Made by a program: the position numbers and the translations under genes
NCBI RefSeq assembly: GCF_029227915.1
Contig: NC_079877.1
Location: 8,556,001-8,620,000, forward strand
From: Hydractinia symbiolongicarpus
Lineage: Eukaryota; Cnidaria; Hydrozoa; Anthoathecata; Hydractiniidae
Direction: 5' to 3'
DNA: 64,000 bases
Shown: positions 1 through 64,000 of the stretch, piece after piece
Layout: the number at the start of each line of letters is the position of its first letter
Numbering within the stretch: position 1 is the stretch's first letter
The notes under the pieces: model-generated
Database searches by the model: none
What the model was told of the DNA's origin: nothing
Seen by the model: the letters and a program-made list of their open reading frames with translations, nothing else

Positions 1-6
1 TTTCCA

Positions 7-79
7 GGGGGATTAGCTCACATGGTAGAGCGCTCGCTTTGCATGCGAGAGGTACCGGGATCGATGCCCGGATCCTCCA
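7..79 (+). tRNA. tRNA-Ala(TGC)
   Basis: Unit 1, reference copy, 73 nt, no intron and no encoded CCA. It decodes alanine GCA codons. The acceptor arm GGGGGAT pairs with ATCCTCC (one G-U), D-stem GCTC/GAGC, anticodon stem CTCGC/GCGAG around loop TTTGCAT (anticodon TGC at 40-42), T-stem CCGGG/CCCGG, discriminator A79. The T-loop ATCGATG has A54, typical of animal tRNA-Ala. The G3:U70 wobble, the main alanyl-tRNA synthetase identity element, is present. Compared with Ala(AGC) in the same unit, it differs only in the lower acceptor stem, at position 15 (C instead of G) and at position 34. A T5 terminator follows at 88-92. Eight of the 50 copies in the window carry substitutions. Confidence 0.97.
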
Positions 80-87
80 AGACGATG

Positions 88-92
88 TTTTT
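88..92 (+). terminator. Pol III T5 terminator of tRNA-Ala(TGC)
   Basis: A run of five T begins 9 nt after the discriminator base of Ala(TGC). It is repeated in every unit. Confidence 0.75.
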
Positions 93-174
93 AATTTATT
101 TATTTTTATACTAATTTCAGTAGTTGCCAATGGTCATAAGAGGATTTATGATGCTCCTAAGATTACCTGGTATT

Positions 175-192
175 AATAATAATAATAATAAT
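175..192 (+). repeat. (AAT)6 microsatellite, variable between units
   Basis: Six AAT triplets here. The count is 7 in units 5, 8-11, 23, 28, 34-36 and 42; 8 in units 12 and 37; 9 in unit 13; 5 in units 44 and 47; 4 in unit 38; and 6 elsewhere. Unit 12 has one GAT interruption (near 14529) and unit 46 one AGT interruption (near 58816). The tract explains almost all differences in unit length. Confidence 0.95.
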
Positions 193-320
193 ACTAAACC
201 GCGCTGCATATGTCTAGAGCATTTCTTGCTGTTTAATTTCGCATTGACAGTATACACAGTTTCAGCTTTTAACATGATCGACCGTGTGGCATTCGGGCAT
301 TGACGCCATCGCGAACATAT

Positions 321-330
321 TATTTAAATA
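321..330 (+). promoter_or_regulatory. TATA-like element upstream of tRNA-Asp
   Basis: TATTTAAATA ends 8 nt before the Asp gene. Upstream AT-rich or TATA-like elements help Pol III initiation at tRNA genes in several eukaryotes, but this one is closer than the usual -30 position. The role is inferred only from sequence and placement. Confidence 0.3.
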
Positions 331-338
331 TGAACTCG

Positions 339-410
339 TCCTCGGTAGTATAGTGGTAAGTATCCCCGCCTGTCACGCGGGAGACCGGGGTTCGATTCCC
401 CGCCGGGGAG
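339..410 (+). tRNA. tRNA-Asp(GTC)
   Basis: Unit 1, reference copy, 72 nt. It decodes aspartate GAC/GAU. Acceptor TCCTCGG pairs with CCGGGGA, anticodon stem CCCGC/GCGGG around loop CTGTCAC (anticodon GTC at 372-374), T-stem CGGGG/CCCCG with T-loop TTCGATT, discriminator G410. The whole body closely matches animal tRNA-Asp. The internal A box (positions 8-19) and B box (52-62) are canonical. An AT-rich TATA-like stretch lies just upstream and T5 follows at 415-419. Fourteen of 49 copies carry substitutions, several at core tertiary positions, so Asp is one of the more eroded genes in the unit. Confidence 0.97.
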
Positions 411-414
411 GTTC

Positions 415-419
415 TTTTT
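415..419 (+). terminator. Pol III T5 terminator of tRNA-Asp
   Basis: T5 begins 5 nt after the end of Asp. In unit 42 (near 53841) a C-to-T change lengthens the run to eight T or more. Confidence 0.8.
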
Positions 420-483
420 ATCTTGTCAATGTTTCGTTTCACGTCAGTAGCGTTCGCGGGACTGTCCGGGAATACAGATATAC

Positions 484-556
484 GCCCGGTTAGCTCAGTC
501 GGTAGAGCATCAGACTTTTAATCTGAGGGTCGCGGGTTCGAGTCCCTCATCGGGCG
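484..556 (+). tRNA. tRNA-Lys(TTT)
   Basis: Unit 1, reference copy, 73 nt. It decodes lysine AAA/AAG. Acceptor GCCCGGT pairs with ATCGGGC (one G-U), D-stem GCTC/GAGC, anticodon stem TCAGA/TCTGA around loop CTTTTAA (anticodon TTT at 517-519), discriminator G556. The T-stem GCGGG/CCCTC has a C50-U64 mismatch that is part of the array consensus, so the T arm is weaker than in typical animal tRNA-Lys. No run of four or more T lies between this gene and Ala(AGC) 107 bp downstream, so it may be co-transcribed with that gene. Lys is the most altered gene: 16 of 49 copies have substitutions, including G53U in units 3, 12, 14 and 47. Confidence 0.95.
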
Positions 557-663
557 TAACAATTATTTGGTACGATGGTGAACTAACTTTCACCACAATG
601 TCTTGTCGAAAGAGGATGAATAACGTAACATTTGCGGAGTGGCAAAGGCGAAGCAAACTTGAT

Positions 664-736
664 GGGGAACTAGCTCAGATGGTAGAGCGCTCGCTTAGCA
701 TGCGAGAGGTACCGGGATCGATGCCCGGGTTCTCCA
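664..736 (+). tRNA. tRNA-Ala(AGC)
   Basis: Unit 1, reference copy, 73 nt. With A34 edited to inosine it would read GCU, GCC and GCA. Acceptor GGGGAAC pairs with GTTCTCC and keeps the G3:U70 alanine identity pair. D-stem GCTC/GAGC, anticodon stem CTCGC/GCGAG around TTAGCAT (anticodon AGC at 697-699), T-arm CCGGG-ATCGATG-CCCGG, discriminator A736. T4 follows at 742-745. It is the best preserved gene of the unit, with changes in only 7 of 49 copies. Confidence 0.97.
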
Positions 737-741
737 ATGCC

Positions 742-745
742 TTTT
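742..745 (+). terminator. Pol III T4 terminator of tRNA-Ala(AGC)
   Basis: T4 begins 6 nt after Ala(AGC). It is also the first run of four or more T downstream of tRNA-Lys, because 557-663 contains none. Confidence 0.75.
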
Positions 746-804
746 CCATAGGCGTAAAATAAATGAAATTTGCGCAGAGCAATTTGCAGCAGCGTTCGTG
801 TCAT

Positions 805-920
805 GTCGGGATGGCCGAGCGGTCTAAGGCGCCAGACTCAAGACAAAATGTTCTTCCACTCATCGCGTGGAGAATTCTGGTCCTCGAATGAGGGCGTGGG
901 TTCGAATCCCACTTCCGATA
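805..920 (+). tRNA. tRNA-Leu(CAA) with 32-nt intron
   Basis: Unit 1. It decodes leucine UUG. Exon 1 is 805-842, intron 843-874, exon 2 875-920; mature length is 84 nt. In every copy the intron is nucleotides 39-70 of the gene. Anticodon CAA is at 839-841, stem CCAGA/TCTGG, and the intron sits after position 37 as in animal tRNA-Leu(CAA). The long variable arm has stem CCTC/GAGG, as expected for a class II tRNA. The intron can form a 6-bp hairpin (854-859 with 867-872, 7-nt loop). Copy-specific change: C72U at 919 (G1:C72 becomes G:U); other units have C. T4 terminators lie at 923-926 and 942-945. Confidence 0.95.
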
Positions 921-922
921 AC

Positions 923-926
923 TTTT
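923..926 (+). terminator. Pol III T4 terminator of tRNA-Leu
   Basis: T4 begins 3 nt after the Leu discriminator. A second T4, at 942-945, lies inside the palindrome shared with tRNA-Tyr. Confidence 0.75.
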
Positions 927-940
927 CCCTGCCACACAAA

Positions 941-956
941 ATTTTAGGCCTAAAAT
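941..956. terminator. Palindromic two-way Pol III terminator between convergent Leu and Tyr
   Basis: ATTTTAGGCCTAAAAT is a perfect 16-bp palindrome. It offers T4 to plus-strand transcripts leaving Leu and T4 (955-952) to minus-strand transcripts leaving Tyr. The minus-strand T4 begins 7 nt after the Tyr 3' end. It is conserved in essentially every unit; unit 35 has one G-to-A change (near 45255). Confidence 0.65.
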
Positions 957-961
957 GCAAG

Positions 962-1055
962 TCCACCGAGCCGGATTTGAACCAGCGACCTAAGGATGCC
1001 TGAGTGGTATAAGTTCGTCTACAGTCCTCCGCTCTACCAACTGAGCTATCGGTGG
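962..1055 (-). tRNA. tRNA-Tyr(GTA) with 21-nt intron
   Basis: Unit 1, reference copy. It decodes tyrosine UAC/UAU. Exon 1 is complement 1019-1055, intron complement 998-1018, exon 2 complement 962-997; mature length is 73 nt. In every copy the intron is plus-strand offsets 36-56 from the feature start. Acceptor CCACCGA pairs with TCGGTGG, including the C1:G72 pair expected for eukaryotic tyrosyl-tRNA synthetase. Discriminator A. Anticodon GTA is complement 1020-1022, stem GAGGA/TCCTT. An intron after position 37 is the rule in animal tRNA-Tyr. It converges on Leu; its T4 terminator is complement 952-955. Confidence 0.96.
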
Positions 1056-1125
1056 ATGTAGCATCGTACAGTGCTTGTGCAGGACTATGCAGGTCATGTC
1101 ACGTTTGTAGTATGACGTGGTTTTT

Positions 1126-1129
1126 AAAA
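1126..1129 (-). terminator. Pol III T4 terminator of initiator tRNA-Met
   Basis: Reading the minus strand, T4 begins 20 nt after the initiator Met 3' end. It abuts a plus-strand T5 at 1121-1125. Confidence 0.6.
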
Positions 1130-1148
1130 TGATGCGATAGCTCGCACG

Positions 1149-1220
1149 TAGCAGAGGGTGGTTTCGATCCACCGACCTCTGGGTTATGGGCCCAGCACGC
1201 TTCCTCTGCGCCACTCTGCT
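1149..1220 (-). tRNA. Initiator tRNA-Met(CAT)
   Basis: Unit 1, reference copy, 72 nt. It delivers the first methionine of proteins and binds eIF2. Initiator hallmarks are visible: A1:U72 at the top of the acceptor (AGCAGAG/CTCTGCT), A54 and A60 in the T-loop ATCGAAA, and three consecutive G:C pairs (29-31 with 39-41) closing the anticodon stem CTGGG/CCCAG. Anticodon CAT is complement 1186-1188. The sequence is very close to animal initiator tRNA. Downstream T4 is complement 1126-1129. Eleven of 49 copies carry substitutions. Confidence 0.97.
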
Positions 1221-1308
1221 GAAGGTAGGTAAGCTGAAATGTGTCTGATGTAAGGTGTAGTTTAGTATTGCGAACAGCACTCGAACTATGACCTTTTTAC
1301 CATTTCCA

Positions 1309-1381
1309 GGGGGATTAGCTCACATGGTAGAGCGCTCGCTTTGCATGCGAGAGGTACCGGGATCGATGCCCGGATCCTCCA
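1309..1381 (+). tRNA. tRNA-Ala(TGC)
   Basis: Unit 2, consensus. Confidence 0.96.
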
Positions 1382-1640
1382 AGACGATGTTTTTAATTTA
1401 TTTATTTTTATACTAATTTCAGTAGTTGCCAATGGTCATAAGAGGATTTATGATGCTCCTAAGATTACCTGGTATTAATAATAATAATAATAATACTTAA
1501 CCGCGCTGCATATGTCTAGAGCATTTCTTGCTGTTTAATTTCGCATTGACAGTATACACAGTTTCAGCTTTTAACATGATCGACCGTGTGGCATTCGGGC
1601 ATTGACGCCATCGCGAACATATTATTTAAATATGAACTCG

Positions 1641-1712
1641 TCCTCGGTAGTATAGTGGTAAGTATCCCCGCCTGTCACGCGGGAGACCGGGGTTCGATTC
1701 CCCGCCGGGGAG
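1641..1712 (+). tRNA. tRNA-Asp(GTC)
   Basis: Unit 2, consensus. Confidence 0.96.
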
Positions 1713-1785
1713 GTTCTTTTTATCTTGTCAATGTTTCGTTTCACGTCAGTAGCGTTCGCGGGACTGTCCGGGAATACAGATTTAC

Positions 1786-1858
1786 ACCCGGTTAGCTCAG
1801 TCGGTAGAGCATCAGACTTTTAATCTGAGGGTCGCGGGTTCGAGTCCCTCATCGGGCG
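1786..1858 (+). tRNA. tRNA-Lys(TTT), variant
   Basis: Unit 2. G1A (1786) breaks the top acceptor pair with C72; the same change is in unit 46. Confidence 0.85.
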
Positions 1859-1965
1859 TAACAATTATTTGGTACGATGGTGAACTAACTTTCACCACAA
1901 TGTCTTGTCGAAAGAGGATGAATAACGTAACATTTGCGGAGTGGCAAAGGCGAAGCAAACTTGAT

Positions 1966-2038
1966 GGGGATCTAGCTCAGATGGTAGAGCGCTCGCTTAG
2001 CATGCGAGAGATACCGGGATCGATGCCCGGGTTCTCCA
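1966..2038 (+). tRNA. tRNA-Ala(AGC), variant
   Basis: Unit 2. A6U (1971) disrupts an acceptor pair; G46A (2011) in the variable loop. Confidence 0.85.
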
Positions 2039-2106
2039 ATGCCTTTTCCATAGGCGTAAAATAAATGAAATTTGCGCAGAGCAATTTGCAGCAGCGTTCG
2101 TGTCAT

Positions 2107-2222
2107 GTCGGGATGGCCGAGCGGTCTAAGGCGCCAGACTCAAGACAAAATGTTCTTCCACTCATCGCGTGGAGAATTCTGGTCCTCGAATGAGGGCGTG
2201 GGTTCGAATCCCACTTCCGACA
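2107..2222 (+). tRNA. tRNA-Leu(CAA) with intron
   Basis: Unit 2, consensus. Confidence 0.95.
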
Positions 2223-2263
2223 ACTTTTCCCTGCCACACAAAATTTTAGGCCTAAAATGCAAG

Positions 2264-2357
2264 TCCACCGAGCCGGATTTGAACCAGCGACCTAAGGATG
2301 CCTGAGTGGTATAAGTTCGTCTACAGTCCTCCGATCTACCAACTGAGCTATCGGTGG
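2264..2357 (-). tRNA. tRNA-Tyr(GTA) with intron, variant
   Basis: Unit 2. G24U (2334) breaks D-stem pair C11:G24. Confidence 0.85.
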
Positions 2358-2450
2358 ATGTAGCATCGTACAGTTCTTGTGCAGGACTATGCAGGTCATG
2401 TCACGTTTGTAGTATGACGTGGTTTTTAAAATGATGCGATAGCTCGCACG

Positions 2451-2522
2451 TAGCAGAGGGTGGTTTCGATCCACCGACCTCTGGGTTATGGGCCAAGCAC
2501 GCTTCCTCTGCGCCACTCTGCT
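2451..2522 (-). tRNA. Initiator tRNA-Met(CAT), variant
   Basis: Unit 2. G29U (2495) breaks the first of the three diagnostic G:C pairs of the initiator anticodon stem. Confidence 0.85.
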
Positions 2523-2610
2523 GAATGTAGGTAAGCTGAAATGTGTCTGATGTAAGGTGTAGTTTAGTATTGCGAACAGCACTCGAACTATGACCTTTTT
2601 ACCATTTCCA

Positions 2611-2683
2611 GGGGGATTAGCTCACATGGTAGAGCGCTCGCTTTGCATGCGAGAGGTACCGGGATCGATGCCCGGATCCTCCA
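2611..2683 (+). tRNA. tRNA-Ala(TGC)
   Basis: Unit 3, consensus. Confidence 0.96.
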
Positions 2684-2942
2684 AGACGATGTTTTTAATT
2701 TATTTATTTTTATACTAATTTCAGTAGTTGCCAATGGTCATAAGAGGATTTATGATGCTCCTAAGATTACCTGGTATTAATAATAATAATAATAATACTA
2801 AACCGCGCTGCATATGTCTAGAGCATTTCTTGCTGTTTAATTTCGCATTGACAGTATACACAGTTTCAGCTTTTAACATGATCGACCGTGTGGCATTCGG
2901 GCATTGACGCCATCGCGAACATATTATTTAAATATGAACTCG

Positions 2943-3014
2943 TCCTCGGTAGTATAGTGGTAAGTATCCCCGCCTGTCACGCGGGAGACCGGGGTTCGAT
3001 TCCCCGCCGGGAAG
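2943..3014 (+). tRNA. tRNA-Asp(GTC), variant
   Basis: Unit 3. G71A (3012) leaves a C2-A71 acceptor mismatch. Confidence 0.85.
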
Positions 3015-3087
3015 GTTCTTTTTATCTTGTCAATGTTTCGTTTCACGTCAGTAGCGTTCGCGGGACTGTCCGGGAATACAGTTTTAC

Positions 3088-3160
3088 GCCCGGTTAGCTC
3101 AGTCGGTAGACCATCAGACTTTTAATCTGAGGGTCGCGGTTTCGAGTCCCTCATCGGGCG
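3088..3160 (+). tRNA. tRNA-Lys(TTT), probably impaired
   Basis: Unit 3. G24C (3111) breaks the D-stem and G53U (3140) breaks the T-stem and alters the B box. Confidence 0.75.
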
Positions 3161-3267
3161 TAACAATTATTTGGTACGATGGTGAACTAACTTTCACCAC
3201 AATGTCTTGTCGAAAGAGGATGAATAACGTAACATTTGCGGAGTGGCAAAGGCGAAGCAAACTTGAT

Positions 3268-3340
3268 GGGGAACTAGCTCAGATGGTAGAGCGCTCGCTT
3301 AGCATGCGAGAGGTACCGGGATCGATGCCCGGGTTCTCCA
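3268..3340 (+). tRNA. tRNA-Ala(AGC)
   Basis: Unit 3, consensus. Confidence 0.96.
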
Positions 3341-3408
3341 ATGCCTTTTCCATAGGCGTAAAATAAATGAAATTTGCGCAGAGCAATTTGCAGCAGCGTT
3401 CGTGTCAT

Positions 3409-3524
3409 GTCGGGATGGCCGAGCGGTCTAAGGCGCCAGACTCTAGACAAAATGTTCTTCCACTCATCGCGTGGAGAATTCTGGTCCTCGAATGAGGGCG
3501 TGGGTTCGAATCCCACTTCCGACA
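3409..3524 (+). tRNA. tRNA-Leu body with CTA anticodon (possible amber suppressor)
   Basis: Unit 3. The middle anticodon base is changed (A to T at 3444), so the anticodon at 3443-3445 is CTA, complementary to the UAG stop codon. The rest of the exons and the intron match consensus, so if transcribed, spliced and charged it would insert leucine at UAG. Eukaryotic leucyl-tRNA synthetases generally rely little on the anticodon (known of the family), which makes charging plausible. The intron is normally positioned to pair near the anticodon, so splicing efficiency is uncertain. Confidence 0.88.
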
Positions 3525-3565
3525 ACTTTTCCCTGCCACACAAAATTTTAGGCCTAAAATGCAAG

Positions 3566-3659
3566 TCCACCGAGCCGGATTTGAACCAGCGACCTAAGGA
3601 TGCCTGAGTGGTATAAGTTCGTCTACAGTCCTCCGCTCTACCAACTGAGCTATCGGTGG
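3566..3659 (-). tRNA. tRNA-Tyr(GTA) with intron
   Basis: Unit 3, consensus. Confidence 0.95.
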
Positions 3660-3752
3660 ATGTAGCATCGTACAGTTCTTGTGCAGGACTATGCAGGTCA
3701 TGTCACGTTTGTAGTATGACGTGGTTTTTAAAATGATGCGATAGCTCGCACG

Positions 3753-3824
3753 TAGCAGAGGGTGGTTTCGATCCACCGACCTCTGGGTTATGGGCCCAGC
3801 ACGCTTCCTCTGCGCCACTCTGCT
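3753..3824 (-). tRNA. Initiator tRNA-Met(CAT)
   Basis: Unit 3, consensus. Confidence 0.96.
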
Positions 3825-3912
3825 GAAGGTAGGTAAGCTGAAATGTGTCTGATGTAAGGTGTAGTTTAGTATTGCGAACAGCACTCGAACTATGACCTTT
3901 TTACCATTTCCA

Positions 3913-3985
3913 GGGGGATTAGCTCACATGGTAGAGCGCTCGCTTTGCATGCGAGAGGTACCGGGATCGATGCCCGGATCCTCCA
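3913..3985 (+). tRNA. tRNA-Ala(TGC)
   Basis: Unit 4, consensus. Confidence 0.96.
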
Positions 3986-4244
3986 AGACGATGTTTTTAA
4001 TTTATTTATTTTTATACTAATTTCAGTAGTTGCCAATGGTCATAAGAGGATTTATGATGCTCCTAAGATTACCTGGTATTAATAATAATAATAATAATAC
4101 TAAACCGCGCTGCATATGTCTAGAGCATTTCTTGCTGTTTAATTTCGCATTGACAGTATACACAGTTTCAGCTTTTAACATGATCGACCGTGTGGCATTC
4201 GGGCATTGACGCCATCGCGAACATATTATTTAAATATGAACTCG

Positions 4245-4316
4245 TCCTCGGTAGTATAGTGGTAAGTATCCCCGCCTGTCACGCGGGAGACCGGGGTTCG
4301 ATTCCCCGCCGGGGAG
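4245..4316 (+). tRNA. tRNA-Asp(GTC)
   Basis: Unit 4, consensus. Confidence 0.96.
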
Positions 4317-4389
4317 GTTCTTTTTATCTTGTCAATGTTTCGTTTCACGTCAGTAGCGTTCGCGGGACTGTCCGGGAATACAGATTTAC

Positions 4390-4462
4390 GCCCGGTTAGC
4401 TCAGTCGGTAGAGCATCAGACTTTTAATCTGAGGGTCGCGGGTTCGAGTCCCTCATCGGGCG
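4390..4462 (+). tRNA. tRNA-Lys(TTT)
   Basis: Unit 4, consensus. Confidence 0.95.
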
Positions 4463-4569
4463 TAACAATTATTTGGTACGATGGTGAACTAACTTTCACC
4501 ACAATGTCTTGTCGAAAGAGGATGAATAACGTAACATTTGCGGAGTGGCAAAGGCGAAGCAAACTTGAT

Positions 4570-4642
4570 GGGGAACTAGCTCAGATGGTAGAGCGCTCGC
4601 TTAGCATGCGAGAGGTACCGGGATCGATGCCCGGGTTCTCTA
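4570..4642 (+). tRNA. tRNA-Ala(AGC), variant
   Basis: Unit 4. C72U (4641) turns G1:C72 into a G:U pair. Confidence 0.9.
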
Positions 4643-4710
4643 ATGCCTTTTCCATAGGCGTAAAATAAATGAAATTTGCGCAGAGCAATTTGCAGCAGCG
4701 TTCGTGTCAT

Positions 4711-4826
4711 GTCGGGATGGCCGAGCGGTCTAAGGCGCCAGACTCAAGACAAAATGTTCTTCCACTCATCGCGTGGAGAATTCTGGTCCTCGAATGAGGG
4801 CGTGGGTTCGAATCCCACTTCCGACA
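4711..4826 (+). tRNA. tRNA-Leu(CAA) with intron
   Basis: Unit 4, consensus. Confidence 0.95.
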
Positions 4827-4867
4827 ACTTTTCCCTGCCACACAAAATTTTAGGCCTAAAATGCAAG

Positions 4868-4961
4868 TCCACCGAGCCGGATTTGAACCAGCGACCTAAG
4901 GATGCCTGAGTGGTATAAGTTCGTCTACAGTCCTCCGCTCTACCAACTGAGCTATCGGTGG
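4868..4961 (-). tRNA. tRNA-Tyr(GTA) with intron
   Basis: Unit 4, consensus. Confidence 0.95.
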
Positions 4962-5054
4962 ATGTAGCATCGTACAGTTCTTGTGCAGGACTATGCAGGT
5001 CATGTCACGTTTGTAGTATGACGTGGTTTTTAAAATGATGCGATAGCTCGCACG

Positions 5055-5126
5055 TAGCAGAGGGTGGTTTCGATCCACCGACCTCTGGGTTATGGGCCCA
5101 GCACGCTTCCTCTGCGCCACTCTGCT
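5055..5126 (-). tRNA. Initiator tRNA-Met(CAT)
   Basis: Unit 4, consensus. Confidence 0.96.
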
Positions 5127-5214
5127 GAAGGTAGGTAAGCTGAAATGTGTCTGATGTAAGGTGTAGTTTAGTATTGCGAACAGCACTCGAACTATGACCT
5201 TTTTACCATTTCCA

Positions 5215-5287
5215 GGGGGATTAGCTCACATGGTAGAGCGCTCGCTTTGCATGCGAGAGGTACCGGGATCGATGCCCGGATCCTCCA
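5215..5287 (+). tRNA. tRNA-Ala(TGC)
   Basis: Unit 5, consensus. Confidence 0.96.
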
Positions 5288-5549
5288 AGACGATGTTTTT
5301 AATTTATTTATTTTTATACTAATTTCAGTAGTTGCCAATGGTCATAAGAGGATTTATGATGCTCCTAAGATTACCTGGTATTAATAATAATAATAATAAT
5401 AATACTAAACCGCGCTGCATATGTCTAGAGCATTTCTTGCTGTTTAATTTCGCATTGACAGTATACACAGTTTCAGCTTTTAACATGATCGACCGTGTGG
5501 CATTCGGGCATTGACGCCATCGCGAACATATTATTTAAATATGAACTCG

Positions 5550-5621
5550 TCCTCGGTAGTATAGTGGTAAGTATCCCCGCCTGTCACGCGGGAGACCGGG
5601 GTTCGATTCCCCGCCGGGGAG
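5550..5621 (+). tRNA. tRNA-Asp(GTC)
   Basis: Unit 5, consensus. Confidence 0.96.
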
Positions 5622-5694
5622 GTTCTTTTTATCTTGTCAATGTTTCGTTTCACGTCAGTAGCGTTCGCGGGACTGTCCGGGAATACAGATTTAC

Positions 5695-5767
5695 GCCCGG
5701 TTAGCTCAGTCGGTAGAGCATCAGACTTTTAATCTGAGGGTCGCGGGTTCGAGTCCCTCATCGGGCG
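5695..5767 (+). tRNA. tRNA-Lys(TTT)
   Basis: Unit 5, consensus. Confidence 0.95.
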
Positions 5768-5874
5768 TAACAATTATTTGGTACGATGGTGAACTAACTT
5801 TCACCACAATGTCTTGTCGAAAGAGGATGAATAACGTAACATTTGCGGAGTGGCAAAGGCGAAGCAAACTTGAT

Positions 5875-5947
5875 GGGGAACTAGCTCAGATGGTAGAGCG
5901 CTCGCTTAGCATGCGAGAGGTACCGGGATCGATGCCCGGGTTCTCCA
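5875..5947 (+). tRNA. tRNA-Ala(AGC)
   Basis: Unit 5, consensus. Confidence 0.96.
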
Positions 5948-6015
5948 ATGCCTTTTCCATAGGCGTAAAATAAATGAAATTTGCGCAGAGCAATTTGCAG
6001 CAGCGTTCGCGTCAT

Positions 6016-6131
6016 GTCGGGATGGCCGAGCGGTCTAAGGCGCCAGACTCAAGACAAAATGTTCTTCCACTCATCGCGTGGAGAATTCTGGTCCTCGAAT
6101 GAGGGCGTGGGTTCGAATCCCACTTCCGACA
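6016..6131 (+). tRNA. tRNA-Leu(CAA) with intron
   Basis: Unit 5, consensus; upstream flank has the T-to-C variant at 6010 shared with units 6, 8 and 13. Confidence 0.95.
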
Positions 6132-6172
6132 ACTTTTCCCTGCCACACAAAATTTTAGGCCTAAAATGCAAG

Positions 6173-6266
6173 TCCACCGAGCCGGATTTGAACCAGCGAC
6201 CTAAGGATGTCTGAGTGGTATAAGTTCGTCTACAGTCCTCCGCTCTACCAACTGAGCTATCGGTGG
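6173..6266 (-). tRNA. tRNA-Tyr(GTA) with intron
   Basis: Unit 5. Exons consensus; one intron substitution at 6210. Confidence 0.94.
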
Positions 6267-6359
6267 ATGTAGCATCGTACAGTTCTTGTGCAGGACTATG
6301 CAGGTCATGTCACGTTTGTAGTATGACGTGGTTTTTAAAATGATGCGATAGCTCGCACG

Positions 6360-6431
6360 TAGCAGAGGGTGGTTTCGATCCACCGACCTCTGGGTTATGG
6401 GTCCAGCACGCTTCCTCTGCGCCACTCTGCT
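6360..6431 (-). tRNA. Initiator tRNA-Met(CAT), variant
   Basis: Unit 5. G31A (6402) breaks the innermost of the three diagnostic G:C pairs. Confidence 0.85.
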
Positions 6432-6519
6432 GAAGGTAGGTAAGCTGAAATGTGTCTGATGTAAGGTGTAGTTTAGTATTGCGAACAGCACTCGAACTAT
6501 GACCTTTTTACCATTTCCA

Positions 6520-6592
6520 GGGGGATTAGCTCACATGGTAGAGCGCTCGCTTTGCATGCGAGAGGTACCGGGATCGATGCCCGGAGCCTCCA
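6520..6592 (+). tRNA. tRNA-Ala(TGC), variant
   Basis: Unit 6. U67G (6586) breaks acceptor pair A6:U67. Confidence 0.88.
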
Positions 6593-6851
6593 AGACGATG
6601 TTTTTAATGTATTTATTTTTATACTAATTTCAGTAGTTGCCAATGGTCATAAGAGGATTTATGATGCTCCTAAGATTACCTGGTATTAATAATAATAATA
6701 ATAATACTAAACCGCGCTGCATATTTCTAGAGCATTTCTTGCTGTTTAATTTCGCATTGACAGTATACACAGTTTCAGCTTTTAACATGATCGACCGTGT
6801 GGCATTCGGGCATTGACGCCATCGCGAACATATTATTTAAATATGAACTCG

Positions 6852-6923
6852 TCCTCGGTAGTATAGTGGTAAGTATCCCCGCCTGTCACGCGGGAGACCG
6901 GGGTTCGATTCCCCGCCGGGGAG
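6852..6923 (+). tRNA. tRNA-Asp(GTC)
   Basis: Unit 6, consensus. Confidence 0.96.
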
Positions 6924-6996
6924 GTTCTTTTTATCTTGTCAATGTTTCGTTTCACGTCAGTAGCGTTCGCGGGACTGTCCGGGAATACAGATTTAC

Positions 6997-7069
6997 GCCC
7001 GGTTAGCTCAGTCGGTAGAGCATCAGACTTTTAATCTGAGGGTCGCGGGTTCGAGTCCCTCATCGGGCG
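6997..7069 (+). tRNA. tRNA-Lys(TTT)
   Basis: Unit 6, consensus. Confidence 0.95.
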
Positions 7070-7176
7070 TAACAATTATTTGGTACGATGGTGAACTAAC
7101 TTTCACCACAGTGTCTTGTCGAAAGAGGATGAATAACGTAACATTTGCGGAGTGGCAAAGGCGAAGCAAACTTGAT

Positions 7177-7249
7177 GGGGAACTAGATCAGATGGTAGAG
7201 CGCTCGCTTAGCATGCGAGAGGTACCGGGATCGATGCCCGGGTTCTCCA
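7177..7249 (+). tRNA. tRNA-Ala(AGC), variant
   Basis: Unit 6. C11A (7187) breaks the D-stem and changes the A box. Confidence 0.85.
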
Positions 7250-7317
7250 ATGCCTTTTCCATAGGCGTAAAATAAATGAAATTTGCGCAGAGCAATTTGC
7301 AGCAGCGTTCGCGTCAT

Positions 7318-7433
7318 GTCGGGATGGCCGAGCGGTCTAAGGCGCCAGACTCAAGACAAAATGTTCTTCCACTCATCGCGTGGAGAATTCTGGTCCTCGA
7401 ATGAGGGCGTGGGTTCGAATCCCACTTCCGACA
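7318..7433 (+). tRNA. tRNA-Leu(CAA) with intron
   Basis: Unit 6, consensus. Confidence 0.95.
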
Positions 7434-7474
7434 ACTTTTCCCTGCCACACAAAATTTTAGGCCTAAAATGCAAG

Positions 7475-7568
7475 TCCACCGAGCCGGATTTGAACCAGCG
7501 ACCTAAGGATGCCTGAGTGGTATAAGTTCGTCTACAGTCCTCCGCTCTACCAACTGAGCTATCGGTGG
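7475..7568 (-). tRNA. tRNA-Tyr(GTA) with intron
   Basis: Unit 6, consensus. Confidence 0.95.
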
Positions 7569-7661
7569 ATGTAGCATCGTACAGTTCTTGTGCAGGACTA
7601 TGCAGGTCATGTCACGTTTGTAGTATGACGTGGTTTTTAAAATGATGCGATAGCTCGCACG

Positions 7662-7733
7662 TAGCAGAGGGTGGTTTCGATCCACCGACCTCTGGGTTAT
7701 GGGCCCAGCACGCTTCCTCTGCGCCACTCTGCT
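7662..7733 (-). tRNA. Initiator tRNA-Met(CAT)
   Basis: Unit 6, consensus. Confidence 0.96.
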
Positions 7734-7821
7734 GAAGGTAGGTAAGCTGAAATGTGTCTGATGTAAGGTGTAGTTTAGTATTGCGAACAGCACTCGAACT
7801 ATGACCTTTTTACCATTTCCA

Positions 7822-7894
7822 GGGGGATTAGCTCACATGGTAGAGCGCTCGCTTTGCATGCGAGAGGTACCGGGATCGATGCCCGGATCCTCCA
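7822..7894 (+). tRNA. tRNA-Ala(TGC)
   Basis: Unit 7, consensus. Confidence 0.96.
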
Positions 7895-8153
7895 AGACGA
7901 TGTTTTTAATTTATTTATTTTTATACTAATTTCAGTAGTTGCCAATGGTCATAAGAGGATTTATGATGCTCCTAAGATTACCTGGTATTAATAATAATAA
8001 TAATAATACTAAACCGCGCTGCATATGTCTAGAGCATTTCTTGCTGTTTAATTTCGCATTGACAGTATACACAGTTTCAGCTTTTAACATGATCGACCGT
8101 GTGGCATTCGGGCATTGACGCCATCGCGAACATATTATTTAAATATGAACTCG

Positions 8154-8225
8154 TCCTCGGTAGTATAGTGGTAAGTATCCCCGCCTGTCACGCGGGAGAC
8201 CGGGGTTCGATTCCCCGCCGGGGAG
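8154..8225 (+). tRNA. tRNA-Asp(GTC)
   Basis: Unit 7, consensus. Confidence 0.96.
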
Positions 8226-8298
8226 GTTCTTTTTATCTTGTCAATGTTTCGTTTCACGTCAGTAGCGTTCGCGGGACTGTCCGGGAATACAGATTTAC

Positions 8299-8371
8299 GC
8301 CCGGTTAGCTCAGTCGGTAGAGCATCAGACTTTTAATCTGAGGGTCGCGGGTTCGAGTCCCTCATCGGGCG
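8299..8371 (+). tRNA. tRNA-Lys(TTT)
   Basis: Unit 7, consensus. Confidence 0.95.
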
Positions 8372-8478
8372 TAACAATTATTTGGTACGATGGTGAACTA
8401 ACCTTCACCACAATGTCTTGTCGAAAGAGGATGAATAACGTAACATTTGCGGAGTGGCAAAGGCGAAGCAAACTTGAT

Positions 8479-8551
8479 GGGGAACTAGCTCAGATGGTAG
8501 AGCGCTCGCTTAGCATGCGAGAGGTACCGGGATCGATGCCCGGGTTCTCCA
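8479..8551 (+). tRNA. tRNA-Ala(AGC)
   Basis: Unit 7, consensus. Confidence 0.96.
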
Positions 8552-8619
8552 ATGCCTTTTCCATAGGCGTAAAATAAATGAAATTTGCGCAGAGCAATTT
8601 GCAGCAGCGTTCGTGTCAT

Positions 8620-8735
8620 GTCGGGATGGCCGAGCGGTGTAAGGCGCCAGACTCAAGACAAAATGTTCTTCCACTCATCGCGTGGAGAATTCTGGTCCTC
8701 GAATGAGGGCGTGGGTTCGAATCCCACTTCCGACA
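8620..8735 (+). tRNA. tRNA-Leu(CAA) with intron, variant
   Basis: Unit 7. C-to-G in the D-loop (8639); probably tolerated. Confidence 0.92.
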
Positions 8736-8776
8736 ACTTTTCCCTGCCACACAAAATTTTAGGCCTAAAATGCAAG

Positions 8777-8870
8777 TCCACCGAGCCGGATTTGAACCAG
8801 CGACCTAAGGATGCCTGAGTGGTATAAGTTCGTCTACAGTCCTCCGCTCTACCAACTGAGCTATCGGTGG
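8777..8870 (-). tRNA. tRNA-Tyr(GTA) with intron
   Basis: Unit 7, consensus. Confidence 0.95.
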
Positions 8871-8963
8871 ATGTAGCATCGTACAGTTCTTGTGCAGGAC
8901 TATGCAGGTCATGTCACGTTTGTAGTATGACGTGGTTTTTAAAATGATGCGATAGCTCGCACG

Positions 8964-9035
8964 TAGCAGAGGGTGGTTTCGATCCACCGACCTCTGGGTT
9001 ATGGGCCCAGCACGCTTCCTCTGCGCCACTCTGCT
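8964..9035 (-). tRNA. Initiator tRNA-Met(CAT)
   Basis: Unit 7, consensus. Confidence 0.96.
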
Positions 9036-9123
9036 GAAGGTAGGTAAGCTGAAATGTGTCTGATGTAAGGTGTAGTTTAGTATTGCGAACAGCACTCGAA
9101 CTATGACCTTTTTACCATTTCCA

Positions 9124-9196
9124 GGGGGATTAGCTCACATGGTAGAGCGCTCGCTTTGCATGCGAGAGGTACCGGGATCGATGCCCGGATCCTCCA
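9124..9196 (+). tRNA. tRNA-Ala(TGC)
   Basis: Unit 8, consensus. Confidence 0.96.
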
Positions 9197-9458
9197 AGAC
9201 GATGTTTTTAATTTATTTATTTTTATACTAATTTCAGTAGTTGCCAATGGTCATAAGAGGATTTATGATGCTCCTAAGATTACCTGGTATTAATAATAAT
9301 AATAATAATAATACTAAACCGCGCTGCATATGTCTAGAGCATTTCTTGCTGTTTAATTTCGCATTGACAGTATACACAGTTTCAGCTTTTAACATGATCG
9401 ACCGTGTGGCATTCGGGCATTGACGCCATCGCGAACATATTATTTAAATATGAACTCG

Positions 9459-9530
9459 TCCTCGGTAGTATAGTGGTAAGTATCCCCGCCTGTCACGCGG
9501 GAGACCGGGGTTCGATTCCCCGCCGGGGAG
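9459..9530 (+). tRNA. tRNA-Asp(GTC)
   Basis: Unit 8, consensus. Confidence 0.96.
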
Positions 9531-9603
9531 GTTCTTTTTATCTTGTCAATGTTTCGTTTCACGTCAGTAGCGTTCGCGGGACTGTCCGGGAATACAGATT
9601 TAC

Positions 9604-9676
9604 GCCCGGTTAGCTCAGTCGGTAGAGCATCAGACTTTTAATCTGAGGGTCGCGGGTTCGAGTCCCTCATCGGGCG
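9604..9676 (+). tRNA. tRNA-Lys(TTT)
   Basis: Unit 8, consensus. Confidence 0.95.
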
Positions 9677-9783
9677 TAACAATTATTTGGTACGATGGTG
9701 AACTAACTTTCACCACAATGTCTTGTCGAAAGAGGATGAATAACGTAACATTTGCGGAGTGGCAAAGGCGAAGCAAACTTGAT

Positions 9784-9856
9784 GGGGAACTAGCTCAGAT
9801 GGTAGAGCGCTCGCTTAGCATGCGAGAGGTACCGGGATCGATGCCCGGGTTCTCCA
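9784..9856 (+). tRNA. tRNA-Ala(AGC)
   Basis: Unit 8, consensus. Confidence 0.96.
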
Positions 9857-9924
9857 ATGCCTTTTCCATAGGCGTAAAATAAATGAAATTTGCGCAGAGC
9901 AATTTGCAGCAGCGTTCGCGTCAT

Positions 9925-10040
9925 GTCGGGATGGCCGAGCGGTCTAAGGCGCCAGACTCAAGACAAAATGTTCTTCCACTCATCGCGTGGAGAATTCTGG
10001 TCCTCGAATGAGGGCGTGGGTTCGAATCCCACTTCCGACA
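9925..10040 (+). tRNA. tRNA-Leu(CAA) with intron
   Basis: Unit 8, consensus. Confidence 0.95.
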
Positions 10041-10081
10041 ACTTTTCCCTGCCACACAAAATTTTAGGCCTAAAATGCAAG

Positions 10082-10175
10082 TCCACCGAGCCGGATTTGA
10101 ACCAGCGACCTAAGGATGCCTGAGTGGTATAAGTTCGTCTACAGTCCTCCGCTCTACCAACTGAGCTATCGGTGG
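10082..10175 (-). tRNA. tRNA-Tyr(GTA) with intron
   Basis: Unit 8, consensus. Confidence 0.95.
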
Positions 10176-10268
10176 ATGTAGCATCGTACAGTTCTTGTGC
10201 AGGACTATGCAGGTCATGTCACGTTTGTAGTATGACGTGGTTTTTAAAATGATGCGATAGCTCGCACG

Positions 10269-10340
10269 TAGCAGAGGGTGGTTTCGATCCACCGACCTCT
10301 GGGTTATGGGCCCAGCACGCTTCCTCTGCGCCACTCTGCT
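10269..10340 (-). tRNA. Initiator tRNA-Met(CAT)
   Basis: Unit 8, consensus. Confidence 0.96.
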
Positions 10341-10428
10341 GAAGGTAGGTAAGCTGAAATGTGTCTGATGTAAGGTGTAGTTTAGTATTGCGAACAGCAC
10401 TCGAACTATGACCTTTTTACCATTTCCA

Positions 10429-10501
10429 GGGGGATTAGCTCACATGGTAGAGCGCTCGCTTTGCATGCGAGAGGTACCGGGATCGATGCCCGGATCCTCC
10501 A
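10429..10501 (+). tRNA. tRNA-Ala(TGC)
   Basis: Unit 9, consensus. Confidence 0.96.
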
Positions 10502-10763
10502 AGACGATGTTTTTAATTTATTTATTTTTATACTAATTTCAGTAGTTGCCAATGGTCATAAGAGGATTTATGATGCTCCTAAGATTACCTGGTATTAATA
10601 ATAATAATAATAATAATACTAAACCGCGCTGCATATGTCTAGAGCATTTCTTGCTGTTTAATTTCGCATTGACAGTATACACAGTTTCAGCTTTTAACAT
10701 GATCGACCGTGTGGCATTCGGGCATTGACGCCATCGCGAACATATTATTTAAATATGAACTCG

Positions 10764-10835
10764 TCCTCGGTAGTATAGTGGTAAGTATCCCCGCCTGTCA
10801 CGCGGGAGACCGGGGTTCGATTCCCCGCCGGGGAG
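10764..10835 (+). tRNA. tRNA-Asp(GTC)
   Basis: Unit 9, consensus. Confidence 0.96.
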
Positions 10836-10908
10836 GTTCTTTTTATCTTGTCAATGTTTCGTTTCACGTCAGTAGCGTTCGCGGGACTGTCCGGGAATAC
10901 AGATTTAC

Positions 10909-10981
10909 GCCCGGTTAGCTCAGTCGGTAGAGCATCAGACTTTTAATCTGAGGGTCGCGGGTTCGAGTCCCTCATCGGGCG
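10909..10981 (+). tRNA. tRNA-Lys(TTT)
   Basis: Unit 9, consensus. Confidence 0.95.
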
Positions 10982-11088
10982 TAACAATTATTTGGTACGA
11001 TGGTGAACTAACTTTCACCACAATGTCTTGTCGAAAGAGGATGAATAACGTAACATTTGCGGAGTGGCAAAGGCGAAGCAAACTTGAT

Positions 11089-11161
11089 GGGGAACTAGCT
11101 CAGATGGTAGAGCGCTCGCTTAGCATGCGAGAGGTACCGGGATCGATGCCCGGGTTCTCCA
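11089..11161 (+). tRNA. tRNA-Ala(AGC)
   Basis: Unit 9, consensus. Confidence 0.96.
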
Positions 11162-11229
11162 ATGCCTTTTCCATAGGCGTAAAATAAATGAAATTTGCGC
11201 AGAGCAATTTGCAGCAGCGTTCGTGTCAT

Positions 11230-11345
11230 GTCGGGATGGCCGAGCGGTCTAAGGCGCCAGACTCAAGACAAAATGTTCTTCCACTCATCGCGTGGAGAAT
11301 TCTGGTCCTCGAATGAGGGCGTGGGTTCGAATCCCACTTCCGACA
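11230..11345 (+). tRNA. tRNA-Leu(CAA) with intron
   Basis: Unit 9, consensus. Confidence 0.95.
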
Positions 11346-11386
11346 ACTTTTCCCTGCCACACAAAATTTTAGGCCTAAAATGCAAG

Positions 11387-11480
11387 TCCACCGAGCCGGA
11401 TTTGAACCAGCGACCTAAGGATGCCTGAGTGGTATAAGTTCGTCTACAGTCCTCCGCTCTACCAACTGAGCTATCGGTGG
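11387..11480 (-). tRNA. tRNA-Tyr(GTA) with intron
   Basis: Unit 9, consensus. Confidence 0.95.
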
Positions 11481-11573
11481 ATGTAGCATCGTACAGTTCT
11501 TGTGCAGGACTATGCAGGTCATGTCACGTTTGTAGTATGACGTGGTTTTTAAAATGATGCGATAGCTCGCACG

Positions 11574-11645
11574 TAGCAGAGGGTGGTTTCGATCCACCGA
11601 CCTCGGGGTTATGGGCCCAGCACGCTTCCTCTGCGCCACTCTGCT
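11574..11645 (-). tRNA. Initiator tRNA-Met(CAT), variant
   Basis: Unit 9. A42C (11605) breaks anticodon-stem pair U28:A42. Confidence 0.87.
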
Positions 11646-11733
11646 GAAGGTAGGTAAGCCGAAATGTGTCTGATGTAAGGTGTAGTTTAGTATTGCGAAC
11701 AGCACTCGAACTATGACTTTTTTACCATTTCCA

Positions 11734-11806
11734 GGGGGATTAGCTCACATGGTAGAGCGCTCGCTTTGCATGCGAGAGGTACCGGGATCGATGCCCGGAT
11801 CCTCCA
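11734..11806 (+). tRNA. tRNA-Ala(TGC)
   Basis: Unit 10, consensus. Confidence 0.96.
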
Positions 11807-12068
11807 AGACGATGTTTTTAATTTATTTATTTTTATACTAATTTCAGTAGTTGCCAATGGTCATAAGAGGATTTATGATGCTCCTAAGATTACCTGGTAT
11901 TAATAATAATAATAATAATAATACTAAACCGCGCTGCATATGTCTAGATCATTTCTTGCTGTTTAATTTCGCATTGACAGTATACACAGTTTCAGCTTTT
12001 AACATGATCGACCGTGTGGCATTCGGGCATTGACGCCATCGCGAACATATTATTTAAATATGAACTCG

Positions 12069-12140
12069 TCCTCGGTAGTATAGTGGTAAGTATCCCCGCC
12101 TGTCACGCGGGAGACCGGGGTTCGATTCCCCGCCGGGGAG
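12069..12140 (+). tRNA. tRNA-Asp(GTC)
   Basis: Unit 10, consensus. Confidence 0.96.
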
Positions 12141-12213
12141 GTTCTTTTTATCTTGTCAATGTTTCGTTTCACGTCAGTAGCGTTCGCGGGACTGTCCGGG
12201 AATACAGATTTAC

Positions 12214-12286
12214 GCCCGGTTAGCTCAGTCGGTAGAGCATCAGACTTTTAATCTGAGGGTCGCGGGTTCGAGTCCCTCATCGGGCG
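12214..12286 (+). tRNA. tRNA-Lys(TTT)
   Basis: Unit 10, consensus. Confidence 0.95.
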
Positions 12287-12393
12287 TAACAATTATTTGG
12301 TACGATGGTGAACTAACTTTCACCACAATGTCTTGTCGAAAGAGGATGAATAACGTAACATTTGCGGAGTGGCAAAGGCGAAGCAAACTTGAT

Positions 12394-12466
12394 GGGGAAC
12401 TAGCTCAGATGGTAGAGCGCTCGCTTAGCATGCGAGAGGTACCGATATCGATGCCCGGGTTCTCCA
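12394..12466 (+). tRNA. tRNA-Ala(AGC), probably inactive
   Basis: Unit 10. Adjacent G52A (12445) and G53U (12446) break two T-stem pairs and the two leading G of the B box, the main TFIIIC contact. Confidence 0.7.
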
Positions 12467-12534
12467 ATGCCTTTTCCATAGGCGTAAAATAAATGAAATT
12501 TGCGCAGAGCAATTTGCAGCAGCGTTCGTGTCAT

Positions 12535-12650
12535 GTCGGGATGGCCGAGCGGTCTAAGGCGCCAGACTCAAGACAAAATGTTCTTCCACTCATCGCGTGG
12601 AGAATTCTGGTCCTCGAATGAGGGCGTGGGTTCGAATCCCACTTCCGACA
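12535..12650 (+). tRNA. tRNA-Leu(CAA) with intron
   Basis: Unit 10, consensus. Confidence 0.95.
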
Positions 12651-12691
12651 ACTTTTCCCTGCCACACAAAATTTTAGGCCTAAAATGCAAG

Positions 12692-12785
12692 TCCACCGAG
12701 CCGGATTTGAACCAGCGACCTAAGGATGCCTGAGTGGTATAAGTTCGTCTACAGTCCTCCGCTCTACCAACTGAGCTATCGGTGG
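12692..12785 (-). tRNA. tRNA-Tyr(GTA) with intron
   Basis: Unit 10, consensus. Confidence 0.95.
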
Positions 12786-12878
12786 ATGTAGCATCGTACA
12801 GTTCTTGTGCAGGACTATGCAGGTCATGTCACGTTTGTAGTATGACGTGGTTTTTAAAATGATGCGATAGCTCGCACG

Positions 12879-12950
12879 TAGCAGAGGGTGGTTTCGATCC
12901 ACCGACCTCTGGGTTATGGGCCCAGCACGCTTCCTCTGCGCCACTCTGCT
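12879..12950 (-). tRNA. Initiator tRNA-Met(CAT)
   Basis: Unit 10, consensus. Confidence 0.96.
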
Positions 12951-13038
12951 GAAGGTAGCTAAGCTGAAATGTGTCTGATGTAAGGTGTAGTTTAGTATTG
13001 CGAACAGCACTCGAACTATGACCTTTTTACCATTTCCA

Positions 13039-13111
13039 GGGGGATTAGCTCACATGGTAGAGCGCTCGCTTTGCATGCGAGAGGTACCGGGATCGATGCC
13101 CGGATCCTCCA
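13039..13111 (+). tRNA. tRNA-Ala(TGC)
   Basis: Unit 11, consensus (all seven genes of this unit are). Confidence 0.96.
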
Positions 13112-13373
13112 AGACGATGTTTTTAATTTATTTATTTTTATACTAATTTCAGTAGTTGCCAATGGTCATAAGAGGATTTATGATGCTCCTAAGATTACCT
13201 GGTATTAATAATAATAATAATAATAATACTAAACCGCGCTGCATATGTCTAGAGCATTTCTTGCTGTTTAATTTCGCATTGACAGTATACACAGTTTCAG
13301 CTTTTAACATGATCGACCGTGTGGCATTCGGGCATTGACGCCATCGCGAACATATTATTTAAATATGAACTCG

Positions 13374-13445
13374 TCCTCGGTAGTATAGTGGTAAGTATCC
13401 CCGCCTGTCACGCGGGAGACCGGGGTTCGATTCCCCGCCGGGGAG
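13374..13445 (+). tRNA. tRNA-Asp(GTC)
   Basis: Unit 11, consensus. Confidence 0.96.
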
Positions 13446-13518
13446 GTTCTTTTTATCTTGTCAATGTTTCGTTTCACGTCAGTAGCGTTCGCGGGACTGT
13501 CCGGGAATACAGATTTAC

Positions 13519-13591
13519 GCCCGGTTAGCTCAGTCGGTAGAGCATCAGACTTTTAATCTGAGGGTCGCGGGTTCGAGTCCCTCATCGGGCG
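13519..13591 (+). tRNA. tRNA-Lys(TTT)
   Basis: Unit 11, consensus. Confidence 0.95.
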
Positions 13592-13698
13592 TAACAATTA
13601 TTTGGTACGATGGTGAACTAACTTTCACCACAATGTCTTGTCGAAAGAGGATGAATAACGTAACATTTGCGGAGTGGCAAAGGCGAAGCAAACTTGAT

Positions 13699-13771
13699 GG
13701 GGAACTAGCTCAGATGGTAGAGCGCTCGCTTAGCATGCGAGAGGTACCGGGATCGATGCCCGGGTTCTCCA
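13699..13771 (+). tRNA. tRNA-Ala(AGC)
   Basis: Unit 11, consensus. Confidence 0.96.
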
Positions 13772-13839
13772 ATGCCTTTTCCATAGGCGTAAAATAAATG
13801 AAATTTGCGCAGAGCAATTTGCAGCAGCGTTCGTGTCAT

Positions 13840-13955
13840 GTCGGGATGGCCGAGCGGTCTAAGGCGCCAGACTCAAGACAAAATGTTCTTCCACTCATCG
13901 CGTGGAGAATTCTGGTCCTCGAATGAGGGCGTGGGTTCGAATCCCACTTCCGACA
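13840..13955 (+). tRNA. tRNA-Leu(CAA) with intron
   Basis: Unit 11, consensus. Confidence 0.95.
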
Positions 13956-13996
13956 ACTTTTCCCTGCCACACAAAATTTTAGGCCTAAAATGCAAG

Positions 13997-14090
13997 TCCA
14001 CCGAGCCGGATTTGAACCAGCGACCTAAGGATGCCTGAGTGGTATAAGTTCGTCTACAGTCCTCCGCTCTACCAACTGAGCTATCGGTGG
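13997..14090 (-). tRNA. tRNA-Tyr(GTA) with intron
   Basis: Unit 11, consensus. Confidence 0.95.
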
Positions 14091-14183
14091 ATGTAGCATC
14101 GTACAGTTCTTGTGCAGGACTATGCAGGTCATGTCACGTTTGTAGTATGACGTGGTTTTTAAAATGATGCGATAGCTCGCACG

Positions 14184-14255
14184 TAGCAGAGGGTGGTTTC
14201 GATCCACCGACCTCTGGGTTATGGGCCCAGCACGCTTCCTCTGCGCCACTCTGCT
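14184..14255 (-). tRNA. Initiator tRNA-Met(CAT)
   Basis: Unit 11, consensus. Confidence 0.96.
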
Positions 14256-14343
14256 GAAGGTAGGTAAGCTGAAATGTGTCTGATGTAAGGTGTAGTTTAG
14301 TATTGCGAACAGCACTCGAACTATGACCTTTTTACCATTTCCA

Positions 14344-14416
14344 GGGGGATTAGCTCACATGGTAGAGCGCTCGCTTTGCATGCGAGAGGTACCGGGATCG
14401 ATGCCCGGATCCTCCA
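14344..14416 (+). tRNA. tRNA-Ala(TGC)
   Basis: Unit 12, consensus; the downstream T-run is lengthened to T7 by a G-to-T change. Confidence 0.96.
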
Positions 14417-14681
14417 AGACGATTTTTTTAATTTATTTATTTTTATACTAATTTCAGTAGTTGCCAATGGTCATAAGAGGATTTATGATGCTCCTAAGAT
14501 TACCTGGTATTAATAATAATAATAATAATGATAATACTAAACCGCGCTGCATATGTCTAGAGCATTTCTTGCTGTTTAATTTCGCATTGACAGTATACAC
14601 AGTTTCAGCTTTTAACATGATCGACCGTGTGGCATTCGGGCATTGACGCCATCGCGAACATATTATTTAAATATGAACTCG

Positions 14682-14753
14682 TCCTCGGTAGTATAGTGTT
14701 AAGTATCCCCGCCTGTCACGCGAGAGACCGGGGTTCGATTCCCCGCCGGGGAG
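14682..14753 (+). tRNA. tRNA-Asp(GTC), probably impaired
   Basis: Unit 12. A D-loop G of the conserved GG pair is U (14699) and G42A (14723) breaks the anticodon stem. Confidence 0.75.
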
Positions 14754-14826
14754 GTTCTTTTTATCTTGTCAATGTTTCGTTTCACGTCAGTAGCGTTCGC
14801 GGGACTGTCCGGGAATACAGATTTAC

Positions 14827-14899
14827 GCCCGGTTAGCTCAGTCGGTAGAGCATCAGACTTTTAATCTGAGGGTCGCGGTTTCGAGTCCCTCATCGGGCG
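14827..14899 (+). tRNA. tRNA-Lys(TTT), variant
   Basis: Unit 12. G53U (14879) breaks the T-stem closing pair and B box. Confidence 0.8.
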
Positions 14900-15006
14900 T
14901 AACAATTATTTGGTACGATGGTGAACTAACTTTCACCACAATGTCTTGTCGAAAGAGGATGAATAACGTAACATTTGCGGAGTGGCAAAGGCGAAGCAAA
15001 CTTGAT

Positions 15007-15079
15007 GGGGAACTAGCTCAGATGGTAGAGCGCTCGCTTAGCATGCGAGAGGTACCGGGATCGATGCCCGGGTTCTCCA
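15007..15079 (+). tRNA. tRNA-Ala(AGC)
   Basis: Unit 12, consensus. Confidence 0.96.
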
Positions 15080-15147
15080 ATGCCTTTTCCATAGGCGTAA
15101 AATAAATGAAATTTGCGCAGAGCAATTTGCAGCAGCGTTCGTGTCAT

Positions 15148-15263
15148 GTCGGGATGGCCGAGCGGTCTAAGGCGCCAGACTCAAGACAAAATGTTCTTCC
15201 ACTCATCGCGTGGAGAATTCTGGTCCTCGAATGAGGGCGTGGGTTCGAATCCCACTTCCGACA
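15148..15263 (+). tRNA. tRNA-Leu(CAA) with intron
   Basis: Unit 12, consensus. Confidence 0.95.
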
Positions 15264-15304
15264 ACTTTTCCCTGCCACACAAAATTTTAGGCCTAAAATG
15301 CAAG

Positions 15305-15398
15305 TCCACCGAGCCGGATTTGAACCAGCGACCTAAGGATGCCTGAGTGGTATAAGTTCGTCTACAGTCCTCCGCTCTACCAACTGAGCTATCGGTGG
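15305..15398 (-). tRNA. tRNA-Tyr(GTA) with intron
   Basis: Unit 12, consensus. Confidence 0.95.
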
Positions 15399-15491
15399 AT
15401 GTAGCATCGTACAGTTCTTGTGCAGGACTATGCAGGTCATGTCACGTTTGTAGTATGACGTGGTTTTTAAAATGATGCGATAGCTCGCACG

Positions 15492-15563
15492 TAGCAGAGG
15501 GTGGTTTCGATCCACCGACCTCTGGGTTATGGGCCCAGCACGCTTCCTCTGCGCCACTCTGCT
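15492..15563 (-). tRNA. Initiator tRNA-Met(CAT)
   Basis: Unit 12, consensus. Confidence 0.96.
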
Positions 15564-15651
15564 GAAGGTAGGTAAGCTGAAATGTGTCTGATGTAAGGTG
15601 TAGTTTAGTATTGCGAACAGCACTCGAACTATGACCTTTTTACCATTTCCA

Positions 15652-15724
15652 GGGGGATTAGCTCACATGGTAGAGCGCTCGCTTTGCATGCGAGAGGTAC
15701 CGGGATCGATGCCCGGATCCTCCA
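15652..15724 (+). tRNA. tRNA-Ala(TGC)
   Basis: Unit 13, consensus. Confidence 0.96.
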
Positions 15725-15816
15725 AGACGATGTTTTTAATTTATTTATTTTTATACTAATTTCAGTAGTTGCCAATGGTCATAAGAGGATTTATGATGCT
15801 CCTAAGATTACCTGGT

Positions 15817-15849
<33 letters not shown>

Positions 15850-15992
15850 AAACCGCGCTGCATATGTCTAGAGCATTTCTTGCTGTTTAATTTCGCATTG
15901 ACAGTATACACAGTTTCAGCTTTTAACATGATCGACCGTGTGGCATTCGGGCATTGACGCCATCGCGAACATATTATTTAAATATGAACTCG

Positions 15993-16064
15993 TCCTCGGT
16001 AGTATAGTGGTAAGTATCCCCGCCTGTCACGCAGGAGACCGGGGTTCGATTCCCCGCCGGGGAG
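15993..16064 (+). tRNA. tRNA-Asp(GTC), variant
   Basis: Unit 13. G41A (16033) breaks an anticodon-stem pair. Confidence 0.86.
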
Positions 16065-16137
16065 GTTCTTTTTATCTTGTCAATGTTTCGTTTCACGTCA
16101 GTAGCGTTCGCGGGACTGTCCGGGAATACAGATTTAC

Positions 16138-16210
16138 GCCCGGTTAGCTCAGTCGATAGAGCATCAGACTTTTAATCTGAGGGTCGCGGGTTCGAGTCCC
16201 TCATCGGGCG
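16138..16210 (+). tRNA. tRNA-Lys(TTT), variant
   Basis: Unit 13. G19A (16156) removes a universally conserved D-loop G that pairs with C56. Confidence 0.82.
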
Positions 16211-16317
16211 TAACAATTATTTGGTACGATGGTGAACTAACTTTCACCACAATGTCTTGTCGAAAGAGGATGAATAACGTAACATTTGCGGAGTGGCAAA
16301 GGCGAAGCAAACTTGAT

Positions 16318-16390
16318 GGGGAACTAGCTCAGATGGTAGAGCGCTCGCTTAGCATGCGAGAGGTACCGGGATCGATGCCCGGGTTCTCCA
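16318..16390 (+). tRNA. tRNA-Ala(AGC)
   Basis: Unit 13, consensus. Confidence 0.96.
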
Positions 16391-16458
16391 ATGCCTTTTC
16401 CATAGGCGTAAAATAAATGAAATTTGCGCAGAGCAATTTGCAGCAGCGTTCGCGTCAT

Positions 16459-16574
16459 GTCGGGATGGCCGAGCGGTCTAAGGCGCCAGACTCAAGACAA
16501 AATGTTCTTCCACTCATCGCGTGGAGAATTCTGGTCCTCGAATGAGGGCGTGGGTTCGAATCCCACTTCCGACA
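16459..16574 (+). tRNA. tRNA-Leu(CAA) with intron
   Basis: Unit 13, consensus. Confidence 0.95.
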
Positions 16575-16615
16575 ACTTTTCCCTGCCACACAAAATTTTA
16601 GGCCTAAAATGCAAG

Positions 16616-16709
16616 TCCACCGAGCCGGATTTGAACCAGCGACCTAAGGATGCCTGAGTGGTATAAGTTCGTCTACAGTCATCCGCTCTATCAACTGAGC
16701 TATCGGTGG
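16616..16709 (-). tRNA. tRNA-Tyr(GTA) with intron, probably impaired
   Basis: Unit 13. G29U (16681) breaks the anticodon stem and G19A (16691) removes the conserved D-loop G. Confidence 0.78.
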
Positions 16710-16802
16710 ATGTAGCATCGTACAGTTCTTGTGCAGGACTATGCAGGTCATGTCACGTTTGTAGTATGACGTGGTTTTTAAAATGATGCGATAGCTCGCA
16801 CG

Positions 16803-16874
16803 TAGCAGAGGGTGGTTTCGATCCACCGACCTCTGGGTTATGGGCCCAGCACGCTTCCTCTGCGCCACTCTGCT
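16803..16874 (-). tRNA. Initiator tRNA-Met(CAT)
   Basis: Unit 13, consensus. Confidence 0.96.
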
Positions 16875-16962
16875 GAAGGTAGGTAAGCTGAAATGTGTCT
16901 GATGTAAGGTGTAGTTTAGTATTGCGAACAGCACTCGAACTATGACCTTTTTACCATTTCCA

Positions 16963-17035
16963 GGGGGATTAGCTCACATGGTAGAGCGCTCGCTTTGCAT
17001 GCGAGAGGTACCGGGATCGATGCCCGGATCCTCCA
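16963..17035 (+). tRNA. tRNA-Ala(TGC)
   Basis: Unit 14, consensus. Confidence 0.96.
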
Positions 17036-17294
17036 AGACGATGTTTTTAATTTATTTATTTTTATACTAATTTCAGTAGTTGCCAATGGTCATAAGAGGA
17101 TTTATGATGCTCCTAAGATTACCTGGTATTAATAATAATAATAATAATACTAAACAGCGCTGCATATGTCTAGAGCATTTCTTGCTGTTTAATTTCGCAT
17201 TGACAGTATACACAGTTTCAGCTTTTAACATGATCGACCGTGTGGCATTCGGGCATTGACGCCATCGCGAACATATTATTTAAATATGAACTCG

Positions 17295-17366
17295 TCCTCG
17301 GTAGTATAGTGGTAAGTATCCCCGCCTGTCACGCGGGAGACCGGGGTTCGATTCCCCGCCGGGGAG
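17295..17366 (+). tRNA. tRNA-Asp(GTC)
   Basis: Unit 14, consensus. Confidence 0.96.
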
Positions 17367-17439
17367 GTTCTTTTTATCTTGTCAATGTTTCGTTTCACGT
17401 CAGTAGCGTTCGCGGGACTGTCCGGGAATACAGATTTAC

Positions 17440-17512
17440 GCCCGGTTAGCTCAGTCGGTAGAGCATCTGACTTTTAATCTGAGGGTCGCGGTTTCGAGTC
17501 CCTCATCGGGCG
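17440..17512 (+). tRNA. tRNA-Lys(TTT), probably impaired
   Basis: Unit 14. A29U (17468) breaks the anticodon stem; G53U (17492) breaks the T-stem and B box. Confidence 0.75.
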
Positions 17513-17619
17513 TAACAATTATTTGGTACGATGGTGAACTAACTTTCACCACAATGTCTTGTCGAAAGAGGATGAATAACGTAACATTTGCGGAGTGGCA
17601 AAGGCGAAGCAAACTTGAT

Positions 17620-17692
17620 GGGGAACTAGCTCAGATGGTAGAGCGCTCGCTTAGCATGCGAGAGGTACCGGGATCGATGCCCGGGTTCTCCA
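17620..17692 (+). tRNA. tRNA-Ala(AGC)
   Basis: Unit 14, consensus. Confidence 0.96.
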
Positions 17693-17760
17693 ATGCCTTT
17701 TCCATAGGCGTAAAATAAATGAAATTTGCGCAGAGCAATTTGCAGCAGCGTTCGTGTCAT

Positions 17761-17876
17761 GTCGGGATGGCCGAGCGGTCTAAGGCGCCAGACTCAAGAC
17801 AAAATGTTCTTCCACTCATCGCGTGGAGAATTCTGGTCCTCGAATGAGGGCGTGGGTTCGAATCCCACTTCCGACA
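17761..17876 (+). tRNA. tRNA-Leu(CAA) with intron
   Basis: Unit 14, consensus. Confidence 0.95.
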
Positions 17877-17917
17877 ACTTTTCCCTGCCACACAAAATTT
17901 TAGGCCTAAAATGCAAG

Positions 17918-18011
17918 TCCACCGAGCCGGATTTGAACCAGCGACCTAAGGATGCCTGAGTGGTATAAGTTCGTCTACAGTCCTCCGCTCTACCAACTGA
18001 GCTATCGGTGG
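17918..18011 (-). tRNA. tRNA-Tyr(GTA) with intron
   Basis: Unit 14, consensus. Confidence 0.95.
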
Positions 18012-18104
18012 ATGTAGCATCGTACAGTTCTTGTGCAGGACTATGCAGGTCATGTCACGTTTGTAGTATGACGTGGTTTTTAAAATGATGCGATAGCTCG
18101 CACG

Positions 18105-18176
18105 TAGCAGAGGGCGGTTTCGATCCACCGACCTCTGGGTTATGGGCCCAGCACGCTTCCTCTGCGCCACTCTGCT
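18105..18176 (-). tRNA. Initiator tRNA-Met(CAT), variant
   Basis: Unit 14. A63G (18115) makes a U51:G63 wobble in the T-stem; likely mild. Confidence 0.92.
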
Positions 18177-18264
18177 GAAGGTAGGTAAGCTGAAATGTGT
18201 CTGATGTAAGGTGTAGTTTAGTATTGCGAACAGCACTCGAACTATGACCTTTTTACCATTTCCA

Positions 18265-18337
18265 GGGGGATTAGCTCACATGGTAGAGCGCTCGCTTTGC
18301 ATGCGAGAGGTACCGGGATCGATGCCCGGATCCTCCA
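18265..18337 (+). tRNA. tRNA-Ala(TGC)
   Basis: Unit 15, consensus. Confidence 0.96.
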
Positions 18338-18596
18338 AGACGATGTTTTTAATTTATTTATTTTTATACTAATTTCAGTAGTTGCCAATGGTCATAAGAG
18401 GATTTATGATGCTCCTAAGATTACCTGGTATTAATAATAATAATAATAATACTAAACCGCGCTGCATATGTCTAGAGCATTTCTTGCTGTTTAATTTCGC
18501 ATTGACAGTATACACAGTTTCAGCTTTTAACATGATCGACCGTGTGGCATTCGGGCATTGACGCCATCGCGAACATATTATTTAAATATGAACTCG

Positions 18597-18668
18597 TCCT
18601 CGGTAGTATAGTGGTAAGTATCCCCGCCTGTCACGCGGGAGACCGGGGTTCGATTCCCCGCCGGGGAG
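18597..18668 (+). tRNA. tRNA-Asp(GTC)
   Basis: Unit 15, consensus. Confidence 0.96.
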
Positions 18669-18741
18669 GTTCTTTTTATCTTGTCAATGTTTCGTTTCAC
18701 GTCAGTAGCGTTCGCGGGACTGTCCGGGAATACAGATTTAC

Positions 18742-18814
18742 GCCCGGTTAGCTCAGTCGGTAGAGCATCAGACTTTTAATCTGAGGGTCGCGGGTTCGAG
18801 TCCCTCATCGGGCG
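18742..18814 (+). tRNA. tRNA-Lys(TTT)
   Basis: Unit 15, consensus. Confidence 0.95.
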
Positions 18815-18921
18815 TAACAATTATTTGGTACGATGGTGAACTAACTTTCACCACAATGTCTTGTCGAAAGAGGATGAATAACGTAACATTTGCGGAGTGG
18901 CAAAGGCGAAGCAAACTTGAT

Positions 18922-18994
18922 GGGGAACTAGCTCAGATGGTAGAGCGCTCGCTTAGCATGCAAGAGGTACCGGGATCGATGCCCGGGTTCTCCA
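18922..18994 (+). tRNA. tRNA-Ala(AGC), variant
   Basis: Unit 15. G41A (18962) breaks an anticodon-stem pair. Confidence 0.87.
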
Positions 18995-19062
18995 ATGCCT
19001 TTTCCATAGGCGTAAAATAAATGAAATTTGCGCAGAGCAATTTGCAGCAGCGTTCGTGTCAT

Positions 19063-19178
19063 GTCGGGATGGCCGAGCGGTCTAAGGCGCCAGACTCAAG
19101 ACAAAATGTTCTTCCACTCATCGCGTGAAGAATTCTGGTCCTCGAATGAGGGCGTGGGTTCGAATCCCACTTCCGACA
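19063..19178 (+). tRNA. tRNA-Leu(CAA) with intron
   Basis: Unit 15. Exons consensus; intron G-to-A at 19128 within the intron hairpin stem. Confidence 0.94.
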
Positions 19179-19219
19179 ACTTTTCCCTGCCACACAAAAT
19201 TTTAGGCCTAAAATGCAAG

Positions 19220-19313
19220 TCCACCGAGCCGGATTTGAACCAGCGACCTAAGGATGCCTGAGTGGTATAAGTTCGTCTACAGTCCTCCGCTCTACCAACT
19301 GAGCTATCGGTGG
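19220..19313 (-). tRNA. tRNA-Tyr(GTA) with intron
   Basis: Unit 15, consensus. Confidence 0.95.
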
Positions 19314-19406
19314 ATGTAGCATCGTACAGTTCTTGTGCAGGACTATGCTGGTCATGTCACGTTTGTAGTATGACGTGGTTTTTAAAATGATGCGATAGCT
19401 CGCACG

Positions 19407-19478
19407 TAGCAGAGGGTGGTTTCGATCCACCGACCTCTGGGTTATGGGCCCAGCACGCTTCCTCTGCGCCACTCTGCT
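19407..19478 (-). tRNA. Initiator tRNA-Met(CAT)
   Basis: Unit 15, consensus. Confidence 0.96.
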
Positions 19479-19566
19479 GAAGGTAGGTAAGCTGAAATGT
19501 GTCTGATGTAAGGTGTAGTTTAGTATTGCGAACAGCACTCGAACTATGACCTTTTTACCATTTCCA

Positions 19567-19639
19567 GGGGGATTAGCTCACATGGTAGAGCGCTCGCTTT
19601 GCATGCGAGAGGTACCGGGATCGATGCCCGGATCCTCCA
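19567..19639 (+). tRNA. tRNA-Ala(TGC)
   Basis: Unit 16, consensus. Confidence 0.96.
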
Positions 19640-19898
19640 AGACGATGTTTTTAATTTATTTATTTTTATACTAATTTCAGTAGTTGCCAATGGTCATAAG
19701 AGGATTTATGATGCTCCTAAGATTACCTGGTATTAATAATAATAATAATAATACTAAACCGCGCTGCATATGTCTAGAGCATTTCTTGCTGTTTAATTTC
19801 GCATTGACAGTATACACAGTTTCAGCTTTTAACATGATCGACCGTGTGGCATTCGGGCATTGACGCCATCGCGAACATATTATTTAAATATGAACTCG

Positions 19899-19970
19899 TC
19901 CTCGGTAGTATAGTGGTAAGTATCCCCGCCTGTCACGCGGGAGACCGGGGTTCGATTCCCCGCCGGGGAG
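19899..19970 (+). tRNA. tRNA-Asp(GTC)
   Basis: Unit 16, consensus. Confidence 0.96.
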
Positions 19971-20043
19971 GTTCTTTTTATCTTGTCAATGTTTCGTTTC
20001 ACGTCAGTAGCGTTCGCGGGACTGTCCGGGAATACAGATTTAC

Positions 20044-20116
20044 GCCCGGTTAGCTCAGTCGGTAGAGCATCAGACTTTTAATCTGAGGGTCGCGGGTTCG
20101 AGTCCCTCATCGGGCG
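20044..20116 (+). tRNA. tRNA-Lys(TTT)
   Basis: Unit 16, consensus. Confidence 0.95.
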
Positions 20117-20223
20117 TAACATTTATTTGGTACGATGGTAAACTAACTTTCACCACAATGTCTTGTCGAAAGAGGATGAATAACGTAACATTTGCGGAGT
20201 GGCAAAGGCGAAGCAAACTTGAT

Positions 20224-20296
20224 GGGGAACTAGCTCAGATGGTAGAGCGCTCGCTTAGCATGCGAGAGGTACCGGGATCGATGCCCGGGTTCTCCA
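20224..20296 (+). tRNA. tRNA-Ala(AGC)
   Basis: Unit 16, consensus. Confidence 0.96.
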
Positions 20297-20364
20297 ATGC
20301 CTTTTCCATAGGCGTAAAATAAATGAAATTTGCGCAGAGCAATTTGCAGCAGCGTTCGTGTCAT

Positions 20365-20480
20365 GTCGGGATGGCCGAGCGGTCTAAGGCGCCAGACTCA
20401 AGACAATATGTTCTTCCACTCATCGCGTGGAGAATTCTGGTCCTCGAATGAGGGCGTGGGTTCGAATCCCACTTCCGACA
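20365..20480 (+). tRNA. tRNA-Leu(CAA) with intron
   Basis: Unit 16. Exons consensus; intron A-to-T at 20407. Confidence 0.94.
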
Positions 20481-20521
20481 ACTTTTCCCTGCCACACAAA
20501 ATTTTAGGCCTAAAATGCAAG

Positions 20522-20615
20522 TCCACCGAGCCGGATTTGAACCAGCGACCTAAGGATGCCTGAGTGGTATAAGTTCGTCTACAGTCCTCCGCTCTACCAA
20601 CTGAGCTATCGGTGG
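20522..20615 (-). tRNA. tRNA-Tyr(GTA) with intron
   Basis: Unit 16, consensus. Confidence 0.95.
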
Positions 20616-20708
20616 ATGTAGCATCGTACAGTTCTTGTGCAGGACTATGCAGGTCATGTCACGTTTGTAGTATGACGTGGTTTTTAAAATGATGCGATAG
20701 CTCGCACG

Positions 20709-20780
20709 TAGCAGAGGGTGGTTTCGATCCACCGACCTCTGGGTTATGGGCCCAGCACGCTTCCTCTGCGCCACTCTGCT
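20709..20780 (-). tRNA. Initiator tRNA-Met(CAT)
   Basis: Unit 16, consensus. Confidence 0.96.
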
Positions 20781-20868
20781 GAAGGTAGGTAAGCTGAAAT
20801 GTGTCTGATGTAAGGTGTAGTTTAGTATTGCGAACAGCACTCGAACTATGACCTTTTTACCATTTCCA

Positions 20869-20941
20869 GGGGGATTAGCTCACATGGTAGAGCGCTCGCT
20901 TTGCATGCGAGAGGTACCGGGATCGATGCCCGGATCCTCCA
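20869..20941 (+). tRNA. tRNA-Ala(TGC)
   Basis: Unit 17, consensus. Confidence 0.96.
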
Positions 20942-21200
20942 AGACGATGTTTTTAATTTATTTATTTTTATACTAATTTCAGTAGTTGCCAATGGTCATA
21001 AGAGGATTTATGATGCTCCTAAGATTACCTCGTATTAATAATAATAATAATAATACTAAACCGCGCTGCATATGTCTAGAGCATTTCTTGCTGTTTAATT
21101 TCGCATTGACAGTATACACAGTTTCAGCTTTTAACATGATCGACCGTGTGGCATTCGGGCATTGACGCCATCGCGAACATATTATTTAAATATGAACACG

Positions 21201-21272
21201 TCCTCGGTAGTATTGTGGTAAGTATCCCCGCCTGTCACGCGGGAGACCGGGGTTCGATTCCCCGCCGGGGAG
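21201..21272 (+). tRNA. tRNA-Asp(GTC), variant
   Basis: Unit 17. A14U (21214) removes the universal A14 that pairs with U8 and lies in the A box. Confidence 0.8.
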
Positions 21273-21345
21273 GTTCTTTTTATCTTGTCAATGTTTCGTT
21301 TCACGTCAGTAGCGTTCGCGGGACTGTCCGGGAATACAGATTTAC

Positions 21346-21418
21346 GACCGGTTAGCTCAGTCGGTAGAGCATCAGACTTTTAATCTGAGGGTCGCGGGTT
21401 CGAGTCCCTCATCGGGCG
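21346..21418 (+). tRNA. tRNA-Lys(TTT), variant
   Basis: Unit 17. C2A (21347) breaks acceptor pair C2:G71. Confidence 0.84.
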
Positions 21419-21525
21419 TAACAATTATTTGGTACGATGGTGAACTAACTTTCACCACAATGTCTTGTCGAAAGAGGATGAATAACGTAACATTTGCGGG
21501 GTGGCAAAGGCGAAGCAAACTTGAT

Positions 21526-21598
21526 GGGGAACTAGCTCAGATGGTAGAGCGCTCGCTTAGCATGCGAGAGGTACCGGGATCGATGCCCGGGTTCTCCA
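21526..21598 (+). tRNA. tRNA-Ala(AGC)
   Basis: Unit 17, consensus. Confidence 0.96.
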
Positions 21599-21666
21599 AT
21601 GCCTTTTCCATAGGCGTAAAATAAATGAAATTTTCGCAGAGCATTTTGCAGCAGCGTTCGTGTCAT

Positions 21667-21782
21667 GTCGGGATGGCCGAGCGGTCTAAGGCGCCAGACT
21701 CAAGACAAAATGTTCTTCCACTCATCGCGTGGAGAATTCTGGTCCTCGAATGAGGGCGTGGGTTCGAATCCCACTTCCGACA
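21667..21782 (+). tRNA. tRNA-Leu(CAA) with intron
   Basis: Unit 17, consensus; two substitutions in the upstream flank. Confidence 0.95.
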
Positions 21783-21823
21783 ACTTTTCCCTGCCACACA
21801 AAATTTTAGGCCTAAAATGCAAG

Positions 21824-21917
21824 TCCACCGAGCCGGATTTGAACCAGCGACCTAAGGATGCCTGAGTGGTATAAGTTCGTCTACAGTCCTCCGCTCTACC
21901 AACTGAGCTATCGGTGG
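21824..21917 (-). tRNA. tRNA-Tyr(GTA) with intron
   Basis: Unit 17, consensus. Confidence 0.95.
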
Positions 21918-22010
21918 ATGTAGCATCGTACAGTTCTTGTGCAGGACTATGCAGGTCATGTCACGTTTGTAGTATGACGTGGTTTTTAAAATGATGCGAT
22001 AGCTCGCACG

Positions 22011-22082
22011 TAGCAGAGGGTGGTTTCGATCCACCGACCTCTGGGCTATGGGCCCAGCACGCTTCTTCTGCGCCACTCTGCT
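22011..22082 (-). tRNA. Initiator tRNA-Met(CAT), variant
   Basis: Unit 17. A38G (22046) in the anticodon loop, shared with unit 20, and G18A (22066) at a conserved D-loop G. Confidence 0.82.
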
Positions 22083-22170
22083 GAAGGTAGGTAAGCTGAA
22101 ATGTGTCTGATGTAAGGTGTAGTTTAGTATTGCGAACAGCACTCGAACTATGACCTTTTTACCATTTCCA

Positions 22171-22243
22171 GGGGGATTAGCTCACATGGTAGAGCGCTCG
22201 CTTTGCATGCGAGAGGTACCGGGATCGATGCCCGGATCCTCCA
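22171..22243 (+). tRNA. tRNA-Ala(TGC)
   Basis: Unit 18, consensus. Confidence 0.96.
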
Positions 22244-22502
22244 AGACGATGTTTTTAATTTATTTATTTTTATACTAATTTCAGTAGTTGCCAATGGTCA
22301 TAAGAGGATTTATGATGCTCCTAAGATTACCTGGTATTAATAATAATAATAATAATACTAAACCGCGCTGCATATGTCTAGAGCATTTCTCGCTGTTTAA
22401 TTTCGCATTGACAGTATACACAGTTTCAGCTTTTAACATGATCGACCGTGTGGCATTCGGGCATTGACGCCATCGCGAACATATTATTTAAATATGAACT
22501 CG

Positions 22503-22574
22503 TCCTCGGTAGTATAGTGGTAAGTATCCCCGCCTGTCACGCGGGAGACCGGGGTTCGATTCCCCGCCGGGGAG
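22503..22574 (+). tRNA. tRNA-Asp(GTC)
   Basis: Unit 18, consensus. Confidence 0.96.
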
Positions 22575-22647
22575 GTTCTTTTTATCTTGTCAATGTTTCG
22601 TTTCACGTCAGTAGCGTTCGCGGGACTGTCCGGGAATACAGATTTAC

Positions 22648-22720
22648 GCCCGGTTAGCTCAGTCGGTAGAGCATCAGACTTTTAATCTGAGGGTCGCGGG
22701 TTCGAGTCCTTCATCGGGCG
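22648..22720 (+). tRNA. tRNA-Lys(TTT), variant
   Basis: Unit 18. C63U (22710) makes G51:U63 beside the standing C50-U64 mismatch. Confidence 0.87.
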
Positions 22721-22827
22721 TAACAATTATTTGGTACGATGGTGAACTAACTTTCACCACAATGTCTTGTCGAAAGAGGATGAATAACGTAACATTTGCG
22801 GAGTGGCAAAGGCGAACCAAACTTGAT

Positions 22828-22900
22828 GGGGAACTAGCTCAGATGGTAGAGCGCTCGCTTAGCATGCGAGAGGTACCGGGATCGATGCCCGGGTTCTCCA
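22828..22900 (+). tRNA. tRNA-Ala(AGC)
   Basis: Unit 18, consensus. Confidence 0.96.
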
Positions 22901-22968
22901 ATGCCTTTTCCATAGGCGTAAAATAAATGAAATTTGCGCAGAGCAATTTGCAGCAGCGTTCGTGTCAT

Positions 22969-23084
22969 GTCGGGATGGCCGAGCGGTCTAATGCGCCAGA
23001 CTCAAGACAAAATGTTCTTCCACTCATTGCGTGGAGAATTCTGGTCCTCGAATGAGGGCGTGGGTTCGAATCCCACTTCCGACA
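22969..23084 (+). tRNA. tRNA-Leu(CAA) with intron, variant
   Basis: Unit 18. G-to-U at 22992 breaks a D-stem pair; intron-loop C-to-T at 23028, as in units 34, 35 and 37. Confidence 0.85.
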
Positions 23085-23125
23085 ACTTTTCCCTGCCACA
23101 CAAAATTTTAGGCCTAAAATGCAAG

Positions 23126-23219
23126 TCCACCGAGCCGGATTTGAACCAGCGACCTAAGGATGCCTGAGTGGTATAAGTTCGTCTACAGTCCTCCGCTCTA
23201 CCAACTGAGCTATCGGTGG
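23126..23219 (-). tRNA. tRNA-Tyr(GTA) with intron
   Basis: Unit 18, consensus. Confidence 0.95.
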
Positions 23220-23312
23220 ATGTAGCATCGTACAGTTCTTGTGCAGGACTATGCAGATCATGTCACGTTTGTAGTATGACGTGGTTTTTAAAATGAAGCG
23301 ATAGCTCGCACG

Positions 23313-23384
23313 TAGCAGAGGGCGGTTTCGATCCACCGAACTCTGGGTTATGGGCCCAGCACGCTTCCTCTGCGCCACTCTGCT
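23313..23384 (-). tRNA. Initiator tRNA-Met(CAT), variant
   Basis: Unit 18. A63G (23323, wobble) as in unit 14, plus G46U (23340) in the variable loop. Confidence 0.87.
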
Positions 23385-23472
23385 GAAGGTAGGTAAGCTG
23401 AAATGTGTCTGATGTAAGGTGTAGTTTAGTATTGCGAACAGCACTCGAACTATGACCTTTTTACCATTTCCA

Positions 23473-23545
23473 GGGGGATTAGCTCACATGGTAGAGCGCT
23501 CGCTTTGCATGCGAGAGGTACCGGGATCGATGCTCGGATCCTCCA
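23473..23545 (+). tRNA. tRNA-Ala(TGC), variant
   Basis: Unit 19. C62U (23534) makes a G52:U62 wobble and alters the B box. Confidence 0.9.
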
Positions 23546-23804
23546 AGACGATGTTTTTAATTTATTTATTTTTATACTAATTTCAGTAGTTGCCAATGGT
23601 CATAAGAGGATTTATGATGCTCCTAAGATTACCTGGTATTAATAATAATAATAATAATACTAAACCGCGCTGCATATGTCTAGAGCATTTCTTGCTGTTT
23701 AATTTCGCATTGACAGTATACACAGTTTCAGCTTTTAACATGATCGACCGTGTGGCATTCGGGCATTGACGCCATCGCGAACATATTATTTAAATATGAA
23801 CTCG

Positions 23805-23876
23805 TCCTCGGTAGTATAGTGGTAAGTATCCCCGCCTGTCACGCGGGAGACCGGGGTTCGATTCCCCGCCGGGGAG
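23805..23876 (+). tRNA. tRNA-Asp(GTC)
   Basis: Unit 19, consensus. Confidence 0.96.
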
Positions 23877-23949
23877 GTTCTTTTTATCTTGTCAATGTTT
23901 CGTTTCACGTCAGTAGCGTTCGCGGGACTGTCCGGGAATACAGATTTAC

Positions 23950-24022
23950 GCCCGGTTAGCTCAGTCGGTAGAGCATCAGACTTTTAATCTGAGGGTCGCG
24001 GGTTCGAGTCCCTCATCGGGCG
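23950..24022 (+). tRNA. tRNA-Lys(TTT)
   Basis: Unit 19, consensus. Confidence 0.95.
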
Positions 24023-24129
24023 TAACAATTATTTGGTACGATGGTGAACTAACTTTCACCACATTGTCTTGTCGAAAGAGGATGAATAACGTAACATTTG
24101 CGGAGTGGCAAAGGCGAAGCAAACTTGAT

Positions 24130-24202
24130 GGGGAACTAGCTCAGATGGTAGAGCGCTCGCTTAGCATGCGAGAGGTACCGGGATCGATGCCCGGGTTCTC
24201 CA
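24130..24202 (+). tRNA. tRNA-Ala(AGC)
   Basis: Unit 19, consensus. Confidence 0.96.
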
Positions 24203-24270
24203 ATGCCTTTTCCATAGGCGTAAAATAAATGAAATTTGCGCAGAGCAATTTGCAGCAGCGTTCGTGTCAT

Positions 24271-24386
24271 GTCGGGATGGCCGAGCGGTCTAAGGCGCCA
24301 GACTCAAGACAAAATGTTCTTCCACTCATCGCGTGGAGAATTCTGGTCCTCGAATGAGGGCGTGGGTTCGAATCCCACTTCCGACA
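24271..24386 (+). tRNA. tRNA-Leu(CAA) with intron
   Basis: Unit 19, consensus. Confidence 0.95.
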
Positions 24387-24427
24387 ACTTTTCCCTGCCA
24401 CACAAAATTTTAGGCCTAAAATGCAAG

Positions 24428-24521
24428 TCCACCGAGCCGGATTTGAACCAGCGACCTAAGGATGCCTGAGTGGTATAAGTTCGTCTACAGTCCTCCGCTC
24501 TACCAACTGAGCTATCGGTGG
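24428..24521 (-). tRNA. tRNA-Tyr(GTA) with intron
   Basis: Unit 19, consensus. Confidence 0.95.
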
Positions 24522-24614
24522 ATGTAGCATCGTACAGTTCTTGTGCAGGACTATGCAGGTCATGTCACGTTTGTAGTATGACGTGGTTTTTAAAATGATG
24601 CGATAGCTCGCACG

Positions 24615-24686
24615 TAGCAGAGGGTGGTTTCGATCCACCGACCTCTGGGTTATGGGCCCAGCACGCTTCCTCTGCGCCACTCTGCT
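24615..24686 (-). tRNA. Initiator tRNA-Met(CAT)
   Basis: Unit 19, consensus. Confidence 0.96.
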
Positions 24687-24774
24687 AAAGGTAGGTAAGC
24701 TGAAATGTGTCTGATGTAAGGTGTAGTTTAGTATTGCGAACAGCACTCGAACTATGACCTTTTTACCATTTCCA

Positions 24775-24847
24775 GGGGGATTAGCTCACATGGTAGAGCG
24801 CTCGCTTTGCATGCGAGAGGTACCGGGATCGATGCCCGGATCCTCCA
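24775..24847 (+). tRNA. tRNA-Ala(TGC)
   Basis: Unit 20, consensus. Confidence 0.96.
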
Positions 24848-25106
24848 AGACGATGTTTTTAATTTATTTATTTTTATACTAATTTCAGTAGTTGCCAATG
24901 GTCATAAGAGGATTTATGATGCTCCTAAGATTACCTGGTATTAATAATAATAATAATAATACTAAACCGCGCTGCATATGTCTAGAGCATTTCTTGCTGT
25001 TTAATTTCGCATTGACAGTATACACAGTTTCAGCTTTTAACATGATCGACCGTGTGGCATTCGGGCATTGACGCCGTCGCGAACATATTATTTAAATATG
25101 AACTCG

Positions 25107-25178
25107 TCCTCGGTAGTATAGTGGTAAGTATCCCCGCCTGTCACGCGGAAGACCGGGGTTCGATTCCCCGCCGGGGAG
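25107..25178 (+). tRNA. tRNA-Asp(GTC), variant
   Basis: Unit 20. G43A (25149) breaks C27:G43; shared with unit 21. Confidence 0.86.
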
Positions 25179-25251
25179 GTTCTTTTTATCTTGTCAATGT
25201 TTCGTTTCACGTCAGTAGCGTTCGCGGGACTGTCCGGGAATACAGATTTAC

Positions 25252-25324
25252 GCCCGGTTAGCTCAGTCGGTAGAGCATCAGACTTTTAATCTGAGGGTCG
25301 CGGGTTCGAGTCCCTCATCGGGCG
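25252..25324 (+). tRNA. tRNA-Lys(TTT)
   Basis: Unit 20, consensus. Confidence 0.95.
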
Positions 25325-25431
25325 TAACAATTATTTGGTACGATGGTGAACTAACTTTCACCACAATGTCTTGTCGAAAGAGGATGAATAACGTAACATT
25401 TGCGGAGTGGCAAAGGCGAAGCAAACTTGAT

Positions 25432-25504
25432 GGGGAACTAGCTCAGATGGTAGAGCGCTCGCTTAGCATGCGAGAGGTACCGGGATCGATGCCCGGGTTC
25501 TCCA
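25432..25504 (+). tRNA. tRNA-Ala(AGC)
   Basis: Unit 20, consensus. Confidence 0.96.
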
Positions 25505-25572
25505 ATGCCTTTTCCATAGGCGTAAAATAAATGAAATTTGCGCAGAGCAATTTGCAGCAGCGTTCGTGTCAT

Positions 25573-25688
25573 GTCGGGATGGCCGAGCGGTCTAAGGCGC
25601 CAGACTCAAGACAAAATGTTCTTCCACTCATCGCGTGGAGAATTCTGGTCCTCGAATGAGGGCGTGGGTTCGAATCCCACTTCCGACA
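25573..25688 (+). tRNA. tRNA-Leu(CAA) with intron
   Basis: Unit 20, consensus. Confidence 0.95.
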
Positions 25689-25729
25689 ACTTTTCCCTGC
25701 CACACAAAATTTTAGGCCTAAAATGCAAG

Positions 25730-25823
25730 TCCACCGAGCCGGATTTGAACCAGCGACCTAAGGATGCCTGAGTGGTATAAGTTCGTCTACAATCCTCCGC
25801 TCTACCAACTGAGCTATCGGTGG
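25730..25823 (-). tRNA. tRNA-Tyr(GTA) with intron, variant
   Basis: Unit 20. C32U (25792) in the anticodon loop; likely tolerated. Confidence 0.92.
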
Positions 25824-25916
25824 ATGTAGCATCGTACAGTTCTTGTGCAGGACTATGCAGGTCATGTCACGTTTGTAGTATGACGTGGTTTTTAAAATGA
25901 TGCGATAGCTCGCACG

Positions 25917-25988
25917 TAGCAGAGGGTGGTTTCGATCCACCGACCTCTGGGCTGTGGGCCCAGCACGCTTCCTCTGCGCCACTCTGCT
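25917..25988 (-). tRNA. Initiator Met body with CAC (Val) anticodon
   Basis: Unit 20. U36C (25954) changes the anticodon, complement 25954-25956, from CAT to CAC, which pairs with GUG. A38G (25952) is also present. All initiator hallmarks (A1:U72, A54, A60, three G:C pairs) remain. If expressed it could be a GUG-reading initiator or could be charged with valine; mutation without function is equally possible. Confidence 0.85.
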
Positions 25989-26076
25989 GAAGGTAGGTAA
26001 GCTGAAATGTGTCTGATGTAAGGTGTAGTTTAGTATTGCGAACAGCACTCGAACTATGACCTTTTTACCATTTCCA

Positions 26077-26149
26077 GGGGGATTAGCTCACATGGTAGAG
26101 CGCTCGCTTTGCATGCGAGAGGTACCGGGATCGATGCCCGGATCCTCCA
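26077..26149 (+). tRNA. tRNA-Ala(TGC)
   Basis: Unit 21, consensus. Confidence 0.96.
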
Positions 26150-26408
26150 AGACGATGTTTTTAATTTATTTATTTTTATACTAATTTCAGTAGTTGCCAA
26201 TGGTCATAAGAGGATTTATGATGCTCCTAAGATTACCTGGTATTAATAATAATAATAATAATACTAAACCGCGCTGCATATGTCTAGAGCATTTCTTGCT
26301 GTTTAATTTCGCATTGACAGTATACACAGTTTCAGCTTTTAACATGATCGACCGTGTGGCATTCGGGCATTGACGCCGTCGCGAACATATTATTTAAATA
26401 TGAACTCG

Positions 26409-26480
26409 TCCTCGGTAGTATAGTGGTAAGTATCCCCGCCTGTCACGCGGAAGACCGGGGTTCGATTCCCCGCCGGGGAG
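26409..26480 (+). tRNA. tRNA-Asp(GTC), variant
   Basis: Unit 21. G43A (26451), same as unit 20. Confidence 0.86.
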
Positions 26481-26553
26481 GTTCTTTTTATCTTGTCAAT
26501 GTTTCGTTTCACGTCAGTAGCGTTCGCGGGACTGTCCGGGAATACAGATTTAC

Positions 26554-26626
26554 GCCCGGTTAGCTCAGTCGGTAGAGCATCAGACTTTTAATCTGAGGGT
26601 CGCGGGTTCGAGTCCCTCATCGGGCG
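26554..26626 (+). tRNA. tRNA-Lys(TTT)
   Basis: Unit 21, consensus. Confidence 0.95.
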
Positions 26627-26733
26627 TAACAATTATTTGGTACGATGGTGAACTAACTTTCACCACAATGTCTTGTCGAAAGAGGATGAATAACGTAACA
26701 TTTGCGGAGTGGCAAAGGCGAAGCAAACTTGAT

Positions 26734-26806
26734 GGGGAACTAGCTCAGATGGTAGAGCGCTCGCTTAGCATGCGAGAGGTACCGGGATCGATGCCCGGGT
26801 TCTCCA
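26734..26806 (+). tRNA. tRNA-Ala(AGC)
   Basis: Unit 21, consensus. Confidence 0.96.
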
Positions 26807-26874
26807 ATGCCTTTTCCATAGGCGTAAAATAAATGAAATTTGCGCAGAGCAATTTGCAGCAGCGTTCGTGTCAT

Positions 26875-26990
26875 GTCGGGATGGCCGAGCGGTCTAAGGC
26901 GCCAGACTCAAGACAAAATGTTCTGTCACTCATCGCGTGGAGAATTCTGGTCCTCGAATGAGGGCGTGGGTTCGAATCCCACTTCCGACA
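26875..26990 (+). tRNA. tRNA-Leu(CAA) with intron
   Basis: Unit 21. Exons consensus; intron T-to-G at 26925 in the hairpin stem. Confidence 0.94.
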
Positions 26991-27031
26991 ACTTTTCCCT
27001 GCCACACAAAATTTTAGGCCTAAAATGCAAG

Positions 27032-27125
27032 TCCACCGAGCCGGATTTGAACCAGCGACCTAAGGATGCCTGAGTGGTATAAGTTCGTCTACAGTCCTCC
27101 GCTCTACCAACTGAGCTATCGGTGG
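27032..27125 (-). tRNA. tRNA-Tyr(GTA) with intron
   Basis: Unit 21, consensus. Confidence 0.95.
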
Positions 27126-27218
27126 ATGTAGCATCGTACAGTTCTTGTGCAGGACTATGCAAGTCATGTCACGTTTGTAGTATGACGTGGTTTTTAAAAT
27201 GATGCGATAGCTCGCACG

Positions 27219-27290
27219 TAGCAGAGGGTGGTTTCGATCCACCGACCTCTGGGTTATGGGCCCAGCACGCTTCCTCTGCGCCACTCTGCT
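27219..27290 (-). tRNA. Initiator tRNA-Met(CAT)
   Basis: Unit 21, consensus. Confidence 0.96.
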
Positions 27291-27378
27291 GAAGGTAGGT
27301 AAGCTGAAATGTGTCTGATGTAAGGTGTAGTTTAGTATTGCGAACAGCACTCGAACTATGACCTTTTTACCATTTCCA

Positions 27379-27451
27379 GGGGGATTAGCTCACATGGTAG
27401 AGCGCTCGCTTTGCATGCGAGAGGTACCGGGATCGATGCCCGGATCCTCCA
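27379..27451 (+). tRNA. tRNA-Ala(TGC)
   Basis: Unit 22, consensus. Confidence 0.96.
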
Positions 27452-27710
27452 AGACGATGTTTTTAATTTATTTATTTTTATACTAATTTCAGTAGTTGCC
27501 AATGGTCATAAGAGGATTTATGATGCTCCTAAGATTACCTGGTATTAATAATAATAATAATAATACTAAACCGCGCTGCATATGTCTAGAGCATTTCTTG
27601 CTGTTTAATTTCGCATTGACAGTATACACAGTTTCAGCTTTTAACATGATCGACCGTGTGGCATTCGGGCATTGACGCCGTCGCGAACATATTATTTAAA
27701 TATGAACTCG

Positions 27711-27782
27711 TCCTCGGTAGTATAGTGGTAAGTATCCCCGCCTGTCACGCGGGAGACCGGGGTTCGATTCCCCGCCGGGGAG
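27711..27782 (+). tRNA. tRNA-Asp(GTC)
   Basis: Unit 22, consensus. Confidence 0.96.
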
Positions 27783-27855
27783 GTTCTTTTTATCTTGTCA
27801 ATGTTTCGTTTCACGTCAGTAGCGTTCGCGGGACTGTCCGGGAACACAGATTTAC

Positions 27856-27928
27856 GCCCGGTTAGCTCAGTCGGTAGAGCATCAGACTTTTAATCTGAGG
27901 GTCGCGGGTTCGAGTCCCTCATCGGGCG
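27856..27928 (+). tRNA. tRNA-Lys(TTT)
   Basis: Unit 22, consensus. Confidence 0.95.
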
Positions 27929-28035
27929 TAACAATTATTTGGTACGATGGTGAACTAACTTTCACCACAATGTCTTGTCGAAAGAGGATGAATAACGTAA
28001 CATTTGCGGAGTGGCAAAGGCGAAGCAAACTTGAT

Positions 28036-28108
28036 GGGGAACTAGCTCAGATGGTAGAGCGCTCGCTTAGCATGCGAGAGGTACCGGAATCGATGCCCGG
28101 GTTCTCCA
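28036..28108 (+). tRNA. tRNA-Ala(AGC), variant
   Basis: Unit 22. G53A (28088) breaks the T-stem closing pair and B box. Confidence 0.82.
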
Positions 28109-28176
28109 ATGCCTTTTCCATAGGCGTAAAATAAATGAAATTTGCGCAGAGCAATTTGCAGCAGCGTTCGTGTCAT

Positions 28177-28292
28177 GTCGGGATGGCCGAGCGGTCTAAG
28201 GCGCCAGACTCAAGACAAAATGTTCTTCCACTCATCGCGTGGAGAATTCTGGTCCTCGAATGAGGGCGTGGGTTCGAATCCCACTTCCGACA
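28177..28292 (+). tRNA. tRNA-Leu(CAA) with intron
   Basis: Unit 22, consensus. Confidence 0.95.
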
Positions 28293-28333
28293 ACTTTTCC
28301 CTGCCACACAAAATTTTAGGCCTAAAATGCAAG

Positions 28334-28427
28334 TCCACCGAGCCGGATTTGAACCAGCGACCTAAGGATGCCTGAGTGGTATAAGTTCGTCTACAGTCCT
28401 CCGCTCTACCAACTGAGCTATCGGTGG
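28334..28427 (-). tRNA. tRNA-Tyr(GTA) with intron
   Basis: Unit 22, consensus. Confidence 0.95.
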
Positions 28428-28520
28428 ATGTAGCATCGTACAGTTCTTGTGCAGGACTATGCAGGTCATGTCACGTTTGTAGTATGACGTGGTTTTTAAA
28501 ATGATGCGATAGCTCGCACG

Positions 28521-28592
28521 TAGCAGAGGGTGGTTTCGATCCACCGACCTCTGGGTTATGGGCCCAGCACGCTTCCTCTGCGCCACTCTGCT
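28521..28592 (-). tRNA. Initiator tRNA-Met(CAT)
   Basis: Unit 22, consensus. Confidence 0.96.
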
Positions 28593-28680
28593 GAAGGTAG
28601 GTAAGCTGAAATGTGTCTGATGTAAGGTGTAGTTTAGTATTGCGAACAGCACTCGAACTATGACCTTTTTACCATTTCCA

Positions 28681-28753
28681 GGGGGATTAGCTCACATGGT
28701 AGAGCGCTCGCTTTGCATGCGAGAGGTACCGGGATCGATGCCCGGATCCTCCA
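28681..28753 (+). tRNA. tRNA-Ala(TGC)
   Basis: Unit 23, consensus. Confidence 0.96.
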
Positions 28754-29015
28754 AGACGATGTTTTTAATTTATTTATTTTTATACTAATTTCAGTAGTTG
28801 CCAATGGTCATAAGAGGATTTATGATGCTCCTAAGATTACCTGGTATTAATAATAATAATAATAATAATACTAAACCGCGCTGCATATGTCTAGAGCATT
28901 TCTTGCTGTTTAATTTCGCATTGACAGTATACACAGTTTCAGCTTTTAACATGATCGACCGTGTGGCATTCGGGCATTGACGCCGTCGCGAACATATTAT
29001 TTAAATATGAACTCG

Positions 29016-29087
29016 TCCTCGGTAGTATAGTGGTAAGTATCCCCGCCTGTCACGCGGGAGACCGGGGTTTGATTCCCCGCCGGGGAG
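29016..29087 (+). tRNA. tRNA-Asp(GTC), probably impaired
   Basis: Unit 23. C56U (29070) removes the invariant C56 of the B box and of the G19:C56 tertiary pair. Confidence 0.77.
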
Positions 29088-29160
29088 GTTCTTTTTATCT
29101 TGTCAATGTTTCGTTTCACGTCAGTAGCGTTCGCGGGACTGTCCGGGAATACAGATTTAC

Positions 29161-29233
29161 GCCCGGTTAGCTCAGTCGGTAGAGCATCAGACTTTTAATC
29201 TGAGGGTCGCGGGTTCGAGTCCCTCATCGGGCG
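29161..29233 (+). tRNA. tRNA-Lys(TTT)
   Basis: Unit 23, consensus. Confidence 0.95.
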
Positions 29234-29340
29234 TAACAATTATTTGGTACGATGGTGAACTAACTTTCACCACAATGTCTTGTCGAAAGAGGATGAATAA
29301 CGTAACATTTGCGGAGTGGCAAAGGCGAAGCAAACTTGAT

Positions 29341-29413
29341 GGGGAACTAGCTCAGATGGTAGAGCGCTCGCTTAGCATGCGAGAGGTACCGGGATCGATG
29401 CCCGGGTTCTCCA
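29341..29413 (+). tRNA. tRNA-Ala(AGC)
   Basis: Unit 23, consensus. Confidence 0.96.
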
Positions 29414-29481
29414 ATGCCTTTTCCATAGGCGTAAAATAAATGAAATTTGCGCAGAGCAATTTGCAGCAGCGTTCGTGTCAT

Positions 29482-29597
29482 GTCGGGATGGCCGAGCGGT
29501 CTAAGGCGCCAGACTCAAGACAAAATGTTCTTCCACTCATCGCGTGGAGAATTCTGGTCCTCGAATGAGGGCGTGGGTTCGAATCCCACTTCCGACA
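29482..29597 (+). tRNA. tRNA-Leu(CAA) with intron
   Basis: Unit 23, consensus. Confidence 0.95.
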
Positions 29598-29638
29598 ACT
29601 TTTCCCTGCCACACAAAATTTTAGGCCTAAAATGCAAG

Positions 29639-29732
29639 TCCACCGAGCCGGATTTGAACCAGCGACCTAAGGATGCCTGAGTGGTATAAGTTCGTCTACA
29701 GTCCTCCGCTCTACCAAATGAGCTATCGGTGG
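29639..29732 (-). tRNA. tRNA-Tyr(GTA) with intron, variant
   Basis: Unit 23. G15U (29718) alters the 15-48 tertiary pair and the A box. Confidence 0.87.
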
Positions 29733-29825
29733 ATGTAGCATCGTACAGTTCTTGTGCAGGACTATGCAGGTCATGTCACGTTTGTAGTATGACGTGGTTT
29801 TTAAAATGATGCGATAGCTCGCACG

Positions 29826-29897
29826 TAGCAGAGGGTGGTTTCGATCCACCGACCTCTGGGTTATGGGCCCAGCACGCTTCCTCTGCGCCACTCTGCT
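29826..29897 (-). tRNA. Initiator tRNA-Met(CAT)
   Basis: Unit 23, consensus. Confidence 0.96.
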
Positions 29898-29985
29898 GAA
29901 GGTAGGTAAGCTGAAATGTGTCTGATGTAAGGTGTAGTTTAGTATTGCGAACAGCACTCGAACTATGACCTTTTTACCATTTCCA

Positions 29986-30058
29986 GGGGGATTAGCTCAC
30001 ATGGTAGAGCGCTCGCTTTGCATGCGAGAGGTACCGGGATCGATGCCCGGATCCTCCA
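29986..30058 (+). tRNA. tRNA-Ala(TGC)
   Basis: Unit 24, consensus. Confidence 0.96.
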
Positions 30059-30317
30059 AGACGATGTTTTTAATTTATTTATTTTTATACTAATTTCAGT
30101 AGTTGCCAATGGTTATAAGAGGATTTATGATGCTCCTAAGATTACCTGGTATTAATAATAATAATAATAATACTAAACCGCGCTGCATATGTCTAGAGCA
30201 TTTCTTGCTGTTTAATTTCGCATTGACAGTATACACAGTTTCAGCTTTTAACATGATCGACCGTGTGGCATTCGGGCATTGACGCCATCGCGAACATATT
30301 ATTTAAATATGAACTCG

Positions 30318-30389
30318 TCCTCGGTAGTATAGTGGTAAGTATCCCCGCCTGTCACGCGGGAGACCGGGGTTCGATTCCCCGCCGGGGAG
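30318..30389 (+). tRNA. tRNA-Asp(GTC)
   Basis: Unit 24, consensus. Confidence 0.96.
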
Positions 30390-30462
30390 GTTCTTTTTAT
30401 CTTGTCAATGTTTCGTTTCACGTCAGTAGCGTTCGCGGGACTGTCCGGGAATACAGATTTAC

Positions 30463-30535
30463 GCCCGGTTAGCTCAGTCGGTAGAGCATCAGACTTTTAA
30501 TCTGAGGGTCGCGGGTTCGAGTCCCTCATCGGGCG
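30463..30535 (+). tRNA. tRNA-Lys(TTT)
   Basis: Unit 24, consensus. Confidence 0.95.
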
Positions 30536-30642
30536 TAACAATTATTTGGTACGATGGTGAACTAACTTTCACCACAATGTCTTGTCGAAAGAGGATGAAT
30601 AACGTAGCATTTGCGGAGTGGCAAAGGCGAAGCAAACTTGAT

Positions 30643-30715
30643 GGGGAACTAGCTCAGATGGTAGAGCGCTCGCTTAGCATGCGAGAGGTACCGGGATCGA
30701 TGCCCGGGTTCTCCA
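30643..30715 (+). tRNA. tRNA-Ala(AGC)
   Basis: Unit 24, consensus. Confidence 0.96.
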
Positions 30716-30783
30716 ATGCCTTTTCCATAGGCGTAAAATAAATGAAATTTGCGCAGAGCAATTTGCAGCAGCGTTCGTGTCAT

Positions 30784-30899
30784 GTCGGGATGGCCGAGCG
30801 GTCTAAGGCGCCAGACTCAAGACAAAATGTTCTTCCACTCATCGCGTGGAGAATTCTGGTCATCGAATGAGGGCGTGGGTTCGAATCCCACTTCCGACA
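30784..30899 (+). tRNA. tRNA-Leu(CAA) with intron, variant
   Basis: Unit 24. C-to-A (30862) weakens the variable-arm stem. Confidence 0.9.
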
Positions 30900-30940
30900 A
30901 CTTTTCCCTGCCACACAAAATTTTAGGCCTAAAATGCAAG

Positions 30941-31034
30941 TCCACCGAGCCGGATTTGCACCAGCGACCTAAGGATGCCTGAGTGGTATAAGTTCGTTTA
31001 CAGTCCTCCGCTCTACCAACTGAGCTATCGGTGG
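30941..31034 (-). tRNA. tRNA-Tyr(GTA) with intron, probably impaired
   Basis: Unit 24. U55G (30959) removes the invariant U55 (shared with unit 25); G37A (30998) next to the anticodon and 5' splice site. Confidence 0.8.
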
Positions 31035-31127
31035 ATGTAGCATCGTACAGTTCTTGTGCAGGACTATGCAGGTCATGTCACGTTTGTAGTATGACGTGGT
31101 TTTTAAAATGATGCGATAGCTCGCACG

Positions 31128-31199
31128 TAGCAGAGGGTGGTTTCGATCCACCGACCTCTGGGTTATGGGCCCAGCACGCTTCCTCTGCGCCACTCTGCT
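31128..31199 (-). tRNA. Initiator tRNA-Met(CAT)
   Basis: Unit 24, consensus. Confidence 0.96.
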
Positions 31200-31287
31200 G
31201 AAGGTAGGTAAGCTGAAATGTGTCTGATGTAAGGTGTAGTTTAGTATTGCGAACAGCACTCGAACTACGAACTTTTTACCATTTCCA

Positions 31288-31360
31288 GGGGGATTAGCTC
31301 ACATGGTAGAGCGCTCGCTTTGCATGCGAGAGGTACCGGGATCGATGCCCGGATCCTCCA
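31288..31360 (+). tRNA. tRNA-Ala(TGC)
   Basis: Unit 25, consensus. Confidence 0.96.
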
Positions 31361-31619
31361 AGACGATGTTTTTAATTTATTTATTTTTATACTAATTTCA
31401 GTAGTTGCCAATGGTCATAAGAGGATATATGATGCTCCTAAGATTACCTGGTATTAATAATAATAATAATAATACTAAACCGCGCTGCATATGTCTAGAG
31501 CATTTCTTGCTGTTTAATTTCGCATTGACAGTATACACAGTTTCAGCTTTTAACATGATCGACCGTGTGGCATTCGGGCATTGACGCCATCGCGAACATA
31601 TTATTTAAATATGAACTCG

Positions 31620-31691
31620 TCCTCGGTAGTATAGTGGTAAGTATCCCCGCCTGTCACGCGGGAGACCGGGGTTCGATTCCCCGCCGGGGAG
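31620..31691 (+). tRNA. tRNA-Asp(GTC)
   Basis: Unit 25, consensus. Confidence 0.96.
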
Positions 31692-31764
31692 GTTCTTTTT
31701 ATCTTGTCAATGTTTCGTTTCACGTCAGTAGCGTTCGCGGGACTGTCCGGGAATACAGATTTAC

Positions 31765-31837
31765 GCCCGGTTAGCTCAGTCGGTAGAGCATCAGACTTTT
31801 AATCTGAGGGTCGCGCGTTCGAGTCCCTCATCGGGCG
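31765..31837 (+). tRNA. tRNA-Lys(TTT), variant
   Basis: Unit 25. G52C (31816) breaks a T-stem pair and B-box G; with the standing C50-U64 mismatch the T arm is poorly paired. Confidence 0.78.
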
Positions 31838-31944
31838 TAACAATTATTTGGTACGATGGTGAACTAACTTTCACCACAATGTCTTGTCGAAAGAGGATGA
31901 ATAACGTAACATTTGCGGAGTGGCAAAGGCGAAGCAAACTTGAT

Positions 31945-32017
31945 GGGGAACTAGCTCAGATGGTAGAGCGCTCGCTTAGCATGCGAGAGGTACCGGGATC
32001 GATGCCCGGGTTCTCCA
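31945..32017 (+). tRNA. tRNA-Ala(AGC)
   Basis: Unit 25, consensus. Confidence 0.96.
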
Positions 32018-32085
32018 ATGCCTTTTCCATAGGCGTAAAATAAATGAAATTTGCGCAGAGCAATTTGCAGCAGCGTTCGTGTCAT

Positions 32086-32201
32086 GTCGGGATGGCCGAG
32101 CGGTCTAAGGCGCCAGACTCAAGACAAAATGTTCTTCCACTCATCGCGTGGAGAATTCTGGTCCTCGAATGAGGGCGTGGGTTCGAATCCCACTTCCGAC
32201 A
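32086..32201 (+). tRNA. tRNA-Leu(CAA) with intron
   Basis: Unit 25, consensus. Confidence 0.95.
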
Positions 32202-32242
32202 ACTTTTCCCTGCCACACAAAATTTTAGGCCTAAAATGCAAG

Positions 32243-32336
32243 TCCACCGAGCCGGATTTGCACCAGCGACCTAAGGATGCCTGAGTGGTATAAGTTCGTC
32301 TACAGTCCTCCGCTCTACCAACTGAGCTATCGGTGG
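32243..32336 (-). tRNA. tRNA-Tyr(GTA) with intron, variant
   Basis: Unit 25. U55G (32261), same as unit 24. Confidence 0.82.
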
Positions 32337-32429
32337 ATGCAGCATCGTACAGTTCTTGTGCAGGACTATGCAGGTCATGTCACGTTTGTAGTATGACGTG
32401 GTTTTTAAAATGATGCGATAGCTCGCACG

Positions 32430-32501
32430 TAGAAGAGGGTGGTTTCGATCCACCGACCTCTGGGTTATGGGCCCAGCACGCTTCCTCTGCGCCACTCTGC
32501 T
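32430..32501 (-). tRNA. Initiator tRNA-Met(CAT), variant
   Basis: Unit 25. G70U (32433) breaks acceptor pair C3:G70. Confidence 0.86.
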
Positions 32502-32589
32502 GAAGGTAGGTAAGCTGAAATGTGTCTGATGTAAGGTGTAGTTTAGTATTGCGAACAGCACTCGAACTATGACCTTTTTACCATTTCCA

Positions 32590-32662
32590 GGGGGATTAGC
32601 TCACATGGTAGAGCGCTCGCTTTGCATGCGAGAGGTACCGGGATCGATGCCCGGATCCTCCA
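32590..32662 (+). tRNA. tRNA-Ala(TGC)
   Basis: Unit 26, consensus. Confidence 0.96.
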
Positions 32663-32921
32663 AGACGATGTTTTTAATTTATTTATTTTTATACTAATTT
32701 CAGTAGTTGCCAATGGTCATAAGAGGATTTATGATGCTCCTAAGATTACCTGGTATTAATAATAATAATAATAATACTAAACCGCGCTGCATATGTCTAG
32801 AGCATTTCTTGCTGTTTAATTTCGCATTGACAGTATACACAGTTTCAGCTTTTAACATGATCGACCATGTGGCATTCGGGCATTGACGCCATCGCGAACA
32901 TATTATTTAAATATGAACTCG

Positions 32922-32993
32922 TCCTCGGTAGTATAGTGGTAAGTATCCCCGCCTGTCACGCGGGAGACTGGGGTTCGATTCCCCGCCGGGGAG
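32922..32993 (+). tRNA. tRNA-Asp(GTC), variant
   Basis: Unit 26. C49U (32969) makes a U:G pair at the T-stem base. Confidence 0.92.
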
Positions 32994-33066
32994 GTTCTTT
33001 TTATCTTGTCAATGTTTCGTTTCACGTCAGTAGCGTTCGCGGGACTGTCCGGGAATACAGATTTAC

Positions 33067-33139
33067 GCCCGGTTAGCTCAGTCGGTAGAGCATCAGACTT
33101 TTAATCTGAGGGTCGCGGGTTCGAGTCCCTCATCGGGCG
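33067..33139 (+). tRNA. tRNA-Lys(TTT)
   Basis: Unit 26, consensus. Confidence 0.95.
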
Positions 33140-33246
33140 TAACAATTATTTGGTACGATGGTGAACTAACTTTCACCACAATGTCTTGTCGAAAGAGGAT
33201 GAATAACGTAACATTTGCGGAGTGGCAAAGGCGAAGCAAACTTGAT

Positions 33247-33319
33247 GGGGAACTAGCTCAGATGGTAGAGCGCTCGCTTAGCATGCGAGAGGTACCGGGA
33301 TCGATGCCCGGGTTCTCCA
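33247..33319 (+). tRNA. tRNA-Ala(AGC)
   Basis: Unit 26, consensus. Confidence 0.96.
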
Positions 33320-33387
33320 ATGCCTTTTCCATAGGCGTAAAATAAATGAAATTTGCGCAGAGCAATTTGCAGCAGCGTTCGTGTCAT

Positions 33388-33503
33388 GTCGGGATGGCCG
33401 AGCGGTCTAAGGCGCCACACTCAAGACAAAATGTTCTTCCACTCATCGCGTGGAGAAATCTGGTCCTTGAATGAGGGCGTGGGTTCGAATCCCACTTCCG
33501 ACA
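33388..33503 (+). tRNA. tRNA-Leu(CAA) with intron, probably impaired
   Basis: Unit 26. Three exon changes: G30C (33418) breaks the anticodon stem, U38A (33458) at the 3' splice boundary, and C-to-U in the variable arm (33468). Confidence 0.75.
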
Positions 33504-33544
33504 ACTTTTCCCTGCCACACAAAATTTTAGGCCTAAAATGCAAG

Positions 33545-33638
33545 TCCACCGAGCCGGATTTGAACCAGCGACCTAAGGATGCCTGAGTGGTATAAGTTCG
33601 TCTACAGTCCTCCGCTCTACCAACTGAGCTATCGGTGG
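33545..33638 (-). tRNA. tRNA-Tyr(GTA) with intron
   Basis: Unit 26, consensus. Confidence 0.95.
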
Positions 33639-33731
33639 ATGTAGCATCGTACAGTTCTTGTGCAGGACTATGCAGGTCATGTCACGTTTGTAGTATGACG
33701 TGGTTTTTAAAATGATGCGATAGCTCGCACG

Positions 33732-33803
33732 TAGCAGAGGGTGGTTTCGATCCACCGACCTCTGGGTTATGGGCCCAGCACGCTTCCTCTGCGCCACTCT
33801 GCT
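33732..33803 (-). tRNA. Initiator tRNA-Met(CAT)
   Basis: Unit 26, consensus. Confidence 0.96.
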
Positions 33804-33891
33804 GAAGGTAGGTAAGCTGAAATGTGTCTGATGTAAGGTGTAGTTTAGTATTGCGAACAGCACTCGAACTATGACCTTTTTACCATTTCCA

Positions 33892-33964
33892 GGGGGATTA
33901 GCTCACATGGTAGAGCGCTCGCTTTGCATGCGAGAGGTACCGGGATCGATGCCCGGATCCTCCA
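33892..33964 (+). tRNA. tRNA-Ala(TGC)
   Basis: Unit 27, consensus. Confidence 0.96.
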
Positions 33965-34221
33965 AGACGATGTTTTTAATTTATTTATTTTTATACTAAT
34001 TTCAGTAGTTGCCAATGGTCATAAGAGGATTTATGATGCTCCTAAGATTACCTGGTATTAATAATAATAATAATAATACTAAACCGCGCTGCATATGTCT
34101 AGAGCATTTCTTGCTGTTTAATTTCGCATTGACAGCATACAGTTTCAGCTTTTAACATGATCGACCGTGTGGCATTCGGGCATTGACGCCATCGCGAACA
34201 TATTATTTAAATATGAACTCG

Positions 34222-34293
34222 TCCTCGGTAGTATAGTGGTAAGTATCCCCGCCTGTCACGCGGGAGACCGGGGTTCGATTCCCCGCCGGGGAG
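34222..34293 (+). tRNA. tRNA-Asp(GTC)
   Basis: Unit 27, consensus; a 2-bp deletion lies about 80 bp upstream. Confidence 0.96.
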
Positions 34294-34366
34294 GTTCTTT
34301 TTATCTTGTCAATGTTTCGTTTCACGTCAGTAGCGTTCGCGGGACTGTCCGGGAATACATATTTAC

Positions 34367-34439
34367 GCCCGGTTAGCTCAGTCGGTAGAGCATCAGACTT
34401 TTAATCTGAGGGTCGCGGGTTCGAGTCCCTCATCGGGCG
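34367..34439 (+). tRNA. tRNA-Lys(TTT)
   Basis: Unit 27, consensus. Confidence 0.95.
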
Positions 34440-34546
34440 TAACAATTATTTGGTACGATGGTGAACTAACTTTCACCACAATGTCTTGTCGAAAGAGGAT
34501 GAATAACGTAACATTTGCGGAGTGGCAAAGGCGAAGCAAACTTGAT

Positions 34547-34619
34547 GGGGAACTAGCTCAGATGGTAGAGCGCTCGCTTAGCATGCGAGAGGTACCGGGA
34601 TCGATGCCCGGGTTCTCCA
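34547..34619 (+). tRNA. tRNA-Ala(AGC)
   Basis: Unit 27, consensus. Confidence 0.96.
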
Positions 34620-34687
34620 ATGCCTTTTCCATAGGCGTAAAATAAATGAAATTTGCGCAGAGCAATTTGCAGCAGCGTTCGTGTCAT

Positions 34688-34803
34688 GTCGGGATGGCCG
34701 AGCGGTCGAAGGCGCCAGACTCAAGACAAAATGTTCTTCCACTCATCGCGTGGAGAATTCTGGTCCTCGAATGAGGGCGTGGGTTCGAATCCCACTTCCG
34801 ACA
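34688..34803 (+). tRNA. tRNA-Leu(CAA) with intron, variant
   Basis: Unit 27. U-to-G in the D-loop (34708); probably tolerated. Confidence 0.92.
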
Positions 34804-34844
34804 ACTTTTCCCTGCCACACAAAATTTTAGGCCTAAAATGCAAG

Positions 34845-34938
34845 TCCACCGAGCCGGATTTGAACCAGCGACCTAAGGATGCCTGAGTGGTATAAGTTCG
34901 TCTACAGTCCTCCGCTCTACCAACTGAGCTATCGGTGG
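34845..34938 (-). tRNA. tRNA-Tyr(GTA) with intron
   Basis: Unit 27, consensus. Confidence 0.95.
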
Positions 34939-35031
34939 ATGTAGCATCGTACAGTTCTTGTGCAGGACTATGCAGGTCATGTCACGTTTGTAGTATGACG
35001 TGGTTTTTAAAATGATGCGATAGCTCGCACG

Positions 35032-35103
35032 TAGCAGAGGGTGGTTTCGATCCACCGACCTCTGGGTTATGGGCCCAGCACGCTTCCTCTGCGCCACTCT
35101 GCT
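35032..35103 (-). tRNA. Initiator tRNA-Met(CAT)
   Basis: Unit 27, consensus. Confidence 0.96.
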
Positions 35104-35191
35104 GAAGGTAGGTAAGCTGAAATGTGTCTGATGTAAGGTGTAGTTTAGTATTGCGAACAGCACTCGAACTATGACCTTTTTACCATTTCCA

Positions 35192-35264
35192 GGGGGATTA
35201 GCTCACATGGTAGAGCGCTCGCTTTGCATGCGAGAGGTACCGGGATCGATGCCCGGATCCTCCA
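35192..35264 (+). tRNA. tRNA-Ala(TGC)
   Basis: Unit 28, consensus. Confidence 0.96.
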
Positions 35265-35526
35265 AGACGATGTTTTTAATTTATTTATTTTTATACTAAT
35301 TTCAGTAGTTGCCAATGGTCATAAGAGGATTTATGATGCTCCTAAGATTACCTGGTATTAATAATAATAATAATAATAATACTAAACCGCGCTGCATATG
35401 TCTAGAGCATTTCTTGCTGTTTAATTTCGCATTGACAGTATACACAGTTTCAGCTTTTAACATGATCGACCGTGTGGCATTCGGGCATTGACGCCATCGC
35501 GAACATATTATTTAAATATGAACTCG

Positions 35527-35598
35527 TCCTCGGTAGTATAGTGGTAAGTATCCCCGCCTGTCACGCGGTAGACCGGGGTTCGATTCCCCGCCGGGGAG
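35527..35598 (+). tRNA. tRNA-Asp(GTC), variant
   Basis: Unit 28. G43U (35569) breaks C27:G43. Confidence 0.86.
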
Positions 35599-35671
35599 GT
35601 TCTTTTTATCTTGTCAATGTTTCTTTTCACGTCAGTAGCGTTCGCGGGACTGTCCGGGAATACAGATTTAC

Positions 35672-35744
35672 GCCCGGATAACACAGTCGGTAGAGCATCA
35701 GACTTTTAATCTGAGGGTCGCGGGTTCGAGTCCCTCATCGGGCG
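35672..35744 (+). tRNA. tRNA-Lys(TTT), probable pseudogene
   Basis: Unit 28. Three changes within six bases, U7A (35678), G10A (35681) and U12A (35683), break the acceptor base and two D-stem pairs and ruin the A box. Confidence 0.65.
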
Positions 35745-35851
35745 TAACAATTATTTGGTACGATGGTGAACTAACTTTCACCACAATGTCTTGTCGAAAG
35801 AGGATGAATAACGTAACATTTGCGGAGTGGCAAAGGCGAAGCAAACTTGAT

Positions 35852-35924
35852 GGGGAACTAGCTCAGATGGTAGAGCGCTCGCTTAGCATGCGAGAGGTAC
35901 CGGGATCGATGCCCGGGTTCTCCA
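35852..35924 (+). tRNA. tRNA-Ala(AGC)
   Basis: Unit 28, consensus. Confidence 0.96.
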
Positions 35925-35992
35925 ATGCCTTTTCCATAGGCGTAAAATAAATGAAATTTGCGCAGAGCAATTTGCAGCAGCGTTCGTGTCAT

Positions 35993-36108
35993 GTCGGGAT
36001 GGCCGAGCGGTCTAAGGCGCCAGACTCAAGACAAAATGTTCTTCCACTCATCGCGTGGAGAATTCTGGTCCTCGAATGAGGGCGTGGGTTCGAATCCCAC
36101 TTCCGACA
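35993..36108 (+). tRNA. tRNA-Leu(CAA) with intron
   Basis: Unit 28, consensus. Confidence 0.95.
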
Positions 36109-36149
36109 ACTTTTCCCTGCCACACAAAATTTTAGGCCTAAAATGCAAG

Positions 36150-36243
36150 TCCACCGAGCCGGATTTGAACCAGCAACCTAAGGATGCCTGAGTGGTATAA
36201 GTTCGTCTACAGTCCTCCGCTCTACCAACTGAGCTATCGGTGG
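36150..36243 (-). tRNA. tRNA-Tyr(GTA) with intron, variant
   Basis: Unit 28. C48U (36175) in the variable loop; mild. Confidence 0.92.
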
Positions 36244-36336
36244 ATGTAGCATCGTACAGTTCTTGTGCAGGACTATGCAGGTCATGTCACGTTTGTAGTA
36301 TGACGTGGTTTTTAAAATGATGCGATAGCTCGCACG

Positions 36337-36408
36337 TAGCAGAGGGTGGTTTCGATCCACCGACCTCTGGGTTATGGGCCCAGCACGCTTCCTCTGCGCC
36401 ACTCTGCT
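36337..36408 (-). tRNA. Initiator tRNA-Met(CAT)
   Basis: Unit 28, consensus. Confidence 0.96.
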
Positions 36409-36496
36409 GAAGGTAGGTAAGCTGAAATGTGTCTGATGTAAGGTGTAGTTTAGTATTGCGAACAGCACTCGAACTATGACCTTTTAACCATTTCCA

Positions 36497-36569
36497 GGGG
36501 GATTAGCTCACACGGTAGAGCGCTCGCTTTGCATTCGAGAGGTACCGGGATCGATGCCCGGATCCTCCA
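36497..36569 (+). tRNA. tRNA-Ala(TGC), variant
   Basis: Unit 29. U17C (36513) in the D-loop and G39U (36535), which breaks anticodon-stem pair C31:G39. Confidence 0.84.
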
Positions 36570-36828
36570 AGACGATGTTTTTAATTTATTTATTTTTATA
36601 CTAATTTCAGTAGTTGCCAATGGTCATAAGAGGATTTATGATGCTCCTAAGATTACCTGGTATTAATAATAATAATAATAATACTAAACCGCGCTGCATA
36701 TGTCTAGAGCATTTCTTGCTGTTTAATTTCGCATTGACAGTATACACAGTTTCAGCTTTTAACATGATCGACCGTGTGGCATTCGGGCATTGACGCCATC
36801 GCGAACATATTATTTAAATATGAACTCG

Positions 36829-36900
36829 TCCTCGGTAGTATAGTGGTTAGTATCCCCGCCTGTCACGAGGGAGACCGGGGTTCGATTCCCCGCCGGGGAG
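36829..36900 (+). tRNA. tRNA-Asp(GTC), variant
   Basis: Unit 29. D-loop A-to-U (36848) and C40A (36868), which breaks an anticodon-stem pair. Confidence 0.82.
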
Positions 36901-36973
36901 GTTCTTTTTATCTTGTCAATGTTTCGTTTCACGTCAGTAGCGTTCGCGGGACTGTCCGGGAATACAGATTTAC

Positions 36974-37046
36974 GCCCGGTTAGCTCAGTCGGTAGAGCAT
37001 CAGACGTTTAATCTGAGGGTCGCGGGTTCGAGTCCCTCATCGGGCG
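36974..37046 (+). tRNA. tRNA-Lys(TTT), probably impaired
   Basis: Unit 29. U33G (37006) removes the invariant U33 of the anticodon-loop U-turn. Confidence 0.77.
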
Positions 37047-37153
37047 TAACAATTATTTGGTACGATGGTGAACTAACTTTCACCACAATGTCTTGTCGAA
37101 AGAGGATGAATAACGTAACATTTGCGGAGTGGCAAAGGCGAAGCAAACTTGAT

Positions 37154-37226
37154 GGGGAACTAGCTCAGATGGTAGAGCGCTCGCTTAGCATGCGAGAGGT
37201 ACCGGGATCGATGCCCGGGTTCTCCA
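37154..37226 (+). tRNA. tRNA-Ala(AGC)
   Basis: Unit 29, consensus. Confidence 0.96.
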
Positions 37227-37294
37227 ATGCCTTTTCCATAGGCGTAAAATAAATGAAATTTGCGCAGAGCAATTTGCAGCAGCGTTCGTGTCAT

Positions 37295-37410
37295 GTCGGG
37301 ATGGCCGAGCGGTCTAAGGCGCCAGACTCAAGACAAAATGTTCTTCCACTCATCGCGTGGAGAATTCTGGTCCTCGAATGAGGGCGTGGGTTCGAATCCC
37401 ACTTCCGACA
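37295..37410 (+). tRNA. tRNA-Leu(CAA) with intron
   Basis: Unit 29, consensus. Confidence 0.95.
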
Positions 37411-37451
37411 ACTTTTCCCTGCCACACAAAATTTTAGGCCTAAAATGCAAG

Positions 37452-37545
37452 TCCACCGAGCCGGATTTGAACCAGCGACCTAAGGATGCCTGAGTGGTAT
37501 AAGTTCGTCTACAGTCCTCCGCTCTACCAACTGAGCTATCGGTGG
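37452..37545 (-). tRNA. tRNA-Tyr(GTA) with intron
   Basis: Unit 29, consensus. Confidence 0.95.
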
Positions 37546-37638
37546 ATGTAGCATCGTACAGTTCTTGTGCAGGACTATGCAGGTCATGTCACGTTTGTAG
37601 TATGACGTGGTTTTTAAAATGATGCGATAGCTCGCACG

Positions 37639-37710
37639 TAGCAGAGGGTGGTTTCGATCCACCGACCTCTGGGTTATGGGCCCAGCACGCTTCCTCTGCG
37701 CCACTCTGCT
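37639..37710 (-). tRNA. Initiator tRNA-Met(CAT)
   Basis: Unit 29, consensus. Confidence 0.96.
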
Positions 37711-37798
37711 GAAGGTAGGTAAGCTGAAATGTGTCTGATGTAAGGTGTAGTTTAGTATTGCGAACAGCACTCGAACTATGACCTTTTTACCATTTCCA

Positions 37799-37871
37799 GG
37801 GGGATTAGCTCACATGGTAGAGCGCTCGCTTTGCATGCGAGAGGTACCGGGATCGATGCCCGGATCCTCCA
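37799..37871 (+). tRNA. tRNA-Ala(TGC)
   Basis: Unit 30, consensus. Confidence 0.96.
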
Positions 37872-38130
37872 AGACGATGTTTTTAATTTATTTATTTTTA
37901 TACTAATTTCAGTAGTTGCCAATGGTCATAAGAGGATTTATGATGCTCCTAAGATTACCTGGTATTAATAATAATAATAATAATACTAAACCGCGCTGCA
38001 TATGTCTAGAGCATTTCTTGCTGTTTAATTTCGCATTGACAGTATACACAGTTTCAGCTTTTAACATGATCGACCGTGTGGCATTCGGGCATTGACGCCA
38101 TCGCGAACATATTATTTAAATATGAACTCG

Positions 38131-38202
38131 TCCTCGGTAGTATAGTGGTAAGTATCCCCGCCTGTCACGCGGGAGACCGGGGATCGATTCCCCGCCGGGG
38201 AG
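38131..38202 (+). tRNA. tRNA-Asp(GTC), variant
   Basis: Unit 30. U54A (38183) in the T-loop and B box; shared by units 30-32 only. Confidence 0.83.
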
Positions 38203-38275
38203 GTTCTTTTTATCTTGTCAATGTTTCGTTTCACGTCAGTAGCGTTCGCGGGACTGTCCGGGAATACAGATTTAC

Positions 38276-38348
38276 GCCCGGTTAGCTCAGTCGGTAGAGC
38301 ATCAGACTTTTAATCTGAGGGTCGCGGGTTCGGGTCCCTCATCGGGCG
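38276..38348 (+). tRNA. tRNA-Lys(TTT), probably impaired
   Basis: Unit 30. A58G (38333) removes the invariant A58 (m1A site, pairs with U54); shared by units 30-32. Confidence 0.78.
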
Positions 38349-38455
38349 TAACAATTATTTGGTACGATGGTGAACTAACTTTCACCACAATGTCTTGTCG
38401 AAAGAGGATGAATAACGTAACATTTGCGGAGTGGCAAAGGCGAAGCAAACTTGAT

Positions 38456-38528
38456 GGGGAACTAGCTCAGATGGTAGAGCGCTCGCTTAGCATGCGAGAG
38501 GTACCGGGATCGATGCCCGGGTTCTCCA
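38456..38528 (+). tRNA. tRNA-Ala(AGC)
   Basis: Unit 30, consensus. Confidence 0.96.
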
Positions 38529-38596
38529 ATGCCTTTTCCATAGGCGTAAAATAAATGAAATTTGCGCAGAGCAATTTGCAGCAGCGTTCGTGTCAT

Positions 38597-38712
38597 GTCG
38601 GGATGGCCGTGCGGTCTAAGGCGCCAGACTCAAGACAAAATGTTCTTCCACTCATCGCGTGGAGAATTCTGGTCCTCGAATGAGGGCGTGGGTTCGAATC
38701 CCACTTCCGACA
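38597..38712 (+). tRNA. tRNA-Leu(CAA) with intron, probably impaired
   Basis: Unit 30. A14U (38610) removes the invariant A14 (A box, pairs with U8); shared by units 30-32. Confidence 0.8.
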
Positions 38713-38753
38713 ACTTTTCCCTGCCACACAAAATTTTAGGCCTAAAATGCAAG

Positions 38754-38847
38754 TCCACCGAGCCGGATTTGAACCAGCGACCTAAGGATGCCTGAGTGGT
38801 ATAAGTTCGTCTACAGTCCTCCGCTCTACCAACTGAGCTATCGGTGG
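38754..38847 (-). tRNA. tRNA-Tyr(GTA) with intron
   Basis: Unit 30, consensus. Confidence 0.95.
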
Positions 38848-38940
38848 ATGTAGCATCGTACAGTTCTTGTGCAGGACTATGCAGGTCATGTCACGTTTGT
38901 AGTATGACGTGGTTTTTAAAATGATGCGATAGCTCGCACG

Positions 38941-39012
38941 TAGCAGAGGGTGGTTTCGATCCACCGACCTCTGGGTTATGGGCCCAGCACGCTTCCTCTG
39001 CGCCACTCTGCT
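38941..39012 (-). tRNA. Initiator tRNA-Met(CAT)
   Basis: Unit 30, consensus. Confidence 0.96.
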
Positions 39013-39100
39013 GAAGGTAGGTAAGCTGAAATGTGTCTGATGTAAGGTGTAGTTTAGTATTGCGAACAGCACTCGAACTATGACCTTTTTACCATTTCCA

Positions 39101-39173
39101 GGGGGATTAGCTCACATGGTAGAGCGCTCGCTTTGCATGCGAGAGGTACCGGGATCGATGCCCGGATCCTCCA
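39101..39173 (+). tRNA. tRNA-Ala(TGC)
   Basis: Unit 31, consensus. Confidence 0.96.
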
Positions 39174-39432
39174 AGACGATGTTTTTAATTTATTTATTTT
39201 TATACTAATTTCAGTAGTTGCCAATGGTCATAAGAGGATTTATGATGCTCCTAAGATTACCTGGTATTAATAATAATAATAATAATACTAAACCGCGCTG
39301 CATATGTCTAGAGCATTTCTTGCTGTTTAATTTCGCATTGACAGTATACACAGTTTCAGCTTTTAACATGATCGACCGTGTGGCATTCGGGCATTGACGC
39401 CATCGCGAACATATTATTTAAATATGAACTCG

Positions 39433-39504
39433 TCCTCGGTAGTATAGTGGTAAGTATCCCCGCCTGTCACGCGGGAGACCGGGGATCGATTCCCCGCCGG
39501 GGAG
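39433..39504 (+). tRNA. tRNA-Asp(GTC), variant
   Basis: Unit 31. U54A (39485), as in unit 30. Confidence 0.83.
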
Positions 39505-39577
39505 GTTCTTTTTATCTTGTCAATGTTTCGTTTCACGTCAGTAGCGTTCGCGGGACTGTCCGGGAATACAGATTTAC

Positions 39578-39650
39578 GCCCGGTTAGCTCAGTCGGTAGA
39601 GCATCAGACTTTTAATCTGAGGGTCGCGGGTTCGGGTCCCTCATCGGGCG
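39578..39650 (+). tRNA. tRNA-Lys(TTT), probably impaired
   Basis: Unit 31. A58G (39635), as in unit 30. Confidence 0.78.
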
Positions 39651-39757
39651 TAACAATTATTTGGTACGATGGTGAACTAACTTTCACCACAATGTCTTGT
39701 CGAAAGAGGATGAATAACGTAACATTTGCGGAGTGGCAAAGGCGAAGCAAACTTGAT

Positions 39758-39830
39758 GGGGAACTAGCTCAGATGGTAGAGCGCTCGCTTAGCATGCGAG
39801 AGGTACCGGGATCGATGCCCGGGTTCTCCA
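39758..39830 (+). tRNA. tRNA-Ala(AGC)
   Basis: Unit 31, consensus. Confidence 0.96.
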
Positions 39831-39898
39831 ATGCCTTTTCCATAGGCGTAAAATAAATGAAATTTGCGCAGAGCAATTTGCAGCAGCGTTCGTGTCAT

Positions 39899-40014
39899 GT
39901 CGGGATGGCCGTGCGGTCTAAGGCGCCAGACTCAAGACAAAATGTTCTTCCACTCATCGCGTGGAGAATTCTGGTCCTCGAATGAGGGCGTGGGTTCGAA
40001 TCCCACTTCCGACA
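39899..40014 (+). tRNA. tRNA-Leu(CAA) with intron, probably impaired
   Basis: Unit 31. A14U (39912), as in unit 30. Confidence 0.8.
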
Positions 40015-40055
40015 ACTTTTCCCTGCCACACAAAATTTTAGGCCTAAAATGCAAG

Positions 40056-40149
40056 TCCACCGAGCCGGATTTGAACCAGCGACCTAAGGATGCCTGAGTG
40101 GTATAAGTTCGTCTACAGTCCTCCGCTCTACCAACTGAGCTATCGGTGG
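40056..40149 (-). tRNA. tRNA-Tyr(GTA) with intron
   Basis: Unit 31, consensus. Confidence 0.95.
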
Positions 40150-40242
40150 ATGTAGCATCGTACAGTTCTTGTGCAGGACTATGCAGGTCATGTCACGTTT
40201 GTAGTATGACGTGGTTTTTAAAATGATGCGATAGCTCGCACG

Positions 40243-40314
40243 TAGCAGAGGGTGGTTTCGATCCACCGACCTCTGGGTTATGGGCCCAGCACGCTTCCTC
40301 TGCGCCACTCTGCT
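40243..40314 (-). tRNA. Initiator tRNA-Met(CAT)
   Basis: Unit 31, consensus. Confidence 0.96.
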
Positions 40315-40402
40315 GAAGGTAGGTAAGCTGAAATGTGTCTGATGTAAGGTGTAGTTTAGTATTGCGAACAGCACTCGAACTATGACCTTTTTACCATTTC
40401 CA

Positions 40403-40475
40403 GGGGGATTAGCTCACATGGTAGAGCGCTCGCTTTGCATGCGAGAGGTACCGGGATCGATGCCCGGATCCTCCA
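40403..40475 (+). tRNA. tRNA-Ala(TGC)
   Basis: Unit 32, consensus. Confidence 0.96.
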
Positions 40476-40734
40476 AGACGATGTTTTTAATTTATTTATT
40501 TTTATACTAATTTCAGTAGTTGCCAATGGTCATAAGAGGATTTATGATGCTCCTAAGATTACCTGGTATTAATAATAATAATAATAATACTAAACCGCGC
40601 TGCATATGTCTAGAGCATTTCTTGCTGTTTAATTTCGCATTGACAGTATACACAGTTTCAGCTTTTAACATGATCGACCGTGTGGCATTCGGGCATTGAC
40701 GCCATCGCGAACATATTATTTAAATATGAACTCG

Positions 40735-40806
40735 TCCTCGGTAGTATAGTGGTAAGTATCCCCGCCTGTCACGCGGGAGACCGGGGATCGATTCCCCGCC
40801 GGGGAG
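40735..40806 (+). tRNA. tRNA-Asp(GTC), variant
   Basis: Unit 32. U54A (40787), as in unit 30. Confidence 0.83.
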
Positions 40807-40879
40807 GTTCTTTTTATCTTGTCAATGTTTCGTTTCACGTCAGTAGCGTTCGCGGGACTGTCCGGGAATACAGATTTAC

Positions 40880-40952
40880 GCCCGGTTAGCTCAGTCGGTA
40901 GAGCATCAGACTTTTAATCTGAGGGTCGCGGGTTCGGGTCCCTCATCGGGCG
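40880..40952 (+). tRNA. tRNA-Lys(TTT), probably impaired
   Basis: Unit 32. A58G (40937), as in unit 30. Confidence 0.78.
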
Positions 40953-41059
40953 TAACAATTATTTGGTACGATGGTGAACTAACTTTCACCACAATGTCTT
41001 GTCGAAAGAGGATGAATAACGTAACATTTGCGGAGTGGCAAAGGCGAAGCAAACTTGAT

Positions 41060-41132
41060 GGGGAACTAGCTCAGATGGTAGAGCGCTCGCTTAGCATGCG
41101 AGAGGTACCGGGATCGATGCCCGGGTTCTCCA
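41060..41132 (+). tRNA. tRNA-Ala(AGC)
   Basis: Unit 32, consensus. Confidence 0.96.
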
Positions 41133-41200
41133 ATGCCTTTTCCATAGGCGTAAAATAAATGAAATTTGCGCAGAGCAATTTGCAGCAGCGTTCGTGTCAT

Positions 41201-41316
41201 GTCGGGATGGCCGTGCGGTCTAAGGCGCCAGACTCAAGACAAAATGTTCTTCCACTCATCGCGTGGAGAATTCTGGTCCTCGAATGAGGGCGTGGGTTCG
41301 AATCCCACTTCCGACA
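41201..41316 (+). tRNA. tRNA-Leu(CAA) with intron, probably impaired
   Basis: Unit 32. A14U (41214), as in unit 30. Confidence 0.8.
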
Positions 41317-41357
41317 ACTTTTCCCTGCCACACAAAATTTTAGGCCTAAAATGCAAG

Positions 41358-41451
41358 TCCACCGAGCCGGATTTGAACCAGCGACCTAAGGATGCCTGAG
41401 TGGTATAAGTTCGTCTACAGTCCTCCGCTCTACCAACTGAGCTATCGGTGG
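41358..41451 (-). tRNA. tRNA-Tyr(GTA) with intron
   Basis: Unit 32, consensus. Confidence 0.95.
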
Positions 41452-41544
41452 ATGTAGCATCGTACAGTTCTTGTGCAGGACTATGCAGGTCATGTCACGT
41501 TTGTAGTATGACGTGGTTTTTAAAATGATGCGATAGCTCGCACG

Positions 41545-41616
41545 TAGCAGAGGGTGGTTTCGATCCACCGACCTCTGGGTTATGGGCCCAGCACGCTTCC
41601 TCTGCGCCACTCTGCT
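41545..41616 (-). tRNA. Initiator tRNA-Met(CAT)
   Basis: Unit 32, consensus. Confidence 0.96.
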
Positions 41617-41704
41617 GAAGGTAGGTAAGCTGAAATGTGTCTGATGTAAGGTGTAGTTTAGTATTGCGAACAGCACTCGAACTATGACCTTTTTACCATT
41701 TCCA

Positions 41705-41777
41705 GGGGGATTTGCTCACATGGTAGAGCGCTCGCTTTGCATGCGAGAGGTACCGGGATCGATGCCCGGATCCTCCA
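41705..41777 (+). tRNA. tRNA-Ala(TGC), variant
   Basis: Unit 33. A9U (41713) between acceptor and D-stem, inside the A box. Confidence 0.87.
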
Positions 41778-42036
41778 AGACGATGTTTTTAATTTATTTA
41801 TTTTTATACTAATTTCAGTAGTTGCCAATGGTCATAAGAGGATTTATGATGCTCCTAAGATTACCTGGTATTAATAATAATAATAATAATACTAAACCGC
41901 GCTGCATATGTCTAGAGCATTTCTTGCTGTTTAATTTCGCATTGACAGTATACACAGTTTCAGCTTTTAACATGATCGACCGTGTGGCATTCGGGCATTG
42001 ACGCCATCGCGAACATATTATTTAAATATGAACTCG

Positions 42037-42108
42037 TCCTCGGTAGTATAGTGGTAAGTATCCCCGCCTGTCACGCGGGAGACCGGGGTTCGATTCCCCG
42101 CCGGGGAG
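42037..42108 (+). tRNA. tRNA-Asp(GTC)
   Basis: Unit 33, consensus. Confidence 0.96.
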
Positions 42109-42181
42109 GTTCTTTTTATCTTGTCAATGTTTCGTTTCACGTCAGTAGCGTTCGCGGGACTGTCCGGGAATACAGATTTAC

Positions 42182-42254
42182 GCCCGGTTAGCTCAGTCGG
42201 TAGAGCATCAGACTTTTAATCTGAGGGTCGCGGGTTCGAGTCCCTCATCGGGCG
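42182..42254 (+). tRNA. tRNA-Lys(TTT)
   Basis: Unit 33, consensus. Confidence 0.95.
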
Positions 42255-42361
42255 TAACAATTATTTGGTACGATGGTGAACTAACTTTCACCACAATGTC
42301 TTGTCGAAAGAGGATGAATAACGTAACATTTGCGGAGTGGCAAAGGCGAAGCAAACTTGAT

Positions 42362-42434
42362 GGGGAACTAGCTCAGATGGTAGAGCGCTCGCTTAGCATG
42401 CGAGAGGTACCGGGATCGATGCCCGGGTTCTCCA
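42362..42434 (+). tRNA. tRNA-Ala(AGC)
   Basis: Unit 33, consensus. Confidence 0.96.
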
Positions 42435-42502
42435 ATGCCTTTTCGATAGGCGTAAAATAAATGAAATTTGCGCAGAGCAATTTGCAGCAGCGTTCGTGTC
42501 AT

Positions 42503-42618
42503 GTCGGGATGGCCGAGCCGTCTAAGGCGCCAGACTCAAGACAAAATGTTCTTCCACTCATCGCGTGGAGAATTCTGGTCCTCGAATGAGGGCGTGGGTT
42601 CGAATCCCACTTCCGACA
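42503..42618 (+). tRNA. tRNA-Leu(CAA) with intron, variant
   Basis: Unit 33. G18C (42519) removes a conserved D-loop G. Confidence 0.84.
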
Positions 42619-42659
42619 ACTTTTCCCTGCCACACAAAATTTTAGGCCTAAAATGCAAG

Positions 42660-42753
42660 TCCACCGAGCCGGATTTGAACCAGCGACCTAAGGATGCCTG
42701 AGTGGTATAAGTTCGTCTACAGTCCTCCGCTCTACCAACTGAGCTATCGGTGG
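42660..42753 (-). tRNA. tRNA-Tyr(GTA) with intron
   Basis: Unit 33, consensus. Confidence 0.95.
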
Positions 42754-42846
42754 ATGTAGCATCGTACAGTTCTTGTGCAGGACTATGCAGGTCATGTCAC
42801 GTTTGTAGTATGCCGTGGTTTTTAAAATGATGCGATAGCTCGCACG

Positions 42847-42918
42847 TAGCAGAGGGTGGTTTCGATCCACCGACCTCTGGGTTATGGGCCCAGCACGCTT
42901 CCTCTGCGCCACTCTGCT
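42847..42918 (-). tRNA. Initiator tRNA-Met(CAT)
   Basis: Unit 33, consensus. Confidence 0.96.
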
Positions 42919-43006
42919 GAAGGTAGGTAAGCTGAAATGTGTCTGATGTAAGGTGTAGTTTAGTATTGCAAACAGCACTCGAACTATGACCTTTTTACCA
43001 TTTCCA

Positions 43007-43079
43007 GGGGGATTAGCTCACATGGTAGAGCGCTCGCTTTGCATGCGAGAGGTACCGGGATCGATGCCCGGATCCTCCA
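43007..43079 (+). tRNA. tRNA-Ala(TGC)
   Basis: Unit 34, consensus. Confidence 0.96.
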
Positions 43080-43341
43080 AGACGATGTTTTTAATTTATT
43101 TATTTTTATACTAATTTCAGTAGTTGCCAATGGTCATAAGAGGATTTATGATGCTCCTAAGATTACCTGGTATTAATAATAATAATAATAATAATACTAA
43201 ACCGCGCTGCATATGTCTAGAGCATTTCTTGCTCTTTAATTTCGCATTGACAGTATACACAGTTTCAGCTTTTAACATGATCGACCGTGTGGCATTCGGG
43301 CATTGACGCCATCGCGAACATATTATTTAAATATGAACTCG

Positions 43342-43413
43342 TCCTCGGTAGTATAGTGGTAAGTATCCCCGCCTGTCACGCGGGAGACCGGGGTTCGATT
43401 CCCCGCCGGGGAG
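43342..43413 (+). tRNA. tRNA-Asp(GTC)
   Basis: Unit 34, consensus. Confidence 0.96.
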
Positions 43414-43486
43414 GTTCTTTTTATCTTGTCAATGTTTCGTTTCACGTCAGTAGCGTTCGCGGGACTGTCCGGGAATACAGATTTAC

Positions 43487-43559
43487 GCCCGGTTAGCTCA
43501 GTCGGTAGAGCATCAGACTTTTAATCTGAGGGTCGCGGGTTCGAGTCCCTCATCGGGCG
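43487..43559 (+). tRNA. tRNA-Lys(TTT)
   Basis: Unit 34, consensus. Confidence 0.95.
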
Positions 43560-43666
43560 TAACAATTATTTGGTACGATGGTGAACTAACTTTCACCACA
43601 ATGTCTTGTCGAAAGAGGATGAATAACGTAACATTTGCGGAGTGGCAAAGGCGAAGCAAACTTGAT

Positions 43667-43739
43667 GGGGAACTAGCTCAGATGGTAGAGCGCTCGCTTA
43701 GCATGCGAAAGGTACCGGGATCGATGCCCGGGTTCTCCA
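43667..43739 (+). tRNA. tRNA-Ala(AGC), variant
   Basis: Unit 34. G43A (43709) breaks C27:G43. Confidence 0.88.
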
Positions 43740-43807
43740 ATGCCTTTTCCATAGGCGTAAAATAAATGAAATTTGCGCAGAGCAATTTGCAGCAGCGTTC
43801 GTGTCAT

Positions 43808-43923
43808 GTCGGGATGGCCGAGCGGTCTAAGGCGCCAGACTCAAGACAAAATGTTCTTCCACTCATTGCGTGGAGAATTCTGGTCCTCGAATGAGGGCGT
43901 GGGTTCGAATCCCACTTCCGACA
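43808..43923 (+). tRNA. tRNA-Leu(CAA) with intron
   Basis: Unit 34. Exons consensus; intron-loop C-to-T at 43867. Confidence 0.94.
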
Positions 43924-43964
43924 ACTTTTCCCTGCCACACAAAATTTTAGGCCTAAAATGCAAG

Positions 43965-44058
43965 TCCACCGAGCCGGATTTGAACCAGCGACCTAAGGAT
44001 GCCTGAGTGGTATAAGTTCGTCTACAGTCCTCCGCTCTACCAACTGAGCTATCGGTGG
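43965..44058 (-). tRNA. tRNA-Tyr(GTA) with intron
   Basis: Unit 34, consensus. Confidence 0.95.
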
Positions 44059-44151
44059 ATGTAGCATCGTACAGTTCTTGTGCAGGACTATGCAGGTCAT
44101 GTCACGTTTGTAGTATGACGTGGTTTTTAAAATGATGTGATAGCTCGCACG

Positions 44152-44223
44152 TAGCAGAGGGTGGTTTCGATCCACCGACCTCTGGGTTATGGGCCCAGCA
44201 CGCTTCCTCTGCGCCACTCTGCT
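44152..44223 (-). tRNA. Initiator tRNA-Met(CAT)
   Basis: Unit 34, consensus. Confidence 0.96.
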
Positions 44224-44311
44224 GAAGGTAGGTAAGCTGAAATGTGTCTGATGTAAGGTGTAGTTTAGTATTGCGAACAGCACTCGAACTATGACCTTTT
44301 TACCATTTCCA

Positions 44312-44384
44312 GGGGGATTAGCTCACATGGTAGAGCGCTCGCTTTGCATGCGAGAGGTACCGGGATCGATGCCCGGATCCTCCA
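44312..44384 (+). tRNA. tRNA-Ala(TGC)
   Basis: Unit 35, consensus. Confidence 0.96.
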
Positions 44385-44646
44385 AGACGATGTTTTTAAT
44401 TTATTTATTTTTATACTAATTTCAGTAGTTGCCAATGGTCATAAGAGGATTTATGATGCTCCTAAGATTACCTGGTATTAATAATAATAATAATAATAAT
44501 ACTAAACCGCGCTGCATATGTCTAGAGCATTTCTTGCTGTTTAATTTCGCATTGACAGTATACACAGTTTCAGCTTTTAACATGATCGACCGTGTGGCAT
44601 TCGGGCATTGACGCCATCGCGAACATATTATTTAAATATGAACTCG

Positions 44647-44718
44647 TCCTCGGTAGTATAGTGGTAAGTATCCCCGCCTGTCACGCGGGAGACCGGGGTT
44701 CGATTCCCCGCCGGGGAG
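44647..44718 (+). tRNA. tRNA-Asp(GTC)
   Basis: Unit 35, consensus. Confidence 0.96.
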
Positions 44719-44791
44719 GTTCTTTTTATCTTGTCAATGTTTCGTTTCACGTCAGTAGCGTTCGCGGGACTGTCCGGGAATACAGATTTAC

Positions 44792-44864
44792 GCCCGGTTA
44801 GCTCAGTCGGTAGAGCATCAGACTTTTAATCTGAGGGTCGCGGGTTCGAGTCCCTCATCGGGCG
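44792..44864 (+). tRNA. tRNA-Lys(TTT)
   Basis: Unit 35, consensus. Confidence 0.95.
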
Positions 44865-44971
44865 TAACAATTATTTGGTACGATGGTGAACTAACTTTCA
44901 CCACAATGTCTTGTCGAAAGAGGATGAATAACGTAACATTTGCGGAGTGGCAAAGGCGAAGCAAACTTGAT

Positions 44972-45044
44972 GGGGAACTAGCTCAGATGGTAGAGCGCTC
45001 GCTTAGCATGCGAGAGGTACCGGGATCGATGCCCGGGTTCTCCA
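44972..45044 (+). tRNA. tRNA-Ala(AGC)
   Basis: Unit 35, consensus. Confidence 0.96.
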
Positions 45045-45112
45045 ATGCCTTTTCCATAGGCGTAAAATAAATGAAATTTGCGCAGAGCAATTTGCAGCAG
45101 CGTTCGTGTCAT

Positions 45113-45228
45113 GTCGGGATGGCCGAGCGGTCTAAGGCGCCAGACTCAAGACAAAATGTTCTTCCACTCATTGCGTGGAGAATTCTGGTCCTCGAATGAG
45201 GGCGTGGGTTCGAATCCCACTTCCGACA
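45113..45228 (+). tRNA. tRNA-Leu(CAA) with intron
   Basis: Unit 35. Exons consensus; intron-loop C-to-T at 45172. Confidence 0.94.
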
Positions 45229-45269
45229 ACTTTTCCCTGCCACACAAAATTTTAAGCCTAAAATGCAAG

Positions 45270-45363
45270 TCCACCGAGCCGGATTTGAACCAGCGACCTA
45301 AGGATGCCTGAGTGGTATAAGTTCGTCTACAGTCCTCCGCTCTACCAACTGAGCTATCGGTGG
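45270..45363 (-). tRNA. tRNA-Tyr(GTA) with intron
   Basis: Unit 35, consensus. Confidence 0.95.
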
Positions 45364-45456
45364 ATGTAGCATCGTACAGTTCTTGTGCAGGACTATGCAG
45401 GTCATGTCACGTTTGTAGTATGACGTGGTTTTTAAAATGATGCGATAGCTCGCACG

Positions 45457-45528
45457 TAGCAGAGGGTGGTTTCGATCCACCGACCTCTGGGTTATGGGCC
45501 CAGCACGCTTCCTCTGCGCCACTCTGCT
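45457..45528 (-). tRNA. Initiator tRNA-Met(CAT)
   Basis: Unit 35, consensus. Confidence 0.96.
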
Positions 45529-45616
45529 GAAGGTAGGTAAGCTGAAATGTGTCTGATGTAAGGTGTAGTTTAGTATTGCGAACAGCACTCGAACTATGAC
45601 CTTTTTACCATTTCCA

Positions 45617-45689
45617 GGGGGATTAGCTCACATGGTAGAGCGCTCGCTTTGCATGCGAGAGGTACCGGGATCGATGCCCGGATCCTCCA
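45617..45689 (+). tRNA. tRNA-Ala(TGC)
   Basis: Unit 36, consensus (all seven genes of this unit are). Confidence 0.96.
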
Positions 45690-45951
45690 AGACGATGTTT
45701 TTAATTTATTTATTTTTATACTAATTTCAGTAGTTGCCAATGGTCATAAGAGGATTTATGATGCTCCTAAGATTACCTGGTATTAATAATAATAATAATA
45801 ATAATACTAAACCGCGCTGCATATGTCTAGAGCATTTCTTGCTGTTTAATTTCGCATTGACAGTATACACAGTTTCAGCTTTTAACATGATCGACCGTGT
45901 GGCATTCGGGCATTGACGCCATCGCGAACATATTATTTAAATATGAACTCG

Positions 45952-46023
45952 TCCTCGGTAGTATAGTGGTAAGTATCCCCGCCTGTCACGCGGGAGACCG
46001 GGGTTCGATTCCCCGCCGGGGAG
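45952..46023 (+). tRNA. tRNA-Asp(GTC)
   Basis: Unit 36, consensus. Confidence 0.96.
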
Positions 46024-46096
46024 GTTCTTTTTATCTTGTCAATGTTTCGTTTCACGTCAGTAGCGTTCGCGGGACTGTCCGGGAATACAGATTTAC

Positions 46097-46169
46097 GCCC
46101 GGTTAGCTCAGTCGGTAGAGCATCAGACTTTTAATCTGAGGGTCGCGGGTTCGAGTCCCTCATCGGGCG
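46097..46169 (+). tRNA. tRNA-Lys(TTT)
   Basis: Unit 36, consensus. Confidence 0.95.
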
Positions 46170-46276
46170 TAACAATTATTTGGTACGATGGTGAACTAAC
46201 TTTCACCACAATGTCTTGTCGAAAGAGGATGAATAACGTAACATTTGCGGAGTGGCAAAGGCGAAGCAAACTTGAT

Positions 46277-46349
46277 GGGGAACTAGCTCAGATGGTAGAG
46301 CGCTCGCTTAGCATGCGAGAGGTACCGGGATCGATGCCCGGGTTCTCCA
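46277..46349 (+). tRNA. tRNA-Ala(AGC)
   Basis: Unit 36, consensus. Confidence 0.96.
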
Positions 46350-46417
46350 ATGCCTTTTCCATAGGCGTAAAATAAATGAAATTTGCGCAGAGCAATTTGC
46401 AGCAGCGTTCGTGTCAT

Positions 46418-46533
46418 GTCGGGATGGCCGAGCGGTCTAAGGCGCCAGACTCAAGACAAAATGTTCTTCCACTCATCGCGTGGAGAATTCTGGTCCTCGA
46501 ATGAGGGCGTGGGTTCGAATCCCACTTCCGACA
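46418..46533 (+). tRNA. tRNA-Leu(CAA) with intron
   Basis: Unit 36, consensus. Confidence 0.95.
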
Positions 46534-46574
46534 ACTTTTCCCTGCCACACAAAATTTTAGGCCTAAAATGCAAG

Positions 46575-46668
46575 TCCACCGAGCCGGATTTGAACCAGCG
46601 ACCTAAGGATGCCTGAGTGGTATAAGTTCGTCTACAGTCCTCCGCTCTACCAACTGAGCTATCGGTGG
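46575..46668 (-). tRNA. tRNA-Tyr(GTA) with intron
   Basis: Unit 36, consensus. Confidence 0.95.
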
Positions 46669-46761
46669 ATGTAGCATCGTACAGTTCTTGTGCAGGACTA
46701 TGCAGGTCATGTCACGTTTGTAGTATGACGTGGTTTTTAAAATGATGCGATAGCTCGCACG

Positions 46762-46833
46762 TAGCAGAGGGTGGTTTCGATCCACCGACCTCTGGGTTAT
46801 GGGCCCAGCACGCTTCCTCTGCGCCACTCTGCT
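46762..46833 (-). tRNA. Initiator tRNA-Met(CAT)
   Basis: Unit 36, consensus. Confidence 0.96.
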
Positions 46834-46921
46834 GAAGGTAGGTAAGCTGAAATGTGTCTGATGTAAGGTGTAGTTTAGTATTGCGAACAGCACTCGAACT
46901 ATGACCTTTTTACCATTTCCA

Positions 46922-46994
46922 GGGGGATTAGCTCACATGGTAGAGCGCTCGCTTTGCATGCGAGAGGTACCGGGATCGATGCCCGGATCCTCCA
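46922..46994 (+). tRNA. tRNA-Ala(TGC)
   Basis: Unit 37, consensus. Confidence 0.96.
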
Positions 46995-47259
46995 AGACGA
47001 TGTTTTTAATTTATTTATTTTTATACTAATTTCAGTAGTTGCCAATGGTCATAAGAGGATTTATGATGCTCCTAAGATTACCTGGTATTAATAATAATAA
47101 TAATAATAATAATACTAAACCGCGCTGCATATGTCTAGAGCATTTCTTGCTGTTTAATTTCGCATTGACAGTATACACAGTTTCAGCTTTTAACATGATC
47201 GACCGTGTGGCATTCGGGCATTGACGCCATCGCGAACATATTATTTAAATATGAACTCG

Positions 47260-47331
47260 TCCTCGGTAGTATAGTGGTAAGTATCCCCGCCTGTCACGCG
47301 GGAGACCGGGGTTCGATTCCCCGCCGGGGAG
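47260..47331 (+). tRNA. tRNA-Asp(GTC)
   Basis: Unit 37, consensus. Confidence 0.96.
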
Positions 47332-47404
47332 GTTCTTTTTATCTTGTCAATGTTTCGTTTCACGTCAGTAGCGTTCGCGGGACTGTCCGGGAATACAGTT
47401 TTAC

Positions 47405-47477
47405 GCCCGGTTAGCTCAGTCGGTAGAGCATCAGACTTTTAATCTGAGGGTCGCGGGTTCGAGTCCCTCATCGGGCG
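47405..47477 (+). tRNA. tRNA-Lys(TTT)
   Basis: Unit 37, consensus. Confidence 0.95.
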
Positions 47478-47584
47478 TAACAATTATTTGGTACGATGGT
47501 GAACTAACTTTCACCACAATGTCTTGTCGAAAGAGGATGAATAACGTAAAATTTGCGGAGTGGCAAAGGCGAAGCAAACTTGAT

Positions 47585-47657
47585 GGGGAACTAGCTCAGA
47601 TGGTAGAGCGCTCGCTTAGCATGCGAGAGGTACCGGGATCGATGCCCGGGTTCTCCA
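47585..47657 (+). tRNA. tRNA-Ala(AGC)
   Basis: Unit 37, consensus. Confidence 0.96.
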
Positions 47658-47725
47658 ATGCCTTTTCCATAGGCGTAAAATAAATGAAATTTGCGCAGAG
47701 CAATTTGCAGCAGCGTTCGTGTCAT

Positions 47726-47841
47726 GTCGGGATGGCCGAGCGGTCTAAGGCGCCAGACTCAAGACAAAATGTTCTTCCACTCATTGCGTGGAGAATTCTG
47801 GTCCTCGAATGAGGGCGTGGGTTCGAATCCCACTTCCGACA
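47726..47841 (+). tRNA. tRNA-Leu(CAA) with intron
   Basis: Unit 37. Exons consensus; intron-loop C-to-T at 47785. Confidence 0.94.
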
Positions 47842-47882
47842 ACTTTTCCCTGCCACACAAAATTTTAGGCCTAAAATGCAAG

Positions 47883-47976
47883 ACCACCGAGCCGGATTTG
47901 AACCAGCGACCTAAGGATGCCTGAGTGGTATAAGTTCGTCTACAGTCCTCCGCTCTACCAACTGAGCTATCGGTGG
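47883..47976 (-). tRNA. tRNA-Tyr(GTA) with intron, variant
   Basis: Unit 37. Discriminator A73U (47883), a tyrosyl-tRNA synthetase identity position. Confidence 0.87.
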
Positions 47977-48069
47977 ATGTAGCATTGTACAGTTCTTGTG
48001 CAGGACTATGCAGGTCATGTCACGTTTGTAGTATGACGTGGTTTTTAAAATGATGCGATAGCTCGCACG

Positions 48070-48141
48070 TAGCAGAGGGTGGTTTCGATCCACCGACCTC
48101 TGGGTTATGGGCCCAGCACGCTTCCTCTGCGCCACTCTGCT
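48070..48141 (-). tRNA. Initiator tRNA-Met(CAT)
   Basis: Unit 37, consensus. Confidence 0.96.
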
Positions 48142-48229
48142 GAAGGTAGGTAAGCTGAAATGTGTCTGATGTAAGGTGTAGTTTAGTATTGCGAACAGCA
48201 CTCGAACTATGACCTTTTTACCATTTCCA

Positions 48230-48302
48230 GGGGGATTAGCTCACATGGTAGAGCGCTCGCTTTGCATGCGAGAGGTACCGGGATCGATGCCCGGATCCTC
48301 CA
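48230..48302 (+). tRNA. tRNA-Ala(TGC)
   Basis: Unit 38, consensus. Confidence 0.96.
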
Positions 48303-48555
48303 AGACGATGTTTTTAATTTATTTATTTTTATACTAATTTCAGTAGTTGCCAATGGTCATAAGAGGATTTATGATGCTCCTAAGATTACCTGGTATTAAT
48401 AATAATAATACTAAACCGCGCTGCATATGTCTAGAGCATTTCTTGCTGTTTAATTTCGCATTGACAGTATACACAGTTTCAGCTTTTAACATGATCGACC
48501 GTGTGGCATTCGGGCATTGACGCCATCGCGAACATATTATTTAAATATGAACTCG

Positions 48556-48627
48556 TCCTCGGTAGTATAGTGGTAAGTATCCCCGCCTGTCACGCGGGAG
48601 ACCGGGGTTCGATTCCCCGCCGGGGAG
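48556..48627 (+). tRNA. tRNA-Asp(GTC)
   Basis: Unit 38, consensus; shortest microsatellite (AAT)4 upstream. Confidence 0.96.
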
Positions 48628-48700
48628 GTTCTTTTTATCTTGTCAATGTTTCGTTTCACGTCAGTAGCGTTCGCGGGACTGTCCGGGAATACAGATTTAC

Positions 48701-48773
48701 GCCCGGTTAGCTCAGTCGGTAGAGCATCAGACTTTTAATCTGAGGGTCGCGGGTTCGAGTCCCTCATCGGGCG
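48701..48773 (+). tRNA. tRNA-Lys(TTT)
   Basis: Unit 38, consensus. Confidence 0.95.
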
Positions 48774-48880
48774 TAACAATTATTTGGTACGATGGTGAAC
48801 TAACTTTCACCACAATGTCTTGTCGAAAGAGGATGAATAACGTAACATTTGCGGAGTGGCAAAGGCGAAGCAAACTTGAT

Positions 48881-48953
48881 GGGGAACTAGCTCAGATGGT
48901 AGAGCGCTCGCTTAGCATGCGAGAGGTACCGGGATCGATGCCCGGGTTCTCCA
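48881..48953 (+). tRNA. tRNA-Ala(AGC)
   Basis: Unit 38, consensus. Confidence 0.96.
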
Positions 48954-49021
48954 ATGCCTTTTCCATAGGCGTAAAATAAATGAAATTTGCGCAGAGCAAT
49001 TTGCAGCAGCGTTCGTGTCAT

Positions 49022-49137
49022 GTCGGGATGGCCGAGCGGTCTAAGGCGCCAGACTCAAGACAAAATGTTCTTCCACTCATCGCGTGGAGAATTCTGGTCC
49101 TCGAATGAGGGCGTGGGTTCGAATCCCACTTCCGACA
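49022..49137 (+). tRNA. tRNA-Leu(CAA) with intron
   Basis: Unit 38, consensus. Confidence 0.95.
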
Positions 49138-49178
49138 ACTTTTCCCTGCCACACAAAATTTTAGGCCTAAAATGCAAG

Positions 49179-49272
49179 TCCACCGAGCCGGATTTGAACC
49201 AGCGACCTAAGGATGCCTGAGTGGTATAAGTTCGTCTACAGTCCTCCGCTCTACCAACTGAGCTATCGGTGG
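49179..49272 (-). tRNA. tRNA-Tyr(GTA) with intron
   Basis: Unit 38, consensus. Confidence 0.95.
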
Positions 49273-49365
49273 ATGTAGCATCGTACAGTTCTTGTGCAGG
49301 ACTATGCAGGTCATGTCACGTTTGTAGTATGACGTGGTTTTTAAAATGATGCGATAGCTCGCACG

Positions 49366-49437
49366 TAGCAGAGGGTGGTTTCGATCCACCGACCTCTGGG
49401 TTATGGGCCCAGCAGGCTTCCTCTGCGCCACTCTGCT
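49366..49437 (-). tRNA. Initiator tRNA-Met(CAT), variant
   Basis: Unit 38. G24C (49415) breaks D-stem pair C11:G24. Confidence 0.86.
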
Positions 49438-49525
49438 GAAGGTAGGTAAGCTGAAATGTGTCTGATGTAAGGTGTAGTTTAGTATTGCGAACAGCGCTCG
49501 AACTATGACCTTTTTACCATTTCCA

Positions 49526-49598
49526 GGGGGATTAGCTCACATGGTAGAGCGCTCGCTTTGCATGCGAGAGGTACCGGGATCGATGCCCGGATTCTCCA
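49526..49598 (+). tRNA. tRNA-Ala(TGC), variant
   Basis: Unit 39. C68U (49593) makes a G5:U68 wobble in the acceptor. Confidence 0.92.
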
Positions 49599-49857
49599 AG
49601 ACGATGTTTTTAATTTATTTATTTTTATACTAATTTCAGTAGTTGCCAATGGTCATAAGAGGATTTATGATGCTCCTAAGATTACCTGGTATTAATAATA
49701 ATAATAATAATACTAAACCGCGCTGCATATGTCTAGAGCATTTCTTGCTGTTTAATTTCGCATTGACAGTATACACAGTTTCAGCTTTTAACATGATCGA
49801 CCGTGTGGCATTCGGGCATTGACGCCATCGCGAACATATTATTTAAATATGAACTCG

Positions 49858-49929
49858 TCCTCGGTAGTATAGTGGTAAGTATCCCCGCCTGTCACGCGGG
49901 AGACCGGGGTTCGATTCCCCGCCGGGGAG
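49858..49929 (+). tRNA. tRNA-Asp(GTC)
   Basis: Unit 39, consensus. Confidence 0.96.
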
Positions 49930-50002
49930 GTTCTTTTTATCTTGTCAATGTTTCGTTTCACGTCAGTAGCGTTCGCGGGACTGTCCGGGAATACAGATTT
50001 AC

Positions 50003-50075
50003 GCCCGGTTAGCTCAGTCGGTAGAGCATCAGACTTTTAATCTGAGGGTCGCGGGTTCGAGTCCCTCATCGGGCG
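50003..50075 (+). tRNA. tRNA-Lys(TTT)
   Basis: Unit 39, consensus. Confidence 0.95.
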
Positions 50076-50182
50076 TAACAATTATTTGGTACGATGGTGA
50101 ACTAACTTTCACCACAATGTCTTGTCGAAAGAGGATGAATAACGTAACATTTGCGGAGTGGCAAAGGCGAAGCAAACTTGAT

Positions 50183-50255
50183 GGGGAACTAGCTCAGATG
50201 GTAGAGCGCTCGCTTAGCATGCGAGAGGTACCGGGATCGATGCCCGGGTTCTCCA
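50183..50255 (+). tRNA. tRNA-Ala(AGC)
   Basis: Unit 39, consensus. Confidence 0.96.
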
Positions 50256-50323
50256 ATGCCTTTTCCATAGGCGTAAAATAAATGAAATTTGCGCAGAGCA
50301 ATTTGCAGCAGCGTTCGTGTCAT

Positions 50324-50439
50324 GTCGGGATGGCCGAGCGGTCTAAGGCGCCAGACTCAAGACAAAATGTTCTTCCACTCATCGCGTGGAGAATTCTGGT
50401 CCTCGAATGAGGGCGTGGGTTCGAATCCCACTTCCGACA
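50324..50439 (+). tRNA. tRNA-Leu(CAA) with intron
   Basis: Unit 39, consensus. Confidence 0.95.
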
Positions 50440-50480
50440 ACTTTTCCCTGCCACACAAAATTTTAGGCCTAAAATGCAAG

Positions 50481-50574
50481 TCCACCGAGCCGGATTTGAA
50501 CCAGCGACCTAAGGATGCCTGAGTGGTATAAGTTCGTCTACAGTCCTCCGCTCTACCAACTGAGCTATCGGTGG
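50481..50574 (-). tRNA. tRNA-Tyr(GTA) with intron
   Basis: Unit 39, consensus. Confidence 0.95.
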
Positions 50575-50667
50575 ATGTAGCATCGTACATTTCTTGTGCA
50601 GGACTATGCAGGTCATGTCACGTTTGTAGTATGACGTGGTTTTTAAAATGATGCGATAGCTCGCACG

Positions 50668-50739
50668 TAGCAGAGGGTGGTTTCGATCCACCGACCTCTG
50701 GGTTATGGGCCCAGCACGCTTCCTCTGCGCCACTCTGCT
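50668..50739 (-). tRNA. Initiator tRNA-Met(CAT)
   Basis: Unit 39, consensus. Confidence 0.96.
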
Positions 50740-50827
50740 GAAGGTAGGTAAGCTGAAATGTGTCTGATGTAAGGTGTAGTTTAGTATTGCGAACAGCACT
50801 CGAACTATGACCTTTTTACCATTTCCA

Positions 50828-50900
50828 GGGGGATTAGCTCACATGGTAGAGCGCTCGCTTTGCATGCGAGAGGTACCGGGATCGATGCCCGGATCCTCCA
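50828..50900 (+). tRNA. tRNA-Ala(TGC)
   Basis: Unit 40, consensus. Confidence 0.96.
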
Positions 50901-51159
50901 AGACGATGTTTTTAATTTATTTATTTTTATACTAATTTCAGTAGTTGCCAATGGTCATAAGAGGATTTATGATGCTCCTAAGATTACCTGGTATTAATAA
51001 TAATAATAATAATTCTAAACCGCGCTGCATATGTCTCGAGCATTTCTTGCTGTTTAATTTCGCATTGACAGTATACACAGTTTCAGCTTTTAACATGATC
51101 GACCGTGTGGCATTCGGGCATTGACGCCATCGCGAACATATTATTTAAATATGAACTCG

Positions 51160-51231
51160 TCCTCGGTAGTATAGTGGTAAGTATCCCCGCCTGTCACGCG
51201 GGAGACCGGGGTTCGATTCCCCGCCGGGGAG
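51160..51231 (+). tRNA. tRNA-Asp(GTC)
   Basis: Unit 40, consensus. Confidence 0.96.
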
Positions 51232-51304
51232 GTTCTTTTTATCTTGTCAATGTTTCGTTTCACGTCAGTAGCGTTCGCGGGACTGTCCGGGAATACAGAT
51301 TTAC

Positions 51305-51377
51305 GCCCGGTTAGCTCAGTCGGTAGAGCATCAGACTTTTAATCTGAGGGTCGCGGGTTCGAGTCCCTCATCGGGCG
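51305..51377 (+). tRNA. tRNA-Lys(TTT)
   Basis: Unit 40, consensus. Confidence 0.95.
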
Positions 51378-51484
51378 TAACAATTATTTGGTACGATGGT
51401 GAACTAACTTTCACCACAATGTCTTGTCGAAAGAGGATGAATAACGTAACATTTGCGGAGTGGCAAAGGCGAAGCAAACTTGAT

Positions 51485-51557
51485 GGGGAACTAGCTCAGA
51501 TGGTAGAGCGCTCGCTTAGCATGCGAGAGGTACCGGGATCGATGCCCGGGTTCTCCA
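51485..51557 (+). tRNA. tRNA-Ala(AGC)
   Basis: Unit 40, consensus. Confidence 0.96.
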
Positions 51558-51625
51558 ATGCCTTTTCCATAGGCGTAAAATAAATGAAATTTGCGCAGAG
51601 CAATTTGCAGCAGCGTTCGTGTCAT

Positions 51626-51741
51626 GTCGGGATGGCCGAGCGGTCTAAGGCGCCAGACTCAAGACAAAATGTTCTTCCACTCATCGCGTGGAGAATTCTG
51701 GTCCTCGAATGAGGGCGTGGGTTCGAATCCCACTTCCGACA
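51626..51741 (+). tRNA. tRNA-Leu(CAA) with intron
   Basis: Unit 40, consensus. Confidence 0.95.
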
Positions 51742-51782
51742 ACTTTTCCCTGCCACACAAAATTTTAGGCCTAAAATGCAAG

Positions 51783-51876
51783 TCCACCGAGCCGGATTTG
51801 AACCAGCGACCTAAGGATGCCTGAGTGGTATAAGTTCGTCTACAGTCCTCCGCTCTACCAACTGAGCTATCGGTGG
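51783..51876 (-). tRNA. tRNA-Tyr(GTA) with intron
   Basis: Unit 40, consensus. Confidence 0.95.
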
Positions 51877-51969
51877 ATGTAGCATCGTACAGTTCTTGTG
51901 CAGGACTATGCAGGTCATGTCACGTTTGTAGTATGACGTGGTTTTTAAAATGATGCGATAGCTCGCACG

Positions 51970-52041
51970 TAGCAGAGGGTGGTTTCGATCCACCGACCTC
52001 TGGGTTATGGGCCCAGCACGCTTCCTCTGCGCCACTCTGCT
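51970..52041 (-). tRNA. Initiator tRNA-Met(CAT)
   Basis: Unit 40, consensus. Confidence 0.96.
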
Positions 52042-52129
52042 GAAGGTAGGTAAGCTGAAATGTGTCTGATGTAAGGTGTAGTTTAGTATTGGGAACAGCA
52101 CTCGAACTATGACCTTTTTACCATTTCCA

Positions 52130-52202
52130 GGGGGATTAGCGCACATGGTAGAGCGCTCGCTTTGCATGCGAGAGGTACCGGGATCGATGCCCGGATCCTC
52201 CA
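52130..52202 (+). tRNA. tRNA-Ala(TGC), variant
   Basis: Unit 41. U12G (52141) breaks D-stem pair 12:23 and alters the A box. Confidence 0.86.
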
Positions 52203-52461
52203 AGACGATGTTTTTAATTTATTTATTTTTATACTAATTTCAGTAGTTGCCAATGGTCATAAGAGGATTTATGATGCTCCTAAGATTACCTGGTATTAAT
52301 AATAATAATAATAATACTAAACCGCGCTGCATATGTCTAGAGCATTTCTTGCTGTTTAATTTCGCATTGACAGTATACACAGTTTCAGCTTTTAACATGA
52401 TCGACCGTGTGGCATTCGGGCATTGACGCCATCGCGAACATATTATTTAAATATGAACTCG

Positions 52462-52533
52462 TCCTCGGTAGTATAGTGGTAAGTATCCCCGCCTGTCACG
52501 CGGGAGACCGGGGTTCGATTCCCCGCCGGGGAG
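52462..52533 (+). tRNA. tRNA-Asp(GTC)
   Basis: Unit 41, consensus. Confidence 0.96.
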
Positions 52534-52606
52534 GTTCTTTTTATCTTGTCAATGTTTCGTTTCACGTCAGTAGCGTTCGCGGGACTGTCCGGGAATACAG
52601 ATTTAC

Positions 52607-52679
52607 GCCCGGTTAGCTCAGTCGGTAGAGCATCAGACTTTTAATCTGAGGGTCGCGGGTTCGAGTCCCTCATCGGGCG
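52607..52679 (+). tRNA. tRNA-Lys(TTT)
   Basis: Unit 41, consensus. Confidence 0.95.
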
Positions 52680-52786
52680 TAACAATTATTTGGTACGATG
52701 GTGAACTAACTTTCACCACAATGTCTTGTCGAAAGAGGATGAATAACGTAACATTTGCGGAGTGGCAAAGGCGAAGCAAACTTGAT

Positions 52787-52859
52787 GGGGAACTAGCTCA
52801 GATGGTAGAGCGCTCGCTTAGCATGCGAGAGGTACCGGGATCGATGCCCGGGTTCTCCA
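52787..52859 (+). tRNA. tRNA-Ala(AGC)
   Basis: Unit 41, consensus. Confidence 0.96.
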
Positions 52860-52927
52860 ATGCCTTTTCCATAGGCGTAAAATAAATGAAATTTGCGCAG
52901 AGCAATTTGCAGCAGCGTTCGTGTCAT

Positions 52928-53043
52928 GTCGGGATGGCCGAGCGGTCTAAGGCGCCAGACTCAAGACAAAATGTTCTTCCACTCATCGCGTGGAGAATTC
53001 TGGTCCTCGAATGAGGGCGTGGGTTCGAATCCCACTTCCGACA
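52928..53043 (+). tRNA. tRNA-Leu(CAA) with intron
   Basis: Unit 41, consensus. Confidence 0.95.
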
Positions 53044-53084
53044 ACTTTTCCCTGCCACACAAAATTTTAGGCCTAAAATGCAAG

Positions 53085-53178
53085 TCCACCGAGCCGGATT
53101 TGAACCAGCGACCTAAGGATGCCTGAGTGGTATAAGTTCGTCTACAGTCCTCCGCTCTACCAACTGAGCTATCGGTGG
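53085..53178 (-). tRNA. tRNA-Tyr(GTA) with intron
   Basis: Unit 41, consensus. Confidence 0.95.
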
Positions 53179-53271
53179 ATGTAGCATCGTACAGTTCTTG
53201 TGCAGGACTATGCAGGTCATGTCACGTTTGTAGTATGACGTGGTTTTTAAAATGATGCGATAGCTCGCACG

Positions 53272-53343
53272 TAGCAGAGGGTGGTTTCGATCCACCGACC
53301 TCTGGGTTATGGGCCCAGCACGCTTCCTCTGCGCCACTCTGCT
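53272..53343 (-). tRNA. Initiator tRNA-Met(CAT)
   Basis: Unit 41, consensus. Confidence 0.96.
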
Positions 53344-53431
53344 GAAGGTAGGCAAGCTGAAATGTGTCTGATGTAAGGTGTAGTTTAGTATTGCGAACAG
53401 CACTCGAACTATGACCTTTTTACCATTTCCA

Positions 53432-53504
53432 GGGGGATTAGCTCACATGGTAGAGCGCTCGCTTTGCATGCGAGAGGTACCGGGATCGATGCCCGGATCC
53501 TCCA
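53432..53504 (+). tRNA. tRNA-Ala(TGC)
   Basis: Unit 42, consensus. Confidence 0.96.
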
Positions 53505-53766
53505 AGACGATGTTTTTAATTTATTTATTTTTATACTAATTTCAGTAGTTGCCAATGGTCATAAGAGGATTTATGATGCTCCTAAGATTACCTGGTATTA
53601 ATAATAATAATAATAATAATACTAAACCGCGCTGCATATGTCTAGAGCATTTCTTGCTGTTTAATTTCGCATTGACAGTATACACAGTTTCAGCTTTTAA
53701 CATGATCGACCGTGTGGCATTCGGGCTTTGACGCCATCGCGAACATATTATTTAAATATGAACTCG

Positions 53767-53838
53767 TCCTCGGTAGTATAGTGGTAAGTATCCCCGCCTG
53801 TCACGCGGGAGACCGGGGTTCGATTCCCCGCCGGGGAG
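53767..53838 (+). tRNA. tRNA-Asp(GTC)
   Basis: Unit 42, consensus; lengthened downstream T-run. Confidence 0.96.
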
Positions 53839-53911
53839 GTTTTTTTTATCTTGTCAATGTTTCGTTTCACGTCAGTAGCGTTCGCGGGACTGTCCGGGAA
53901 TACAGATTTAC

Positions 53912-53984
53912 GCCCGGTTAGCTCAGTCGGTAGAGCATCAGACTTTTAATCTGAGGGTCGCGGGTTCGAGTCCCTCATCGGGCG
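53912..53984 (+). tRNA. tRNA-Lys(TTT)
   Basis: Unit 42, consensus. Confidence 0.95.
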
Positions 53985-54091
53985 TAACAATTATTTGGTA
54001 CGATGGTGAACTAACTTTCACCACAATGTCTTGTCGAAAGAGGATGAATAACGTAACATTTGCGGAGTGGCAAAGGCGAAGCAAACTTGAT

Positions 54092-54164
54092 GGGGAACTA
54101 GCTCAGATGGTAGAGCGCTCGCTTAGCATGCGAGAGGTACCGGGATCGATGCCCGGGTTCTCCA
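54092..54164 (+). tRNA. tRNA-Ala(AGC)
   Basis: Unit 42, consensus. Confidence 0.96.
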
Positions 54165-54232
54165 ATGCCTTTTCCATAGGCGTAAAATAAATGAAATTTG
54201 CGCAGAGCAATTTGCAGCAGCGTTCGTGTCAT

Positions 54233-54348
54233 GTCGGGATGGCCGAGCGGTCTAAGGCGCCAGACTCAAGACAAAATGTTCTTCCACTCATCGCGTGGAG
54301 AATTCTGGTCCTCGAATGAGGGCGTGGGTTCGAATCCCACTTCCGACA
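54233..54348 (+). tRNA. tRNA-Leu(CAA) with intron
   Basis: Unit 42, consensus. Confidence 0.95.
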
Positions 54349-54389
54349 ACTTTTCCCTGCCACACAAAATTTTAGGCCTAAAATGCAAG

Positions 54390-54483
54390 TCCACCGAGCC
54401 GGATTTGAACCAGCGACCTAAGGATGCCTGAGTGGTATAAGTTCGTCTACAGTCCTCCGCTCTACCAACTGAGCTATCGGTGG
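54390..54483 (-). tRNA. tRNA-Tyr(GTA) with intron
   Basis: Unit 42, consensus. Confidence 0.95.
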
Positions 54484-54576
54484 ATGTAGCATCGTACAGT
54501 TCTTGTGCAGGACTATGCAGGTCATGTCACGTTTGTAGTATGACGTGGTTTTTAAAATGATGCGATAGCTCGCACG

Positions 54577-54648
54577 TAGCAGAGGGTGGTTTCGATCCAC
54601 CGACCTCTGGGTTATGGGCCCAGCACGCTTCCTCTGCGCCACTCTGCT
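54577..54648 (-). tRNA. Initiator tRNA-Met(CAT)
   Basis: Unit 42, consensus. Confidence 0.96.
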
Positions 54649-54736
54649 GAAGGTAGGTAAGGTGAAATGTGTCTGATGTAAGGTGTAGTTTAGTATTGCG
54701 AACAGCACTCGAACTATGACCTTTTTACCATTTCCA

Positions 54737-54809
54737 GGGGGATTAGCTCACATGGTAGAGCGCTCGCTTTGCATGCGAGAGGTACCGGGATCGATGCCCG
54801 GATCCTCCA
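54737..54809 (+). tRNA. tRNA-Ala(TGC)
   Basis: Unit 43, consensus. Confidence 0.96.
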
Positions 54810-55068
54810 AGACGATGTTTTTAATTTATTTATTTTTATACTAATTTCAGTAGTTGCCAATGGTCATAAGAGGATTTATGATGCTCCTAAGATTACCTGG
54901 TATTAATAATAATAATAATAATACTAAACCGCGCTGCATATGTCTAGAGCATTTCTTGCTGTTTAATTTAGCATTGACAGTATACACAGTTTCAGCTTTT
55001 AACATGATCGACCGTGTTGCATTCGGGCATTGACGCCATCGCGAACATATTATTTAAATATGAACTCG

Positions 55069-55140
55069 TCCTCGGTAGTATAGTGGTAAGTATCCCCGCC
55101 TGTCACGCGGGAGACCGGGGTTCGATTCCCCGCCGGGGAG
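55069..55140 (+). tRNA. tRNA-Asp(GTC)
   Basis: Unit 43, consensus. Confidence 0.96.
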
Positions 55141-55213
55141 GTTCTTTTTATCTTGTCAATGTTTCGTTTCACGTCAGTAGCGTTCGCGGGACTGTCCGGG
55201 AATACAGATATAC

Positions 55214-55286
55214 GCCCGGTTAGCTCAGTCGGTAGAGCATCAGACTTTTAATCTGAGGGTCGCGGGTTCGAGTCCCTCATCGGGCG
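55214..55286 (+). tRNA. tRNA-Lys(TTT)
   Basis: Unit 43, consensus; upstream T-to-A variant shared only with unit 1. Confidence 0.95.
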
Positions 55287-55393
55287 TAACAATTATTTGG
55301 TACGATGGTGAACTAACTTTCACCACAATGTCTTGTCGAAAGAGGATGAATAACGTAACATTTGCGGAGTGGCAAGGGCGAAGCAAACTTGAT

Positions 55394-55466
55394 GGGGAAC
55401 TAGCTCAGATGGTAGAGCGCTCGCTTAGCATGCGAGAGGTACCGGGATCGATGCCCGGGTTCTCCA
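55394..55466 (+). tRNA. tRNA-Ala(AGC)
   Basis: Unit 43, consensus. Confidence 0.96.
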
Positions 55467-55534
55467 ATGCCTTTTCCATAGGCGTAAAATAAATGAAATT
55501 TGCGCAGAGCAATTTGCAGCAGCGTTCGTGTCAT

Positions 55535-55650
55535 GTCGGGATGGCCGAGCGGTCTAAGGCGCCAGACTCAAGACAAAATGTTCTTCCACTCATCGCGTGG
55601 AGAATTCTGGTCCTCGAAGGAGGGCGTGGGTTTGAATCCCACTTCCGACA
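55535..55650 (+). tRNA. tRNA-Leu(CAA) with intron, probably impaired
   Basis: Unit 43. C56U (55633) removes the invariant B-box C56; variable-arm loop U-to-G (55619). Confidence 0.78.
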
Positions 55651-55691
55651 ACTTTTCCCTGCCACACAAAATTTTAGGCCTAAAATGCAAG

Positions 55692-55785
55692 TCCACCGAG
55701 CCGGATTTGAACCAGCGACCTAAGGATGCCTGAGTGGTATAAGTTCGTCTACAGTCCTCCGCTCTACCAACTGAGCTATCGGTGG
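55692..55785 (-). tRNA. tRNA-Tyr(GTA) with intron
   Basis: Unit 43, consensus. Confidence 0.95.
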
Positions 55786-55878
55786 ATGTAGCATCGTACA
55801 GTTCTTGTGCAGGACTATGCAGGTCATGTCACGTTTGTAGTATGACGTGGTTTTTAAAATGATGCGATAGCTCGCACG

Positions 55879-55950
55879 TAGCAGAGGGTGGTTTCGATCC
55901 ACCGACCTCTGGGTTATGGGCCCAGCACGCTTCCTCTGCGCCACTCTGCT
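55879..55950 (-). tRNA. Initiator tRNA-Met(CAT)
   Basis: Unit 43, consensus. Confidence 0.96.
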
Positions 55951-56038
55951 GAAGGTAGGTAAGCTGAAATGTGTCTGATGTAAGGTGTAGTTTAGTATCG
56001 CGAACAGCACTCGAACTATGACCTTTTTACCATTTCCA

Positions 56039-56111
56039 GGGGGATTAGCTCACATGGTAGAGCGCTCGCTTTGCATGCGAGAGGTACCGGGATCGATGCC
56101 CGGATCCTCCA
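56039..56111 (+). tRNA. tRNA-Ala(TGC)
   Basis: Unit 44, consensus. Confidence 0.96.
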
Positions 56112-56367
56112 AGACGATGTTTTTAATTTATTTATTTTTATACTAATTTCAGTAGTTGCCAATGGTCATAAGAGGATTTATGATGCTCCTAAGATTACCT
56201 GGTATTAATAATAATAATAATACTAAACCGCGCTGCATATGTCTAGAGCATTTCTTGCTGTTTAATTTCGCATTGACAGTATACACAGTTTCAGCTTTTA
56301 ACATGATCGACCGTGTGGCATTCGGGCATTGACGCCATCGCGAACATATTATTTAAATATGAACTCG

Positions 56368-56439
56368 TCCTCGGTAGTATAGTGGTAAGTATTCCCGCCT
56401 GTCACGCGGGAGACCGGGGTTCGATTCCCCGCCGGGGAG
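56368..56439 (+). tRNA. tRNA-Asp(GTC), variant
   Basis: Unit 44. C26U (56393) at the D/anticodon junction; mild. Confidence 0.93.
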
Positions 56440-56512
56440 GTTCTTTTTATCTTGTCAATGTTTCGTTTCACGTCAGTAGCGTTCGCGGGACTGTCCGGGA
56501 ATACAGATTTAC

Positions 56513-56585
56513 GCCCGGTTAGCTCAGTCGGTAGAGCATCAGACTTTTAATCTGAGGGTCGCGGGTTCGAGTCCCTTATCGGGCG
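56513..56585 (+). tRNA. tRNA-Lys(TTT), variant
   Basis: Unit 44. C65U (56577) makes G49:U65 beside the standing C50-U64 mismatch. Confidence 0.88.
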
Positions 56586-56692
56586 TAACAATTATTTGGT
56601 ACGATGGTGAACTAACTTTCAGCACAATGTCTTGTCGAAAGAGGATGAATAACGTAACATTTGCGGAGTGGCAAAGGCGAAGCAAACTTGAT

Positions 56693-56765
56693 GGGGAACT
56701 AGCTCAGATGGTAGAGCGCTCGCTTAGCATGCGAGAGGTACCGGGATCGATGCCCGGGTTCTCCA
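56693..56765 (+). tRNA. tRNA-Ala(AGC)
   Basis: Unit 44, consensus. Confidence 0.96.
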
Positions 56766-56833
56766 ATGCCTTTTCCATAGGCGTAAAATAAATGAAATTT
56801 GCGCAGAGCAATTTGCAGCAGCGTTCGTGTCAT

Positions 56834-56949
56834 GTCGGGATGGCCGAGCGGTCTAAGGCGCCAGACTCAAGACAAAATGTTCTTCCACTCATCGCGTGGA
56901 GAATTCTGGTCCTCGAATGAGGGCGTGGGTTCGAATCCCACTTCCGACA
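56834..56949 (+). tRNA. tRNA-Leu(CAA) with intron
   Basis: Unit 44, consensus. Confidence 0.95.
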
Positions 56950-56990
56950 ACTTTTCCCTGCCACACAAAATTTTAGGCCTAAAATGCAAG

Positions 56991-57084
56991 TCCACCGAGC
57001 CGGATTTGAACCAGCGACCTAAGGATGCCTGAGTGGTATAAGTTCGTCTACAGTCCTCCGCTCTACCAACTGAGCTATCGGTGG
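56991..57084 (-). tRNA. tRNA-Tyr(GTA) with intron
   Basis: Unit 44, consensus. Confidence 0.95.
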
Positions 57085-57177
57085 ATGTAGCATCGTACAG
57101 TGCTTGTGCAGGACTATGCAGGTCATGTCACGTTTGTAGTATGACGTGGTTTTTAAAATGATGCGATAGCTCGCACG

Positions 57178-57249
57178 TAGCAGAGGGTGGTTTCGATCCA
57201 CCGACCTCTGGGTTATGGGCCCAGCACGCTTCCTCTGCGCCACTCTGCT
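57178..57249 (-). tRNA. Initiator tRNA-Met(CAT)
   Basis: Unit 44, consensus. Confidence 0.96.
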
Positions 57250-57337
57250 GAAGGTAGGTAAGCTGAAATGTGTCTGATGTAAGGTGTAGTTTAGTATTGC
57301 GAACAGCACTCGAACTATGACCTTTTTACCATTTCCA

Positions 57338-57410
57338 GGGGGATTAGCTCACATGGTAGAGCGCTCGCTTTGCATGCGAGAGGTACCGGGATCGATGCCC
57401 GGATCCTCCA
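57338..57410 (+). tRNA. tRNA-Ala(TGC)
   Basis: Unit 45, consensus. Confidence 0.96.
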
Positions 57411-57669
57411 AGACGATGTTTTTAATTTATTTATTTTTATACTAATTTCAGTAGTTGCCAATGGTCATAAGAGGATTTATGATGCTCCTAAGATTACCTG
57501 GTATTAATAATAATAATAATAATACTAAACCGCGCTGCATATGTCTAGAGCATTTCTTGCTGTTTAATTTCGCATTGACAGTATACACAGTTTCAGCTTT
57601 TAACATGATCGACCGTGTGGCATTCGGGCATTGACGCCATCGCGAACATATTATTTAAATATGAACTCG

Positions 57670-57741
57670 TCCTCGGTAGTATAGTGGTAAGTATCCCCGC
57701 CTGTCACGCGGGAGACCGGGGTTCGATTCCCCGCCGGGGAG
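57670..57741 (+). tRNA. tRNA-Asp(GTC)
   Basis: Unit 45, consensus; one extra T follows at about 57744. Confidence 0.96.
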
Positions 57742-57815
57742 GTTTCTTTTTATCTTGTCAATGTTTCGTTTCACGTCAGTAGCGTTCGCGGGACTGTCCG
57801 GGAATACATATTTAC

Positions 57816-57888
57816 GCCCGGTTAGCTCAGTCGGTAGAGCATCAGACTTTTAATCTGAGGGTCGCGGGTTCGAGTCCCTCATCGGGCG
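57816..57888 (+). tRNA. tRNA-Lys(TTT)
   Basis: Unit 45, consensus. Confidence 0.95.
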
Positions 57889-57995
57889 TAACAATTATTT
57901 GGTACGATGGTGAACTAACTTTCACCACAATGTCTTGTCGAAAGAGGATGAATAACGTAACATTTGCGGAGTGGCAAAGGCGAAGCAAACTTGAT

Positions 57996-58068
57996 GGGGA
58001 ACTAGCTCAGATGGTAGAGCGCTCGCTTAGCATGCGAGAGGTACCGGGATCGATGCCCGGGTTCTCCA
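57996..58068 (+). tRNA. tRNA-Ala(AGC)
   Basis: Unit 45, consensus. Confidence 0.96.
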
Positions 58069-58136
58069 ATGCCTTTTCCATAGGCGTAAAATAAATGAAA
58101 TTTGCGCAGAGCAATTTGCAGCAGCGTTCGTGTCAT

Positions 58137-58252
58137 GTCGGGATGGCCGAGCGGTCTAAGGCGCCAGACTCAAGACAAAATGTTCTTCCACTCATCGCGT
58201 GGAGAATTCTGGTCCTCGAATGAGGGCGTGGGTTCGAATCCCACTTCCGACA
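58137..58252 (+). tRNA. tRNA-Leu(CAA) with intron
   Basis: Unit 45, consensus. Confidence 0.95.
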
Positions 58253-58293
58253 ACTTTTCCCTGCCACACAAAATTTTAGGCCTAAAATGCAAG

Positions 58294-58387
58294 TCCACCG
58301 AGCCGGATTTGAACCAGCGACCTAAGGATGCCTGAGTGGTATAAGTTCGTCTACAGTCCTCCGCTCTACCAACTGAGCTATCGGTGG
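58294..58387 (-). tRNA. tRNA-Tyr(GTA) with intron
   Basis: Unit 45, consensus. Confidence 0.95.
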
Positions 58388-58480
58388 ATGTAGCATCGTA
58401 CAGTTCTTGTGCAGGACTATGCAGGTCATGTCACGTTTGTAGTATGACGTGGTTTTTAAAATGATGCAATAGCTCGCACG

Positions 58481-58552
58481 TAGCAGAGGGTGGTTTCGAT
58501 CCGCCGACCTCTGGGTTATGGGCCCAGCACGCTTCCTCTGCGCCACTCTGCT
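58481..58552 (-). tRNA. Initiator tRNA-Met(CAT), variant
   Basis: Unit 45. U51C (58503) gives a C51-A63 T-stem mismatch. Confidence 0.88.
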
Positions 58553-58640
58553 GAAGGTAGGTAAGCTGAAATGTGTCTGATGTAAGGTGTAGTTTAGTAT
58601 TGCGAACAGCACTCGAACTATGACCTTTTTACCATTTCCA

Positions 58641-58713
58641 GGGGGATTAGCTCACATGGTAGAGCGCTCGCTTTGCATGCGAGAGGTACCGGGATCGATG
58701 CCCGGATCCTCCA
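58641..58713 (+). tRNA. tRNA-Ala(TGC)
   Basis: Unit 46, consensus. Confidence 0.96.
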
Positions 58714-58972
58714 AGACGATGTTTTTAATTTATTTATTTTTATACTAATTTCAGTAGTTGCCAATGGTCATAAGAGGATTTATGATGCTCCTAAGATTAC
58801 CTGGTATTAATAATAGTAATAATAATACTAAACCGCGCTGCATATGTCTAGAGCATTTCTTGCTGTTTAATTTCGCATTGACAGTATACACAGTTTCAGC
58901 TTTTAACATGATCGACCGTGTGGCATTCGGGCATTGACGCCATCGCGAACATATTATTTAAATATGAACTCG

Positions 58973-59044
58973 TCCTCGGTAGTATAGTGGTAAGTATCCC
59001 CGCCTGTCACGCGGGAGACCGGGGTTCGATTCCCCGCCGGGGAG
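58973..59044 (+). tRNA. tRNA-Asp(GTC)
   Basis: Unit 46, consensus. Confidence 0.96.
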
Positions 59045-59117
59045 GTTCTTTTTATCTTGTCAATGTTTCGTTTCACGTCAGTAGCGTTCGCGGGACTGTC
59101 CGGGAATACAGATTTAC

Positions 59118-59190
59118 ACCCGGTTAGCTCAGTCGGTAGAGCATCAGACTTTTAATCTGAGGGTCGCGGGTTCGAGTCCCTCATCGGTCG
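59118..59190 (+). tRNA. tRNA-Lys(TTT), probably impaired
   Basis: Unit 46. G1A (59118) and G71U (59188) break both top acceptor pairs. Confidence 0.72.
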
Positions 59191-59297
59191 TAACAATTAT
59201 TTGGTACGATGGTGAACTAACTTTCACCACAATGTCTTGTCGAAAGAGGATGAATAACGTAACATTTGCGGAGTGGCAAAGGCGAAGCAAACTTGAT

Positions 59298-59370
59298 GGG
59301 GAACTAGCTCAGATGGTAGAGCGCTCGCTTAGCATGCGAGAGGTACCGGGATCGATGCCCGGGTTCTCCA
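59298..59370 (+). tRNA. tRNA-Ala(AGC)
   Basis: Unit 46, consensus. Confidence 0.96.
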
Positions 59371-59438
59371 ATGCCTTTTCCATAGGCGTAAAATAAATGA
59401 AATTTGCGCAGAGCAATTTGCAGCAGCGTTCGTGTCAT

Positions 59439-59554
59439 GTCGGGATGGCCGAGCGGTCTAAGGCGCCAGACTCAAGACAAAATGTTCTTCCACTCATCGC
59501 GTGGAGAATTCTGGTCCTCGAATGAGGGCGTGGGTTCGAATCCCACGTCCGACA
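59439..59554 (+). tRNA. tRNA-Leu(CAA) with intron, variant
   Basis: Unit 46. U66G (59547) breaks acceptor pair A7:U66. Confidence 0.88.
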
Positions 59555-59595
59555 ACTTTTCCCTGCCACACAAAATTTTAGGCCTAAAATGCAAG

Positions 59596-59689
59596 TCCAC
59601 CGAGCCGGATTTGAACCAGCGACCTAAGGATGCCTGAGTGGTATAAGTTCGTCTACAGTCCTCCGCTCTACCAACTGAGCTATCGGTGG
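59596..59689 (-). tRNA. tRNA-Tyr(GTA) with intron
   Basis: Unit 46, consensus. Confidence 0.95.
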
Positions 59690-59782
59690 ATGTAGCATCG
59701 TACAGTTCTTGTGCAGGACTATGCAGGTCATGTCACGTTTGTAGTATGACGTGGTTTTTAAAATGATGCGATAGCTCGCACG

Positions 59783-59854
59783 TAGCAGAGGGTGGTTTCG
59801 ATCCACCGACCTCTGGGTTATGGGCCCAGCACGCTTCCTCTGCGCCACTCTGCT
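59783..59854 (-). tRNA. Initiator tRNA-Met(CAT)
   Basis: Unit 46, consensus. Confidence 0.96.
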
Positions 59855-59942
59855 GAAGGTAGGTAAGCTGAAATGTGTCTGATGTAAGGTGTAGTTTAGT
59901 ATTGCGAACAGCACTCGAACTATGACCTTTTTACCATTTCCA

Positions 59943-60015
59943 GGGGGATTAGCTCACATGGTAGAGCGCTCGCTTTGCATGCGAGAGGTACCGGGATCGA
60001 TGCCCGGATCCTCCA
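59943..60015 (+). tRNA. tRNA-Ala(TGC)
   Basis: Unit 47, consensus. Confidence 0.96.
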
Positions 60016-60271
60016 AGACGATGTTTTTAATTTATTTATTTTTATACTAATTTCAGTAGTTGCCAATGGTCATAAGAGGATTTATGATGCTCCTAAGATT
60101 ACCTGGTATTAATAATAATAATAATACTAAACCGCGCTGCATATGTCTAGAGCATTTCTTGCTGTTTAATTTCGCATTGACAGTATACACAGTTTCAGCT
60201 TTTAACATGATCGACCGTGTGGCATTCGGGCATTGACGCCATCGCGAACATATTATTTAAATATGAACTCG

Positions 60272-60343
60272 TCCTCGGTAGTATAGTGGTAAGTATCCCC
60301 GCCTGTCACGCGGGAGACCGGGGTTCGATTCCCCGCCGGGGAG
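60272..60343 (+). tRNA. tRNA-Asp(GTC)
   Basis: Unit 47, consensus. Confidence 0.96.
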
Positions 60344-60416
60344 GTTCTTTTTATCTTGTCAATGTTTCGTTTCACGTCAGTAGCGTTCGCGGGACTGTCC
60401 GGGAATACAGATTTAC

Positions 60417-60489
60417 GCCCGGTTAGCTCAGTCGGTAGAGCATCAGACTTTTAATCTGAGGGTCGCGGTTTCGAGTCCCTCATCGGGCG
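60417..60489 (+). tRNA. tRNA-Lys(TTT), variant
   Basis: Unit 47. G53U (60469), as in units 3, 12 and 14. Confidence 0.8.
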
Positions 60490-60596
60490 TAACAATTATT
60501 TGGTACGATGGTGAACTAACTTTCACCACAATGTCTTGTCGAAAGAGGATGAATAACGTAACATTTGCGGAGTGGCAAAGGCGAAGCAAACTTGAT

Positions 60597-60669
60597 GGGG
60601 AACTAGCTCAGATGGTAGAGCGCTCGCTTAGCATGCGAGAGGTACCGGGATCGATGCCCGGGTTCTCCA
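60597..60669 (+). tRNA. tRNA-Ala(AGC)
   Basis: Unit 47, consensus. Confidence 0.96.
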
Positions 60670-60737
60670 ATGCCTTTTCCATAGGCGTAAAATAAATGAA
60701 ATTTGCGCAGAGCAATTTGCAGCAGCGTTCGTGTCAT

Positions 60738-60853
60738 GTCGGGATGGCCGAGCGGTCTAAGGCGCCAGACTCAAGACAAAATGTTCTTCCACTCATCGCG
60801 TGGAGAATTCTGGTCCTCGAATGAGGGCGTGGGTTCGAATCCCACTTCCGACA
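60738..60853 (+). tRNA. tRNA-Leu(CAA) with intron
   Basis: Unit 47, consensus. Confidence 0.95.
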
Positions 60854-60894
60854 ACTTTTCCCTGCCACACAAAATTTTAGGCCTAAAATGCAAG

Positions 60895-60988
60895 TCCACC
60901 GAGCCGGATTTGAACCAGCGACCTAAGGATGCCTGAGTGGTATAAGTTCGTCTACAGTCCTCCGCTCTACCAACTGAGCTATCGGTGG
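60895..60988 (-). tRNA. tRNA-Tyr(GTA) with intron
   Basis: Unit 47, consensus. Confidence 0.95.
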
Positions 60989-61081
60989 ATGTAGCATCGT
61001 ACAGTTCTTGTGCAGGACTATGCAGGTCATGTCACGTTTGTAGTATGACGTGGTTTTTAAAATGATGCGATAGCTCGCACG

Positions 61082-61153
61082 TAGCAGAGGGTGGTTTCGA
61101 TCCACCGACCTCTGGGTTATGGGCCCAGCACGCTTCCTCTGCGCCACTCTGCT
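61082..61153 (-). tRNA. Initiator tRNA-Met(CAT)
   Basis: Unit 47, consensus. Confidence 0.96.
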
Positions 61154-61241
61154 GAAGGTAGGTAAGCTGAAATGTGTCTGATGTAAGGTGTAGTTTAGTA
61201 TTGCGAACAGCACTCGAACTATGACCTTTTTACCATTTCCA

Positions 61242-61314
61242 GGGGGATTAGCTCACATGGTAGAGCGCTCGCTTTGCATGCGAGAGGTACCGGGATCGAT
61301 GCCCGGATCCTCCA
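61242..61314 (+). tRNA. tRNA-Ala(TGC)
   Basis: Unit 48, consensus. Confidence 0.96.
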
Positions 61315-61573
61315 AGACGATGTTTTTAATTTATTTATTTTTATACTAATTTCAGTAGTTGCCAATGGTCATAAGAGGATTTATGATGCTCCTAAGATTA
61401 CCTGGTATTAATAATAATAATAATAATACTAAACCGCGCTGCATATGTCTAGAGCATTTCTTGCTGTTTAATTTCGCATTGACAGTATACACAGTTTCAG
61501 CTTTTAACATGATCGACCGTGTGGCATTCGGGCATTAACGCCATCGCGAACATATTATTTAAATATGAACTCG

Positions 61574-61645
61574 TCCTCGGTAGTATAGTGGTAAGTATCC
61601 CCGCCTGTCACGCGGGAGACCGGGGTTCGATTCCCCGCCGGGGAG
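61574..61645 (+). tRNA. tRNA-Asp(GTC)
   Basis: Unit 48, consensus. Confidence 0.96.
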
Positions 61646-61718
61646 GTTCTTTTTATCTTGTCAATGTTTCGTTTCACGTCAGTAGCGTTCGCGGGACTGT
61701 CCGGGAATACAGATTTAC

Positions 61719-61791
61719 GCCCGGTTAGCTCAGTCGGTAGAGCATCAGACTTTTAATCTGAGGGTCGCGGGTTCGAGTCCCTCATCGGGCG
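61719..61791 (+). tRNA. tRNA-Lys(TTT)
   Basis: Unit 48, consensus. Confidence 0.95.
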
Positions 61792-61898
61792 TAACAATTA
61801 TTTGGTACGATGGTGAACTAACTTTCACCACAATGTCTTGTCGAAAGAGGATGAATAACGTAACATTTGCGGAGTGGCAAAGGCGAAGCAAACTTGAT

Positions 61899-61971
61899 GG
61901 GGAACTAGCTCAGATGGTAGAGCGCTCGCTTAGCATGCGAGAGGTACCGGGATCGATGCCCGGGTTCTCCA
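61899..61971 (+). tRNA. tRNA-Ala(AGC)
   Basis: Unit 48, consensus. Confidence 0.96.
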
Positions 61972-62039
61972 ATGCCTTTTCCATAGGCGTAAAATAAATG
62001 AAATTTGCGCAGAGCAATTTGCAGCAGCGTTCGTGTCAT

Positions 62040-62155
62040 GTCGGGATGGCCGAGCGGTCTAAGGCGCCAGACTCAAGACAAAATGTTCTTCCACTCATCG
62101 CGTGGAGAATTCTGGTCCTCGAATGAGGGCGTGGGTTCGAATCCCACTTCCGACA
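62040..62155 (+). tRNA. tRNA-Leu(CAA) with intron
   Basis: Unit 48, consensus. Confidence 0.95.
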
Positions 62156-62196
62156 ACTTTTCCCTGCCACACAAAATTTTAGGCCTAAAATGCAAG

Positions 62197-62290
62197 TCCA
62201 CCAAGCCGGATTTGAACCAGCGACCTAAGGATGCCTGAGTGGTATAAGTTCGTCTACAGTCCTCCGCTCTACCAACTGAGCTATCGGTGG
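62197..62290 (-). tRNA. tRNA-Tyr(GTA) with intron, variant
   Basis: Unit 48. C67U (62203) makes a G6:U67 wobble. Confidence 0.92.
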
Positions 62291-62383
62291 ATGTAGCATC
62301 GTACAGTTCTTGTGCAGGACTATGCAGGTCATGTCACGTTTGTAGTATGACGTGGTTTTTAAAATGATGCGATAGCTCGCACG

Positions 62384-62455
62384 TAGCAGAGGGTGGTTTC
62401 GATCCACCGACCTCTGGGTTATGGGCCCAGCACGCTTCCTCTGCGCCACTCTTCT
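62384..62455 (-). tRNA. Initiator tRNA-Met(CAT), variant
   Basis: Unit 48. C3A (62453) breaks acceptor pair C3:G70. Confidence 0.86.
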
Positions 62456-62543
62456 GAAGGTAGGTAAGCTGAAATGTGTCTGATGTAAGGTGTAGTTTAG
62501 TATTGCGAACAGCACTCGAACTATGACCTTTTTACCATTTCCA

Positions 62544-62616
62544 GGGTGATTAGCTCACATGGTAGAGCGCTCGCTTTGCATGCGAGAGGTACCGGGATCG
62601 ATGCCCGGATCCTCCA
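62544..62616 (+). tRNA. tRNA-Ala(TGC), variant
   Basis: Unit 49. G4U (62547) breaks acceptor pair G4:C69, next to the G3:U70 identity pair. Confidence 0.86.
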
Positions 62617-62875
62617 AGACGATGTTTTTAATTTATTTATTTTTATACTAATTTCAGTAGTTGCCAATGGTCATAAGAGGATTTATGATGCTCCTAAGAT
62701 TACCTGGTATTAATAATAATAATAATAATACTAAACCGCGCTGCATATGTCTAGAGCATTTCTTGCTGTTTAATTTCGCATTGACAGTATACACAGTTTC
62801 AGCTTTTAACATGATCGACCGTGTGGCATTCGGGCATTGACGCCATCGCGAACATATTATTTAAATATGAACTCG

Positions 62876-62947
62876 TCCTCGGTAGTATAGTGGTAAGTAT
62901 CCCCGCCTGTCACGCGGGAGACCGGGGTTCGATTCCCCGCCGGGGAG
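62876..62947 (+). tRNA. tRNA-Asp(GTC)
   Basis: Unit 49, consensus. Confidence 0.96.
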
Positions 62948-63020
62948 GTTCTTTTTATCTTGTCAATGTTTCGTTTCACGTCAGTAGCGTTCGCGGGACT
63001 GTCCGGGAATACAGATTTAC

Positions 63021-63093
63021 GCCCGGTTAGCTCAGTCGGTAGAGCATCAGACTTTTAATCTGAGGGTCGCGGGTTCGAGTCCCTCATCGGGCG
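63021..63093 (+). tRNA. tRNA-Lys(TTT)
   Basis: Unit 49, consensus. Confidence 0.95.
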
Positions 63094-63200
63094 TAACAAT
63101 TATTTGGTACGATGGTGAACTAACTTTCACCACAATGTCTTGTCGAAAGAGGATGAATAACGTAACATTTGCGGAGTGGCAAAGGCGAAGCAAACTTGAT

Positions 63201-63273
63201 GGGGAACTAGCTCAGATGGTAGAGCGCTCGCTTAGCATGCGAGAGGTACCGGGATCGATGCCCGGGTTCTCCA
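63201..63273 (+). tRNA. tRNA-Ala(AGC)
   Basis: Unit 49, consensus. Confidence 0.96.
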
Positions 63274-63341
63274 ATGCCTTTTCCATAGGCGTAAAATAAA
63301 TGAAATTTGCGCAGAGCAATTTGCAGCAGCGTTCGTGTCAT

Positions 63342-63457
63342 GTCGGGATGGCCGAGCGGTCTAAGGCGCCAGACTCAAGACAAAATGTTCTTCCACTCAT
63401 CGCGTGGAGAATTCTGGTCCTCGAATGAGGGCGTGGGTTCGAATCCCACTTCCGACA
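63342..63457 (+). tRNA. tRNA-Leu(CAA) with intron
   Basis: Unit 49, consensus. Confidence 0.95.
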
Positions 63458-63498
63458 ACTTTTCCCTGCCACACAAAATTTTAGGCCTAAAATGCAAG

Positions 63499-63592
63499 TC
63501 CACCGAGCCGGATTTGAACCAGCGACCTAAGGATGCCTGAGTGGTATAAGTTCGTCTACAGTCCTCCGCTCTACCAACTGAGCTATCGGTGG
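63499..63592 (-). tRNA. tRNA-Tyr(GTA) with intron
   Basis: Unit 49, consensus. Confidence 0.95.
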
Positions 63593-63685
63593 ATGTAGCA
63601 TCGTACAGTTCTTGTGCAGGACTATGCAGGTCATGTCACGTTTGTAGTATGACGTGGTTTTTAAAATGATGCGATAGCTCGCACG

Positions 63686-63757
63686 TAGCAGAGGGTGGTT
63701 TCGATCCACCGACCTCTGGGTTATGGGCCCAGCACGCTTCCTCTGCGCCACTCTGCT
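63686..63757 (-). tRNA. Initiator tRNA-Met(CAT)
   Basis: Unit 49, consensus. Confidence 0.96.
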
Positions 63758-63845
63758 GAAGGTAGGTAAGCTGAATTGTGTCTGATGTAAGGTGTAGTTT
63801 AGTATTGCGAACAGCACTCGAACTATGACCTTTTTACCATTTCCA

Positions 63846-63918
63846 GGGGGATTAGCTCACATGGTAGAGCGCTCGCTTTGCATGCGAGAGGTACCGGGAT
63901 CGATGCCCGAATCCTTCA
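63846..63918 (+). tRNA. tRNA-Ala(TGC), variant
   Basis: Unit 50, the only gene of this unit inside the window. G65A (63910) breaks the T-stem base pair and C71U (63916) makes G2:U71 in the acceptor. Confidence 0.86.
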
Positions 63919-64000
63919 AGACGATGTTTTTAATTTATTTATTTTTATACTAATTTCAGTAGTTGCCAATGGTCATAAGAGGATTTATGATGCTCCTAAG

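What the first reader, a model, noticed from the sequence alone, without database searches (positions are those of the whole stretch)
1..64000. A >64-kb tandem array carrying 344 tRNA genes in a 1.3-kb seven-gene unit
Forty-nine complete units repeat without interruption, each with Ala(TGC), Asp, Lys, Ala(AGC), Leu, Tyr and initiator Met in fixed order and strand. Tandem tRNA repeats are known (Xenopus 3.18-kb unit, Entamoeba arrays, human chr1), but a compact animal-type unit with this gene set at this copy number is unusual. Supply of initiator tRNA, or a structural or chromatin role as proposed for Entamoeba arrays, are both possible.
Basis: partly seen in the sequence, partly recalled or inferred. 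Interest (0 to 1): 0.88.

Follow-up and report, generated by a model that had tools for sequence, protein, structure and literature searches.

The report
Tandem array of seven tRNA genes
A stretch of what looks like an animal chromosome consists of nothing but one small block of seven tRNA genes repeated about fifty times; this is a real and striking member of a known kind of gene array, and its scattered mutations may hint that the genes are switched on in the germ line.

Summary
The window is 49 complete and one partial head-to-tail copy of a 1302-bp unit (lengths 1296-1311; mean pairwise identity 99.43%), each with Ala(TGC), Asp, Lys, Ala(AGC), Leu(CAA, intron), Tyr(GTA, intron) and initiator Met in fixed order and strand: 344 gene copies. 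Rfam gives 343 matches above threshold. Tandem tRNA arrays are known (Xenopus, Hydractinia, human, Entamoeba, Phytophthora), so this is a new member of a known kind; seven genes in 1.3 kb is the most compact mixed unit I came across.

Variation inside the array adds three points. It is star-like (142 of 158 variants in one unit only; Tajima's D -2.83), suggesting recent amplification. Single copies show no purifying selection: genes vary at least as much as spacers, and 39 of 343 copies have a broken stem pair. Variants are densest in genes and the 40 bp upstream and sparse downstream, which may reflect Pol III-linked germ-line mutation (exploratory, post hoc, with mixed controls). Best reading: a bulk tRNA source, probably used in oocyte or early embryo. 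Expression, organism, flanks and genome copy number were not testable; the genome search did not complete.

The parts
1..64000 (.). tandem array: 49 complete units and 162 bp of a 50th; consensus unit 1302 bp
1..1301 (.). first unit (representative); gene strands + + + + + - -
7..79 (+). tRNA-Ala(TGC), unit 1
174..191 (+). TAA microsatellite of unit 1 (six repeats), the main source of unit length variation
339..410 (+). tRNA-Asp(GTC), unit 1
484..556 (+). tRNA-Lys(TTT), unit 1; one C-T mismatch in the T stem of the consensus; first T4 run at +186
664..736 (+). tRNA-Ala(AGC), unit 1; 92% identical to Ala(TGC) of the same unit
805..920 (+). tRNA-Leu(CAA) with an intron of about 32 nt (ends placed by hand), unit 1
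   Evidence: not reported by ARAGORN
962..1055 (-). tRNA-Tyr(GTA) with an intron of about 21 nt (ends placed by hand), unit 1; ARAGORN calls it Leu
1149..1220 (-). initiator tRNA-Met(CAT), unit 1
63839..64000 (+). partial 50th unit with its Ala(TGC) gene (63846-63918)

Best explanation
This is a nuclear tandem array of RNA polymerase III genes in an animal-type genome. One 1.3-kb unit with seven complete tRNA genes was amplified head to tail to at least 49 copies in a comparatively recent burst, with small local re-duplications since (supported by the variant pattern; the cause, unequal exchange or replication slippage, is inferred). Each gene should have its own internal promoter (inferred from the tRNA bodies). 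Six of the seven consensus genes have a T4 or longer run starting within 20 bp of the 3' end; Lys may be read through into Ala(AGC). The array most likely works as a high-dosage source of these tRNAs, and by analogy with Xenopus and zebrafish most likely in oocyte or early embryo. Single copies are dispensable, so selection, if any, acts on the family or the array as a whole. Shown: anatomy, star-like variation, no visible constraint on single copies. Inferred: transcription, stage of use, mode of amplification.
For: In unit 1 all seven genes match the whole Rfam tRNA model at 46-68 bits; laid out by hand, all seven consensus genes pair as cloverleafs apart from one T-stem mismatch in Lys and one unpaired D-arm position in Leu. 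Terminators. Star-like variation: 142 of 158 site-alleles occur in one unit, Tajima's D -2.83. In simulated steady-state turnover (S 58-98, pi 10.7-25, against 158 and 7.5 here) the singleton fraction never passed 0.67 in 192 samples, against 0.90 here. Shared variants favour neighbours: 25 of 42 carrier pairs within 3 units against 5.0 expected; units 30-32 share three variants. No purifying selection seen: 40 of 81 mature-gene variants break a pair, 35.2 expected. Genes 87 variants in 574 bp, spacers 71 in 728 bp. Variants are sparse downstream of genes. Precedents: maternally deposited zebrafish tRNAs come from highly repetitive regions (PMC11417395, passages); oocyte-specific tandem tRNA genes of Xenopus are activated at genome activation (PMC11500080, passages).
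Against: No expression data and no organism. Damage to single copies is also what an inert satellite would show. The gene-over-spacer excess weakens with stricter controls: base-matched P 0.016, trinucleotide-matched P 0.040, rotation 62 of 1302, and within G+C or A+T sites alone it is not significant (P 0.09, 0.13). Transcribed trailers up to the first T4 run are not raised (16 variants in 177 bp, 0.090) and introns only slightly (6 in 53 bp). The upstream-downstream contrast was found after looking. Seven of 42 carrier pairs of shared variants lie 30 or more units apart, which local re-duplication does not explain.
Confidence: 0.5

Rival explanations
1. A neutral or selfish macrosatellite: the unit was amplified by recombination, carries functional tRNA sequences as passengers, and matters little to translation because dispersed genes elsewhere supply the tRNAs.
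For: No purifying selection seen on single copies; variants in genes at least as frequent as in spacers; star-like burst. In Phytophthora infestans tRNA gene number and codon use are only modestly correlated (R 0.41) and the most expanded families serve infrequent codons (PMC9584435, section 9).
Against: The seven consensus genes are intact and far from mutational equilibrium (GC 0.59 against an expected 0.29), so the founder unit was under selection until recently. The upstream-biased variation hints at transcription.
Confidence: 0.3
2. A chromatin or chromosome-structure element (barrier, insulator, telomere-like or pericentromeric array) for which Pol III factor binding, not tRNA supply, is what matters.
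For: Human 1q23.3 tRNA repeats bind CTCF and are proposed as boundaries (PMC4041453, passages); Entamoeba arrays were proposed as telomere replacements (PMC2652664, passages).
Against: No flanks were available, so position is unknown. No search for factor sites was run. Nothing specific speaks for it.
Confidence: 0.08
3. Supply for one specialised tissue product, like the silk-gland tRNA genes of Bombyx or the Arabidopsis Ser-Tyr-Tyr cluster.
For: A repeated tRNA cluster silent in most tissues and active in root-tip cells exists, and silk-gland tRNA-Ala genes form tandem repeats (PMC12308677, passages).
Against: Six amino acids (Ala twice) with initiator Met at near-equal dosage do not match a strongly biased protein.
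Confidence: 0.07
4. Assembly artefact: one unit iterated by the assembler, or copy number inflated.
For: Read depth could not be checked; uncorrected substitution errors could add to the singletons.
Against: 47 of 49 units carry at least one substitution against the consensus, in a fixed order. The longest exact self-match is 3.1 kb, short enough for ordinary long reads to resolve. Outside the TAA tract there are two indel events against 158 substitution site-alleles, which is not the usual long-read error profile (recalled).
Confidence: 0.04

Closest known systems
Xenopus 3.18-kb tandem tRNA unit (unit size from the finding, gene content recalled; no paper on it read; oocyte-specific tandem tRNA genes seen in PMC11500080 passages)
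   Same: heterogeneous multi-gene unit, animal, tandem; the recalled gene set also has Tyr, Ala, Leu, Lys and initiator Met
   Different: unit here is about 2.4 times shorter, with two Ala genes and Asp, and without the recalled Phe and Asn; developmental regulation not tested here
Hydractinia and Nematostella non-coding RNA tandem arrays (PMC11067881, passages)
   Same: animal; in Hydractinia tens or hundreds of nearly identical RNA gene copies, tRNAs included, with near-identical spacers
   Different: gene content of their units was not seen by me; organism here unknown
Zebrafish repetitive tRNA genes, chromosome 4 above all (PMC11417395, passages)
   Same: highly repetitive animal tRNA genes, linked there to maternal tRNAs; Asp-GTC, Leu-CAA and Ala-TGC switch isodecoders there
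   Different: unit structure not compared; no expression data here
Entamoeba tRNA arrays (PMC2652664, abstract start and passages)
   Same: mixed-isotype tandem units; short repeats in spacers
   Different: up to 5 genes per unit and 25 array units that hold almost all tRNA genes; here 7 genes with introns and one simple TAA tract
Human 1q23.3 tRNA VNTR (PMC4041453, passages)
   Same: five mixed tRNA genes per unit on both strands, 9-43 units
   Different: 7.3-kb GC-rich unit, 98% identity; here 1.3 kb, spacer GC 0.39, 99.4%
Phytophthora infestans tRNA arrays (PMC9584435, section 9)
   Same: long near-identical arrays, for example 271 copies of a 513-nt Cys unit
   Different: mono-, di- or trimeric units; oomycete

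Membership tests
Tandem multi-gene tRNA array of eukaryotes | many head-to-tail copies of one unit | tested here: met
   49 complete units and a partial one
Tandem multi-gene tRNA array of eukaryotes | several different tRNA genes per unit, fixed order | tested here: met
   seven genes
Tandem multi-gene tRNA array of eukaryotes | spacers as similar between units as the genes (homogenised unit) | tested here: met
   spacers 71 variants in 728 bp, genes 87 in 574 bp
Tandem multi-gene tRNA array of eukaryotes | copy number supported by reads or Southern blot | not testable with these tools
   no reads held
Oocyte or maternal tRNA array (Xenopus, zebrafish type) | expression in oocyte or early embryo, low later | not testable with these tools
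   no expression data; the mutation pattern is indirect
Entamoeba-type array | complex short tandem repeats between adjacent genes | tested here: not met
   only one simple TAA tract, in the Ala(TGC)-Asp spacer; no other short tandem repeat reported
Bacterial or phage tRNA array | no introns of this type, often encoded CCA, like bacterial tRNA (features recalled) | tested here: not met
   introns in Tyr and Leu; the Ala and Asp genes are not followed by CCA; in phages and plasmids no record holds 80% of the unit, and the rows listed (20 of 395, 20 of 192) match up to 12% of it, in tRNA gene stretches
tRNA-derived SINE | dispersed degenerate tRNA head with body and tail (recalled) | tested here: not met
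   in the window the unit is tandem with seven complete tRNA genes; dispersal elsewhere in the genome could not be checked

The most novel reading that the evidence does not exclude
Because the units form a star-like genealogy and single copies look unconstrained, the array is a natural mutation-accumulation record of Pol III genes in an animal germ line. Mutations concentrate over the initiation region and the gene body (0.136 per bp in the 40 bp upstream, 0.152 in genes) and are sparse after the gene (0.063), so the array carries a readable footprint of its own germ-line transcription. The Lys gene, which lacks a nearby terminator, is the only one of seven without an upstream excess.
Probability: 0.27. 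Interest if true: 0.62.

Novelty: new member of a known kind. Interest (0 to 1): 0.47.

Why it matters
Tandem tRNA arrays are hard to assemble and rarely described in animals, so a 64-kb stretch with variants in nearly every unit is useful. It shows how such arrays may grow and how single copies decay. If the variant footprint is confirmed in other arrays, sequence alone could tell which repeated Pol III genes are active in the germ line, and the mutational cost of tRNA transcription could be measured without selection hiding it in the gene body.

Tried and rejected
Tandem Repeats Finder did not see the array because its longest period is 500. Exact scans with Lys and initiator patterns found nothing in genome contigs, nor did Tyr and initiator patterns in viral contigs. 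A shorter initiator core found one IMG/VR contig, L001, where ARAGORN reports 19 tRNA genes in the 14.3 kb held and no repeated unit like this one. Plasmid and phage searches gave only tRNA-gene matches in the rows listed (20 of 192 and 20 of 395 records). A block duplication of about 25 units, suggested by the run of unit lengths, was dropped: lag-25 differences are ordinary (7.50 against a mean of 7.48); lags 40-44 are lower (6.67, 6.67, 5.60; few pairs) and stay unexplained. Autocorrelation of TAA length was not significant (P 0.16). The first turnover simulation had few variants (mean S 5, 10 and 40), where the singleton fraction reached 1.00 in one setting (means 0.28, 0.25, 0.17); it was replaced with more variants, still fewer than observed. 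My hand layout of the initiator was wrong and corrected; the anticodon position used for the initiator is off by one, so the anticodon tally is not used and the CAC change is taken. Strand asymmetry of the mutation spectrum looked weak, was not tested formally, and is not claimed.

Papers: nine searches were made; one returned nothing. The key paper on tRNA mutation rates (Thornlow 2018) is not held and is known only from the passage and reference entry seen in PMC8113476. Of the papers cited I saw search listings, starts of abstracts and passages only, except section 9 of PMC9584435, which I read whole. PMC7305587 was also looked at in passages and not used.

Full report
OBSERVATION. The window holds 50 starts of one unit: 49 complete units and 162 bp of a 50th. 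The consensus is 1302 bp and lengths run from 1296 to 1311, mostly through a TAA microsatellite whose longest uninterrupted run is 3-9 repeats. Each unit has Ala(TGC), Asp(GTC), Lys(TTT), Ala(AGC) and Leu(CAA) on the plus strand, then Tyr(GTA) and initiator Met on the minus strand. Genes fill 574 of 1302 bp. Rfam gives 343 matches at or above the gathering score; the 150 listed are all tRNA, 193 were not listed. ARAGORN gives 286: no Leu(CAA), 41 of 49 Tyr (labelled Leu), 48 of 49 Ala(AGC), the rest complete.

GENE QUALITY. In unit 1 all seven genes match the whole Rfam tRNA model at 46.2-67.8 bits. Laid out by hand, the seven consensus genes pair as cloverleafs, apart from a C-T mismatch in the T stem of Lys and an unpaired D-arm position in Leu. 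The Ala genes have a G3-U70 pair, Asp has G73 and Tyr has C1-G72 by reading of the sequence; that these are identity elements is recalled. The initiator resembles animal initiator tRNAs (recalled). Of 343 copies in complete units, 259 equal the consensus gene, 77 have a changed mature sequence and 39 have a broken stem pair. Seven of 49 units have all seven mature sequences unchanged, and 21 of 49 have no broken pair. One initiator copy has anticodon CAC and one Leu copy has CTA, which would read UAG (3443-3445).

TRANSCRIPTION SIGNALS. In the consensus the first run of four or more T starts at +9 (Ala TGC), +5 (Asp), +6 (Ala AGC), +3 (Leu), +7 (Tyr) and +20 (initiator). For Lys it starts at +186, beyond the Ala(AGC) gene. 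Lys and Ala(AGC) may therefore share a transcript; this is inference. Leu and Tyr converge over 41 bp; the initiator and the next Ala(TGC) diverge over 88 bp (coordinates). No promoter-box scan was run.

HISTORY OF THE ARRAY. Mean pairwise identity is 99.43%. There are 158 substitution site-alleles, 142 of them in a single unit, and Tajima's D is -2.83. In a simple simulation of steady duplication and deletion (60 or 150 units, blocks up to 1, 5 or 25) the singleton fraction averaged 0.15-0.29 and never exceeded 0.67 in 192 samples, against 0.90 here. The simulated samples had fewer variants (mean S 58-98) and higher diversity (pi 10.7-25) than the array (158 and 7.5), came in sets of four from one run, and had no gene conversion; an earlier run with very few variants did reach 1.00 in one setting. 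So the units look like products of one recent burst that then mutated mostly independently. Shared variants favour neighbours: 25 of 42 carrier pairs lie within three units against 5.0 expected, and the mean lag is 10.2 against 16.7 (P 0.0005). Units 30-32 share three variants. Against purely local copying, 7 of the 42 pairs lie 30 or more units apart, linking units 1-3 with units 37-47 at five sites; recurrent mutation or long-range exchange could do this, and I did not settle it.

SELECTION. Genes are not protected: 87 variants in 574 bp of gene against 71 in 728 bp of spacer. Pair-breaking variants number 40 of 81, against 35.2 (sd 3.8) expected if placed at random with the same base changes. 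Yet the genes stand far from mutational equilibrium (GC 0.59 against 0.29 expected), while spacers are close to it (0.39 against 0.34). The founder unit was therefore under selection for long (inference), and the present single copies are not visibly so.

A POSSIBLE FOOTPRINT. Variants per bp are 0.152 in genes (87 in 573), 0.136 in the 40 bp upstream (38 in 280), 0.063 in the 40 bp downstream (14 in 222, upstream bases excluded) and 0.084 elsewhere (19 in 227). Gene by gene, upstream exceeds downstream in six of seven and ties in Lys, the one without a near terminator; the Leu and Tyr downstream counts are nearly the same 41 bp. Controls for genes alone: base-matched P 0.016, trinucleotide-matched P 0.040, rotation of the gene map 62 of 1302, and not significant within A+T sites (P 0.13) or G+C sites (P 0.09) taken apart. 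Genes plus upstream: base-matched P 0.0006 and 2 of 1302 rotations. Upstream over downstream: base-matched P 0.012, 3 of 1302 rotations. Against the reading: the trailers between gene end and first T4 run, which should be transcribed, are not raised (16 in 177 bp, 0.090; 11 in 137 bp, 0.080, without upstream bases), though the 30 bp after that run are lower still (5 in 128 bp, 0.039); introns are at 0.113 (6 in 53 bp). The 40-bp limit and the grouping were chosen after seeing the data, so all this is exploratory. It fits mutation linked to Pol III initiation and transcription, reported for the immediate flanks of tRNA genes (cited in PMC8113476, passage), and would then imply germ-line activity.

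ARTEFACT CHECK. Apart from the TAA tract there are two indel events against 158 substitution site-alleles; the missing first base of unit 1 is the window edge. The longest exact self-match is 3.1 kb. Ordinary long reads could resolve such an array. Uncorrected substitution errors could add singletons, but would not be expected to prefer genes and upstream regions. Read depth was not available.

WHAT IS KNOWN. Large tRNA clusters arose independently many times in eukaryotes (PMC2888827, passages). Hydractinia has non-coding RNA arrays, tRNAs included, of tens or hundreds of near-identical copies, and Nematostella has tRNA arrays; the same paper calls tRNA arrays unusual outside Entamoeba (PMC11067881, passages). 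Human 1q23.3 has five genes in 7.3 kb, 9-43 units (PMC4041453, passages). Entamoeba has 25 units of up to 5 genes (PMC2652664, abstract start and passages). Phytophthora infestans has units of one to three genes, with for example 271 copies of one (PMC9584435, section 9). Zebrafish maternal tRNAs come from highly repetitive regions (PMC11417395, passages), and Xenopus oocyte-specific tandem tRNA genes are activated at genome activation (PMC11500080, passages). In the listings I saw no mention of a seven-gene unit of 1.3 kb; I saw titles, starts of abstracts and passages only, the library is open-access only, and the classic Xenopus papers were not seen.

VERDICT. A real tandem array, a new member of a known kind, notable for compactness and for the variant record it carries. 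The most likely role is bulk tRNA supply, probably maternal, at moderate confidence. The organism, flanks, whole-genome tRNA set and expression remain unknown, because the genome search did not answer and no expression data are held.

Noticed in passing
3443-3445 (Leu gene of unit 3): One Leu tRNA copy has anticodon CTA in place of CAA, a possible amber-reading tRNA; one of 49 copies.
   Followed up: partly
25916-25988: One initiator Met copy has anticodon CAC (called Val by ARAGORN), in unit 20.
   Followed up: partly
484-736: In the consensus, Lys has no T4 run before the Ala(AGC) gene, so the two may be co-transcribed.
   Followed up: partly
7-79 and 664-736: The two Ala genes of a unit are 92% identical and differ at the first anticodon base, suggesting a duplication with an anticodon shift before the amplification.
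   Followed up: no
units 1-3 (1-3905) and units 37-47 (about 46915-61234): Five variant sites are shared between units near the two ends of the window, and differences at lags 40-44 are lower than average; unexplained.
   Followed up: no
spacers of the consensus unit: CpG in the spacers is above expectation (observed/expected 1.26), unlike methylated vertebrate-type DNA (recalled); a hint about the organism or about an unmethylated array.
   Followed up: no
L001:8441-8514: A 26-kb IMG/VR contig has 19 tRNA genes in the 14.3 kb held, one a Met with a 27-nt exact match to the core of the initiator here.
   Followed up: no
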